Positions 1 through 64,000 of a stretch of 64,000 bases of DNA are shown piece after piece; the stretch's first letter is position 1, and each line of letters begins with the position of its first letter. The translations under genes and the position numbers were made by a program. The DNA is from Phycomyces blakesleeanus NRRL 1555(-) (lineage: Eukaryota > Mucoromycota > Mucoromycetes > Mucorales > Phycomycetaceae). The notes beneath the pieces are model-generated. The model searched no databases. It saw only the letters and a list, made by a program, of their open reading frames with translations, and was not told where the DNA came from. The stretch is from NCBI RefSeq assembly GCF_001638985.1, contig NW_017265134.1, positions 3,702,653-3,766,652 on the forward strand, in the 5' to 3' direction.

Positions 1-297
1 CTGTTGCCACCGCCCCCGAATGTATTATACTGTCTCTTGGGTGGAGAGACAAGGTTATGGGTATAGCTCTTCCAGGGCTTTCGAGTCCGGTCGTGGTTAT
101 TACCATAACCACCGCATACTCTAAACGTTGTATCTAGGGCGCGTTCGTAGGGTTTGCGGTATGGCTATGATGACACCTGTAGGATGTTTACAGGAAGTAG
201 GAGCCATCAAGGACTATATGTCCTAGTATAATTCATCCGAAGCCGGCCCGAGTGGTATGACCAACGGCTTCAGTCTGGTCCCGGTGGATCAAGGGAG
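1..297 (+). other. Partial 28S-derived rDNA module (tail)
   Basis: This stretch is nearly identical to 14048-14339 and is the tail of a tandem module whose other part carries recognisable 28S 3' sequence. It contains the GCGCGTT-type segment that follows the 28S 'ATGGCTGAACG' block in module 13503-14339. The open reading frames in it are not credible genes. The window starts inside the module, so its left part is not seen. Confidence 0.6.
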
Positions 298-1056
298 TCT
301 TTAGGGGATACCCCACTACCTGGGACCTCTCTTTAGTAGAGGGACTTGGTGTCGAACCGTTTGACCGTATGGACACGGGCACTTTGTCCGTGTTGGCGAC
401 GGCTCAAATCTGCTACCTGTAGGAGTGGTAGAGAGAGGAATCTGGATGGTACGGCTCACCACCGTACCTGAAGGGGGAACTGTGGTCACGATTTTCTTCC
501 TGGCCTTTGTGCCGAAAAAAAGAAAAAAACTGGCAAGTATACTATGTGTGAAATTATTGTACTTGGGGGGTACAATAATACTAGCCAAGTTAATAAACTT
601 GGTAGAATCAGCAAGGAAATAGGACCTTGTTGAGCTTGACTTGGTAAAAAGACATAAGAGGTACAGATAAGTGGGAGCTCCGGCGCCAATGAGAAACCAC
701 TGCTCTTATTGTTCTTTAACCATAGTATGGGATTAGGCTTTACAGTAAATGCTGCGAAGCCCCCATTGATTGGGCAATGGCTAAATGACTATAAGCCAGA
801 GTTGATGCTGGAAACTATACTATATGGTGCTACTCATATACTATATGAGTACAAATAGGCTTTCGAGCTGAAAAGCATACCGTATCTTTGCTCGTATTCG
901 CTGAAAGGCGAGTACATTCAGAGCTACATAGTAATGCTAGTATGGAGTAGTGATGAATTGCATGCAGTTTGCATGCAACTGACGGGGTATTGTAAGTAGT
1001 CGAGTGACCTTTGTTGCTACGATATACTGAGATTAAGCCCTTGTCCTTGAATTTGT
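298..1056 (+). pseudogene. 28S rRNA 3' fragment, abridged (left copy)
   Basis: Three blocks in order resemble large-subunit rRNA. The first is a GCCAAG..CTTGG..AGAATC..GCTTGACT block at about 585-645. The second is AGTGGGAGCTCCGGCGCCA at 671-689. The third, at the end (about 982-1056), reads ACGGGGTATTGTAAGTAG, then GAGATTAAGCC and a TTTGT terminus, as at the 28S 3' end. The peptidyl-transferase centre and the sarcin-ricin loop (AGTACGAGAGGAAC) are not present between the blocks, so the fragment cannot make a normal 28S. It is almost identical to 14340-15102 except for a patch of changes at about 790-890. Confidence 0.75.
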
Positions 1057-2112
1057 TCTTTTGAACACCTTCATAATTAAAATAAATTATTTTTCTATTG
1101 AAATAGTTTACTTAAATAAATATTATCACCAGGCATCTGACAGCCGACCCTAATAAAACATTGTGATATTGCAAAGTCAGAAAGTAAGGTTAGATATTTT
1201 ATTAACTTAGTTATAGACATATATATGTATTGATCACATTAGACTTTTTTTTTAGGCCAATAAATTAAATAGTATCCTCTCTCCGCTATTTGAAATGTAC
1301 TTAATTTGAAACCGGATCTGAAATCCAAGTTCGTTTGTTCATCAATTGTCTAGAATAATACATTTGATTAACTTAATATTTTGGTCTTCAAAGCTGTTAT
1401 AGGTAATAGACAAACTAACAAACTAACAAACTTGGTCTATTAATTTTTAGTCAGCCTTTGTCTGCTAACTCGATACCTTGATTTCAATTTGCATTTGAAG
1501 ATCCAGCAATAACATTGTTTACAGCCAAACAAAAACCACTCTTCTTTTAGGAATTTTATATATAAATATACGCAATTTAACCACAACTAAACAAAAAAAC
1601 AATGCCCAAAGAATTTTAACATATATATATAATGTAGTCACCATCAACCTTCTTTTTTTCTATCTATTTATTAATTAATTAATTAATTAATTAATTCATT
1701 AATTATACACATAAATATTATGTAAGTCAATAAATGGAAAGCGAAATAAATATGAGAGGGTATATATCTATATTTATATACTAAAACTAAAATTTGAGAA
1801 AAAAATGATGCAAAGGCCTATTGGAAACAAATTGATTTTCTGTGTTTGACAGTAGAAAAATTAAACATATGGAGCTTATAAAGACACAAAAACAGCATGC
1901 GATGAAGTTGTGGACAAAGGCAATGAGGTAAATAAATGAAACTTTTCCATAATGTGTATTGTAGTATAATACACGATGAGTTTGGATGTATTGATCAATT
2001 GAATACAAATTTCAAAGGTTTTATTATAAGCAGGTATATTAAAGAATATGGTTTTTTGGGAAAATTTAATTTTTACAAGATTTGTTTGAGATATTCAGAA
2101 TTTTTTATGGAT
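1057..2112. other. rDNA-type intergenic spacer, left copy
   Basis: AT-rich spacer after the 28S-like 3' end, repeated at 15103-16155 with only scattered indels. It contains a (TTAA) microsatellite at about 1672-1694. I see no gene; the 73-codon minus-strand frame at 1787-2008 is conserved only because the whole block is duplicated. Confidence 0.6.
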
Positions 2113-2373
2113 TAGTATCTCAATATAGAGAAAATTGGATACTGCGGAGAGTGTTATCTATTAAAGAGACAATATAATATTGTTTATATCTGTTACTATT
2201 AAAATCCCTATAATCCAAACCCTTGTTGTGTAATGGTTGGCTCACACTGTATGTGTGTGTCTGTTATATAATAGTTCCAGAGGTTGTTAACTTGCCAGGT
2301 TCATTAGCAAGAAGGAACCAGTGTTTGGTTGTGGAGTCTGTTCTTCACTCAATTGTGGTGTGTATACCACAGC
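2113..2373 (-). repeat. Interspersed repeat REP1, copy 1
   Basis: About 260-bp repeat. Read on the minus strand it begins with the palindrome-like TGTGGTATACACACCACA and ends near TATTGAGATACTAA. Related copies lie at 16156-16417 (minus), 52623-52892 (plus) and 50990-51232 (plus, truncated at its start). A 58-bp piece is at 2678-2735. It may be a MITE or a solo terminal repeat; I could not define its class. Confidence 0.6.
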
Positions 2374-2677
2374 TCAAAACGCTCTCAAAATATATTTAAA
2401 GAAAAGGATAAAATGAACTGCTGGACGAAGTGAACTTTTCTTTAGCTAAAGTCGCAGTGTTTGGCTTTAGATAAATTAAAAGGTAACTCACTGCTGAAGA
2501 TTCTCTAATACTGCCTGAAGTTGTCTTTTCTTCACGAATAATTTTCTTCGCTTTTTTTTTTTTAAAATAAAATAAAAATATTAAGTATTTAATGACCACA
2601 CTGTTATCAGCTTCTAGTGAGCATAATTCGTGGAAGCCTTGCTGTTTATTGCTATAGACTTTTATCTGCTGTAACTG

Positions 2678-2735
2678 TGGTATATACACCACAATTGAGT
2701 GAAGAACAGACTCCACAACCAAACACTGGTTGCTT
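2678..2735 (+). repeat. REP1 end piece, inverted relative to copy 1
   Basis: The first 58 bp of the REP1 consensus, in inverted orientation to the copy ending at 2373. Together they bracket about 300 bp (2374-2677) that has no gene. The pair could be the ends of a single TIR element or two independent insertions next to the gypsy relic. Confidence 0.5.
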
Positions 2736-2929
2736 GTAAATTCCAATTTTGGTCACCGATGCCAATTCTGAAATTACCCCCTTTCTGGTTTTGTGATCGT
2801 CCACAAGCACCAACGTCATTGGGAATTTCCGAGTCCAAGAGTCGCATAACAACGCGCCATACTAAACGAGAGGCAGTCGAGTTGTACTAGGCGTCTTTTG
2901 GAGCATTACCATTTGTATTGTATAGGCGG

Positions 2930-3860
2930 TCAACGTGAACCCAGGATGCAAGTGGTTTGCCTTCCATGCTTTTGAGCTGATACGTAACATACTTGTCTTT
3001 TTTTGCTCATCACAATAAACGGGCCTTTCAATCGTGCTTCCAAACCAAAATGTCCTTCGTGTGTGAGATTAACACGATCACCAATGTCGAATTTCACTTT
3101 CTCAATCACGGCATCCACTTTTTCCTTGTTTTTTGAACTAATGTCACTCATACGTAACTCGGTGGCTTTTCTGGCCCTACCGACATTCTCCAGTTGGTCA
3201 ACGGTCTGGTCCGCCACTGCACGAGGGTCTTCAGGAAGGACATAATGGCGTCCATAGGTAAGAAAGAACAGACTATACCTGATTTTGAGATGAGTGCAGA
3301 TGTGCCAGGTTCAGAGTGTGGCAAAAAGAAACTTACCCGAACGGTGCAGAACACGATTTGTATACTTAGACAGCATTTGTCTCAACGTACCGTTTAGGCA
3401 CTTACATTTACCATTTGTGCGTGGGTGAATGCAAAGGTTGGTCGATGATTTGACTTGGTACGAATGAGATAAGCGGCCGCACGTTTGCTGGTAAAATTGG
3501 CTCCACGATCTCTCAGTATCTCGAGTGGGCACCCAAAACGCATTACTATTTCCTCGTATATAAAAGCTGCTACAATTTGGGCTGATGCGACTGGGACAAC
3601 ACAGGCAATCGTCCAGCTGGTGGTATAATCAACTGCTACAAGGATCCACTGATTTCATCTAAGAGTCCTATATAACCTGCCGATGAAGTCCAAGTGCCAC
3701 CTTTGAACTGCTCCTTGAATTTTCAATGGGCAAATCTTGTCATGATGCTTACCATATTTTCTTGTATTGCGCTAACATTTATGATATGCGCTTAAAAATT
3801 CCTAGATGTCGTTACAGAGAGTCGGCTATCAATGACGAGGTCTTAGTATATCAAACATAA
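2930..3860 (-). pseudogene. Gypsy integrase remnant
   Basis: On the minus strand from about 3780 to 2930, in broken frames: a zinc-binding/linker piece ending in WHLDFIG (first catalytic Asp), a core piece reading FGCPLEILRDRGANF (second Asp), then HPRTNGK and LNGTLRQMLSKY, as around the third catalytic residue. A C-terminal GPF module follows (GDRVNL...LKGPFIV). This is the standard retroviral-type integrase order. Frames change at least twice, for example near 3311 and 3217. Confidence 0.8.
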
Positions 3861-4077
3861 GAGAATGTTCAGAATGACCAAAGTCCTTGTGGTACAATTG
3901 GACAGTGTTGGTACGACAAGAAAAGAAAAAGAATATTACTTCACGAATGTCATCGTCATTTAACTTCACTTTTTGATAAATCTTGTGATTCTTAACAGCA
4001 AAGTGAGCTCTGTTCTTTTCTGCGATTTCTGTGGAATTATCAGGTACTATATCAGGATGAAATGCATAGTAGTTTGG

Positions 4078-4450
4078 TCAATCGGTAGTATGGGCGAGTG
4101 GGGTAGCATATATATAGTGCAGTTCAATAGGACCTACAGTAATTTTGCTCTCATTATCACTCACACGGGACACCGCATCCGAAACATCACTATCCTTGCC
4201 AGACTTGTACTGTATCTCTGGTGCATACAGCTTAAATTTGGCAATCCATCGGACAAAGCGTGGAGTTGGTGTGACCTGAGGACAGAAATACTTGAGGGGA
4301 AGGTGATCTGAAAACAATGTATATGGTCGACCACCAACAAGGCAACTTCAGGTTCGGAAGACGCGCACAATACCTAATAGCTCTCGTTCCTGCGCAGGGT
4401 AAGCTCGTTTTGCGATGGTAAACTTCTTCCATTCATATGCAAGGGGATAT
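4078..4450 (-). pseudogene. Gypsy RNase H remnant
   Basis: Minus-strand frame with FSDHLPLKYF and RFVRWIAKFKLYAPEIQYKSG followed by SDVSDAVSR, matching the end of the Ty3/gypsy RNase H domain (the 'DHxxL..' and 'G..N..AD..SR' region). It lies between the reverse transcriptase and integrase pieces. Upstream parts are in other frames. Confidence 0.75.
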
Positions 4451-4670
4451 TACAAACCATATTTACCTTTTTGGAGTAACACTGAACCAACACCGAAATT
4501 GGAAGCGTCTGTATCAATACGATATGGCTGATGGACATCTGGGGCTTGTAGTACTGGGGGCACGGTTAGCTTGTCCTTTATGAACTCGAGGCTGTCTTGG
4601 CGCTCCTTTGTTCATAAAATCGGTCTCCGTTCTGAACCAGTATCATGAGTGAGATCTGTTAGCGGTGTTA

Positions 4671-5400
4671 TTATGGTTGCTTATCCAGGGATGAACCGTC
4701 GATATTGTCGAGCGAGACCACAAAGCTGGTAAGCCTTTTGACAATTTGTTGGAACCGGCCGTGCCTTGAAAGCAGTAACCTTCCTAGATGTAGGTAGAAT
4801 ACTTCGTGCTGAGATATGAAATCCAACGATTTTTTTTCAGATTGACCACCAATGTTCTCCTCCCGCAACCTTCCCAAAACATGACGGACGTGAAGGCGGT
4901 GGCCTTCTTCAGTATTGCTGAAAATCAATATGTCATCGAGATAAACAAGAGTAAAATCATCAAGGCAGTCACTCAGAATATGGCTCATAAGGCTTTGGAA
5001 TGTTGGCAGTGGATTGGTCGAACCAAAAAACAGGACAAGAAACTCTTACTGACTGTTGTATCTGGTGTTAAATGCTGTCTTGGTAACATCTTTTGTTTGT
5101 ATTTTTACTTGGTGATAACCGCTTTTAATATCAAGACTGGTAAAGTGTGCAGACCCGCGGAGTTGTTTCAGACATCCATAGATTCTTGGTAGTGGGTGGC
5201 TGTTACGGACATCTACTTTATTCAACGCGTGATACTCGATGCATGTTCCCATAACACTGTCTTCTATACAAGCAACACCGATGCTCCCCATGGTGACGCA
5301 CTAAGCCTACTTAACCCAGGGTCAATAAGTTATTTGATCTGACGCTTGAGCTCGTCTAGACCTAGGGGACTCTTCTTGAATGAGGCTCAGCTGATCAGTC
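4671..5400 (-). pseudogene. Gypsy reverse transcriptase remnant
   Basis: Two minus-strand frames. 5291-5046 carries HALNKVDVRNSHPLPRI and TSLDIKSGYHQVKI (catalytic Asp of motif A). 4988-4671 carries LVYLDDILIFS (YLDD active site). Upstream, at about 5340-5290, is ELKRQI, an in-frame stop, then a stretch like the 'GLIRPSxSPWGA' segment of the family. The order and motifs are diagnostic of Ty3/gypsy RT, and the breaks show it is inactive. Confidence 0.85.
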
Positions 5401-5589
5401 TTGCATCCCCGGTATTGATTGCATGCGGTACATTACACTCGGGCGGAATACATGAAGGCTCATCTCTAAATACTCCAGGAAAAATATTTAACCAGGTCAC
5501 TCCAATCTGAGTTGTTCATGTTGCTAACCATGTCTTCTTTGACGTATAACAGAAAACTGTTTGCAGCCTTGAACCCCATGGCTTGCTTG

Positions 5590-5650
5590 CTTAATGATCG
5601 TTGGTGTCACATAGTTTGCGCTTGCACCACTGTCGATTAATATGGAGATA
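5590..5650 (-). pseudogene. Gypsy aspartic protease active-site remnant
   Basis: Minus strand reads ILIDSGASANYVTPTIIK, the DSGA active-site motif of retrotransposon pepsin-like proteases. It lies between gag (5694-6308) and RT as expected. Only this short block is clear. Confidence 0.65.
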
Positions 5651-5693
5651 CGCTTTCCTTCATATATGACATCATACAGTGACAAGTATGTGT

Positions 5694-6836
5694 TTATGGT
5701 AGCAGTAAGTCTTCATTGCAAGCAGAATAATTATTAAAATACTGGTAAGGCAAATCTTTATCATTTTCTTTATAGCTCACACTATTATAATCATTTACAT
5801 CCCTGTTAGAGCGGGGGTCTAGGTCTTCACACAATCGATTACCTTTTAATCCAGTTGTGTGGAATGATAGGTCATTGCATCCTTGGGTCTTGGCACATCC
5901 TTCGTTCAAGTGGCGGGTACTAGGAATACTGTCTGGGCAGAAATGACAGAGGTGTCCAGATTGACCATACCGAAAACACTTGCGGCTATCCTGGTCACCT
6001 TGTTGATGTGATTTCATATTGGGGCGGCCGGTGGAACTTCGACTGTTACGTTGGTCTGAGCGTCCACGATAATTGGTCTGCATGGATAATCTTTCTTCCA
6101 TAGCATCAAGGTCCATGGTAGTAGGACCATCATTACGGGCATATTGTGAAATAAACTCAGGGCGTGCCAGGCGAATAAGACACTTTATCAATCTCGTATG
6201 CAAGGGCAGTGCGAGAGGAGGTCTCAGCAACGTCCAAAGGCTCACGAATATGAATTTGACCACGGGTTTCAGAACGTAAACCACCAGCAAATCAGTAAAA
6301 CGCTTCATACTCGGTCATGGACAGGACTACCATGTGGATATTCTAGAAGGCGTCTATATATTTTTTGATAGAGCTTGTCTAGCACAAAGAACGATTTCTA
6401 TTACGGGCATATTGGGTAATATGGATGGGATGGAAATTATCATTAAGCAAGCGTGTAAACTTGTGCCAATTCGAAGTCCTGTTAGCAGTGTCTTCCATAC
6501 GGAGCCACTAGACATCCGCACGATTACGGAGAAGAGTGATACAATAGGATGTCTAACTGTCATATTCTATGCGATTTAGGTGAGCAAAACGTTCTACATA
6601 ACGGACCCAGTCATAAATATCGTTGAAAGAACGAGTACCACGATAAAAATTGGGCGCTCTATATGGACAGATAGAGATAGAGAGATATTGGCGTGCGCAG
6701 GGGCTGGGGCGCCAGCAGAAGAAGGTAGCTGCGAGCTATGAAGAGCAGTAGTGAAGGCGACAATTAACGCGGTTATATTCACGGCACCAAGAGCACCAGG
6801 GTCAGCATGGTCAACAGGAACAGGTGTATCACTCAT
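5694..6836 (-). pseudogene. Gypsy gag remnant with zinc knuckle
   Basis: The minus-strand frame 6836-6594 opens with MSDTPVPVDHADPGALGAVN, a plausible gag N-terminus. After a frame-broken middle (YDWVRYVERFAHLNRI-like capsid segment), frame 6308-5694 contains CFRYGQSGHLCHFCPD, a CCHC-type knuckle with a changed first spacing and a Cys in the last position. Arg/Ser-rich linkers flank it. Several frameshifts separate the parts. Confidence 0.7.
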
Positions 6837-7015
6837 AGGTAAAGAGTTTGGAGTAGGTACGTGAACTGGATAGTCTGGAGCAGGGAGTGTAGAAACATGT
6901 ACACCAGGAAGTTTGAAAACGATGTTGCTGGCTCGAGTATCCCAAAAAGCGACATGAGCAGGAGTAGAATGGATGCACTGTTCTTCAGAAATATGGGGTA
7001 CAGTACGGGAAGCAA

Positions 7016-7929
7016 GGCATGAACTCGTTCTTAAATTTCAAGATTTTTCTTTTGAGCGTTGGTAAACTGGGCGCTTTTCTGGTAAGAGAAATCGCTTATT
7101 CAGCTACCATTTGTAAAGTCTCGATCTAGTATCTCTTTTCTGGCACTTGTAACTAAGTTGCCAAATCAATACTACTGTGTATATTCAAGTTTATGAATAG
7201 TGTTTAGATAAAAATAAAGATATTTTTTATTAAATATATTTCTTGCTTATTTATACAAAGCGATTGTCGCTTTCTAGTTAAAAAAGAAAAAGCTACAATA
7301 ATATTTCTTAGATTATGAATATACAGTAATATCTCTATAAGAATATTCGCCATCTTCAACATCTAAAAGTATCTGCAACAGTTACATTTCAGAAATCATT
7401 AAGTATACATTAACAGTTTAAATTACCTTGATCGTTTTAAATTATTATCGTGCCTGAATTCGTGTTAGCCGACCAGGGCAACAATTACACAAAATTCTCT
7501 TTTGAGAACGACGGCCGACGTGATTCACTTTTGCTCACAAGATAATTAGAAAACATATAGCTTAAACAAAAAAGTAGAATATAAACCAAAACAGATATTT
7601 TCAATTATTGCGCAGGTTTAAAGACGATTATTTAATAAAAGCTACTTATCTTTCTGCCGTACTTCTATTCTTGTATTCTCGCTTAAAATTTCCAGCGGAT
7701 TTGATCAATTTTGGCTTTGCCAAAGCATTGGAAGAACCATACAGATAGATCACATCAACGCTACCAGGAGAGACTTAACTGTGGGGGATTAAATACGATT
7801 CTGTGTGTTACTACCTGTATTGCTGTAGATCGGTTGCCTAATTGAAAATCCGGTTGTATAAAAGTATATAATAATACAACGCTCTGGTATAACAAGTCAA
7901 TTGTGATATACATCTGAGCCAGATGGATC
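7016..7929. other. Spacer with no recognisable feature
   Basis: AT-rich DNA between the gypsy relic and the 60-bp tandem repeats. I see no frame, RNA gene or clear repeat. Confidence 0.5.
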
Positions 7930-8232
7930 ATTTATGCTTAACATTTAATCCAAACGGATCGATTCCAGCTAATATTTAAGTTAACATGGTGACAATAGCA
8001 TAACAATTACACTAAACTAGCAAGAACTAGTAAACATTTAAATCATATATGTATCAACCAGTTAGACTTTAAGCTAAAAAAGTATTAACTTGTTAATATT
8101 TAAGCCAAACAAATTGATTCCGGATAACATTTAAGATAACATAGTAGCGACCGGTTAACACTTAAGTATAGCATGTATAAACCGGCTAGCATTTAAGTCA
8201 AACAAATTGATTCCTGTTGGTATTTCAGATAA

Positions 8233-8274
<42 letters not shown>

Positions 8275-10325
8275 TCTGGATAACATTTTAGCTAAAGAAA
8301 CGGAATCTTGTCAACATTTTAGCTAAACAAATTAATTCCGGTAAGAATTTAAGCTAATATGGTAACAACCGGTTAACATGTTAGCAGATCAATATAATCT
8401 GGTTAATAGTTAAGCTAATATGGTAGTACCAGGTTAACATTAAAGCTAAATAAGTTGATTCAGGTCAATATTTAAGCTAATCGGGTAACAACCGGTTAAC
8501 ATGTTAGCAGCTAAATATATTCTGGTCAATAATTAAGCTAATCTTGTAGTGCCAAATTAACATTTTAGCTAGATAAATTGATTCCGGTCAGTATTTAAGC
8601 TAAACTGGTAACAGCTGGTTAACATGTTAGCTGGATAAATCGATTCGGGTTAACATTTTATCTAGACGGATGGATTTTGGTAAACATGTAAGCTAATCTG
8701 GTAGTAACTGGTTAACATTTTAGCTAGGTAGATACATTCCGGTCAAAATTTAGGCTAACCTGGTAACAGCTTGCTAACATGTTAGGTAAACAAATTGATT
8801 CTGGTTGACGTTTTATCAAGATGGATGGATTCCGGTCAACTTTAAACTAACCAAGTAACAACTGGCTACCATATTAGCTAGATAAATGTATTCTGGTTAA
8901 TATTTAAGCTAATCTGGTAGTAACCGGTTAAAATTTAAGTTAAATAAATGGGTTCTGGTCAGCATTTAAGCTAATTGGGTACCAGCCGGTTAATATGTTA
9001 GCTAAATAAATAATTTCTGGTTAATATTTAAGCTAATCTGGTAGTAATTGGCTACCATTTAAGTTAAATAAATGGGTTCTGGTCAATATTATAGCTAGAT
9101 AAACTGATTCTAGTCAATATTTAAGCTAAACTGGTTACAACCGGTTAACATATTAGCTAAATAAATTGATTCCGGTTAAAATATAAGCTAATCTGGTAGG
9201 AACCTGTTAACATTTTAGCTAGATAAACTGATTCTGGTCAATATCTAAGCTAAACTGGTGACAATCGGTAAACATATTAGCTAGATAAATTGATTCCGGT
9301 TAATAATTAAGCTGATATAGTAGTACCACGTTAACATTTAAGCTAAACAAATGGATTCTGGTCAAAATTTAAGCTAAACAAATTGCTTCCGGTTAACATT
9401 TAAGCTAAATAAATGAGTTCTGATCAACATTTAAGCGAACCAGGTAACACCTGGCTAACATGTTAGCTAGGTAAATATATTCCGGTTAATATTTAAGTTA
9501 ATTTGGTAGTAACAGGTTAACATTTAAGTTAAATAAATGAACTCTGGTCAACATTTAAGCTAATTGGGTAACGACCGGATAACATGTTAGGTATATAAAT
9601 ATATTCCGGTTAAAATATAAGCTAATCTGGTAGTAACCAGTTTCTATTATAGCTAAATAATTTGATTCCGGTTAACGTTTTATCTAGATGGATGGATTCC
9701 GGTAAGCACATAAGCTAATCTGGTAGTAACCGGTATACATTTTAGCTAGATAGATACATTCCGGTAAACATTCAAGCTAATCAGGTATCAACCGGTTAAC
9801 ATTTTAACTAAACAAAGTAATTCCGGTTAACATGTAAGCTAAATGGATAAATTCTGGTAAACATATAAGCTAATCTGGTGGTAACTTGTTAACATTTTAG
9901 CTAGATAGATACGTTCCGGTAAACATTTAAGCTAATCAGGTATCAACCGGTTAACATTTTAGCTAAACAAAGTAATTTCGGTTAACATGTAAGCTAAATG
10001 GATAGGTTCTGGTAAACATATAAGCTAATCTGGTAGTAACTGGTTAACATTTTAGCTAAATGGATAAATTCTGGTAAACATATAAGCTAATCTGGTAGTA
10101 ACTGGTTAACATTTTAGCTAAATAGATACGTTCCGGTAAACATTCAAGCTAATCAGGTATCAACCGGTTAACATTTTAGCTAAACAAATTGGTTCCGGTT
10201 AACATGTAAGCTAAATGGATAGATTCCGGTGAGCATTAGAGCCAAATGGATAGATTCAGGTGAAAATTTAAGCCAACTGGTAACAACCGGTTAAGATTTA
10301 ATCTAAACTTGTATTAACCGGTCTG
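7930..10325. repeat. Degenerate ~60-bp tandem repeat array upstream of the 18S-like region
   Basis: About 2.4 kb built from related units of roughly 55-62 bp. They contain TTAACATTTTAGCTA, GATTCCGGTTAA, ATTTAAGCTAATCTGG and TAGTAACCGG in varying order, with recurrent GGTTAACAT. Neighbouring units differ at many positions, and near-identical pairs occur at about 9730-10180. An (AAT)n microsatellite at about 8228-8272 interrupts it. Position directly before the 18S-like sequence recalls rDNA spacer repeats that bind Pol I factors; function here is inferred only. Confidence 0.85.
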
Positions 10326-10783
10326 AGGGCGAACCGTTTGGACCAATTCGTTTCCTTATTTGGAACAAATTGAATTTATATTTTAATTTCACTCTTAATT
10401 ATTCAATCCCAGAAAAAAAAAGTTGAAAAGTGTAAATAAACGTTTTTAACCTTTGGCGAGACTACTAATGACCCCCCTATGATATGTATGAGAGAAGATG
10501 ATTGAAATCTTAACAACAATTAATTTTGGAGTTTTTTCAAAAATCTTTTCTCAGAGAGTACTATGCGTGGGGTATATCTTTCCCGATTTTACCTGGCGCC
10601 TCTTTTGCTCGGATCAGCAGAGATTTTATTCTTTAATAAAAACATCTACTGGTCTCCCGGCGCATATTTCAAACCGTATACTTTTGCTTCGGTAAATTTT
10701 CGGGACGATCTGCTGGGCGGTAGTCTTTGTACTGCTAATAATCTACAGATTCAATTTATTGGATTTGGATCAGGGAAATAAAG

Positions 10784-11456
10784 GTTCATTAAATCAGTTA
10801 TGATGAACATTATAAGTAATTACTACTTGTATAACCGTGGTAATTTCGGAGCTAATACATGCAACGAAAACCTCGACTTTGGAAGGGGTACCCTTATTGG
10901 GTAAAAGCCAGCTTGATGTGAAGGCCATTTTTTTCGTGATTTATAATAATTCAATGGTGATCGCATGGCCTTGTGCTGGCGATGGTTTATTATATTTTCT
11001 GCCCTATCAGATTAAGACTGTAAGATAGAGGCTTGCGTTGTCTACCATGGGTAGCAGGGAATCAGGGTCTGGTCCCGAAAATGAAGGATGAAATCTAAAA
11101 GAACTGACGGAAGGGCACCAGCAGGAGCGGAGCCTACGGCTTAATTTGATTCAACACGGGGGAACTCAGCTGGTACACACATTAAAAGGATTGAAAAATC
11201 ACCTTTTCAGTTGGGTCAAGCTTCGGCTTTTCTGTCTTCCTAAATATACTGCCTGCGCTAAGCAGGGTGATGTTGGGCAATAACAGGTCTATCATGCCCT
11301 TAGATGTTCTGGGCCGCACATGCGCTACACTGACATAGTTAATGAGTATATAACCATGGCTAATAAGCTTGGGTACTCTTTTAAAACTATTTCGTACTGG
11401 GAATTGAGGTATGTAGCAAGGTTTCTGTGCGTAATCTTACGGAAGAGCCATTGCTA
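10784..11456 (+). pseudogene. Abridged 18S rRNA-like sequence
   Basis: The 5' part matches 18S: CATTAAATCAGTTATGATG, TAACCGTGGTAATTTCGGAG, GCTAATACATGC, then TCGCATGGCCTTGTGCTGGC and CTGCCCTATCA (to about 11085). It then jumps at about 11095 to the 3' third: AACTGACGGAAGGGCACCA, GGCTTAATTTGATTCAACAC, CAATAACAGGTCT, GATGCCC-like TTAGATGTTCTGGGCCGCAC, and AAGGTTT...CGGAAG near 11415-11450. About 700 nt of the normal gene, including the universal GCCGCGGTAA block, is missing at the junction. The first ~80 nt of 18S is not recognisable upstream. It cannot encode a standard small-subunit rRNA. Confidence 0.85.
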
Positions 11457-11920
11457 ATGTTATCTACAGTTTAACGTTTACGTTGTTCTGGTAGTCTAAC
11501 AAAAAACTGTGATATGTCTTGCACCTTGGGATTTAAAAAATAGCCTATCGTTAAAAGGCCAAGCTAGTCTCAATAGACTCCCAAAATCTTACTGAAGAAC
11601 TGAATTGACTGGCAAAACTAAAAGTGAACATAGCCGCATACCCGTAAAGCAACTCGCTCGTTCGGGTATGTTTGGTTATGGATCAAACAGAATCAGTATA
11701 TAAATACTGAAATACTCATCTTAAGCAAACATTGCTAGGATAATATTGTTGCTGATAACAGAAAGCGTTATGAAAATCACCAACGCCCATAAACGCCGGT
11801 GCTAGCTTTATATGCGCACCTAAAAACGGTTCACATAAAATAATGAACCTTGGCTTAAAAGCCATAATTAAAAAAAAACAAAAAAAAAGAAAAACAAAAA
11901 AAAAAGAAACAAAAAAAAAA
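11457..11920 (+). other. ITS-like interval with possible 5.8S remnant
   Basis: Lies between the 18S-like 3' end and the 28S-like 5' end, where ITS1-5.8S-ITS2 belongs. The only hint of 5.8S is TCTTGCACCTTGGGATTT at about 11517-11534, resembling the 5.8S 3' part. The conserved 5.8S core (GATGAAGAACGCAGC) is absent. A hairpin with CATACCC...GGGTATG occurs at about 11636-11670. Confidence 0.4.
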
Positions 11921-12060
11921 CGACCTGAAATAAGTCGAAATACCCACTGGACCGAAACGTTAAGCGGAAGAAAAGACACTAGCAAGGATTCCCCTAATAA
12001 CGGCTAGTATGAACAGAAAGACTAAAGCTTGGTAAGAGACCAATAGCGAACAAGTACTGT
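11921..12060 (+). pseudogene. 28S rRNA 5' fragment
   Basis: CGACCTGAAATAAGTCGAAA, TACCCACTGGACCGAAACGT and AAGCGGAAGAAAAGACACTA then GCAAGGATTCCCCTAATAAC match the start of fungal 28S (the region beginning 'GACCTCAAATCAGG' through 'AAGCGGAGGAAAAGAAAC' and 'GGATTCCCC..AGTAACGGC'). Similarity stops by about 12060, so nearly all of the 28S body is missing before the 3' modules start at 12656. Confidence 0.8.
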
Positions 12061-12269
12061 CATGGTAATAACTAATCCATGACAAGTAGGAGTAGCGTTG
12101 TGGCCGGATGAACGGAAGACTGGAAGACCGGAAGACCGGAAGACCAGACGACGAGACGCCCAGATGGCAGCAACCGAGAGTGGAAACGACGAAGAGGAGA
12201 GGGCGGTTGTGGGTGGGAATGACGGAAGGGAGGAATGTTATTAGGAAAAGAGGCAGATGTAAGCGTAGG

Positions 12270-12515
12270 AGCCTGTGGTGAGAGGGATGCGGTGAGAGGG
12301 ATGTGGTGAAGTGGATGTGGTGAAGTGGATGTGGTGAAGTGGATGTGGTGAGGGGGATGTGGTGAAGTGGATGTGGTGAAGTGGATGTGGTGAAGTGGAT
12401 GTGGTGAAGTGGATGTGGTGAAGTGGATGTGGTGAGGGGGATGTGGTGAGGGGGATGTGGTGAGGGGGATGTGGTGAAGTGGATGTGGTGAAGTGGATGT
12501 GGTGAGGGGGATGTG
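12270..12515. repeat. 15-bp GT-rich minisatellite
   Basis: About 16 copies of GGATGTGGTGAAGTG and its variant GGATGTGGTGAGGGG in blocks. Because the unit is a multiple of 3 it keeps frames open (a 200-codon minus-strand frame spans it), but that frame is a repeat artefact. It lies where the 28S body should be. Confidence 0.9.
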
Positions 12516-12655
12516 GTGCTGTGCGAGTAGAGGAAGAGAGTTTTGGGGGAAGGCGTGGGCAAGTAGAAAGGATGACGAGGAGATAGGACGTCGGAGTGAA
12601 CAGGAGTAGAAGGTGGCAGTAGGGAGCTGAAGGAGTTGACTGTTGTTACGTTATG

Positions 12656-13502
12656 TGGGAGAGTTTAGGGGATACCCCACTACCTGGAACTTCTGTTTTA
12701 CAGGAGGACTTGGTGTCGAACCGTGTGAGCGTATGGATGCGAACGTGCTGTTCGTGTTGGCGACGGCTCATATCTGCTACCCGTAGGAGTGGTAGAGGGA
12801 GGAAGCCGGATGGTACGGTTCACCGCCGTACCTGAAGGGGGAACTGTGGTCGCGATTCTCTTCCCGGCCTTCGGGCCGAAACAAAAAAAAAAAAACTGGC
12901 AAATATACTATATGTATGAATATTGTACTTGGTGAGTACAATAATAACAGCCAAGTTAATAAACTTGGTAGAATTGGCAAGGAAATATGACCTTGTTGAG
13001 CTTGACTTGATAGAAAGACATAAGAGGTACAGATAAGTGGGAGCTTCGGCGCCAATGAGAAACCACTACTCTTATTGTCTTTTCAATGAAAAAGAATGTT
13101 GGATTGGGCTTCACGGTGGATTCCGTGAGGCCCCAATCAGCCTGACAATGGCTGAAAGTCTCTTAGCAAGAACTTTTGCTAAAGGTGAACCGACCAGGAG
13201 TGAGGCTGTTGCCACCGCCACCGGATGTAATATACTGTCTCTTGGGTGGAGAGACAAGGTTACGGGTATAGCTTTTCCAGGGCTTTCGAGTCCGGTTGTA
13301 GCTATTACCCTAACTACCGTATACTCCAAACGTTGCATCTAGGGCGCGTTGGTGGGGTCTACGGTATGGCTATGATGACACCTGTAGAAAGCCTACAGGA
13401 AGTAGGAGCCATAAAGGACTACAAGTCCTAGTATAATGCATCCGAAGCTGGCGCCTAGTGGCATGAGCAGTGGCTTTAGACTCCTTCCGACGGGTACAAG
13501 GG
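12656..13502 (+). pseudogene. 28S 3' module U1
   Basis: First of three tandem modules, each opening with GTTTAGGGGATACCCCACTA (G or C variants). It contains the GCCAAG..CTTGGTAGAATTGGC..GAGCTTGACT block, GTGGGAGCTTCGGCGCCAAT and a GACAATGGCTGAAAG-like block, then a segment that does not match 28S well. Length about 847 bp. Confidence 0.75.
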
Positions 13503-14339
13503 AGAGTTTAGGGGATACCCCACTACCTGGAACATCTACTAGACAGAGGGGCTTGGTGTCGGACCGTTTGAGCGTATGGGCACGGACATTCTGTCCGTGT
13601 CGGCGACGACTCAAATCTGCTACCCATAGGAGTGGTAGAGAGAGGAATCTGGATGGTACGGCTCACCACTGTACCTAAATGGGGAACTGTGGTTACGATT
13701 CTCTTCCTGGCCTTCGGGCCTAAATAACAAAAAAAAATTAGCAAATATACTACATGTATGATTATTGTACTTGGTGAGTACAATAATAATAGCCAAGTTA
13801 ATAAACTTGGTAGAATCGGCAAGGAAATAGGACCTTATTGAGCTTGACTTGGTAAAAATATATAAGAGGTACAGATAAGTGGGAGCTTCGGCGCCAATGA
13901 GAAACCACTGCTCTTATTGTCTTTTCAGTGAAAAGGCATGTTAGATTGGGCTTCACGGTGGATTCCGTGAAGCTTCGATCCGCAGGATGATGGCTGAACG
14001 TCTTTAGGCCAGATTCTATGCTGAACCGGATCCACACGAGGACGAGGCTGTTGCCACCGCCCCCGAATGTATTATACTGTCTCTTGGGTGGAGAGACAAG
14101 GTTATGGGTATAGCTCTTCCAGGGCTTTCGAGTCCGGTCGTGGTTATTACCATAACCACCGCATACTCTAAACGTTGTATCTAGGGCGCGTTCGTAGGGT
14201 TTGCGGTATGGCTATGATGACACCTGTAGGATGTTTACAGGAAGTAGGAGCCATCAAGGACTATATGTCCTAGTATAATTCATCCGAAGCCGGCCCGAGT
14301 GGTATGACCAACGGCTTCAGTCTGGTCCCGGTGGATCAA
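13503..14339 (+). pseudogene. 28S 3' module U2
   Basis: Best preserved module: CCGTGAAGCTTCGATCCGCA then GATGATGGCTGAACGTCTTT and CCAGATTCTATGCTGAACCG follow the 28S order near the 3' end, after the GGGAGCTTCGGCGCCAATGA block. The PTC loop and sarcin-ricin loop are again missing. About 837 bp; its tail 14048-14339 equals 1-297. Confidence 0.75.
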
Positions 14340-15102
14340 GGGAGTCTTTAGGGGATACCCCACTACCTGGGACCTCTCTTTAGTAGAGGGACTTGGTGTC
14401 GAACCGTTTGACCGTATGGACACGGGCACTTTGTCCGTGTTGGCGACGGCTCAAATCTGCTACCTGTAGGAGTGGTAGAGAGAGGAATCTGGATGGTACG
14501 GCTCACCACCGTACCTGAAGGGGGAACTGTGGTCACGATTTTCTTCCTGGCCTTTGTGCCGAAAAAAAGAAAAAAACTGGCAAGTATACTATGTGTGAAA
14601 TTATTGTACTTGGGGGGTACAATAATACTAGCCAAGTTAATAAACTTGGTAGAATCAGCAAGGAAATAGGACCTTGTTGAGCTTGACTTGGTAAAAAGAC
14701 ATAAGAGGTACAGATAAGTGGGAGCTCCGGCGCCAATGAGAAACCACTGCTCTTATTGTTCTTTAACCATAGTATGGGATTAGGCTTTACAGTAAATGCT
14801 GCGAAGCCCCCATTGATTGGGCAATGGCTAAACAACCATAAGCCAGAGCTGATGCTGGAAACCATACTATATGTGTTGCTCATACACTATATGAGTATAA
14901 ATATGCTTTTGAGCTGAAAAGCATATTGTGTCTTTGCTCGTATTCGCTGAAAGGCGAGTACATTCAGAGCTACATAGTAATGCTAGTATGGAGTAGTGAT
15001 GAATTGCATGCAGTTTGCATGCAACTGACGGGGTATTGTAAGTAGTCGAGTGACCTTTGTTGCTACGATATACTGAGATTAAGCCCTTGTCCTTGAATTT
15101 GT
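14340..15102 (+). pseudogene. 28S 3' module U3 with true 28S 3' terminus (right copy)
   Basis: Copy of 298-1056. Unlike U1 and U2 it continues into ACGGGGTATTGTAAGTAGTC, TGTTGCTACGATATACTGAG and TTAAGCCCTTGT, the 28S 3' terminus, and then into spacer. It differs from the left copy mainly in a cluster at about 14831-14935. Confidence 0.75.
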
Positions 15103-16155
15103 TCTTTTGAACACCTTCATAATTAAAATAAATTATTTTTCTATTGAAATAGTTTACTTAAATAAATATTATCACCAGGCATCTGACAGCCGACCCAATA
15201 AAACATTGTGATATTGCAAAGTCAGAAAGTAAGGTTAGATATTTTATTAACTTAGTTATAGACATATATATGTATTGATCACATTAGACTTTTTTTTAGG
15301 CCAATAAATTAAATAGTATCCTCTCTCCGCTATTTGAAATGTACTTAATTTGAAACCGGATCTGAAATCCAAGTTCGTTTGTTCATCAATTGTCTAGAAT
15401 AATACATTTGATTAACTTAATATTTTGGTCTTCAAAGCTGTTATAGGTAATAGACAAACTAACAAACTAACAAACTTGGTCTATTAATTTTTAGTCAGCC
15501 TTTGTCTGCTAACTCGATACCTTGATTTCAATTTGCATTTGAAGATCCAGCAATAACATTGTTTACAGCCAAACAAAAACCACTCTTCTTTTAGGAATTT
15601 TATATATAAATATACGCAATTTAACCACAACTAAACAAAAAAACAATGCCCAAAGAATTTTAACATATATATATAATGTAGTCACCATCAACCTTCTTTT
15701 TTTCTATCTATTTATTAATTAATTAATTAATTAATTAATTCATTAATTATACACATAAATATTATGTAAGTCAATAAATGGAAAGCGAAATAAATATGAG
15801 AGGGTATATATCTATATTTATATACTAAAACTAAAATTTGAGAAAAAAATGATGCAAAGGCCTATTGGAAACAAATTGATTTTCTGTGTTTGACAGTAGA
15901 AAAATTAAACATATGGAGCTTATAAAGACACAAAAACAGCATGCGATGAAGTTGTGGACAAAGGCAATGAGGTAAATAAATGAAACTTTTCCATAATGTG
16001 TATTGTAGTATAATACACGATGAGTTTGGATGTATTGATCAATTGAATACAAATTTCAAAGGTTTTATTATAAGCAGGTATATTAAAGAATATGGTTTTT
16101 TGGGAAAATTTAATTTTTACAAGATTTGTTTGAGATATTCAGAATTTTTTATGGA
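15103..16155. other. rDNA-type intergenic spacer, right copy
   Basis: Near-identical copy of 1057-2112. No gene seen. Confidence 0.6.
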
Positions 16156-16417
16156 TTAGTATCTCAATATAGAGAAAATTGGATACTGCGGAGAGTGTTA
16201 TCTATTAAAGAGACAATATAATATTGTTTATATCTGTTACTATTAAAATCCCTATAATCCAAACCCTTGTTGTGTAATGGTTGGCTCACACTGTATGTGT
16301 GTGTCTGTTATATAATAGTTCCAGAGGTTGTTAACTTGCCAGGTTCATTAGCAAGAAGGAACCAGTGTTTGGTTGTGGGGTCTGTTCTTCACTCAATTGT
16401 GGTGTGTATACCACACT
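16156..16417 (-). repeat. REP1, copy 2; end of the rDNA-like region
   Basis: Copy of 2113-2373. Homology between the two large blocks stops at the same base of the REP1 terminus (GTATACCACA at 2373 and 16417). After this point the sequence is unique gene space. Confidence 0.65.
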
Positions 16418-16976
16418 CGTGAATTCATTCGCCCTTTTTTTGTTTTAGTTCTCCCACAAGATGTTTGCCAAAACCATTAGAATTTCTTTTTACATACACA
16501 CACTCTCTCTCATCTCCCTTTTTTTTCCTTTGTTCTTAATTTTTAATTTCTATATTTGGAGTTTACAGAGTTAAAATAATGCTAGAGGGAAAATGGCCAT
16601 TCTGTAACATATTCTAAGCATGTAAAAAGCGAAGCAATGTTTAAGCAAGCACATTATGTAAACCTTTTAAAGTGCAAAAGAAAAAATATCTTTTAAACTT
16701 GCTTCCATTTTCAATTTCCTTTTCACTTCCACATTCCATTTTCTTTCACTGTATACTAATCGTCTCCAGAATATATTTGTACATACATAAAAGATAAGAT
16801 GGAATATTGTTTAGTAAAATAAAAAGAAAGCTAAAAGATGAGATATAGAGATAAAGAGATATATAGGTTTTATTCTATTATTCTATTAATTTATTATTTT
16901 ACTGTTTCTCTTCTTTTTCTTTTCTTTTCTATTTTCTTTTCTTTTATTTTCTTTTCTTTTCTTTTATTTTTATCTT
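16418..16976. other. Intergenic, pyrimidine-rich
   Basis: Holds CT-rich tracts and a (TTTTC)n stretch at about 16905-16970, and presumably the 3' UTR of the acyl carrier protein gene. Nothing else seen. Confidence 0.5.
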
Positions 16977-17320
16977 CTAATGGGCATCAGCACGATGACC
17001 AATGTATTCAATAGCCTGCTTGGCAGTCTTGATCTCATCAGCCTCCTTGTCGGGGATCTCGACAGAGAATTCCTCTTCAATGGCCATCACAACCTCAACG
17101 GTGTCCAAACTGTCCAAACCGAGATCCTTGACGAAATGAGCATCGACGGCAACCTATTTTATTTTCATTTATGCAAGAAATAAATAAATAAATAAAAATT
17201 AATTAATTAAATTAAAAAAAAATTGAATTAAAATTGAATTAAATTAGACTTGGTTATAATATATATATATATATATATATTGTATATAAAATTTACAGAA
17301 ATATTCCCAATAATAATACC

Positions 17321-17372
<52 letters not shown>

Positions 17373-17639
17373 TATTATGCATATTTTGTTTTTTCTTTGT
17401 TTTTATTTATTTGATTTAAAAATACATATATATATTTATATAAATGTCTTTACCTTGCTCTGGTCAACCTTGTCGAAACCCTTGAGGATATCCAAGACGC
17501 GAGTCTCAATGTCGGAATGGGACAAACCAGCACCAGCCGAGTAAAGACGGAAGGCGACGGGAGATGCGCGTACAGCCATCGAAGACTGGAATACGGCAGC
17601 CTTGGCAGCAGCGTTGAACAAAACAGTAGGACGGAACAT
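16977..17639 (-). CDS. Mitochondrial acyl carrier protein (NDUFAB1/Acp1-like)
   Basis: Two exons on the minus strand, 17639-17454 and 17153-16977, separated by a 300-nt GT-AG intron in phase 0. Predicted 120 aa. The N-terminus ([20 protein letters not shown], then ...VAFRLYSAG) is rich in Arg, Ala and Ser without acids and reads as a mitochondrial presequence of about 35 residues. The mature part has [20 protein letters not shown] and, in exon 2, [20 protein letters not shown]. The Ser of DSLD is the 4'-phosphopantetheine attachment site. In fungi this protein serves mitochondrial type II fatty-acid/lipoate synthesis and is a complex I subunit. The intron carries AT dinucleotide and AAT microsatellites. 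It is head to head with a Tom6-like gene, which starts 341 bp away. Confidence 0.95.
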
Positions 17640-17980
17640 GATTTTTTTTAAGAGTTTGGAGGGGAAAAGTCAAGGGTTTAAAAAGTAACAAAAAAAATGA
17701 AGACGGGTCGGGAGCGTTTGCTGTTTACCTAGTCTCACAGGGGTTGAAGAAGAGGAAAGCCAAACCACAAGCCACAAACCACACTGAGATGGGGGGGTTG
17801 AGTGACTCTTCAATTTTTTCTCCCCAGAAGCAAAAAAAAAATAAAAAAATAAAGAAATATATACACATATACATATTATAAAACCAATTCTTTTTATTTT
17901 ATTTTACTTTAATTTGAATTGATTTTTTTAGTTCTTTATTCTTTTCTTCTTTTTTTTTTTATTAACGAATAATATTTATC
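17640..17980. promoter_or_regulatory. Likely bidirectional promoter, ACP / Tom6-like
   Basis: This 341-bp gap separates the two divergent start codons, so it must hold both promoters and 5' UTRs. It contains CCACAAGCCACAAACCACAC (about 17766-17785) and A/T tracts on each flank. No clear TATA box next to the ACP start. Confidence 0.5.
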
Positions 17981-18160
17981 ATGGCTCAAGCACGTCAATT
18001 GGAACAAGAACAAGGACAGGGCTCATTTGTCCAGTCTGTCAAGTCTGAACTCTTCTCACCTGAGAAGCGCCAGGGAAACCTGAACATCGCCTTGTCTCTC
18101 AGCGTATTCGCCGGCGCCATTGTCTTTTTGCGCAACTTTGGTGAATTGTTGGCCGTCTAA
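17981..18160 (+). CDS. Small tail-anchored mitochondrial protein, Tom6-like
   Basis: Single-exon 59-aa frame. The start follows AATATTTATC at 17981 and the stop TAA is at 18158-18160. The N-terminal 30 residues are hydrophilic and Gln/Glu-rich (MAQARQLEQEQGQGSF). Then come VKSELFSPEKRQGNLNIALS and one hydrophobic segment (ALSLSVFAGAIVFLRNFGEL) near the C-terminus. The layout and the 'F/W..S/V..F...R.NL...L..FAAG..L.RN' pattern resemble small Tom6 subunits of the TOM translocase as I recall the family. The match is by pattern only; another small single-pass mitochondrial protein is possible. Codon use is clean and its neighbour encodes a mitochondrial protein. Confidence 0.6.
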   Translation: MAQARQLEQEQGQGSFVQSVKSELFSPEKRQGNLNIALSLSVFAGAIVFLRNFGELLAV

Positions 18161-18712
18161 AATCGCCAGACCAAAAATGAAATAAAAATAAGAAAGAAGA
18201 AAGAAAAAACGAAACGAAACGAATATATATAAAAACGAACAGACGGACGAACTAGACCTTGTGGATCCTATCTTTATTTTCTTTTTCTTCATTATTATTT
18301 TTATTATTATTATTTTTAATACATCGATATTTCAGACCAAACCAACCTCACTACAGAACAACCAACAATAACAGCAACCAAAAAACGAACAGAACTACAG
18401 ACGTATACACAGACGCAAACAGACAGACCGACACCCAAAAAAAAAATGAAGAATACTATTTTCTTTACTATCCCCTCTTTTATCCTTTATTCAACAATGG
18501 CTATTTTGTTCTTGTTCTTTTTTGCGTGTGTGTATTGTTTTTTTTTTGCTGTCTTTGGCAACCGAAAGAAAGTGAGAGAGGAAAGTAAGAAGGATGAAAA
18601 AGGACAGCCATACATATATACGCGTATATGTATCTGGTTAAAGTTGCATGATGGAAGTGATGATTTTTTGTATGCGTGGGTGTATGTTTTATTATTATTA
18701 TTATTATTTGAT
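18161..18712. other. Intergenic between convergent genes
   Basis: 3' UTR space of the Tom6-like gene (plus) and the PAC1-like gene (minus). T- and A-rich with TTATTA repeats; frames here are short and low complexity. Confidence 0.5.
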
Positions 18713-20031
18713 TTATAGATACAAACGATGATGATGTTCATCTACTCGACCATTCTTTCCAGATTTTAATACGTCATTCATTTTTGTTTCATCATAATTG
18801 AGAGAAAGTCCGAGTGCTTGGAGACCTGGAAGATATCCGTCTAGCGTGTCGGTTGTTACCAACAATTTACCAAGCATTGATTCCTGGAGAGTGAGGAAAG
18901 AGTAGCATGGAATGGCATGGATTTCACACTATGATTTATTTATTTTTGATTATATGTGAGAAAGTTGAATTATATATATTTATATACAATAGATGTAAGT
19001 GAACAAAAGGTCGTTGGGACTTACGTAGGTGATAAGAGCCGCTTCAAATCCCTTGACCATATTGGGTGCTTCAAAATGAATAAGTTTTGGGTTCTACAAA
19101 AATTGGCAGTGGGAAACTTGTAAATGCATAATCCCAAATCACAATTCCAATTACAAAATATGCACATCAATATGCACATCAATATATGCATATATATATA
19201 TATATAAACTTACACTTTGTGTGGCAGAGGTTTGGAGAACACGCATATAAGGGGGTTGCAGGTCTTCTCCCCACACATCAGATGTGTATTCTGCAGCCGT
19301 AAAGGAATCAAGAATAATCACTCTAAATTTTTATTTATTTCATATAATATATATATATATATATTTGTGTATTAGGTTCCAATCAATTCTCTCTGCTAAC
19401 CCAGAAAATAAAGAAGATAAGCTTTACCTGTCCAAGGGTATCTTGAAGGACTTTAATAGGTTGACTGCATATTGAGATGCTTGTTCCTGAGGTACAGCCA
19501 AAGAGAATGGTACACCAATTACAGAAGGGCTAAGTTCCAACACAGGTACCTTTTGAGATTCTTCACTATTTTTCTTTCGAAATTCAAAAGAAGAAAAAAA
19601 ACACAAACTCATTAACTAACGATCCTCTTATCATCCCTCAATATTGTCTTATTACCTGTACATTGACTTCACCAACTGCCTTTACATTACCCTGTTGTGC
19701 CTCCAAGAATACACTTCCTGGTCCGGCCAGCCCGAGAATAAGAGTCGTCTTGGTAGTGAGGGTAACGTTTGTTGTGATTGTCACGGTATCTCGAGTAACA
19801 AGTGTAAGGGTATCATCGTCACTTTCACCATCATCAAAAGCATAACGGACAGGTGCTGAGGGGAATGAATCTTGGTAGTCCTGTAATATAAATTATGAAT
19901 GAGGATTTCTCTTATTCTTCTTTTTTTTTTGTTGTTTTTGTTGTTGATGCTGTTGTTGTTCTTGTGTCTGTTTGAATGACTGACTGCAGTTGTCTAAATA
20001 AGACTTATATATATATATGTATGTTTACCAT
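18713..20031 (-). CDS. Probable proteasome assembly chaperone 1 (PAC1/PSMG1-like)
   Basis: Minus-strand gene assembled from GT-AG exons in consistent phase: 19880-19656, 19573-19428, 19322-19214, 19093-19025 and 18883-18713 (stop TAA). The start is best explained by a three-base first exon: ATG at 20031-20029, directly followed by GTAAAC. This gives about 240 aa starting MDYQDSFPSAPVRYAFDDGE. Features: an acidic N-terminus, a beta-rich core (TVTITTNVTLTTKTTLILGL), then LSPSVIGVPFSLAVPQ, LKSFKIPLDRVIILDSFTA, LIHFEAPNMVKGFEAALITY and LPGLQALGLSLNYDE. The order and the 'PPYMRVLQTS...F.APN.V.G..AA.ITY' region fit PAC1-type 20S assembly chaperones, recognised from memory and not by search. The ATG exon could be wrong; a longer upstream first exon is possible. 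Confidence 0.6.
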
Positions 20032-20999
20032 TAAGTTGGTTGACAATAAAGAAAAAAAAAGGAAAAGAAAGTAGAAGAATAAGAGGTGAAAAGAGCTTAG
20101 ATGACGCGTTCTTCTTTCTTTCCTCTTTCTTCTTTGGCAGGTCACACACTTTATTTAAATATAATAAATATTGTTGTATATATAAATCGTTACGCGTATT
20201 CAAGCTATCGGTATTAGGTTATCATTTAGCATAAAGTCCACATCAATGAAGTCTATACTCCTTGCAGTCCTTTATAACAAAATTTACAGCCACACATACA
20301 CACCCACGTATACTTATATATATATATATATATATTCAGCAAAGACATTAGTCGAGTATATATACAATACTTTTAAGCAACGCTTAATGAAGTATTATCA
20401 AGACAATAAGATTGTATTTTAAATCTTGTATTTCCATTGACCAACAACTAAAATAGCATACAGAATACATATATATATATATTACAAGCGAGTAAGGAAC
20501 ATGTACATTGCTTACTATACACACACACACACATACACACTCACTCACTCACTCACATACTAATATATATATGAGCTTGAAATATCAAACCATCTTTGAA
20601 ATAAATAAAGTAAAACAAAATAAGCTATATATGTGTGTATTAAAAAAAAACAGGCGGTTGTTTCCAGTCCTGTATAAATCCAAGTAAAAGTTACCCCACC
20701 AAATATATTATGGTGAGTATAAAAATAGGTTAAATGGATATTTACAGTAGTATATATATATATTTAGGTGTAGACAATATAGAGACCGTGTCCAATAATC
20801 ACGTGTACAAGACACAAAGTGAACCTTCACTTTATTTTCTTAATACCCTTTTTTTTCTTCCTTTTATTATTTTATTATTTTTTTACTTTTCCTCCCACCT
20901 TTCCAAATCCTTTTTTGGATATTAACTGCTCAAACTATATATATATACGTATATATAAGTAAAAAACACAACACACAAACAAACTCTGGTCACAAACTA
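20032..20999. other. Divergent promoter region (PAC1-like / golgin)
   Basis: Gene-free 968 bp between divergent starts. It holds A-, CACACA- and TA-rich microsatellites (for example at about 20319-20333 and 20519-20575). No convincing TATA box can be assigned among the many TA runs. Confidence 0.4.
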
Positions 21000-23900
21000 A
21001 TGGCGACCCAAGAAGAAGAAATCATTGAACTGAAAAAGGAGCTGGAGGGAGCTATCGCGCTGCGAGAGAAGCAGGTCGAAAAGGAGCGCAGTGTTATGCG
21101 TGGCTTGGTAGAAAAGATCAAGGTCGTCACGGATGAGAAGAATGAGATGTCCCGACTACTAAAGGAAGCAACCTCGAATCCCAAGCTCATGGCCTCAAAC
21201 CAAGAAAAGCAAACCCAAAAGAGTCTGGCGTCCTTACGGAACCAGGTTGAGGAACTCCTGTTGGAAAAGGAAGAGTCCAAAAAGAGTCTGTTGCACTTTA
21301 TGAACAAAGCCGATGATGCCGAGACAGCATTACGGCAATCCCAAAAGGATTTCGAACAGCTCAACCAGAAACTACAATCATCTGACACAACCTTGGTAGA
21401 AAAAGAAAAAGTAAAGGTCACCGAACTCGAGACCAAACTCAAAGAGGCCCAGGAGACTATCGACCGACTGGTCAATCAGAAAAACCAGGACGAGGCAAAA
21501 AGACTGGCCCAAGACAAAGAGAGACATCAAAAGGCAGATGCTGACACCAAAGCGTTAACCTCTCAGCTGACCACATTAAAGTCCCAGTTGACTGAAGCAG
21601 CGGCCGAAAAGGCTGCACTGGAAAAAAGAATCGACCAGGCATTAGAATTAGCAGCTCAGAAGGAAGCCGTTGAGAAACAGCAGTTGGCTGATAGAGCAAC
21701 CCAGGATCAGGCCGCAGAAAAGCAGCTTGTCGACGCAATGATCCAAAAGGAAACCGCAGAAAAGCAGCTGGCTGACGAATTGACCAGCAGACAGCTTATT
21801 GAGAACCAATTAGCTGACGAAAAGGCCAGTAGACAGCTTGTTGAGAACCAATTGGCCGAGGCGAAGGCCCAAAAAGACGCGATCGAGAATGAGAAGAAAA
21901 AAGAGATCCAAAAGATCACCGAGTCTATGAACAATAGCGCAGTAGAAAACGCTGCTGTACTCAAGAAAGAAATTGTCCAGCTCAAGGAGAAATCTGAAGT
22001 AGCAGAGAAACTTGAGGCCGAAAAGAAAACCTGGGAAGAGGAAAAGACTCAATTGGAACAGAAACTAGGTAAGAAGCAATATGCTCAAATAAGGGGGTTT
22101 TCTTCAAATACACAAATATACATATGGACAAAAATAATTTCCAGAAAAAAAGGGATTAAGACTGTGTAAAATAAATGAATGAACAAAACTAACATTTTAT
22201 TTCTTTTCTTTTTGTTGTTGTTGTTGTTGTTGGGGTAAAAAAGCAAAAACAATTGAACAGCTTGAACGTTCACAAGAACAATCATCTTCAAATGAGGTCT
22301 TGGAAAAGGATCTCGAGGCCAAGGAGAACAAGATCAAGTCTCTTCAAGAAGAGTTGACCAAGCTTTCTTCCGAATTGGACTCAAAGGCAGCCAAACTTGC
22401 CGAGGCAGAAAAGGCTTCTGCAAATTCCAGCCAAGAGGACCAAAAGAAAATCCAAAATCTCAAGGCACAACTCAATGAATACGAAGCCGAGAAGGATGAG
22501 GCGCTTTCAAAGATGCTTGACGGACAGGACACAATCAAGACCCTGACTAACAAACTCAAGGATGCTAATGAATCATTGAATGTTGTAAAAGCCATGCTCA
22601 ACGAACGAGATGTTGAAATGGATGAGAGGCGCCAAGAGGTAGAATCGGTACGGGCATCACAGTCAGAGCTTGAGGAAAAATCCAAGAGGCTCGTGGTCTT
22701 GTTGAACAAGACCAAAAAACAAATTCTGAAGCTAGAGAGAGAAAAGACAGATGGTGTAGAGACGGCCGAGGCAAACAAGGCACAGCTAGAAAAATATGCT
22801 GGTCAGGTTGGAGAGCTGACAAAGAGCGAAGCAAATCTAAAGGCGGAGGTCAGTCGACTGACTGCCAAGATCCAGAATACAGAGGGGGATGTCAAGATAC
22901 TCCAGAAGGAAAGACGGGAGGCATTGGAGCAAAAGGACCAAATGTTTGATGAGTTGCAGATCAAGCAGGCCGAGTTTGAGAGCTCCCAAAGTAACGCAGA
23001 CAATCTTCAGCATCGTCTAAAGGAGAGCGAGCGACTGGTTGAAGAGGCCGAGGAAAAGGCTTCGGCCTGCGAAGAGTACCAAATGATGGCTGAGGAAGCA
23101 AAGAAGGATCTTAGAGAGCGCGAGAAGATGTGGAATGAGCAGCGTAGGAAGTTGGAGATAAGCATAGAAGAAAAAGACGGTGTATTAGCAAAGATTAAAG
23201 AGAGCCATGAGCGCATTGAAGAAGAGTTGAAAGCCAAGGCGAGCGAGGTGACAGGTCAGCTGACTGCCCTTGAAAGCGATCTGAAACACCTTCATGAAGA
23301 ATTGGAAACAAAGACCAGAGAGGTTAATGTATTGGAGAGTGACAAGAGCGGACTTTTGGAGCGAATTGACATGCTCGAGGCTGACCTTGAGAAGAGTGAA
23401 AAAGAGGCCCAGAGTAATACTCTGGAATTGGTAAGTTTCTAATCTCTTTGTGTGCGCGTATACAACGGAAATGCAGTAATATCTATATATTTCTATACTT
23501 ATATATATATACATATATTGCTTATTTCTTAGGAGCGTCTTCATAAAGAATATGATGAATTCAATTCCACTAGAGATAACTTAGCAAAGGATCTAGAAGA
23601 GATTACGATGCGCGAAAACCATTTGAAGACACTCAATAGGGTATGCTAATTTTATTTTGGTTGTTGAGATAAATATATAGAAAGATATATAGTGTGGGTG
23701 TTTATTGTCTTTTGTGATATTAATTATTGATTTAAAATTGGTATATATATGCTGTAATAGTCTTTGAAGGATGAAATTCGTAAATTGTCTCGTACTCCAA
23801 TTGCCACCAATACACGTATATCTTCATCCCATCCTACATCACCTTCTCCGTATAGTGCATCAGACCACCGATCTTTGCGCTCGGGTGCCTCTACACCACC

Positions 23901-24182
23901 CGGTCCCGATTCATTTGGCTCCAGTCCACCGTCGACACCTCGAAACAAGGAAGAAGAGGTTAATCTGGAATACTTGCGGAACGTGATTATTAAATTCTTA
24001 GAAAAGAAGTCAACAAGAGTAAGTTATCTCACAAAGAAGTATATATATACTCAAATAACAAAAACCATCTTGCTTACATATTCTATTCTTTTTTTCTTAT
24101 TTAGGCACAATTAATCCCTGTTCTGGCAATGATGTTAAAGTTTACGCCCGAGGAGATTGGTCGTCTCCGAGCAAAGGCATAA
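21000..24182 (+). CDS. GRIP-domain golgin (Imh1/golgin-245-like)
   Basis: Five exons: 21000-22068, 22244-23430, 23533-23640, 23761-24018 and 24105-24182. Introns are GT-AG and total 899 aa. The start MATQEEEIIELKKELEGA follows a C/A-rich leader. Residues about 1-785 are almost unbroken heptad-like coiled coil rich in Glu, Lys and Gln, including internal repeats of the type ADEXXSRQLXENQLADEKAS near 255-290. A Ser/Pro/Thr-rich linker (about 800-855) precedes the C-terminal GRIP domain: NLEYLRNVIIKFLEKKS then AQLIPVLAMMLKFTPEEIGR. Tyr859 is the conserved aromatic that contacts Arl1-GTP in the family. Such proteins tether vesicles at the trans-Golgi. The long antisense frames at 20990-22052 are shadows of the coiled coil. 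Confidence 0.92.
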
Positions 24183-24471
24183 TAGACTTGCGCTATAATA
24201 TTTATTCCACCCTTCTTTATAGTATATTATATTCTGTTCTGTTCTGTTCTATTTCTATTTCTATATATACATATACATATATACTATACCTTTCTTTCTT
24301 TCTTTTTTCATCAAAAAAGGAAAAGAAAATAATTCATCACCCACCGCTAACAACTAACCACTACTTGCCACTCCTACCATTAACAATCATCATTATCATT
24401 TCCACCACTAGTACAAATATTACCATTACTATGACCACACCCACTTTTTATTTTATTTTATTTTTTATTTT

Positions 24472-25965
24472 CACTACGGGAAAAAAAGAGGTGCTTCCGG
24501 GGGTTTACTGGGGGTCCGCTCAGGAGGTCGTCCAGGTGGGTGTTTTTCGCCTACACACTTTTTCACCTCCTGCCTGTTATGGATTAGTTTATAACTCCGC
24601 TCTTTAACAAATAACCGCCAGAGAAATTTCTTGTGTAGGAATATAGATGTACCTTACATGCCCATATATAGATACAATTATCTGCGATAAATTCTGATCG
24701 AAATAAATCACGGATTTAAAAATGCGTTTTCAAAAAAAAATGGTTCAAAAAAAATTGTGTTTCAAATAAATTGGTTTTTATTTTTTGTTTCAAAGTAGAA
24801 AAAAATGCTAAGCTATAGCTACACCATATAATTTATGAGCAGAAATATATAATAAATTAAATCTAGTTATTCTAAGCTAAAGATAGGGTCATGGAGTCTA
24901 TATCCCTTATAATTCTTGAAGACAAAAGCACCTAAGAGCACCCGTAATAGTGGAGTACAAGAGCAATCTAGTAAAATATAAATATGAATGAGTATTTCCA
25001 GTTTAAAAATATATGTCAAATGAAAGCTTACCTTTGAGTTTGCCGAGATGAATTTCATAAAAGTTAGAATCTCTACAAGTAAAAATGAATAAAAGATGGT
25101 TAGTATTCAATTACTTTGTAAACTAGGTGTGCAGGTATTACCTCAACTCATTTTGACCAGATGATGAAAAGGCTAATTGTCAGCTAATGAGACCCAAGAT
25201 GAATAACTGCATTACAAAGTACAATATTGCTTTTTTATTATACATACCTCAAAAACAAGAATATATAGACACGTTTCCTAAAAAGATAATATACTATATG
25301 TAAAAACACATAATGAACAAACTTTTGTCGGTAAAGTAGAGTAAGAAACAACGCGAAGTCATTCTCTCTCGGTTTGCCTTATTTTTATAAGTTAAAGAGG
25401 TATGTTCTAATAGCAAATAATTGAAATTACAGCTGTAACTTATTAAAAAAAATGTGTATATATTTATGTCTTCATTGGGTTGAGTTGTGCCTTAGAAGGT
25501 TGCCTTTGCTAGGCATTCTTTACTAATATTATGTAAGAAACAAAAAAAATCGTATATTTTTTCTTATTTGAAATTTTGACAAAGTCGTTTTATATGCTGA
25601 AAATGTTGCCTTTACCAAATTTTAACAGAATTATTTTTTCATTACACAATACAGCCTCCGCATTTCCTTATTCAATGTTTTGTCTTACTTGCACAGCTTT
25701 TTGTTGTGATCAAAAAAGTTTGAAGTAGGACCAAACCTTCTTTCCTCCTTTATTTGGAAGAAAAAATATTCAACTCACGAAATAGAAAGAAAAATTCTCT
25801 AGGCCAATAATATTGTTTGGGTACCATACCCTACCATATTTGGCTTCCAATTTTTGTGGTGGTGGAATTTTCTGTTTCATTTTGATTTTTTTTGGTGATT
25901 TTTTAATTATTATAGGCCAAAAATGAAGTCACAATTACAAAAAACACCCCTTTTTTCCCGTAGTG
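24472..25965. mobile_element. Non-autonomous CACTA-like element
   Basis: Termini are CACTACGGGAAAAAAAGAGG on the left and its inverse (CACCCCTTTTTTCCCGTAGTG) on the right, flanked by TTT on both sides as a 3-bp target duplication. The CACTA terminus and 3-bp duplication are the signature of En/Spm (CACTA) elements. The 1.49-kb interior has no transposase frame, so the element is a deletion derivative or MITE. It lies downstream of the golgin gene. Confidence 0.75.
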
Positions 25966-25994
25966 TTTTTATTTTACTTTTACTTTTATTAAAA

Positions 25995-26553
25995 ACCGAG
26001 AATAGGGACCTTGGACACATCATATAAAATTTATTTAGACGGAGATTGTGCTCTTAAAAAGGAATAGTGTGTTTCAAAATCGCGTTATTTTATATGATAT
26101 AAAAGCATGATATAAAATGTGTTGACCAATCATCTTTCGATATTTTATGTTGTTAAGCTAACGATGACATAAAACTTGAAATAAAGAACAAATTATGTTT
26201 TCAAGTAAGCATATAAAGAAGTCCATATAACCCCAGCATTAGGTTTTTCCCCCTTATTTGCGCAAGCATTCTACGTATACAAATATTAATTAGTATCTAT
26301 TAGCTTTAATGTCTAAAAAATTAAACAGCTATTACAGTTTGAGGGTAAAAAGTAACAAACTTTGGTTCGCACTAATTACATGATTTTAAGTTCGTGAGTT
26401 TAGGGAATTAACATGGCCAATAAATACAATATCACACATTTTCATTGTATATGGAAGCCTTGGATGTGAAACATGAGACCGTATAAAGTTACATATATGG
26501 TTAAATGTTTCAAAAATATTTTATATGATGTGTCCAAAGTCCCTAATTCGGGT
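25995..26553. mobile_element. MITE-like TIR element (GGACACATCATATAAAAT family)
   Basis: Inverted ends of about 35 bp: left ACCGAGAATAGGGACCTTGG then ACACATCATATAAAAT. The right end, read inverted, is ACCCGAATTAGGGACTTTGG then the same ACACATCATATAAAAT. The ~490-bp interior has no frame. It starts 29 bp after the CACTA-like element. Superfamily unknown; no clear target duplication. Confidence 0.7.
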
Positions 26554-26925
26554 TCTAGATCAAAAAAAGACAAAAAAGCAAATTGTTCAATTTTCCTTTC
26601 TTGTTTCTATTGCTTTCTCTCTCACACACACACACACAAAATTACATACAAAATCTCAAAAGAATATATATATACTAGTCCCGCTTTGATTTTTATGCCA
26701 CAATCGTCATCGATGTGAGAAAAAAAAATGAGAGCATAAAGTGGTATAAATCTAGAAAAGGTCCGAAATACGTATCAAGTTTCATAATTTTGTTTTATTT
26801 TCTTTTTCTTTTTCTTCTTCTTTTATCAATATCCTATTTACTTACTTCTTACTTTTTGTTACCTTCTTACCTATCTCTTTAACTACCAACAACCGATCGT
26901 TATTATATAAAAAGAGTAATAATCA

Positions 26926-29088
26926 ATGGGTTCATTCAATCACATACGTGTGAATGCGATACTATTATCGACAGCATTAACTACACTTATCCACGCGTCT
27001 CCAATATCAACAATCAACTCACCAGCAAACTCAAATACCAGTTACTTTTCACCAGAATTTCTCATCAAGTTAGCCAGCATTGTAGGGTTGGTTCTGCTAG
27101 GAGGTGTCTTTGCTGGTAAGTACTTTGATGACACACACACACACATATATATATAGCAGTTTTATTTGATTGATGGTAAACCCTTAATATTTCTCCATGT
27201 CTTTTACAGGCCTCACTCTTGGTCTGATGGGTCTAGATCAAACCAATCTTCATGTGATGGTAGAATCCGGAACAGCCAACGAGAAAAAGGATGCTGCTCA
27301 AGTATTGAAACTTCTTGATCGTGGTAAACATTGGGTGTTAGTTACACTGCTGTTGTCAAATGTAATTGTGAATGAAACACTGCCGATCATCCTTGACTCT
27401 GTTCTGGGAGGTGGCTGGCAGGCCGTTTTAATATCCACGGCACTAATCGTTATATTTGGAGAGTGAGTATTGGTGTATCGCTAGAGTATGGAAGCAAACG
27501 AAGTCCTTACTCGTTTCTCTTTGTTTCTTGTTAGGGTGATACCACAATGCAAGTTTCAACTCCAATACACCCAATGATTTGATATATATATAAAGAAAGA
27601 ATATTCTCTTGGTAACCAGTTTATTGTTTGGTTATATGATATAATATAGCAATCTGCGTTCGTCATGGACTTGCTATTGGAGCTAGGTGCTCTTTGTAAG
27701 TATATAAATATTGGTAATGTATAATATTCAAATTATATATATATATATATATACATATACATAAAGAGTAAGGTCTTAAATAAGTGTGTATTGTAGTATG
27801 GTTCTTGGGCTTATGTACATTATGTATCCAGTCGCATACCCTACAGCTGTCTTGCTTGACCATTTTCTTGGTGAATCTCATGGAACGGTATACAAAAAGG
27901 CAGGCAAGTAAAGATGTGTATACCAAATAAGATCTTTACTGTCGCCTAATTTAGGGTATTCAAACCCATACCCGGGTGTTGCTTTCTTTATTTTTGATTA
28001 TTTGTTTAATTAATTAATTATTATTATTATTTAGGCCTAAAGTCGCTTGTGTCACTTCACAAGACAAATAGCGATGGCGATGTCGATGGACTGACGGAGG
28101 ATGAGGTACATATTATTGGATCTGTCTTGGATCTCCGAGAAAAGACAATCGCCTCCGTCATGACACCCATCGAAGACGTCTTTACACTGCCAATTGATGC
28201 TGTCCTTGATAGAAAAACCGTAGACAAGATGCTCACGGCTGGGTACTCACGTATCCCAATCCATGCCGTCGACAATCCGACCCAGTATATCGGAATGCTT
28301 CTAGTCAAACAGCTTATTGCCTATGATGCAGACGATGAACTTCCGATCAGTAGATTCCATCTGAGTACTCTTCCAGAAGCAGCGTCTGACACAAGCTGTC
28401 TTGATATTCTAAACTTTTTCCAAGAAGGCAAGAGTAAGTTGACGATTAGGATTAAGTATGCATTATTTGCTCTTTAATGAAATAAAGAATCTCTTTAATA
28501 GGTCATATGGCATTGGTTATTGATGTCAATAATCAAAAATCAAGTTCAATTGGTGTCATAACTCTTGAGGATGTGATCGAAAGTCTTATTGGAGAGGTAA
28601 GCCAAACAAAACAAAAAGAGAATATATGACCAAAAACTCACCACTATCCCATATATATATATATAATCAAAAATTATACTTGCTTACTTAGGAAATTGTT
28701 GATGAGACCGATGTGTATGTAGATGGTAAGATATATATATAGTGGCAACAACAACAAGAAAGTAACTGATTGAATGAATGAATAATTAACTATTGTTGCT
28801 TGATATATAGTTCACAAAAAGACCAAAGTTACACGCGGACGTACCAATCCAGCACCACCTGAACTTCGACCACTTCTTCGGGTGGTCAGAACCAAGCAAT
28901 CAAGGAACCAGATCCCCCAGAACAAATCTTGGAGATCTCAAAGGAACAAAAATAGTCAGGATCCTACAGGTGTAGAGAGACAGATGATGAACTATGGTGC
29001 ATTGGTTGATACACAAACAACCGAGAGTGACGTAGCCTCAACAATAACGAAAGATCAAGTAGGATCATTTCCTAATAGATCTGAATAA
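26926..29088 (+). CDS. CNNM/Mam3 family protein (DUF21 plus CBS pair)
   Basis: Nine exons: 26926-27115, 27210-27462, 27535-27548, 27650-27695, 27797-27903, 28035-28433, 28502-28596, 28692-28725 and 28811-29088; 471 aa. Residues 1-25 look like a signal peptide and 45-65 like the first membrane span. The DUF21 transmembrane domain follows, with [37 protein letters not shown] and [19 protein letters not shown]. The cytosolic CBS pair starts at [20 protein letters not shown] and includes [12 protein letters not shown] and [20 protein letters not shown]. This order is that of CNNM/ancient conserved domain proteins, linked to Mg2+ or divalent-cation homeostasis at vacuolar or plasma membranes. Two introns (after 27548 and 27903) begin GCAAGT, and exon 3 is only 14 nt; both are needed to keep the conserved VIPQ-IC and KKAGLKSLVS segments. 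Confidence 0.93.
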
Positions 29089-29568
29089 TAAAACCCAGTA
29101 ATAATTGAATTGATATATATATATATATATATATATATCAGCCAATATACTTCTTCTGTTTTACCATGGCTTTTGAGTATCACACAAAAATAAAATTAGA
29201 ATTATGATAAAAGTTTAAGTTGGTTGATTTGGCTGAGCTGATCAGGTAAAATTATTAATTCTAGGAACACGATCTTTTTGTGGGCGGATCCAAAATTTTC
29301 ACAGTTGACCTGACAATGGGATTTATAAACCTCAGCTTTCATTCCTCTTGCTATTGAATATCTAAAATGAAACTTCCTGTCTCTGATAATCCATATATAT
29401 AGAGCGCCAAAAAGGAACCTTTTTTTTTTTTCATTAAATAGTAGAAAATGGTGAAATTGGTTCTAATTGAATGTATAATGTACAAAAAAGAGAGAAAAGA
29501 ATATAAAAGAGATGGTAGAGATGGTAGTAATAGTAATATTAAAAATAAAATAAATTAAATTAAAAAAA
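29089..29568. other. Intergenic between convergent genes
   Basis: 3' UTR space of the CNNM (plus) and HGH1 (minus) genes, with a (TA)n run at about 29115-29138. No gene seen. Confidence 0.5.
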
Positions 29569-31446
29569 TTATGCAATCTCTTCAATCACCATATCATCAT
29601 CTTCTTTTTCTTCGTCAATGGGTGTGATTTCAGCACCATTTTCATCACGGATCAACATATCAGCAATGGCATCACACTTGTCCTTGATTTCCTCATCTTC
29701 TTCCTGGGCATGAAGACGTTGGATGACACGGTAAACCTGTTTGTTGCGGAGGTAGTCACGACCGAAACGAGTAGTAGTGAGCAGCAAAAGCGCATCACAC
29801 AAAATACCACGAAGTACTTTGTCAGACTCGCGTGTCTATTGGAAAAGAAAAAAGTTGTATAAATTTGGATTAATAAAATATAACTAAATAACTGAATAGG
29901 TTTTACTGTTGAAATAAGAGAAATAATAAAAAAAAAAATGATGATTTCTATCTTTATATCCATCCCTATTATATATATATATTCACCTTATCATCATCTA
30001 AGAGCTGGATCTCTTCAGGGAATTGCTCAAACTCTTCCATGTCATATTCCTCATTACCGCACAAGGGAAGGAGAATGAAAGGCAAGGTGTTGAGCTTGTC
30101 AGCATCCAAAATAGCTTCGTGCTGGCGAGTCTCAAAGCAGACATTCCTGCAACAGCAACAATAACCAAAAAGAAAGTTGAAGTTTTATAAGAAATCTGTT
30201 TATACACTACGTACACATTCTGTTTGGGCCGATTTATATGTGCATGTATATCAGCTATTCACTTACTTGACTGTAGAATCAACACCACCACGACGGATGA
30301 TATTCTTATCCTCTGTAAAAATCTGCAACTTTGTCAAAGGAGCAAGACCGTCGTACTTGGATGGCTCCAAGAAATAGACACGACCAAGACGGATCTTATT
30401 GATAGAAATATCCCATATTAGCAAATGTATATTTATATTTAAAAGAACTACTTACGCCTGAAACGTTGGAAAACACACTGGCCAAAAAGTGATACTCTGC
30501 TTGGGGATTGTAGGCTTTCTTGTGGCCACGGTGGAAAGCCTCTACCAATTGATCCATTACTTTGTCAGACTCACACAATTCGGGAAGAGGGTTGGTCTTC
30601 ATTTCCAACAACTTGACACAAATGCTCTCGGACTTTGTCATGTTGGACAAAAGCATGCAAGCAGGATCTGCCAATACGGACTTTGAGATCTGTGGATTTT
30701 TTTTGGTGTATAAATATATATATATATAAGTTAGTAAAATCTAATTAAAGTGGTTGGATCAATTAGATTACATACAGTGATCAAGAGAGTAATATGCTTC
30801 AAGAAAGCTTCATCATCAAGTTCATGCTGGATACGAGGGTCACCAGAAAGGTTGATCAAACCCTTCATTGCTTCGTGGGCAATCATCTATATATATATAT
30901 ATATATATACCACACAAAGAAGAATATATAACAATCGGTTATCTGTTTCCTTTTCCTTTTTCATTTCTATTGACTCTATTCATATTGTATGTATATGCAG
31001 CTACTAAAAAAACGGATTTAAATAATTACAGGATCCTGACGGCACAAGTTCTTAAGGTCAGTGCAAAGTGTCTTTCTGTTCTCAATCAACAAAGGCTGGT
31101 ATTGGGAGGTCTTTGGTGTGAAGGAGAGGATGTGCTCAAGAGCAATGGATCGCACCTATTGAAATTCACACATGCACACAAATAGAAAAAAAAATACAAA
31201 CGCAAATATGTTGATATATACGTATATATACATTATATGTATAATTGTGTAAGTCCTTGATGAATGGATTGATTCTTTCTTTTGTTGATGTTGTTGTTGT
31301 TGTTGCTGATTAAAATCTGTTTGTGTGCGGGTATGTTTTTACCTCCATTGAGGGTTGGTGGAGAAAGTCCATAAGCTGTCATAATGCGGTGAGCGAGGAT
31401 ATCTTGCAGTTTAGCCTTTGCTAACCTCTTTAATTTGTTGTTCCAT
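29569..31446 (-). CDS. HGH1: HGH1 homologue (eEF2-folding chaperone, armadillo-like)
   Basis: Eight exons on the minus strand: 31446-31426, 31375-31343, 31155-31030, 30886-30776, 30689-30456, 30394-30267, 30146-29987 and 29835-29569; 359 aa. It begins MEQQIKE, then LMDFLHQPSME and VRSIALEHILSFTP, as at the N-terminus of Hgh1/FAM203 proteins. The middle has LADPACMLLSNMTKSESICV and EYHFLASVFSNVSG. The C-terminal part has LCDALLLLTTTRFGRDYLRN then VYRVIQRLHAQEEDEEI and an acidic tail. Family members are HEAT/armadillo-fold proteins that help nascent eEF2 fold on TRiC. The first intron is only 50 nt and the first coding exon 21 nt; the in-frame join to LMDFLH is what supports them. Confidence 0.9.
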
Positions 31447-31699
31447 GATATTAAAAATAATTTATTGTAATAATAAAAGATATATATATATATATTAGAG
31501 ACAAGAAGTAAGTTTACAAATAATGTAACAGCGCTTAATAATTATAATTTATTTTTTCTTTCTTTCTGACACGTTAAAAAAAAATCACTAGAATTTTCCT
31601 GCTCTTTCCAATTCTTAGTCGGATTTTTTTTTTAAAAAAAAATAGAATGAGACTGTCCTTTATAAAACAAATTGAGGCGCAGCAGAGACGCTTCAAACG
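31447..31699. other. HGH1 promoter region
   Basis: Gene-free AT-rich DNA upstream of HGH1 up to the first MITE end; no motif stands out apart from A/T tracts. Confidence 0.4.
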
Positions 31700-31983
31700 T
31701 AAGAGCATCCACAGCAGTTTGTGTAATTAAGATCTTGAAGTCAAACCAAAAGCACACATTTAAGAGCATCCACAGCCGTTTATCTAAATATGAAGTCGCA
31801 TATTTTTTTATTGCTCGAATGTTTTTAGTGAAGCGCCAAATTTAGATATATCCATTAAATAATTGTCTAAAAAAATTGGCTAAAATATTTATTTAGACAA
31901 ACCACTGGGGATGAAAAAATCTAAATTTTCTAACTAAATTAACATTCTTGTTAAATTTACACAGACCAATGTGGATGCTCTTA
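31700..31983. mobile_element. MITE, GAGCATCCACAG type, with nested left end
   Basis: TAAGAGCATCCACAGC occurs at 31700-31715 and again at 31761-31776. The inverted end ATGTGGATGCTCTTA closes at 31983. The TIR resembles that of the 36891-37309 element (GAGCATCTCCAGCAG), so the two are related families. The doubled left end suggests one copy inserted into, or duplicated from, another. No frame inside. Confidence 0.65.
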
Positions 31984-32168
31984 TAGTATAAAAATAAACT
32001 CAGAGCTCGATATAATGATAATAAGCAGGCACGACCCCAAATCTTCCAAAAAAGTATCACTATATCGAATATCATTATATCGAGTCTTGACTGTATATGT
32101 CTTCCGTGTCGATACTGGCCAATAAGAGAGAAACGGTGAGATAGGAGAGGAAATTAGACAGAAAATAC

Positions 32169-33735
32169 TTAAGCTAGTGTGCCAATGTGTTTTTCTATTA
32201 CAGTGGACGCTTTTTGTGCCACAACTCCAGATAGAAAGGGTTGTTTATCAAAAAACAAACTTCCAATGAGCACTCCAGATTTCTTCAATAGTGAAAACGG
32301 AAAGTAGAATCCAAAGGTCTTGATGGGAGGAACGTGGTGGGAGGCTGCCTCTGGTAAGGAGAAGGCAGATGTCAGCAAGGCTCCAAGACAGGCAAAAGCG
32401 AGAGAGGATGACGTTCCACACCTGACGTTTGATAGAACAGCCAAAGGAAAAGTGATACTGATCTTCAGTAGTATCTTGACAAAAAATGCAAGATGAGCTG
32501 GGGAAGCGTCGAGGTATAAGTAGGTTGAGACGTTTTCGTGTTGGCGATCTATCCCAAAGTACTTTTCACCAGACTGTGCGACAGCGGTGAGGGATAGAGA
32601 AAGACCAGAATTTACGCCATTGGATGGACAAATGTAGAGATGAGGGCACTTGTGGGCGAAGATGGCGTCGGAGAGATCCAGTGCTAGCTTTACCCAAACA
32701 AGTGTTGTCCAATCGTACCAAAGAAAGGAGTGAAGAAAGATCGGGCGGAGGGGTGTCAATGGAAAGTCGATGGTCAAGGCAAGACAGAACCCAAGGACAG
32801 AGGATCATCTTGCAAAAATCAATCTGTTGGAAGAAGTGGCCTATACGGTTACGTCCCTGAGAAGATGTACCACGAACTTTGCGGACAAGACGGTCATCAG
32901 CCTCCATAGAAAATTCATCAGGAACAAGTTTTTTTTTCAGGTTCAGAGAAGATTCAACAAAGGGTGGCACGCTTATGCATATTGCAGTTAATGGGAAGTG
33001 TTGGACCACGGATAGCGGCAATTGCAAGTTTGATGGGAGTGAAGCTGGAAGAAGTGAGGTACAAGCGCGATGCAGTGGAAGAAGTAAAGTCGGGCAAGTT
33101 GCACTACTACAGAGAAACAAAAGTGCGATACTGGCAGAAGAAGCGCAAAAGTTTAGAGGAAGTATAGATTCTAGGTATGGCAGTATAAAGGAAGTAGAAG
33201 AAAAAGAGTGAGAGTCCAAGATAAGGAGAATCCAGCACAACTGAAGAGCTCGTTGTTGATGATCGGGATCAATCAGGCCCAAATCCCCGGATTTGCGTGG
33301 CAGACAGAGAAGCGGCCAACCAGGGCTACCGAAACCCAGCCGCAGGAACGAGCGAATATGAGTGCGAATGACAGTGAAGGAAGATAGTGGTACATGAGTC
33401 ATGTATTGCACATGCCATACTGAGCTGAGAAGGAGTGAGTTTGCTACAATACTTTTACCACAAAAAGACAAGCATATTTGAGAAAGTAGCGTAAAACGGT
33501 TCATAAGCTTGACTCGATCATAGGCCTTCTCCTGATCCAATTGAAGGGCAACACATGGGTCTTGGGTGATTTGTGCATGTGACATGGCAAGCTGTGTCAG
33601 CAAACCATGGTCAACGATAAAGCAATCTGCCATAAAACCCGTTTGGAATGGTGTTATAAATGGGACGATACCATATCGTAAACAGGACGTAAGTATTTTG
33701 GTAAATAGCTTGGCGTCACAGTTGATAACTCCCAC
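32169..33735 (-). pseudogene. LINE (non-LTR) reverse transcriptase relic, internally deleted
   Basis: The minus-strand frame 33735-32566 starts in the RT palm: NCDAKLFTKILTSCLRYGIV, then PFQTGFMADCFIVDHGLL and LQLDQEKAYDRV (catalytic Asp region). It then jumps directly to GKSIVANSLLLSSVWHVQYM and FGSPGWPLLCLPRKSGDLGL with LIDPDHQQRALQL, which normally lie well after the YxDD motif. The YxDD box is therefore deleted. A second minus-strand frame (32777-32169) continues the same C-terminal region in another phase. A 3' tail or target duplication was not found. Similar LINEs are common in Mucoromycota, by my recollection. Confidence 0.8.
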
Positions 33736-34399
33736 TCCTCTTTATGTTGATCCATGCTTAAAATTTTGGCTGTACTTTATCGCATGATAATATGGATATT
33801 CTGGATATATCATCCACCGTCACATAATACCTATTCTACAGTTGTGATTCTTTCCATATTATGGTGTTTCATTAGTTTTTTTTTTTTTATATATGTATTC
33901 TTTATATAGTGAGGCATTTCTTTGATTCGTGTAAGTGACTGGTACATATTTTCATATCTGCTTACTTGTTTATGTGTACAATGAATTCAACAAGCAATGA
34001 CATGGCCAATCAAAATATTGGTGTCCTGGAAAATAACTAGAGACCATTGGGGACCTGGTTCTACACTTTTAAAAAAGAAACTGTTCACCGAACAGAGGAA
34101 TGATTCTCTCTAACTTCCAAAAAAAAAGTGTAAAAAAATTAATTTTATTCTCGTTCTAGCAAAATGAGCAAAACTTGGGTAAATTAAATCACTGTAGGAA
34201 ATAGCAATCCTGGTGTGATAGCAGCCAAGGCACTTGTGGTGAGAATAACGCTAATCGTAAATACTTTTCTGACAGTCGCGGCAAGTTTAGCCAATTAAGA
34301 GAGCAATTTCCAAAAAATAATAATGAAGAAATATATTTTGCAAAAAAAAAAAAAAAAAAAACGTGAATGTGTTATTTCTCGAGAAAATGATTAATAAAA
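33736..34399. other. Intergenic, no recognisable feature
   Basis: AT-rich; contains an A-homopolymer (about 20 As) near 34342-34361. No gene seen. Confidence 0.4.
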
Positions 34400-34919
34400 A
34401 GGTGCTTATGGTGAAGTGACAATCGACCAAAAAGTGTCAATCGACCAATTTGGAAAGGGTAGCAAAATACAAATATAGATATTTTCCACGTGATAAAATG
34501 TCGGTATTATAATAAAATACTATACTCAAGACACTTATATCTCTTTGAAAATATAACAAATGAAATATAATTATTTTCCATTTGTTATTAAGAGAAAACA
34601 TATAAAATATGGCTTTTAATGCAAGTTTCAGCAAGTCATATCTCAATAATACTATTGTGAGTAAAAATATATTAGCATATATAATTAAAAAGAGATTGAA
34701 AAACAAGACAAAGTAATGAAATAAAAATGGTTCTCACACGCCGTGTTGATAGTAAAAAAATTTAATACCATATATGTTTTTGAAAATAATTTGTACCTCG
34801 TCAAGAGCAGTGACATTTTTTGTGGACTTTAAAAATTATGTACCATATTTAGGCTTGAGACCCTTCCAAATTGGTCGGTTGCCACTTTTTGGTCGATTGA
34901 CACTTCACCATAAGCACCT
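34400..34919. mobile_element. MITE-like element, AGGTGCTTATGG termini
   Basis: About 60-bp inverted ends with only a few mismatches: AGGTGCTTATGGTGAAGTG, then CAATCGACCAAAAAGTG and CGACCAATTTGGAA on each side. The 400-bp interior is AT-rich and has no transposase frame. The right end is 136 bp upstream of a zinc-finger gene start, so the element could affect its promoter. No clear target duplication was found. Confidence 0.75.
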
Positions 34920-34979
34920 ACTTAATATTAATACAAAAAAAAACATATATTATTAATTATTAATTTTTTTTGTTCTTTA

Positions 34980-34985
34980 TATAAA
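34980..34985 (+). promoter_or_regulatory. TATA box, zinc-finger gene 1
   Basis: TATAAA lies 71-76 bp before the start codon at 35056. Comparable boxes are found upstream of the other family members. Confidence 0.55.
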
Positions 34986-35055
34986 TGCACCATAAAATTC
35001 CTTCATTACTCTTAGTACATACTATCACTTACTATTATTTCAAGCCCTCACAATA

Positions 35056-36225
35056 ATGGACACACCTGCTTCTTGCTACACACCAACCCTCAATGGTAGC
35101 CTCTCTAATATCAATATATCTCTTGCCGTCGAAAAAGTCTTACGAAGCAGTAATCTTGATCCACATTTTTGGGACTTTCCTGTCATTGAGAATTCTTATT
35201 CTCAGCTATCATCTTTTGGCTTTCTACCTCCTGATAATTTGCAACCACACTATGCCTCCAAGCCACCCAACACTGTACCTTTTTATCTCTTTGAAGACTT
35301 TTTCTCTCTAATTGGTGCCTCTGATGTACAAAACTCTACATACATCAAAGACCTTGCTATGGAATATAGCCCTGGTACATATCCCAAACCCCAAATCCCT
35401 CAGGTTGGCCCTTTTTCTAGTCCCTCCTTATTATTTGCGGCTCAAACACTTTCGAGTAACATACCTACGACCTTTCCTTCCTGGACTACACCTTTAATCG
35501 TCCCAGGTCAAGAGAAAAATATGAATGCTCCTCTTTTAAACACAAACCCATGTTCCTTTCTCCCAAGTTCTGGCCTAGTTTCTTATTCACACAAGTCACC
35601 TATGATTTCAGAAGACTTTGACGAAAACAATACTACTCATAATATTAGTTTTAAGAATAATAAAAAATATGAGAATTATAATAAGCGCAATAAGATCACT
35701 AAGAACAATAAGCATAATGACTATAGTAAGTACATAAACACACATATACACTTTTTGTTTTTCTTTATTTTGCTTTATTATGTTCTATTTGGCTTGGTCC
35801 CTACCTTTGTTTATGTTCAAAGGTTAATTGATGCAGATTTATATGTATCTATTGATTTATTTTAACTAAAATTACAACAACTTTGATATTGATACTGATA
35901 CTGATACTAACTATGCTTTCAATTATTTATAGATAAAAGCCATCACAATAGTCACTATGGCACCACTCAGACTACTGATTTCCACAATCCAAATGCTCGC
36001 AAGTCTAAAGAAAGGGTCTATTATTCAAAACTTCATATGTGTGGAATATGCGACTACTGGAGCGACCACAAAAGCAATAGGGATAGACACTTTGTAAAGC
36101 ACTACCCCGATCACAAGAAACACAAATGCCCTGACTGCAAGAGTGACTTTGACAGCAAATACAATCTCAAAAGGCACATCCTTGGTAGCAAAAGATGTAA
36201 AGCCAGTCAAGCACAACAGCAATAG
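35056..36225 (+). CDS. Two-finger C2H2 family protein, member 1
   Basis: Exon 1 35056-35725, phase-1 GT-AG intron, exon 2 35933-36225; 320 aa. The N-terminus (MDTPASCYTPTLNGSLSN) matches member 2 (MDTPASC). About 200 residues rich in Pro, Ser, Phe and Asn follow, with no known domain, including APLLNTNPCSFLPSS. Exon 1 ends in an Asn/Lys-rich stretch. Exon 2 has the basic NPNARKSK box, then finger 1 CGICDYWSDHKSNRDRHFVKH (C-x2-C-x12-H-x3-H). Finger 2 is CPDCKSDFDSKYNLKRHILG with a final Cys (C-x2-C-x12-H-x6-C). Two adjacent fingers with basic flanks suggest nuclear DNA or RNA binding. Targets are unknown. Confidence 0.85.
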
Positions 36226-36890
36226 TTACCAGCAGAAAAAGAATCTTCCCACTCTTCCTTTATTCCTCTCTCCACTCCTTTTTATATGTGTGTCTTTCTT
36301 CCAAATCCATTAATTTATAAACTTTGGTTGTTTAGTATAAACCCTCATTTTCCTTTTATATATATGTATTTGTGTATAAATTCATGCTTATAAAGATTTC
36401 AACTTTTGAAAAGTTCTATTGACACGATATCCTTGGCTTTCAGCCACTCCAAAACTCACTTGATAATTATCTTATTCTCGCTCTTATAAATATATATGTA
36501 TGTACCTCTTCCAAGACTCGAAATCTAGATTTCTAGGCCTTTTTTCTTTCTTTCTTGATTTCTTTATTCACTGTCAATCCTGTATCTATCTCATATAAAT
36601 ATATCTTTGGTTTTGATATTTATTTCTGCCTGTAGGACTGTATTTCCATTTGCCCATTTTTAGTATTTTAAATTATGAGCCTTTAAGCTAATTACTAGTA
36701 TCTTACAATCCAAAATAAATGATTATAAAAAAAAACTAATATTTTTTTATACAAGACGTTTTACCTTCTGTAGTCTTCCGATTCGAATTTCTGTTTATAA
36801 GCAGCATTTTTTTCTGTAAAATTGCAGTACACTATAGTCAAATGCTAACAAGCGACAGGCTTGAGATAAACTATCATACATTCATTATAA
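36226..36890. other. Downstream region of member 1
   Basis: T-rich 3' UTR and spacer; no gene seen. Confidence 0.4.
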
Positions 36891-37309
36891 GAGCATCTCC
36901 AGCAGTATCAAAACCCAAATACTAAATATCCAAATTAGGAAACTGGTGTTTAGATTTTCCAAAAAAACGTCTCCAGCAGTTTCTAAACAAAAATCTAAAT
37001 ATCCAAATCCGGAATTTAGATCTAAACTTTTTGAATCAAAATCTAAACTTCTGTAGGTTTTCTCAGAATTTGTTTAGATTCTATCATTTACTAAATTTCC
37101 ATTTTTTATATTGTGACTTTGAATTTTCGATTTTAAATCTCAGCCTTTAGGAAAAACCTCACCAAAATCATCAGCTCTTTAGAATCTGTGTTAAGAAACT
37201 GCTGGAGTGACCTTGATATTCTTCATACTAAATTGCTTTATTTGTACTAGCGCGGGAAATGCTAATTTGGATATTTAGTATTTGGGTTTAGATACTGCTG
37301 GAGATGCTC
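36891..37309. mobile_element. MITE with GAGCATCTCCAGCAG TIRs and TAA target duplication
   Basis: The 419-bp element has ~49-bp inverted ends with one mismatch: GAGCATCTCCAGCAGTATC, then AAACCCAAATACTAAATATC and CAAATTAG. TAA flanks it on both sides (36888-36890 and 37310-37312), consistent with the 3-bp TWA target of PIF/Harbinger elements. Internal copies of a shorter CTCCAGCAGTTTCTAAAC motif occur near 36971. No coding capacity. Confidence 0.85.
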
Positions 37310-37675
37310 TAAGCAGTAAAGAAATGAATTTATGGTCAACCATAACAATTAGGTGAATAGCGGTAGCAAAAAAAAAAGCGTATCATTAATACTAATTTAT
37401 ATTTGAGCACACACACACATATATATATATGTATGTGTGTGTGTGTGTGTAAGTACGCTTGAAAAAAATCTAAAAGATGTAAATGGCAAGAAGCTTGCGA
37501 ATAAAGTAAATTGAGATGTATAGGCAATTATTAACGTGTAAAATTCGGTTGGGTCGGTATGTTCCTATTGGCTATACCGTGTAAGGAAAAAGCGGAGAAA
37601 TAAAGAAAAAGAAAGGAGTGTGTTGACATATTCCTCAAACTCGGTACCCAATCACTAACCGGTATATTTTTCGAT

Positions 37676-37714
<39 letters not shown>

Positions 37715-39190
37715 AGAGTAAAGCGTTGTATAAAATCAAATTGGTCTGTGCAAGATTGAAACTACTTTAAAACTTTAGTAATAGGCCTTCCTCTATTATC
37801 CGAAGGAGCGAAGACTCTTTCTGGTCCCTCCTCTCTTTCCCTTTTTCTTTTGTTTAATACCAATAGTCACGAAATACATGATAAAGTGTAATAGATAGAA
37901 ATCCTCTCAATTTATTGTGAAATTCGTTGCTAAATAACAAAATTATGATAGCATGGCAAGAGTCCCCGCGAACTAACGGATAATCATAAAATAGAGATGG
38001 ATATGGAGGTATATAGAAAGATGGTTAATACTTGTACAAGGCGTTGGCAATCATCATGCATTAAATCATTTTGATATTATTGACTCTGTTTTTTCTATAT
38101 TATATTTTATTTCATTTCATTTTCTTTTATCTTTTTTGTAATTATTGGGGTAGAGGAATGTTTTTTTTAAAAAAAAAATCCCCCCCCCCCCCAGTAACTA
38201 TGGCAGCAACTACTATATATTTATTTTCAATTAGTGTTACTTTACATACGTAAACCAGCAAAGTTTGTTTTTTTTTCTTTTATGATTTATGATTTTTAAT
38301 GGCTAATTTATTTTGTGTAAAATATAGTGTCTGTGTGTGTTTTGCTTGTTTGTATGTATAATTGGGATACTGGGAATGACTTTGGACTAACCAAAATATA
38401 AATCGAAGGCTCAGTGTGAATTCAAGATGACAAAAATTGTCAAATATAATAATACTAATAAAAAGAACAAGACAGAAGATGATATTATATACGTATCTAA
38501 AGTGTGCGAAAGTACAAATTTCTAGAACGCTATGGAATGAGCAAAGGGTGGGGGAGTAACACTAACAAAATAAAAGGCACCAATCAAATTCCTGTCCATG
38601 CAGTGGATTTTAAAGCAGACATAAAGAGAAGACGAAGAAAAATCTGTTCTTTTGACTCAACTGGATACAAACAGGTAATTAAGGTAAATAAAGGGCTGCA
38701 ATTATAAGCATAATGGGGTCAAATTAAGAAATGAAGAAGTAGTAACAGAGAAATAGTAAGAGAGAGTAAGAGAGAGTAAGAGAGAGAGAGAAAGAGAGAG
38801 AGATCTTGTGATGTAGGCTGCTGAGCCATATCTTGTATGCTATAAGAAAATGGAGATGGCTTGGAACAGAATACCAAATAAACTGAACACAAATGGCTAT
38901 TCTGGTGGTTGTAAATAGACCAATAAGATTAAATGAATAAGTATATATATGGTAGTCATTGAGAAGCTAAACAGATATATATTTATTCAAGGTAAGACGT
39001 ATCTAAAGTAATTGGTTTATAAATGTCCAAAAGATCCATTCCATATTATGAGCCGTCTATCAAATCCCATTTTTTTATTATAATGACTTTCTCTCTCTGG
39101 TAACGTATCAATTTCTAGAAGAATGATATATTACCACAAATTTGTACCTAAACAATATGAGGCGGGAAATACACACAGTTACGGTTGATT
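37310..39190. other. Gene-poor AT-rich DNA with homopolymers
   Basis: No credible gene. It contains a (TG/CA)n microsatellite (37410-37450), an 11-T/29-G run at 37675-37714, an A/C run ending in 14 C at about 38180-38193, and an (AG)n tract at 38755-38803. A 67-codon frame at 38504-38707 has no recognisable family. Confidence 0.5.
37686..37714 (+). repeat. Poly-G tract of 29 bases
   Basis: Uninterrupted G run after a T run. It is exceptional in this AT-rich setting; its length may be imprecise in the assembly. Confidence 0.9.
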
Positions 39191-39396
39191 TACCTTGTTA
39201 TTTCAAATTAATATACTAAGCTTATGCTTATCAAAACAACAAGAATTCTTTTACTTTATTATCTATTTATTTTGTGAAGTTTTAAACAATTGAAATTTTC
39301 AATTCAATTTTATTTTATTCTCGAATGAGAAACAAAATAAAAATATCTTGAGCGTCAAGTATTCAATGCTTCATGCTAATTACAATAATTTTTTAC

Positions 39397-39427
<31 letters not shown>

Positions 39428-41609
39428 ATAAGGTTGAGGGTCCATACCTTTGAAAGGTAATTGATCCTCGGCTTATGATCCTCAACGTAATACAAGAATC
39501 ATATATATATATAGTAATAAAAATGCGAATTAAAGTAAGATAAAAAAAAAGAGATATATTCAAAGTACTTTATTTCAAGCAATTATTGTATTTTTATCCA
39601 ATACAATGCAATATATATTATTCATAGAGTTTAATGTTTCATAATGATTAGATATAATATACTGATTTTCAAAGGTTTATCTTTAAATATATATAAAAAA
39701 ATATTTCTAAACAAAAATTATGTATCAGTTTAGCATGTAAATGGTGGCATTATTTTCTTTTTCTTTTTCTTTTTCTTTAAAAAAAATCCTATTATAGAAA
39801 TAAAAGTAAAAGTGACAGAATATGTAGAAAACATAGGCTTATTAGGGAGGATTCTGATCATAAGGATTATGATTTTTCTGTTTGTACCCTACCTGGATCA
39901 CAGAACATCGTGAGATTAATCCTTTCTTTTTTACCAATTTTTGATTACCTGCTTAACTGATTGGTTGCATTATCAGTGAGACAAGACGTATTTGTATTCA
40001 GGATACTTGCTTCAATCAGTAAATAGCCGATGCCCGTTTTTAACTTTTTTTTTATTTATTAATAAATAAAATAGAAAAACGTGGCATATAGGTGCAATCT
40101 ATTTAATTAAATAATGCCTAGATAAATACTTTTTTTTGTCATTGTACTATGGTGTATCAATACAGGCTTCAATGTTCTTGTGACAGTAAGTTCTAAAAAA
40201 TAGCTATTGTAAATTAATGGTATGAAATAAAGTCATACTGCTCTTTAATAGAATAAAATAGACTCATATTGTATCTCTTTTTATAATTCTGCAAATAATA
40301 AGGCTAAAATCAAGAAAGAAAGAAAAAAGAGTATACAATACTGGCTTTATTTGTAACAATGTATATTAATTAAGGTACACAGGTACACAGGTACACAGGT
40401 ACACACACACAATATATATATATATATCCCACGTGGCAACTACTACATATAAAAATCATCTTAAAATTAAGCTAAATAACGCCACCCCCTCCCCACATAA
40501 TTCCTTCTTTATATTATTATAAACGAATTTCTTTAGGTGTATATATTTTATGCTAATAGCTAAATTCCAGTAATCAAATTTTAGATAATAAAATTCCTTT
40601 TTATTCCATTTTATAGCTATATATTTCTCAAAATCGTCTTATTAAATAAATGCTTAGAGCTATATAACCTATACTTCTTTAAGAAGAAGAAGAAGATAAT
40701 GAAGAGGAGAATGAGGAGGAGAATGAGGAGCTTACTATCCATAATAAGATCCTTTTTTCTTGTTTGTAACTTCTTTGCTTTTGGTATTTTATAAACGTCA
40801 TTATGTTGTATAGCTTTGAACTTGATTTAGATAATAAATATATCTGGTATTATGAGTGAGATATTCATAATTCATAATGCACAAAATTTACCAAGTACCT
40901 ATCTTTGCTTCTTCCTGTTTCTTTTATTTTTACAACCCTAATCAGCCTCTACCTCTTAATTAATCTTGTATACATTCAATCGGCTGGTTCTTTCCGATTT
41001 TTTTTTTAAAAAAATATATCATTTTCTTGGCGAGTGTCAAGGGCATGGAAACAAAAAACCTTTGTACAAATTGTGTCATGCTGTTGATCTCATGGCCATA
41101 ACCAACTGGTGTAGCCATAGTATATATATATTACAGTGATAACGTCAAATCAATAATTAAAAGTAATTTGAAATATTTATATAATTACTATCGAATTCTA
41201 AACCACCCAGGATCTTCTTAGTATTTCTTATTATCAATATTGTATATATAAGATCCATATCATTTTAATTCTTTCATGCCCTTTTTCCTTTCCTTTTTCT
41301 TTTAAAGAATCATAACAAAAATGAAGAGGAGCAGGTGTTGCACGAAGGTCCTAATGTAATTTTGTGTCCGAATCATCATTTTATAATATTCACAACATAT
41401 TTTATGCTCCAAATATATTAATATAGTTTGTCAAACAGTTGGTCCATCAATCGTCTTATTTTTTTTTGATTATTTATTTATTTATTTGGCGCAAAATGTT
41501 TATAAAAGAGCAGCTTTCTCTATTATTTTTTCTTTATATCTTCTCTCTCTTTTTCCACACCCGTACACAACCTACACACATACACTCATATATACTACAC
41601 TACATAATC
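39191..41609. repeat. Segmental duplication copy A (upstream of member 2)
   Basis: Blocks in this interval recur in the same order at 45700-47376. Examples are CTTATGCTTATCAAAACAAC...AAATTTTCAATTC at about 39223-39306 (compare 45743-45826); CCACGTGGCA near 40428 (46024); TTGCTTTTGGT near 40777 (46378); and ACTATCGAATTCTAAACCAC at about 41187-41206 (46876-46895). No other gene seen here. It contains the TATAAAAG box of member 2 at 41501-41508. Confidence 0.7.
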
Positions 41610-42586
41610 ATGGATACACCTGCTTCTTGTAATACTTCAACTTTTTCTTGTTACACACCAGGTACCATCGAAACACCTCTTCCGCTTTCTCCTTCTGGCA
41701 ATACTTTTGGCCCTCAGGATGCTTATTTTGACCCTTTACCTTTCGAGAATTCACACCCATGTTTTATGGCCAGTCAATTCTACATCGGTCGGTTCAATCT
41801 CTTGGTGGACCCATTGATTCCAATGATTGACTCTTCAGGTCTGACTCCTGGTCCTGCTCAACCATCCGAATTATACTTTGAGCCTATTCCAAGCCAAAAC
41901 ACCGTGGATCTTCAAGAACTATCTTTGCGTGATCCAATTGAACCGATCAGGGTTACAATTCCTACAGCTCCTGTATCAATTACCAGCTCATTCAACACCT
42001 GTCCGATCACTGTACCAAGCCAACAAGATAACTTGAGGTCCCCTCTTTTGTACAACACAGCTCATTGCTTATCCTCACTCTCAGCAGCTCAAATACAATT
42101 ACCACCAACAGAGCCAGAGCCAAAATTACAATTGTCTCCCTTTGATCCCGATGCGAGTTCTTCTTGCCCACAGACCTTAAATACCCCGGAGATTTCTGGC
42201 CAAACTCTTGATGGTAAACATCTATTTTATATATACATATACAATATGAAAGGCGGATTTAAAGCTTAATAGACATAACACATATTAATCAACTTTTTTT
42301 TTCGAATTGGTCAGGTCTTGAAAAACGATTCATTTATTGTACTATCTCTAATACTTCTCGCTCATACAATCCGAATTCTCGCAAGGCCAAGGCCAGATAT
42401 TCTTATCGGAGAACCTATGACTGCGCAAAATGCAGCTACTGGACTAATCGGGAGTGCAACCTAACTAGACACTATCTAAAGCATCACACAGACTACAAGA
42501 GGCCAAGATGCTTAAAGTGTGAAAAGTATTTTGACAATGACTTCAATATCAAAAGACATGTACGCTTTAGTAGAACATGTAAATAG
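41610..42586 (+). CDS. Two-finger C2H2 family protein, member 2
   Basis: Exon 1 41610-42213, phase-1 intron, exon 2 42315-42586; 291 aa. I chose MDTPASCNTSTFSCYTPG as the start, not the upstream in-frame Met at 41439, because member 1 has MDTPASC and a TATA box lies 109 bp before it. The N-terminal half is Pro/Ser/Thr-rich with PLIPMIDSSGLTPG and SPLLYNTAHCLSSLS. Exon 2 carries NPNSRKAKARYSYRR, then finger 1 CAKCSYWTNRECNLTRHYLKH. Finger 2 is CLKCEKYFDNDFNIKRHVRF with a final Cys (C2H-x6-C). It ends Lys-stop directly after that Cys. Confidence 0.85.
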
Positions 42587-43898
42587 ATAGCCAACAGTCG
42601 AAACCCCCTTCCCTACACAATTAGATTCCTCCCTTCTCTTTACAGTTAGATCGTCTCCTCCCCTCCCCCTTCCATTTTTTTTTAAAAAAAAAAGAAAAAG
42701 TCCTGGCTTGCCTGTTATAGAATTCGAGTGTGCAACAAGACTTCTCTTGTCCTTTTATATTGTATATTGAAGTTTCAGCAAGTGTCGTGTCTTCTTTTTG
42801 GTGTATAAAATAAAGAGAACTTCAGCCAATAAACGCTCTTGCTATTATAGTCCTAAGAAATAATCTTTATTCTGGCACAAATTCACATCGTCTAACTCCC
42901 AACAAACTGCAATGAATGCTTAGAACATATTGCACCAAACACAATGCTAATGCCTTGTAAGCATTATAAGTGGATTAAAAGGAATAAAACAAAATCATAG
43001 CCGGTTGGCATGAGCGACGTAAGGAAGTTTTGATAGGTAGTTCGTTTATTTTTATCTCGTATTACCCATTCGATTAATATTAATGAGAATAAACAAAAAT
43101 TTAAAAAATAAAATAAAAACAGACTAGGTTAATCGGATTAGAGATGTAGTTATTTTTATTTATTTCTCTTAAGATCTGTGACTGTTTAATATTGTTGGCA
43201 GATTAACGTTCCTGATAAAATAGATCGGAAAATTGTACCTTTTGGACATCAATGGATTTAACACAAAGGTACTTATCCACTTTGTCTTTGAAGCTTTATT
43301 CTTTATGTTTAATATGGGTTGTATAGGTTTGTAGCTCCTGTAAGACCAAAGATTAAAGATATTTTCAAAATGCCAACAGCAGATCTATCTATCCAATGTT
43401 AGTTTGCAACAAATGTAATATCTTCTGGAATAGGGATGTCATGGTGGCAAAAAAAACGTGTTGTATGTTGTGCAGGTAATTTGAAATGGCAATGGTAAGC
43501 CAAAAACCTTCACTCCTCGACCAAGACCAAGCGCAGTAACACAAAGCGCCATAATGAACACGGTTGTTCCTCACTTCTGTGGGCAAACTTAAAAATGGTT
43601 ACAGGCAAAGAACACTCTAGTTATTTTTACCTTGTCTTGGCTAAATTCCCTTTCTATCCCAAATTTCATTCTTTTGTGTCTCAATTCTCTTTTTTTTTAT
43701 TTGTCCAAAAAAAAACACACACAAACCAACATCGTCTCAATCTCAAGTAAAAGCACCGCAGCTATGTAGCTAAATTCTCATCCTCATCTTTATGACAAAA
43801 CCGACAATCCTACGTGGAAGAGGATTCTATCTAACCGGACTAATTAATTCTGATTACCTGTCCAGATCGGTGCCTTTCTCTAACCCTTCAGGGCAAAA
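42587..43898. other. Downstream region, no gene identified
   Basis: AT-rich; short A/T tracts (for example at 42678-42696). I see no credible frame. Confidence 0.4.
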
Positions 43899-44162
43899 AT
43901 GACGTGTCCTGAAATTCATACAATATATTCAATTAGTAGCCCTAATTTTATACTTGACAATAAAGAATTAATGATTCGTCATATATGTACTATATCAATA
44001 GTCACTTATGGAGAAGACTATGAGTTGTTGTCATTGAGTTGTGACGCAATCTTGTTGGATATTCTACTATTTATTGTTCTTCCTACGCTTATAATATATT
44101 TCTCTTTCTTTCACCTATTGTATCCATATTTCCAGAGTTTAAAAGCGCCAGCTGGTAAGTAA
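43891..44162 (+). CDS. Hypothetical short frame
   Basis: 87-codon frame starting MTCPEIHTIYSISSPNF, with a hydrophobic segment in the middle (DILLFIVLPTLIIYFSFFHL). It may be chance, or the second half may be intronic, since a good acceptor (TATTTCCAG) precedes AGTTTAAAAGCGCCAGCTG and a GTAAGT donor. I do not recognise it. Confidence 0.2.
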
Positions 44163-44639
44163 TCCCTATCCACCCTTTCTTTTTCAAAGCCCAAAAGAAG
44201 ATATTGATACGAATACCCTGTATCCTTAGAGACCATATAGAGTTATTCTATACCGGCATAAAGTTCTATTTTGTGGTCAGGGAGAATCAAAATGTTGTCT
44301 CTCACCAGGAAATATTGTCCTCATAGAATTAGCTCTCGATCACAGTTGTATCAAAGTTAGATTTATAGCTTTGTACGGGCCGAAAGAAACATAATAAGAA
44401 GAGAAAAGAAGTGAGGGGAGTCTAGAGCCAGAAACGAGTATTACAAGCAATATAGTGATAACAAAGAGTGCTTCAAAAGAAAGCAACGAGTTGCTCAATA
44501 CCGTAGTTGAGGAAGTATGTATACCATAATACCTACTTGACTATCTCACTTTAGCTAATGTATCGCTTGTATTTGGATTTGGATTTACGACTTGTCTGTT
44601 ATAAAAGAACATAATATTTAAAACTTCCAATATCTTGCC

Positions 44640-44876
44640 GAACACTCGATCTCGCCGCACAAGCTTGTGATACAAGCTGAAGATCTATCGGTTGTCAGAT
44701 ATTACTTTGATATATGCGCAATCAATTGTGAATCGGAAGCATCCGATGAAACCAAAGCTGGATATAAAGCTATGATGCAAGAACAAAACAACTTACAAAG
44801 CTTGAAAAACTTAGGATCTGATGCCTTAGATTGGGTTGCAAGAATCATAAATTGGCTCAAAGAAGGATATGTTTAA
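44640..44876 (+). CDS. Hypothetical terminal exon
   Basis: Open frame without an early ATG that reads IQAEDLSVVRYYFDICAINC, SEASDETKAGYKAMMQ and LDWVARIINWLKEGYV before TAA at 44874. The amphipathic, Glu/Lys-rich composition differs from chance AT-rich translations nearby. It could be the last exon of a spliced gene whose upstream exons (perhaps 43899-44160) I could not join in frame. No family recognised. Confidence 0.3.
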   Translation, partial: EHSISPHKLVIQAEDLSVVRYYFDICAINCESEASDETKAGYKAMMQEQNNLQSLKNLGSDALDWVARIINWLKEGYV

Positions 44877-45690
44877 AGACTAAGGAACAGTCCCTGACCT
44901 GCCGTTTTTGAATTCTGTAAAATGTACTATTATTGACTTGCTCTTGAATTGCATGCGTACACACACATATAACCAAAACGATGAAAGAACTGCCTATTGT
45001 GAACGGTTTCTTCCTATCTTTAAAGCCTTTGAGAATACAATAAAAGCAAATTGAACCATGTCTGGCAGGTATTATTCAATAATAATACCAAGATAGAAGC
45101 TTATTAATAGTAATCTGAATTTTTCTTAGTACATGATTTAGCAATGAAAATCGATTTTCCTACATCTTAAACGATACATTAAAGAATATGAAGACTAGAT
45201 CATATCACCTGAAGCTCTTTATATTAAAGTACAAATCAACCGCATTTGAGACCAGCAAAAAAAATCCGGCTTTAGACCTGCCATATCATCGAAAATACGA
45301 TAATGTCAATCCGATACATGATCAAGTCTCCTTCACAGTGGCAGGATGTTAAATACTGCTCTTCATCCATTAATCTTTCTTGTTCAAAAATACGTAGTTA
45401 TATAAAGGTGTTTGAACTCTTCGCTTTTGTCTTGGTGCGCATTTTGAAGATATAATATTACTTCTATTGGTAATAGTTTAATCCTTTTTAGAATGACATC
45501 AATGAACAGGAAAGGAATATTTTCCCAGTTGGAGCTAAAGTTTATGTGATTGGTTAAAGTTCTGACGGGCAAATCTGCCTGCTATTATTATTGTGAGTAG
45601 CAAATTCTGGAAAATTATAGACCCCCATATATATGTATGTATATATTCACTTAATATAGAATATTACAGATTTGATTATGTCTATCTAGC
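44877..45690. other. Intergenic, no recognisable feature
   Basis: AT-rich DNA without credible frames. Confidence 0.4.
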
Positions 45691-45699
45691 CACAGCTAT

Positions 45700-47268
45700 A
45701 TTTTATTTACTATGGGTTAGTTAAAGTCAATATAATAAAAATATGCTTATCCAAACAACAAACTTTCCTTTATTTTACTACCTATTTAGCTTCTAAAAAT
45801 TGAAACAATTGACATTTTCAATTCGACTATAGGTTATTTTATTTTTATCTTATCATTATTTCTATTAATTCAAAACTATAAGCTTTTATATATATAAGAT
45901 TTTGGGTCTGTGTCTTTGACCAATGAATTGGTCTTTGGCCATGTTTCTTATAATCCTAGAAACAATCTATATTTATATAACAATATTATATATAAATAAA
46001 AACAAGCTTACACCCCATATACTCCACGTGGCATGTAAGATGTACAGAAATGTTTGTGTCACTAAAGTTATAAGGAGTTCATATCGTACGCCATCGCTAA
46101 TCTTGTCTTTACGTTCCTATAAAAGAATATCTTGGTGCATAGATACTTTATACCATATGCTAAATGTCGGTAATGGGACTTTATAAAATTAATTTCATTT
46201 CTATTTTACTTTGCAACTTTAGATTTCTCGAATGTTTCTTATTAAATGATTTACTGTCATTATCAAAAAAAAGTTAAAGTTATGTATTTATAGATATATG
46301 ATACACCTCTTTAAGATGACAAGAAGAAACATACTATAAAAAAAAACAAGAGCTCTCCTTCTTTTTATGTAGATCATTTGCTTTTGGTGCCTTACAAACA
46401 TTATTACACTATTAGAAGTGAGTGGAAATATCGGTAGAGATTTTGGAAAATGTCTAGTGATTTCAAAGTCTTTATCAGAATTTTCATTCATATCCCATAG
46501 TAGCTGACTTGTATAATTATGGGTTTAAATATCTATAATTTTATATATAAAAAGACATTCTAGTGATGAGCAGGATTTCCACAATACATAGACATGCATA
46601 AGATTTATAAAGTCTATGAGTCATTGTGTATGTTTTCATACTTGACTCTTAAAGATTCAGTTTACCCCTGGCGTGCTCTATTAATTCCTTGAATATTGGC
46701 TTGGATTGCTTATTCCGTGTGCATATATTTTTTGTCGTTGGTAACTTGAAAGCAAAAATGCCTTTTTTGATACGCACTATGTCATTGGTTCCCACAAACT
46801 GGCTTGTATCCATGGATATTATACAATGATAATATCAAAGTAAAAATTAACAGTAATTTAACATCTACTTACAGCTACTATCGAATTGTAAACCACCGAG
46901 AATTTTCTTGTTAATCCTTATTAATATCAATATTGTTTATACAAAACCCATATCACTTTGTTACTTGCATGTTCTTTCTCCTTTTCTTTAATAATAAAAT
47001 ACATATAAAGAGGTTGTACAAATGGCTTTATCTAATATTATATTAGGTTGGTAAAGTAAAAAAGTTCATGATATTTTTATACTGGAGATACGTAACCAGG
47101 GTTTCATAAAATGTGTGCCTAATTCTAAATTTAACTTGATGTATTTTTACTTTTATCATTATTGATTTTGTGTGAAGCTATATAAGAAGCTCATTTTTGT
47201 ATTCTTTCTTTCTTTTGTATCTTTTCTCTTTTACACACCCATACACAACTATACACGCATACACATCT

Positions 47269-47301
<33 letters not shown>

Positions 47302-47376
47302 AGTATATATACTACAGATATATACGCACACACATATATATACATATAAAGATATTCTGCATTACACTACACGTTT
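45700..47376. repeat. Segmental duplication copy B (upstream of member 3)
   Basis: Diverged copy of blocks in 39191-41609, shorter by several hundred bases. A TATATAAG box occurs at 47179-47186, about 190 bp before the member 3 start. TA and CA microsatellites fill the leader. Confidence 0.7.
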
Positions 47377-48402
47377 ATGGACACACCAGATATTTTTTTT
47401 ACCTCTACTTCAACTGCTTATTTACATTCACCAACAACCATCGAGACCCCTTTATTGATTGATCCACAATTTATAGAAGCCACTCTTGATCTACCCTTTG
47501 AACATACCCCTTCTTTTGGTTTTCTTAGTTTTTCCCATGCTTATTTTGACCATTCATTTGTCTTTAATCCAGTTATCACCAACAATTTTGAATCCTTGGA
47601 TGGCCAACTGATTCCGATGACTAACCTCATAACTGGGGTTTCTTCTTCTTTTGAACCATCTGGCATATATTCTGACCTGGATTTAAACCAAAACAACATC
47701 AACCTTCAGGAGTTGGCTTACGGCAATCGTATTGAATCAATTGCGTCTACAAGCCCTTCGAATGCACTGTCTATGATCGGTCCACTAGACGAAAGTACAA
47801 TAATTGCACCAAACCAGAATAATGAAATGACATTCCCTGTTCCACACACCACACCAGATTTTGTACTCTCATCCTCGCCATCTCAAGTAAAATTGCCAGG
47901 CCCAGAACCAGCATTAACATGGTCACCTTGCAACTCCAATACAGGTCCTTCTTGTCCACGAATCTCAAATACCCCAAAAATTTCTAACCGGAATTTCGAT
48001 GGTAAATATGCACTTTATATATTTATCTATAGCGTGAATTTAAAGTCTAATAGACATAAAATACATTAAAAATATTTCCAGCTAAAAAAGACCTAAATTA
48101 TAATGATTTTTTTAGATATTGAAAAAAGAATAATTCATTATAGTCCCCCCAAAACCACTCCAAAAGGCAACCCAAATTCTCGCAAGGTTAAGAGTAAAAG
48201 CTCTTATAAAGTAACTTACGACTGCCCAGAATGCGAATACTGGAGTGATCGAGCGGGCAACATAAAAAGACACGTAGAAAATCATAAACCAAACCACAAA
48301 GGGCAAACATGCTCAAAATGCTCAAAATCTTTTAGCAGCGGCTTCAATCTCAAAAGGCATAGGACCTCTAGTAAAGCATGCAACTCTAATAACTTAAAAT
48401 AA
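47377..48402 (+). CDS. Two-finger C2H2 family protein, member 3
   Basis: Exon 1 47377-48001, phase-1 intron, exon 2 48116-48402; 303 aa. It starts MDTPDIFFTSTSTAYLHS, keeping MDTP of members 1 and 2. The exon 1 region GQLIPMTNLITGVSSSFEP and LQELAYGNRIESIASTS aligns with LIPMIDSSGL and LQELSLRDPIEPI of member 2, so the two are the closest pair. Exon 2: NPNSRKVKSKSSYK, finger 1 CPECEYWSDRAGNIKRHVEN then His, finger 2 CSKCSKSFSSGFNLKRHRTS then Cys after H-x6. The last residues are Asn-rich. Confidence 0.85.
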
Positions 48403-48567
48403 AAAAAAGTATAAAATAAAAAATAATTTTCGCCAGATTCCTCTCGTTTTCTTTTACGAAAAAAATCGAGTGTGTAACAAAGCTTGTTATCCAACTTTGT
48501 ACTGTATATATATATATATACTACTTTAATGAAAATAGTGGTACAGACCCTGGAAATTTACAGTATA

Positions 48568-49909
48568 CAGTCTCATCAATTAAATGAAAGAAATTTTTAG
48601 CTTCCACCAAAGTGAAAAAATAACATCCTTAACTCTCTCTTCATTGTTTGTCTACTTTTACTTAAACCACTTTCAAAATCATTGGAATAAGAATATATAA
48701 CCTTTAAATATTAAGAAAAATAACTTTTATTGAAAGTTTAATATTTAGTAACATCACCACGGGCTTTCTTCATACGGACTATGCGAGTTGTCATAGACAT
48801 GCAGTAGGCCTTGCATACTGCAACCGGTATTTTCTTCCATTCTTCATGGATAACCTTGTCTAGCTCCTTAATAGTTCTTGGAGCTGGTACTCTTGCCCTT
48901 ACCATCCGACCCAAATGAGCCCTTAGGTTCTCAATAGGACTGAGATCTGGGCTATTTGGCGGCCATTTTATTATTGGTACATTATGGGTCTTTTTCCAGT
49001 TCTCAACAAGTTTTGACTTATGACAAGGAGCATTGTCTTCTTGGTAAATAAACTCCCCGTCATGTCTTTCACTTAGGCGACCATAAAATGGGAGCAACTT
49101 TCTTTCCAAAAGGTTTATATAGCCAAATTGGTCAAGGCTGTTAATAATCGTTTTTAGTGGGCCTACTCCTCCTGCCCACACACAGCCCCAAACCATCACC
49201 GAACCACCTCCAAACTGTACTCTAGGCATGATACAATCAGACTTGAACTTCTCTAGAGGAAAGCGCCAAATTCTAAGGTTTCCATCCTTTGGGAAAACCA
49301 TAAAGCGAGACTCATCGCTCCAAATCACACGATCCCATCTTTGATTGGTTTCTTTGCAACGTTTAGCAAACAACAATCGTTTCTTTTTATGTGTTCTGGA
49401 TAGCCTTGGCTTAAACACAGGATGGCAAGAAGACATTCCGATCTTACGAATAGCTTTGCGGATGGTATTCTTGCAAATGTACTTGCCAATCATGAGTCTC
49501 ATGGCGTTTGTGAGTTCTCCAAGTGTGGCATTACGATCTTTCTTCATTTCGTTTTTAAGCTGGCGTAAATCTCTCTCACCCAAAATTGATGGACGTCCTT
49601 GGCGTTTTTCTGTTAATGGCGTGCCATTCTGTTTCCATCTTTGAACTGTGCTATGTACAGTTGTCATGGGTATGCCTGTCTTCTCCGAAATGGCAGTCAA
49701 TGAAATATTATGGAGAGCACCACCGATAATAAGTCCTTTTTCATAGTCTGAAAGCTCTTTTCGTTTCTTAGGAATACTTTTATTGATTTGCTGAGACATT
49801 GTGAGATTTGAATGAGAAGAGTTTTTAAAAAAAGCACAACAACTTTGCATTAAAGATATTCTATTTAGTTGAGTTTAAACTTTTTTCTTTCATTTATTGT
49901 ATGGGTCTG
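48568..49909 (-). mobile_element. Tc1/mariner element 1, apparently intact
   Basis: About 1342 bp bounded by TA target dinucleotides (48566-48567 and 49910-49911). Inverted ends share CAGACCC/CAGTCTC-type termini followed by AATAAATGAAAGAAA or ATTAAATGAAAGAAA. It encodes a full-length transposase on the minus strand and lies directly downstream of zinc-finger member 3. Confidence 0.8.
48738..49799 (-). CDS. Tc1-like transposase, DD34E
   Basis: 353 aa from MSQQINKSIPKKRKELSDYE; an in-frame Met 17 codons upstream is less likely because it lacks homology. N-terminal helix-turn-helix: NISLTAISEKTGIPMTTVHS then TVQRWKQNG, plus a second DNA-binding region with GRPSILGERDLRQL. The catalytic core has IWSDESRFMVF (first Asp), YQEDNAPCHKSK (second Asp) and SPDLSPIENLRAHLG (Glu). 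The spacing between the last two is 34 residues. No internal stop or frameshift, so it may be active. Confidence 0.93.
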   Translation of the reverse strand: MSQQINKSIPKKRKELSDYEKGLIIGGALHNISLTAISEKTGIPMTTVHSTVQRWKQNGTPLTEKRQGRPSILGERDLRQLKNEMKKDRNATLGELTNAMRLMIGKYICKNTIRKAIRKIGMSSCHPVFKPRLSRTHKKKRLLFAKRCKETNQRWDRVIWSDESRFMVFPKDGNLRIWRFPLEKFKSDCIMPRVQFGGGSVMVWGCVWAGGVGPLKTIINSLDQFGYINLLERKLLPFYGRLSERHDGEFIYQEDNAPCHKSKLVENWKKTHNVPIIKWPPNSPDLSPIENLRAHLGRMVRARVPAPRTIKELDKVIHEEWKKIPVAVCKAYCMSMTTRIVRMKKARGDVTKY

Positions 49910-49911
49910 TA

Positions 49912-50727
49912 TATGAAAAACGTGACTATGAAGGGATGTGATAATGTAGATGATGACGAGGAAAAAATTGAAGAGGAAAATAGTTGGAGAAGAAGAGAGA
50001 TGAATTAGGGTGGGCGAAGCTAGAGAACACACAACACCCATGTCAATAGTAATGTTCATCGTGTCACATCGTAATGCTCAAACCTATAATAATAATAATG
50101 ATAAGAAACATTCAGTAAGTACACACCATAATTTTAAAACTTATAATATATAAAGAAAGACTTCTTACACACGGCTTCCATCTATCTCACTACTCTGCAC
50201 TTTTTACACAGCGCAAATACTCTACTGTCAAAACTTTCTTAGTATTTTTAAATAAAATCACTGTTAAATTATACTCTCATTCTTTTTACAGCTTTTACTT
50301 CAATCAAATCGACTCAGTATTCCCCTACCCATATATCTTATTTATCTCAATATATTTACAGAAACAAAAAACTATTGTAGTTTGTATACGTACTGCCTTT
50401 AATTACAAAAAATATCTTTTATTTTTTGTTGCTTATTATTTATTTAGATCTAGAATTAATTTTAAGTGAAGTATGCATGTGTGTGCCCAAATAAATTTAT
50501 GTGTGTCCAAGTAGATTTGTGTGAGCAAATTTTGCCATATGGGTAGATTCTGTCTAGTAGGTAGATTTTGTGTGGCCCTAGGTAGATTTTGTGTGTCCTT
50601 ATGTAGATTTTTGAATACCAGTCGTAGCACATCAGAGGTGAAATTACTAAAAGAAGGTAATTTAAATAGTTAAAAAAAATAAAGGTCTTTATTTATTGAT
50701 ATCTGTATTGTATTTATACTATTTTTT
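49912..50727. other. Intergenic, AT-rich
   Basis: Contains a degenerate tandem motif with GTGTG...GTAGATTTTGTGTG at about 50480-50610 (units near 28-35 bp). No gene seen. Confidence 0.4.
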
Positions 50728-50900
50728 TGTATGGAGCCAGGGAAAAGCTCAGGATTTTATTAAAGGTCTTTGATTGAATAGGAAAAGAGAAAATTAAAAT
50801 ATTTGTTTGTAAGGTTTTGTAAGTTATAATGTTTTTGGCTTTTAAATTTTATGGTCGTTTTTGTTTTGTTTTTTATACTATTTGTTAATTGTTAATGAAT
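50728..50900 (+). repeat. REP2, copy 1
   Basis: Shares TTTGTATGGAGC, GCTCAG.TTTATTAAAG, AAAAGAGAAAATTA, ATTTGTTTG and ATGTTTTTGGCTTTT with 57500-57640 in the same order and orientation. It lies 90 bp before a truncated REP1 copy. Confidence 0.65.
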
Positions 50901-50989
50901 ATATAAGTATTAAATTTTAATGTTAAGAATAACTTTTATTGTTCAATACTAAAAATTATAAAATAGCAAACTTTAAAAAAAAAACAGAC

Positions 50990-51232
50990 TTTACAATCAA
51001 ACACTGGTTTCTTGTTGCTAGTTAATTTAACAAATTAATAATTCTCAAAACTATTACACATCAGACACATGTATACTACAGACTTATGTAATATAAGCTA
51101 CTCATTATATAGCATGAATTTGAATTAAAATAGATTTTAATAGTACCAGATTAAATATTAGTATTTTATCTTTTTAAAAAAATAACACTCAAAGTATATA
51201 CTTTTTCTTTAATATTGAGATACCAGCCCAAA
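50990..51232 (+). repeat. REP1, copy 4 (truncated at its start)
   Basis: Diverged copy that begins CAATCAAACACTGGTTTCTT and ends near ATTGAGATACCAG. It aligns with 52660-52890. Confidence 0.55.
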
Positions 51233-52622
51233 ATCAATTACATATATCTCAATTACAATGTAGTATAATATTTAAATAAAGTTATAATTAGAATAAGAGG
51301 GTCGATTATTTGTTATCAAATAATAATAAAAAATTAAAGATTAATTGAAAAGTTGTAAAAAAAAGCAAAAACAAAATAAAATAAAATAAAATAATTAATT
51401 TAAATTTCAAATGCCCAATCTTTTTTGTAGATTGCAGAGCATTTTTGGATCTCAGCTGTTTTAAGAATTTTTTAGTGCTCAAAAACACCTAGGAGCGTAG
51501 CAATTTTGTGAGGCTAGAAAAATCCCTCCACAAAAAAAAATGCGGCGGTGTTTCAATATATTGTTTCTCCTAATGTCGTATAATCAAAAAAACAAAATTT
51601 CCTCACTTCGTAGTTGGAATCTTACTTTAGAAAAAAATCGTACTAAACTGTCTATTTTTTAAATGCTACAAATAAAGTAGCAAAAGTAGCAAAAAAAATG
51701 TCGGCAAGTGAAAATTAAATAATTGGATTTCACATATAATATTGCACTTTGATTGAGTATATATGTTTTTTTTTTAAAAAAAATTAAAAAATAAATAAAT
51801 AACTATATTCTTTTAATTTTTTTGTCATATATAATGTAGAGAGTTAGTTAATAATTTAATAAGTGTAAAAAATATAATAATATGATCTTCACTGCTTTGT
51901 TTTTATATATAATGATCAGTGGTTATAAATTAATATTTAATTAATATTTTGAGTGTGTATTTTTTTTTGCCAAATTAGCCTACTTAATTAAATAGAAAAC
52001 ATATTTAAAATTAATGTCTGTTCAACCATTTAATAATAAGTCTTAAATTACTCTAATAACCTAGTACATTTCATGTTTTTATCTCTAACAAATAAAAAAA
52101 GAACAAGAAATTAAAGAAAAGCAACAACTTGCTTTATTTATTTTTTGAATACAATGATCGATCCTAAATCACTTGTAAAGATAACATGAATATCTTCTTT
52201 GCACAAACTATATAATGATGTGTATCTTAATATATATATATCACTGTATTCAGATCACACAAGTAATAAATTATACTGAATTGAATACTGAAAATTCAGC
52301 AAGCTACTTTTATAATAGTGCCCATAAAAGATAATTGCGGTTTATAAACTCAAATAATAATAAATATTTAATAATATTTAATAATCTAATAATTATTCTT
52401 AGTATAGTAAGATTATTGAACGTTAATGAATATTTCAATATCCAATAAAGTTTAATAATCATCAAGAGAAGTATTAAGAAAAGATTATTTTGAATTTATT
52501 TATTTTTTGTTTGTTAGTTGATTGATTCGAAGCCTTAATATTATTTTCTTTTTGAAAATAAATTTAAAAAAATTAGCACTATTCTGTGAAAAATTCAGTG
52601 GAATTTGGGAATAGCAATATAT
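51233..52622. other. Gene-free AT-rich DNA
   Basis: Very AT-rich with many A and T homopolymers; the 60-codon minus-strand frame at 51306-51488 is not credible. Confidence 0.4.
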
Positions 52623-52892
52623 TTGTGGTATACACACCACAATCGAGTGAAGAGCAGACCTCACAACCAAACACTGGTTCCTTCTTTCTAATGAATCTGG
52701 CAAGCTACCACTATTCGGAATTGTTACACACCAAGCACACGTACACTACACACCCATACAGTGTAAACCAACCATTATGCTACAGGGACTTGAATTACAG
52801 GGATTTTAATAGTAACAGATATAAACAATATTATTTTGTCTATTTAATAAATAGTACTTTCACAGTATCTAATTTTTTTATTATTGAGATAC
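52623..52892 (+). repeat. REP1, copy 3
   Basis: Full-length-like copy starting TTGTGGTATACACACCACAA. From about 52710 to 52920 a shorter inverted pair (ACTATTCGGAATTGTTA and TAACAATCCCGAATAGT) brackets the 3' half. This may mark the real element ends here or a nested element. Confidence 0.65.
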
Positions 52893-52918
52893 TAACCTAA
52901 TAACAATCCCGAATAGTT

Positions 52919-53242
52919 CACCATGTTTTGGAAATTGCGTTCCTGGAACGCAGCACCCTCGCCCTCCTTGTGCACTATGACTTCAATGACAAGATCGTCC
53001 AGCTCTCTACAAACATTGGTGTATCTATAAAGACCAATTTTGATTCTTTGGATCATCGGATTATTACTGATCCAGCACACGCCTATAAACCCGAAGATGA
53101 ATGCCCACAACTTGCATATAAGCTACACCGCCAACGTCTCCTAGCCCTCTGTCTTCGTCTCCCTCTCCCGTCTGCCTTGTCCAGTATTTGGAAGACCGAA
53201 ATCTTTTGTCTGGGCTTCCAGGCAGAGCCACTGGCATGGTGA
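52919..53242 (+). CDS. Hypothetical frame, possibly a gene fragment
   Basis: A 104-codon frame reads AFLERSTLALLVHYDFNDKI, FDSLDHRIITDPAHAYKPED and CPQLAYKLHRQRLLALCLRL. Base composition is more balanced than the surroundings, which suggests former coding DNA. It begins right after a REP1 copy. No family recognised; it may be a captured host fragment or part of the element. Confidence 0.3.
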   Translation, partial: HHVLEIAFLERSTLALLVHYDFNDKIVQLSTNIGVSIKTNFDSLDHRIITDPAHAYKPEDECPQLAYKLHRQRLLALCLRLPLPSALSSIWKTEIFCLGFQAEPLAW

Positions 53243-54107
53243 TAGGATAAATAAGCTTTCTTATTGTTTTCTTCCCTAGATTTGTCTTGTTCCTTCTTAG
53301 TTTTTCTTATTTTAATTTGTTTTATCTATTCTCCATCCCTTATTCAGTTTTATTGATCATGTTTCTGCTTTTTTCTATCTTATTTATTTTGCTGCAGTTC
53401 TCTTGTGTAGCCCAAATGCCAAACTGGGCAAGATCTAGAAAAACTCACGATAAAATATTTTCACCTGTCTATATCAAGTATCATTATTTTGGTTGAATTT
53501 TCCTTCAAAGAGTTGGATTGTCAAATACAATTCCTTTATTATTCAAGCCATTATACTTAAATTAGCAATTTTCAAGCTAATTTCAAGCCTTTTTTTCCCC
53601 TTTTTTATATTATATATGTTTAATCAATGACATTCGTTTCAATATAGAAACAAAAATGTTATCATATTAAATTTCTGTATATCTATTTATCTATTTAGCT
53701 GTTTTTACAGCTATTTTTTTTTTATTTTTCTTTAATTTCTGTTTAAATAAATAAAGTACTAGATATTTACTTTGTATCCTTCAGCTCAATATTCTTTATA
53801 TTTTATAATATATATATATCTAGATGTGTAGCTTTTCTTTAGAAACATTTCCAAGTTTATCAATTGGTTCCTCCTTTTTTTTACTATTTTTATATGATTG
53901 GATCGTTTACTCAATAAAATAGGCTGCTCATCCACTCTATAGTAAATATATAATCAGTCTCGTCTAAGAAAAAGCTACTTTGAAATATAATTGAAAGTCA
54001 CGTGTGCACTCAACTAGGTATTTAAACTGTGAATATAAGAATTTCTGTAAAATCTTGGTTTCTCTTCATCTTCATCTTCTTATTTTACTTGTTCAATTAC
54101 CCACATA
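53243..54107. other. Intergenic, T-rich
   Basis: No credible gene. The region just before 54108 has TATTTAAA (54019-54026) and a CT-rich leader that serve member 4. Confidence 0.4.
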
Positions 54108-54538
54108 ATGACCAATCAAATGTGAGTTTGACCAACTATCTTATATATGCATTATTTTCTTTTTACTATAATGCTTCTTGCGAGCATAAAGACATAAACA
54201 TAAATACTCACAATATGTACATGTTTGTATATAGAAATGAACTCCCTGATAGATATCATTGGATCCCTTGGATTTACGAAACAAGAGCTTCAAATAACTT
54301 ATATACGGGTACTGTCGGTCAGGATATGCAGAATAGTAATGTCCGTACTACTATAAAGTACTCGTGTAAATCCTGCCAGTTCTGGTCCTATCGCAAATCA
54401 CATCTTACAAGGCACACTTTAACACATCAACTAAAATGCCCCCTTTGTGAGAAGAAGCTTTCAAACAGCTTTAATCTCGAAAGACATAAGAGAATTTTCC
54501 ATATGATCCCCACAAATAATGATGTACCCAACGTATGA
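54108..54538 (+). CDS. Two-finger C2H2 family protein, member 4 (short)
   Basis: Two models. A continuous frame from 54029 gives 169 aa with a hydrophobic N-terminus unlike the family. A spliced model (exon 54108-54121, donor GTGAGT, acceptor AG at 54251-54252, exon 54253-54538) gives about 99 aa starting MTNQ; I prefer it because a CT-rich leader and TATA-like box precede it as in other members. Fingers: CKSCQFWSYRKSHLTRHTLTH (C2H2) and CPLCEKKLSNSFNLERHKRI then FH (C-x2-C-x12-H-x4-H). The long Pro/Ser N-terminal region of members 1-3 is absent, so this is a truncated or divergent member. Confidence 0.6.
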
Positions 54539-56053
54539 TACTACATCATTACTTCTCTTTCTCTCTCTCTCTCTCTCTTTATTCCTTTAACATTTAATGT
54601 CATTGCGTTTATCCCCCACTAAATTCATATATACAAATGTGCCTGTGTGTGTTTTTATATAATTTGATCATATTTTTGAAAAGCTAATTATTTAATTACC
54701 AATTGTGTGATTTGTTATTCAGAAAGTTGTGTAAATAAATGATATTACTAATAGTAAAGGATACTGCTGTACTGTCTACAAATAAATATATTTAGCGCAA
54801 GATGTGTACTTGCTTAATAGAAATAGAAACTCATAAAGCGCATATAGATCCAGATGTATGATTTTATTTGCTTAAAAAAATACATTTGTGTGCGTTTATA
54901 AAAGTCTCCAGAAATAATTATGATGGTAATATTAGTAATAGACATATATTACTGTATGATATCTTTCTTTTCACTATCAGTTCAATAATGGTGCAATCGT
55001 ATACCTTTACCTTTACCATCATCATTTTTCTATTTCAAAAGGATGAATCAAGTTAGGGTGCAATGGCGTATCATATTTTCTCTCTCTCTCTCTGTCATCT
55101 ATATATATATATATATACTTTAAAAATTAAAAAGCAGTAGTTTTTATTAAGAAAAGACAAGCCGTCGATCTAAATTGATAGATAGAACTCTTGTTCAAAA
55201 TACTATATTTGAGCCATTAAATAAAAAGAAATAATAGTAATCAAGACTCTTAACTACCCTTTCAATTGAATGATATTTACTAAAAACAAGATACCGCATT
55301 ATAATTATGTAGTTTGATTTCGATAAAGCATAAGTTAGCATGAAGGACTTTGGGTCCAGTAACTCCTTTGCCCATTTCCATTGTGGCCATTTTGCAGATT
55401 TGCTCTATGGGACTGCGAATAAAAGTGCTTAAAAATATTATTAAATCGAGCTTTGACTGTATTACTCAAGTACTGACACAGTGTGTGTTCTTTTGGTTTC
55501 GCTCAGACCACAAATATCCTGCAAAGAAGTATGACGCTCTTTGCAGGTTTTCCTTCAATCCCCTTGCACAAGGTATACCCTTATGCATTGTATTTCATCA
55601 TTGGTACTGCTTTAATAGAGCTTTATGACAAAGTAGTATAGATTGTTCACATATAAAAGTCTTCAGATGAAGCAATAATAAAACAAAATCCTTATCTATC
55701 TTTATTTTATTGATCAAATCCCTTATTTACTTTTGTCTATACATTTATTTCATCGTCACTGACTTATAACAACTCTTCGCGATAGTTATAAGCATACTTC
55801 TTGATATATTTGTCCTTTCTATACGCATTTTATTACATCTCTTTACTGTTGGATAGACCCGAGCTTTATCACAGTAATTCATCTCTATCTCTCTATATAT
55901 TTGCCTTCTGAACTCGTTGGCAACTATAGTTTAATTTATTATTTTTCTGACAAAGTTGCACCACACCAACTCAACACTTGTCACTAGGAATAAAGGAAGA
56001 GAAGTGAAAAAAAAAAGATATGAAATACATAGATACATAGATACATAAAATTA
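54539..56053. other. Intergenic between members 4 and 5
   Basis: Contains CT and TA microsatellites (54555-54580, 55081-55118). The 92-codon frame at 55350-55628 has somewhat balanced composition but no recognised domain. Confidence 0.4.
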
Positions 56054-56983
56054 CTATTGAGGTTGATCTATTTTACATTTCTTAGTACAAAGCATATGTC
56101 TTTTGAGATTGAATTTGGTACTAAAGCGATTTTTGCATACAGGACATTTGTGCTTTTTCCAATTGGGAAGGTGTTTCAAAAAGTGCCTATCTACGTTACT
56201 TTTACGATCACTCCAATAGCCGCATTCTTTACAAATATAACGCTTAGAATAAGTATTCATCTTTGTAGTCTTGCGAGAATTTGGATCATGTAATAAAGTA
56301 GGAGACGGAAAGACATTGTATTGTATAATTTGAAGCTTGACATCTACACAACATGGTATTTATATATATATGCATCGATTAAACTTGGAGTCCAAGAAAA
56401 GAAGAAGAAAAATATTGTATGTGTGCTTACCACTGGTATTTTGTTTCTGATTGCAATTATGATTGATGTTATTGTTGTTGCTTGACTGTAAGTTTTCTGG
56501 AATAATGGGCGGCTGTTGCGGATAAGGAATTGGATCAATTCTTGGAGGAAAGGAGTATGTTGTATTATACAATAAGGGTAATGTTATACTCTGCCCTTGA
56601 CTTGTGAAAAGCATAGGCAAATTCCAGAAAGGAGAGCTGGTAGAAAGACTGTATGGAGGAGCTTGAACTCCAATTGGTGCAATATGGCTGGACAAAGGTT
56701 CCACTTGAGTGTTGATGACATTTGTATCTGTGCTGAGATAGTGTCCCATGCTGAATGTGTTGTAGAGAGTAATTTGTTCAATGTCTTGTTCAATTGGAGT
56801 AGATTCACTTTCAAGCAGACCAAGGTATCCAGAATTGAGGTGGTTGAATGCGGAAGATGGCTGAGTGTTGTTAAGCGCCAAAGAGCCAATATTGTTGACA
56901 GTTTGGGGCTGCAGGGAAAAACTGCAGAAAGTATTATCTTCTAAGAAGGAGTAGGTGGCAGGAGATGCATTGATAGAAGACAT
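56054..56983 (-). CDS. Two-finger C2H2 family protein, member 5
   Basis: Minus strand: exon 1 56983-56431, phase-1 intron (87 nt), exon 2 56343-56054; 280 aa. It starts MSSINASPATYSFLEDNTFC. The N-terminal region is Pro/Ser/Gln-rich and ends in an Asn-rich stretch. It has ITLPLLYNTTYSFPP, equivalent to SPLLYNTAHCL of member 2. Exon 2: DPNSRKTTKMNTYSKR, then finger 1 CKECGYWSDRKSNVDRHFLKH. Finger 2 is CPVCKNRFSTKFNLKRHMLC with later Cys (H-x6-C). A TATAAA box lies at 57079-57074, 91 bp upstream. The only member on the minus strand. Confidence 0.85.
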
Positions 56984-57499
56984 TGCTTTACAGAGAGTTG
57001 TTGTATAGTAGGGCAGAATGTGGAAATATAATTATGCTTGTGAGAGCAAGAATAAAAATGAAAATGAAGCTTTTTTATACTTGCAGATATTCGAAAAATA
57101 CAGCTGAATAGGCTTCTCATGCCGTACTTGCATTATCTTTTTTGTCTGTCTCTGTGTGCGTTTGGTAACACTATCTAGATTTTCGTATTGTGAACACGAC
57201 CCAAATTCTAAATATTTTAGATCTTAAGTATCATATCTAATCAAATTTATGGGAGTATAAAAATGAAATTATGTATGAAGGGGTACAGGACAAGTCCACG
57301 TTATGGACATGTTGACGCCACTCTGTATTTATCTCCTATTTAAACATGGCCCGAATAATCTATTATTTCTTTTTGTATCAAAATTGTTCCTTTTATATCT
57401 TCATACTATAATATATTCTCGACTTTTGTGAAAGTCAAAAAAAAAGTTAAAAAAAAAGGTCAAAAAAAAAAGGTCGAAAAAAAGGTCGAAAAAAAAATT
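56984..57499. other. Promoter and upstream of member 5
   Basis: Contains the TATA box (57074-57079). The stretch 57430-57495 is a string of A-tracts separated by GTC, GTT or GGTCG. Confidence 0.4.
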
Positions 57500-57640
57500 G
57501 TTTGTATGGAGCTGTGACAGGCTCAGATTTATTAAAGTTCTCTGAATGAGTAAGGCAAAAGAGAAAATTACAACATTTGTTTTGAGGGTTTATGGGGGTT
57601 ATTTGATGTTTTTGGCTTTTTGGTTTTTGACTTGTTTTTG
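57500..57640 (+). repeat. REP2, copy 2
   Basis: Same block order as 50728-50900 (TTTGTATGGAGCTGTGACAG, CTCAGATTTATTAAAG, GCAAAAGAGAAAATTA, GATGTTTTTGGCTTTTTGG). It runs into a GC-richer frame at 57690-57960, suggesting that both belong to one larger element. Confidence 0.65.
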
Positions 57641-57669
57641 TGTGATTTAAACTTTTTTTTTGTTAAAAT

Positions 57670-58063
57670 GTTAATGTGGTGTTATGCGAGGGAAGAGTCA
57701 GCGGAGTCAAGCTCGAGCTTTGAGCAGAGGCGGGAGATTGATTTCCTAGCAGTGGCAAGAACCAAGGAAGGTAAAAAAGGAGCAGAATTAAAGTGGAGTG
57801 CCCAATTGTGGTCCCAGATAGCAAGGATGGTCAGTCCGAAAACCGAGGCGGCTGGAATACTGGGGTTCAGCGTGGGAGGGAAGAGAAAGGATGTGAATGC
57901 CGAGGAAAGTGCAGAAGGTGGTGGGACTGTGCCGAAAAATTCTAACCAAATGCCTAGGTCGAAAAAAAAGTCAAGAAAAAAAAGAGATAGAAAAATAGAC
58001 CGCTTTTTTTTTTTTTTTTTTTTGATTTTTGTAGGGAGAAAAATAGACCGCAAAAAGAGATAG
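57670..58063 (+). CDS. GC-richer unknown frame next to REP2
   Basis: Frame with SAESSSSFEQRREIDFLA, VARTKEGKKGAELKWSAQLW and SPKTEAAGILGFSVGGKRKD, then a Lys/Arg tail and a T-homopolymer. Base composition of 57690-57950 is clearly higher in G+C than the surroundings, like the transposon-derived regions of this window. It may be part of a retroelement ORF; I recognise no domain. The tail at 57990-58080 repeats AAAAATAGACCGC three times. Confidence 0.35.
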
Positions 58064-58083
58064 AAAAATAGACCGCAAAAAGA

Positions 58084-58550
58084 AAAAAAAATAAGAATTT
58101 TTTTCCGAGATGTTATTGGTTCGATCTTGAGATGTTTTTCTTATTTTGGTTGTGCAAAAAGAAAAAGAAAGAAAATGTCAAACTATTATAAATATGTAAA
58201 TCGAGATCTTTATGTATTTGGATTTGTGGTTGGATCAGCAGCCGATTCAAGGGAACAGAGTCTAAAATACCATATATCATGATATTACACCTTTGTTTGA
58301 AGGATCAGCAGAATTTGTATCACAGTTCTTTCTATTTCCAGTATATCGATCTTATAAAAAAAAACAGAACAAAATCAGGATCCTAAAGGGGGCAATATAT
58401 ATATATTATATATTTAAAATAATAGACCTGCCTGTGCACTGTCTATACCACAATATGGCGCAAGATTCATTTTATTTTATTTTTAATTTCTGTTTCGATG
58501 TCTGTTTGGATAAAAGTAATAAAAGTCACACACACACACACATATATATA
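58084..58550. other. Intergenic before Tc1 element 2
   Basis: AT-rich; a (CA)n then (TA)n microsatellite abuts the transposon at 58528-58550. No credible gene. Confidence 0.4.
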
Positions 58551-59925
58551 CACTCGAGTGTAATAGGTCATTGGGCGGTCTTCTAATTTTCAAAATTATT
58601 TTTCAAGCATATTATGGACGATATTTTCTTTTCAATAATGTTGATAATAAAATGTGCTCAGAATAAAGCAAAACTTAGAGAAAACATAGTTTATTATATA
58701 TATATTTAAGAGAAAAGGTATGAGCTCTGGTAATGAGTTGTGTCACCACCTCTCTCGATTACTTCTTTAAGCCTATCTGGCATGCTGGCTACCAAAGTTT
58801 CCAGAACTTGAAGTAGTATCTCCAGCCATGCCTTGTGTATCACTGCTTCAAGTTCTTCTAAGCTCATTACTTTTTCTCTATCTTTACAAAGTTTCTTCGG
58901 AATATGTGCCCAAACATGCTAGATAGGATTAAGATCTGGGCTCTGGGCAGGCCAAAAATCAAAGCTATCTATTAGACACCTCTCTTTTTTATACCATGTG
59001 GCATAAGCGCCCGTGTGGCATGGTGCACCATCCTCTTGGAACAAAAACTGTTTGTTATTATTCCTGGACAGTTCCTCGTACCAGGGAAGAAAGTACTGAG
59101 CCAAACAGTCGATGTACTTGTCTTGATCGATGTTTCCTTTCAATGTTACCAAGGGGCCAAGACCCCCACCCCAGAAACAACCCCAAATCATGACGGAACC
59201 CTTACCAAACTTGTATGTTTGGACAATATGGTTCTTGTCAAACCTCTCGCCAGTCTTTCTGATGACTCTGACTCTTCCATCATTGCCAACTACCATGAAT
59301 CTGGACTCGTCTGACCAGACAACTGACTTCCACTGCTCAACAGTCCAATTCACTTTGTCAAGGCACCATTTCAGCCTGTTTTCCTTCTGTTTCTCGGTCA
59401 ACCCTGGCTTGCGAGCTGCTGAGTGAGAACTAAAGCCAAGAAGTTCCATGTTCTTACGGAATGTAGTCATGCAGATGGAGATTCCCACATCGACTAATCT
59501 CTGATGCTGAGCCGCAATTGACACGAATGGCTCACTACGAAATGAGCGCACCATCGCAGATTGTGTTCTCTTTGTAACCTTTGGTTCTCTTCCTAGACGT
59601 GTCAAGGGCTTGGAAACACCTTTATCTCTGAAGGCTTTCACTACATTTCCAACAGTGCTCTTCGGAATGTCAAGGGCTTTAGAGATTTCTCCATATGTAG
59701 CGTCCTTCTCCCATTGACCTATAATTCGGCCCCTAATGAACGCATCTAACTCTTGTCTTTTGGGTTTTGTGATGCTAGAAGTTGGTGGAGTCATTTTGTG
59801 CTTTTGTTTTATTTGTTTAAGAGTTTTTAGTGGTTTTACAAAGAAAAGAATATTTTGATAATGCATAAAAAAAATCAAAAAATCAAAAAATCTGTGACCG
59901 TCTAATGACCTATTACACTCGAGTG
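58551..59925 (-). mobile_element. Tc1/mariner element 2
   Basis: 1375 bp with ~30-bp TIRs (CACTCGAGTGTAATAGGTCA then TTGGGCGGTC or TTAGACGGTC, two mismatches) and TA at each flank. The outermost ten bases, CACTCGAGTG, are themselves a perfect palindrome. It carries one transposase gene, disabled by a stop. Confidence 0.9.
58706..59794 (-). pseudogene. Tc1-like transposase with stop at the catalytic Glu codon
   Basis: Starts MTPPTSSITKPKRQELDA. It has an HTH with ATYGEISKALDIPKSTVG and a second DNA-binding part (GREPKVTKRTQSAMVRS). The core shows VVWSDESRFMVVG (first Asp) and LFQEDGAPCHTGAY (second Asp), then SPDLNPI followed by TAG. The relatives' motif is SPDLNPIE, so TAG replaces the third catalytic residue (GAG to TAG is one change). 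After it the same frame runs on without other breaks (HVWAHIPKKL...) to TAA at 58706. Spacing from the second Asp to the stop is 36 residues. This single stop suggests recent inactivation. Confidence 0.9.
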
Positions 59926-60144
59926 TATATATAGATATAGATATATTCTTTAATGTACCTTATTGGCTGAATAATACATATGCTTATATTATAATTCGTT
60001 AATTATTAAGCTCATCCTCTCCTTTTTTTTGTATTCTATGTAAAGCTTATAGTATTAGAAAGCGTTAAGAAAAGGGTGGGTCGGGGTGGGTTTTGTCAAG
60101 AATTTAAACAGTAAAAATCAGTATTTTATAAACCGAGAATAATA

Positions 60145-60532
60145 GGGGATTTCAACAACCATTCAAGCTTTTAAACTTAAGCTTTTGAGTTTAAATTTGA
60201 GAAATGATTGGCTGGAATCAATCTCTAACCATTAAGAAAGAAAGAAAGATTAAAACTTGAACAAAAATCGTTCAAGAGTTTTACACTTTTAATACATCCT
60301 TGTTTAAATTTGATTTATTTAATTTTTTGGAAATTTAATAAATCCTTGATAGAAATACTTTTGCTTCTTTCAATACTACTTTAAACTTATATAATATTAT
60401 TACAATGTCTAATATAACTGAAAGAAGCATCTAGGGTACTCAAAAACACTTGGCAACTATTGCGTATTATTGGTTACTGCTTTAAAACTCAAAGCTTAAG
60501 TTTAAAAGCTTAAAGGACTGTTGAAACCCCCC
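60145..60532. mobile_element. MITE with GGGG-TTTCAACA termini
   Basis: 388-bp element with ~50-bp inverted ends: GGGGATTTCAACAACC..., AAGCTTTTAAACTTAAGCTT and GAGTTTAAA on the left. The right end, read inverted, is GGGGGGTTTCAACAGTCC with the same AAGCTTTTAAACTTAAGCTT block. AATA flanks both sides (60141-60144 and 60533-60536). No frame inside. Superfamily not assigned. Confidence 0.75.
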
Positions 60533-62054
60533 AATATCAAAGAAAAAAAAACCGATATTAAAATTGAAACCAAGATTGAAATCGAATTTAGTGATTTTCT
60601 GTTTCTTATTTATGCATAATTTTTCTTGATATCAGAAAACTCGATTTTTCTTTTTATGTAAATTTATCTATATATGCATTGCTCTATATAATATAAGGTA
60701 ATTTGGCAGAATGAGTTTGACATTCAAAATGCATAGAGATGCATAAAATTTGTCAGGTCAATGTGAATCGCTTTTCCCTTGCCCTTGCCCTTGCCCTTGT
60801 CATCGTCTTCTCTTGCTTTTAGCATCAAAGATGTATTAGAATACAGTACAATTGACACATTAGAGGAGAAAAAATTGGTGTGTGACAAGATAAACAAATA
60901 TAAGAATGAACTCCTCCCCCCCATTTTTGTTTTAACTGCCAAATATAAAGGCACAAATGTAACATGGTTTGTTTAATATTAAAAATAGAAGCGGATCAAG
61001 GCATTGAGTCTTTAAACATAAAATAACAATTGATGATAATGATTATGGCTATATGTCTCTGTACTCACGGGAAAGATACGAAAAATACGGCTTTGAAATC
61101 CCAAGAGAAATAAAAAAAAACAGACCAAAAGCCAACTATTGTGCTTCATATAGATATTTTGTATCCCCTTTTTTATCTATCCGAATTCAGAAGTCTAAAT
61201 CGAGTGGAGTGCAACATGAAATAACTGCAACAGAATGAAACATAGAACTCTAAATAATATTACGTATTTAGTAATAAGGCTTAGAATAGCAAAGAGAAGA
61301 ATAGAAGAAAAAACTCTTTCGTAGAACGGAACCCATTCTCCCAATTATTCAACACCTTTTCTCTCTCTCTTATATATATATATATATATAAGGAGAGTGA
61401 TTTAATATAATAAGACCAAGAAAATATATTTGTCCTTTGCGAAAACGAGCTAAAAGAATTATTTTTTGGCATTATTTGTATAATTAAAGAGACAACACTG
61501 TAAAGAGCCATATGCAGAGACAAAATGAAAGTTTGTGAGTGCATAAGATTTTTTTCTTGCCTTTGTCTTCGGGTGAAATATCCCGTAATTCAATCGTTTT
61601 TTTGTCTTTTTTTAAACGACGCAACACAAGAATAAATATAGAAATAACTAAAAAAAAAAAGGAATAAAGGAAGAAAGAGCAAAATAGAGCAAAAGACGGA
61701 AAAAATAAAGAGTAGACAGATGCGAATACTCTGAGCATAAACGATAGAAATAATTCTTCATTATATAGAGAAGCTAGAAATAATTTCAAGAAAACACTAA
61801 CTTGACTACTACAACAATTATGTCTGCGTTGAAGTGCATTCCCAATTAATGCTTATTTATGATGAAATGTTTAGTAAAAAGGTTACATTGTTTATTCCTG
61901 TGGCGTCTGTAACACAATTTTATATATGGAATATTTTAAAGTCTGAATTTTCGTGTCCAAGCCATTGTAACCCAAGTCCATGCAAATACTTACAAAACAG
62001 ACACACTTACAATCCAAGATTATATATATATATATATATATACTAAAAAAAAGG
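60533..62054. other. Gene-poor region before member 6
   Basis: Contains four CCCTTG hexamers at about 60776-60800 and a (TA)n at 61371-61391. Frames at 60779-60976 and 61053-61238 look mildly coding (SIKDVLEYSTIDTLEEKKLV and MSLYSRERYEKYGFEIP) but I cannot join or assign them. Confidence 0.35.
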
Positions 62055-62060
62055 TATAAA
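62055..62060 (+). promoter_or_regulatory. TATA box, zinc-finger gene 6
   Basis: TATAAA is located 104 bp before the start codon at 62164. Confidence 0.55.
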
Positions 62061-62163
62061 TATCTTGGATATTTCCTTGATTCACTATAAACTCTCTTCT
62101 TTACCAAATACTGCATTTATTTTTCTATATTACACATACATATTCACTTTTTCATATTTTTAA

Positions 62164-63525
62164 ATGTCTTCAACTGAGGTACCTTGTCAGTGTACTAAAG
62201 ACACCCTAAAGTATGATTCAATGATCCTTAATGCATGGTATCAAGTCCATCTGGAGAACCTTTGTAACAACAACAATGACAATATATCAAGCATTACACA
62301 CATAAACATGGTAAGGTCTTTTATACTTCTTGTCTTTAACAAATTTACAGGAACATTTGTTCTTAAGCTGCCAAAAAACCCCAAAAAAAAACAACAACAA
62401 CAACTTGAATCGCGTCTGTCAATAGCAACCAAGTCTGCCAGCTATTGGTGTGGCTGGGGACCCTTTTCTAAGCACCCACTTTTCGGCATCTATCCAGAGC
62501 CTATTTCCATGTCGTAATTTGGAACCCTCAAATATCGGCGTAACTGAAGACCATCTTCTAAGAAGTAGCTTTTCTACATGCATGTGTGGGTTATCTCCTT
62601 TCATTACTACGAGACCATCAGTCTTGGCACCATCTCAGATTCCGTCCACAGTTTCCAGCCACACTTTTAATAATAGCTACAACCAACAACAACAACAACA
62701 ACAACAACAGTATCAACCGCAGCAACAGCAGAATCAATATCAAATCCAACAAAGCAAGAAAAATATTATTTCTGCTGATCAAGAAACTCTTGTTGCCTCG
62801 AGTCAGTCTCATACCCCGCATATGGTCCCGTACCAAAAGAGACACGTTAAACCAACCAAAAGAATGTCTTTACCCAATTTTCCTTTAGCCAGCGGTATAA
62901 GTAACATAGAACACCATTCCTGGAAATTTATCAATTTCAACCCTAGCACCTTCCACAAATGGGATCACAAAAGTAAGTTGTTTTCTTTTCCTCGTTTTTT
63001 GTTTTAACATTTAGCTTTTGGATTTAATTTTACCCAAAAGAAAACAAAAGTTAAATATAATTCATATATAAATTAACACCTTTTGTATTGTAATCTAATC
63101 TACAAATTACAACACTTATCAAAAAAGAAGATGTCAAGAATCAAGTGATACCATCACAACTGCCGCAGCAAAAGCATCAGTCATATCAACCATGGCAACC
63201 ACACCAGCCACACCAGCCATACCAACCATGGCAACCACGGCAACCGCACCAACCACAGGCTGATAGTCAGTCGTGTTTTGGGAATGAATATATAGTTGGA
63301 CTACAGGAAAGGGAAGTGAATGACCAACGAATTAGGTACAGATGTGAGGAGTGTTCGTTTGGTAGCTACTATAATAGGAATGTGAAAAGACACAAGGTTG
63401 TCCATATGCCATATCGTGAGAATAAGAAGTGTCCCGAGTGTAATAAGTCGCTTGCCAATCCCTACAACCTTCAAAGGCACATTTCTACTGTTCATATTGC
63501 TACAAAAAAACAAGCATCTTCTTGA
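62164..63525 (+). CDS. Two-finger C2H2 family protein, member 6
   Basis: Three exons: 62164-62310, 62426-62972 and 63128-63525; 363 aa, the longest member. Exon 1 (MSSTEVPCQCTKDTLKYDSM) joins in phase 0 after ATG|GTAAGG; the intron acceptor used is AATAG at 62421-62425 because the earlier TTTACAG leads to a stop. Exon 2 has a Gln run and Gln-rich stretch (residues about 135-165), and exon 3 a Gln/Pro/His repeat (QPWQPHQPHQPYQPWQPRQP). Fingers: CEECSFGSYYNRNVKRHKVVH (C2H2; the usual YW replaced) and CPECNKSLANPYNLQRHIST then VH (H-x4-H). The second intron is phase 1, as in members 1, 2, 3 and 5. Confidence 0.8.
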
Positions 63526-64000
63526 CAGATGCTATTTATGATCATCACTTACCACAACCACTCAGTATTGTTATCATTGTTATTAATTACTTTCTTTATC
63601 CTTATGATTACGCTCTTTTTAAAACCAACAAAATATGTGAATAAATATATGAAAACTATGAAAATATTTCTCACTTGTTCCTGTCCTTATTTTTTATTTT
63701 TATTTTATTGAATAATTCAAATTTGTTTCAAATATTCGAATATTTGAATATATATATTATATACTCACACGTCAAAACCGAATAGTTGGTAAAACATTTA
63801 CTGGATTACAGAATCGAGCTTGTATTTTATTTATTTATATAATAAGAATTAGAATATTGTAAATATGATTCAGTGTGACTACAACATTGAATAAAATAAA
63901 AAATAAAAAAAATCCAGGGATTTCTCATTTAATTTATTTATTTATTTATTTATTTTTGTAAAATAACAATAAGGGGTGCCCAATTTAAGATATTTTTTTT
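63526..64000. other. Downstream of member 6
   Basis: AT-rich 3' region with TTTA repeats near 63930-63955. No gene seen before the window ends. Confidence 0.4.

What the first reader, a model, noticed from the sequence alone, without database searches (positions are those of the whole stretch)
35056..63525. Cluster of six paralogous two-finger proteins with no recognised N-terminal domain
Members at 35056, 41610, 47377, 54108, 56983 (minus) and 62164 share the layout Pro/Ser-rich N-terminus, phase-1 intron, [ND]PN[SA]RK basic box, finger 1 (C-x2-C-x12-H-x3-H, mostly with YWS after the second Cys), a short linker and finger 2 at the C-terminus. Finger 2 has two forms: C2H with H-x6-C (members 1, 2, 3, 5) and H-x4-H (4, 6). 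A P-L-L-Y/N-T motif recurs in exon 1. The fingers and exon structure are kept while N-termini diverge, which suggests a rapidly evolving, perhaps lineage-specific regulator or effector family. Function is unknown.
Basis: partly seen in the sequence, partly recalled or inferred. Interest (0 to 1): 0.82.

Follow-up and report, generated by a model that had tools for sequence, protein, structure and literature searches.

The report
Fast-evolving fungal two-zinc-finger gene family
The fungus Phycomyces carries clusters of small, fast-changing genes for probable DNA-binding regulators whose two zinc fingers keep the same key base-reading residues while much of the rest changes.

Summary
The cluster is real. 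The window lies in Phycomyces blakesleeanus; my model of member 5 equals an annotated 280-aa protein. Members 1, 2, 3 and 5 share one layout with a phase-1 intron. Members 4 and 6 share the finger pair but not the basic box; by DNA, member 4 belongs with a copy 177 kb away. The family is larger: 47 finger-pair loci at E<=1e-5 in at least one of five own-genome searches, 15 of them in 467 kb (0.4 expected). Usual form: C-x2-C-x12-H-x3-H-x8-C-x2-C-x12-H near the C-terminus. Asn at helix +3 and Arg at +6 of both fingers hold in 30 of 34 pairs read and are the only invariant non-ligand columns of the 29 equal-length pairs. Fingers are not simply 'kept': in three paralogue groups exons differ more than introns and upstream DNA, though downstream DNA differs as much or more. 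Omega of one group's finger exon is 1.47, not significantly above 1. Best reading: a fast-turning-over, apparently Phycomyces-restricted family of two-finger transcription factors reading a GAn-GAn-like site. Function is untested.

The parts
35056..36225 (+). Member 1: exon 1 35056-35725, phase-1 intron, exon 2 35933-36225 with basic box and two fingers; 320 aa
41610..42586 (+). Member 2: exon 1 41610-42213, phase-1 intron, exon 2 42315-42586; 291 aa
47377..48402 (+). Member 3: exon 1 47377-48001, phase-1 intron, exon 2 48116-48402 (acceptor could also lie a little upstream); 303 aa
54108..54538 (+). Member 4: exon 1 54108-54121 (14 nt), phase-2 intron, exon 2 54253-54538; 99 aa; subfamily B by DNA, 3-residue linker
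56054..56983 (-). Member 5: exon 1 56983-56431, phase-1 intron, exon 2 56343-56054; 280 aa, identical to annotated protein P0001
62164..63525 (+). Member 6: finger exon 63128-63525; upstream frame ending at 62972 joined by a phase-1 intron; first exon from 62164 unverified
41110..41609 (+). Upstream DNA of member 2, 293/393 aligned sites identical to 46877-47376 upstream of member 3

Best explanation
The genes encode a lineage-specific family of two-finger C2H2 transcription factors. The basic C-terminal finger exon places two helices in the DNA major groove. With Asn at +3 and Arg at +6 in both fingers, and Arg commonest at -1 of finger 1, the C2H2 code (recalled) predicts a short purine-rich site of the form 5'-GAn(n)GAG-3', finger 1 on the 3' triplet. 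The acidic, Pro/Ser/Thr-rich, presumably disordered exon-1 product is the regulatory, probably activating part. Copies arise by DNA-level segmental and tandem duplication (introns and upstream DNA come along) and then diverge fast in their exons while ligands and the four base-reading residues stay fixed; paralogues so keep one core address and differ in fine specificity, partners or expression. Shown: gene structures, homology, frozen residues, clustering, exon-against-intron differences. Inferred: DNA binding, the site, activation, nuclear location, and selection as the cause.
For: Fingers match C2H2 profiles: members 4, 5, 6 over a Pfam cut-off; solved DNA-binding fingers (Aart, CTCF) at E about 1e-22 with a profile of the six; helices and strands of two finger units in the model. 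N+3/R+6 are the only invariant non-ligand columns in 29 equal-length pairs, permutation over columns p 2e-5; all four residues in 30 of 34 pairs read. Exon 1 net charge -3 to -16, exon 2 +11 to +16 in members 1, 2, 3, 5. Phase-1 intron before the finger exon in group A, in the one group B protein (P0054) and the three group C proteins (P0036, P0048, P0046) that could be placed fully. 15 of 47 loci in 467 kb. Three relatives carry the source name C2H2-type zinc finger transcription factor (P0036, P0046, P0054), a label and not a test.
Against: No expression, localisation or binding data. The 8-residue linker is not the canonical TGEKP type (recalled), and member 1 has Arg where finger 1 usually has a hydrophobic core residue. 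Members 1-3 stay below all Pfam cut-offs. Fold search has no match at E<=0.001, best 0.042; the model is middling (mean pLDDT 68.7, 6 rows). 4 of 34 pairs break the N/R rule, member 4 among them. Asn at +3 is also seen in all 3 other Phycomyces fingers that my control caught, though Arg at +6 in none.
Confidence: 0.62

Rival explanations
1. Relaxed birth-and-death: the copies are redundant regulators born by duplication and decaying, exons near omega 1 because most copies matter little, introns and upstream DNA looking conserved through gene conversion or a patchy history. (It can hold together with the DNA-binding reading; the two odds are not exclusive.)
For: Omega of the finger exon is not significantly above 1 (lnL -801.31 free, -802.45 at omega 1 with matched kappa) and that of the N-terminal part is 0.98. 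5 of 47 loci have stops inside the match, C1:4095k lost a finger-1 Cys, member 4 is short. Downstream DNA differs as much as or more than exons in all three groups. Exon dS (0.15-0.41) also exceeds intron divergence (0.06-0.17, uncorrected) in group C, which amino-acid selection alone does not explain.
Against: Ligands and N+3/R+6 stay frozen in most copies; all four distinct group C copies examined keep open five-exon frames.
Confidence: 0.42
2. The fingers bind RNA or protein rather than DNA.
For: Only two fingers and a non-canonical linker; some C2H2 fingers do so (recalled).
Against: The frozen columns are just the base-contact positions +3 and +6 of both helices.
Confidence: 0.12
3. The finger genes are parts of transposable elements.
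For: Tc1-type transposase frames lie between members 3 and 4 and between 5 and 6; the family is repeated and clustered.
Against: No transposase domain in the six members; copies keep introns and share upstream DNA.
Confidence: 0.05

Closest known systems
C2H2 zinc finger transcription factors (Pfam PF00096 / PF13909)
   Same: Ligand spacing, finger fold prediction, helix contact positions
   Different: Two fingers at the C-terminus, usually H-x8-C linker (29 of 34 pairs), last ligand often Cys, +3/+6 fixed as Asn/Arg in both fingers
Tramtrack two-finger DNA-binding domain (PDB 2drp)
   Same: Two fingers on DNA; top Foldseek row (E 0.042, 34% identity) and a sequence match at E 1e-5
   Different: Fold match not significant; Tramtrack is an insect BTB protein (recalled) and no BTB domain was found here
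CTCF fingers
   Same: CTCF reads C-x2-C-S-Y-x3-R-R-S-N-L-D-R-H where member 5 has C-x2-C-G-Y-x3-R-K-S-N-V-D-R-H
   Different: Many-fingered animal protein; likeness of one finger motif only
KRAB-ZNF-type expansions of vertebrates
   Same: Clustered duplicated C2H2 genes (starts of abstracts)
   Different: There finger number and contact residues diversify (recalled); here two fingers and fixed +3/+6 contacts, no KRAB-like domain
Snake venom gene families with accelerated evolution
   Same: Duplicated, clustered genes with KA/KS above 1 (PMC6062510, passages); introns more conserved than exons (recalled; the 1993 and 1995 papers seen only as references there)
   Different: Secreted toxins, unrelated proteins; only the pattern of change is compared, and omega here is not significantly above 1

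Membership tests
C2H2 zinc finger proteins | Cys2-His2 (or Cys2-His-Cys) ligands with x12 between second Cys and first His in each finger | tested here: met
   All six members and 34 pairs (there the pattern was itself the selection rule)
C2H2 zinc finger proteins | Score over a curated Pfam cut-off | tested here: inconclusive
   Members 4, 5, 6 over, members 1, 2, 3 under all; members 4 and 6 were scanned as partial frames
C2H2 zinc finger proteins | Beta-beta-alpha fold | tested here: inconclusive
   Model of the member 5 finger exon has strands before helices 53-61 and 82-91, pLDDT about 78-86 there; no significant fold match
Sequence-specific transcription factors | Specific DNA binding, nuclear location, effect on transcription | not testable with these tools
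   Only conservation of base-reading positions
KRAB-ZNF-type expansion | N-terminal KRAB, SCAN, BTB or ZAD domain | tested here: not met
   None at E<=1 in the six proteins given
Tramtrack-type | BTB domain with two fingers | tested here: not met
   No BTB domain
Transposase or mobile-element protein | Transposase or integrase domain in the protein | tested here: not met
   the Tc1-type frames are separate
Transposase or mobile-element protein | Terminal repeats and target-site duplications around members | not tested
   Not searched

The most novel reading that the evidence does not exclude
The family is locked in a conflict or in rapid regulatory rewiring: positive selection changes the proteins throughout, fingers included, while the two bases that each finger reads through Asn+3 and Arg+6 are held fixed because the target site cannot change. 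It would be a fungal counterpart of clustered animal zinc-finger expansions with the opposite logic: fixed address, changing everything else.
Probability: 0.25. Interest if true: 0.72.

Novelty: new variant of a known kind. Interest (0 to 1): 0.46.

Why it matters
Expansions of C2H2 regulators are well described in animals; the fungal papers of which I saw passages note only that C2H2 factors outnumber zinc clusters in zygomycetes (PMC5415576) and in Lichtheimia (PMC4133162). A model fungus with tens of clustered, fast-changing two-finger regulators that keep one predicted core site would be a tractable case of how transcription-factor paralogues diverge when their base-reading residues do not. 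The predicted site and the exon-faster-than-intron pattern can both be tested directly.

Tried and rejected
Homologue searches with member 5 whole and with its finger region found only itself; the word filter makes this weak evidence of absence. The 21-row profile search listed 120 of 171 hits: 6 rows are Phycomyces (member 5 among them), no other fungus is named, other named rows are mostly animals, one bacterium and two rows whose organism name is cut off, and many rows are unnamed. Lineage restriction is likely, not proved.

Finger tree (33 rows): 1 of 30 inner branches well supported; the six window members need 3 changes (14 of 500 shuffles as low) and lie in one weakly supported half together with two presumed outgroup rows, so it neither shows one origin of the six nor orders the groups. 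Omega above 1 in the finger exon is not significant; the earlier comparison had also fixed kappa at 2.5 and is superseded. Exon-against-intron tests treat sites as independent, were chosen after seeing the data and use overlapping pairs; the finger exon of C47_8k against C1_4205k shows no excess (p 0.23). Downstream DNA goes against a simple reading: 3-26% different in C47_8k against C1_4102k and 8-38% against C1_4205k, 49/94 sites different for member 4 against C1:3934k, not alignable for members 2 and 3 (z 1.7). The control for N+3/R+6 in other Phycomyces fingers gave only 3 fingers, too few. The PF00096 search was too general to define the family. No paper on this family was in the listings of searches; the Phycomyces genome paper by DOI is not held. 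No RNA-seq is available here. Terminal repeats round members were not searched.

Errors corrected: one search ignored strand; one search used wrong exon ends, its translations are out of frame; the first member 4 join was out of frame. Several alignments with z near 0 are degenerate and not used.

Full report
Where it is. The window is G000:C1:3702653-3766652 of a 53.5-Mb genome in 60 contigs. My spliced model of member 5 is identical over 280 aa to hypothetical protein J3Q64DRAFT_1866464 of Phycomyces blakesleeanus, order Mucorales.

The genes. Members 1, 2, 3 and 5 each have two exons and a phase-1 intron. Exon 1 has net charge -3 to -16 and 30-37% Pro/Ser/Thr; exon 2 is basic (net +11 to +16) and holds the [ND]PN[SA]RK box and two fingers that end the protein. 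Exon 1 homology is weak: in a whole-genome search member 5 finds member 1 at E=0.001 and member 2 at 0.28 and nothing else; members 2 and 3 share 71/193 and start alike. Member 4 is a 99-aa gene with a 14-nt first exon and a phase-2 intron; its closest relative by DNA is C1:3934k, 73% over 1001 bp including upstream DNA. Member 6 shares the finger pair; its upstream exons are uncertain. A finger tree pairs 4 with 6 without firm support.

The family. Five protein searches of the own genome give 47 distinct loci at E<=1e-5 in at least one; 15 lie in 467 kb of contig C1 (0.41 expected), 34 of 47 have another within 50 kb, 5 have stops inside the match. Some of the 47 may be ordinary C2H2 genes, and the tool calls its counts lower bounds, so the size is approximate. 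Besides group A (members 1, 2, 3, 5; C42 by likeness) I call group B the set of member 4, C34, C39 and C1:3.90-3.93 Mb, and group C the set C1:4.08-4.21 Mb, C47, C2:2866k, C19; the names are mine. Annotated proteins could be placed on group B (P0054) and group C copies (P0036, P0048, P0046): each has a phase-1 intron before the finger exon, which speaks for common descent. P0052 (C1:3934k) could be placed only in its last exon there.

What is fixed. From the fetched loci 34 distinct finger pairs were read; 29 have the same length, with linker H-x8-C. In these 29 Asn at helix +3 and Arg at +6 of both fingers are invariant and no other non-ligand column is (permutation over columns p 2e-5). Helix numbering is recalled. 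The five others: C31:99k keeps all four residues; member 4 has His and C31:79k Ser at finger-1 +3; C10:133k and C4:2071k, which look like ordinary factors, differ at two positions each. So 30 of 34 keep all four. Copies that the pattern cannot catch (C34:7.8k and C39:49k with a stop, C1:4095k with a lost Cys, the C13 stretch) and loci not fetched are outside these counts. By the C2H2 code (recalled) +6 Arg reads the 5' G and +3 Asn the middle A of a triplet, hence GAn-GAn, with Arg at -1 of finger 1 in 17 of 29 favouring GAG for finger 1. The longer linker may change the spacing.

Structure. AlphaFold2 on six window rows gives two finger units with pLDDT about 78-86 and a poor rest (mean 68.7). 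Foldseek's best row is the two-finger peptide 2drp, E 0.042, nothing at E<=0.001. By sequence profile 120 distinct solved sequences match, led by Aart and CTCF. This shows C2H2 membership, not closer kinship.

What changes. In group C four distinct copies have open five-exon frames (in C1:4102k the last acceptor is not AG at the aligned place). Nei-Gojobori dN/dS: finger exon 0.45, 1.47, 1.20, 1.05, 1.20, 1.31 in the six pairs, N-terminal exons 0.53, 0.72, 0.65, 1.08, 0.67, 0.70. A codon model gives omega 1.47 and 0.98; against omega 1 with matched kappa the log-likelihood falls by 1.14 and 0.004, neither significant. Introns differ less than exons: C47_8k against C1_4102k, exons 92/564, introns plus 700 bp upstream 59/1028; C47_8k against C1_4205k, exons 90/564, introns 34/354 (p 0.007), exon 3 28/129 against 3/163 for its two flanking introns, but the finger exon 30/233 without excess (p 0.23). 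Member 4 against C1:3934k: fingers 59/189, all upstream plus first exon and most of the intron 135/624 (p 0.008). Members 2 against 3: exons 274/840, upstream plus intron 119/473 (p 0.005). Three groups point the same way, but downstream DNA differs as much as or more than the exons in each, and exon dS also exceeds intron divergence. So amino-acid selection cannot be the whole story; gene conversion, constraint on introns and upstream DNA, or multiple hits stay open.

How it most likely works. A nuclear two-finger regulator: basic finger exon on a short GA-rich site, acidic N-terminus as activation or partner surface, many paralogues sharing the core address and differing elsewhere. DNA binding is inferred from the frozen contacts; the rest follows from it by inference. 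Relaxed birth-and-death of redundant copies fits most of the same data and can hold at the same time.

Comparison. It belongs to the C2H2 superfamily. It has no KRAB, SCAN, BTB or ZAD domain. It resembles vertebrate zinc-finger clusters in layout only. Fast change of duplicated clustered genes resembles venom families (PMC6062510, passages; the intron part is recalled). I found no paper on this family in searches of an open-licence library; I saw listings, and passages of PMC5415576, PMC6062510, PMC10386755 and PMC4133162.

Noticed in passing
L022/L023 and L030/L031 (C47 about 7-20 kb); L033/L034; L036/L037; L014/L015: Family genes sit in near-identical inverted pairs: 100% over 3210 bp and 99.9% over 2392 bp on C47, 99.7% at C1:2631k/2663k, 96.7% at C1:4081k/4102k; 99.1% between C34 and C39. 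Real palindromes or assembly artefacts.
   Followed up: partly
window 48738-49874 (-) and 58919-59959 (-): Tc1-type transposase frames between members 3 and 4 and between members 5 and 6.
   Followed up: partly
window 316-705 (-) and 14363-14752 (-): The same 129-aa frame appears twice with identical translation, a sign of a repeat spaced about 14 kb.
   Followed up: no
window 32566-33741 (-), 4671-5045 (-): Reverse transcriptase fragments; the first is below the Pfam cut-off.
   Followed up: no
window 20844-23442 (+): Two long frames of coiled-coil look, the second with a weak Fez1 match below cut-off.
   Followed up: no
window 30396-30740 (-): Frame with a DUF383 domain, E 2.8e-22.
   Followed up: no
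C1:3902612, C1:3907311, C1:3923198: Copies like subfamily B with stops inside the match; the first and third lie in opposite orientation about 20 kb apart.
   Followed up: no
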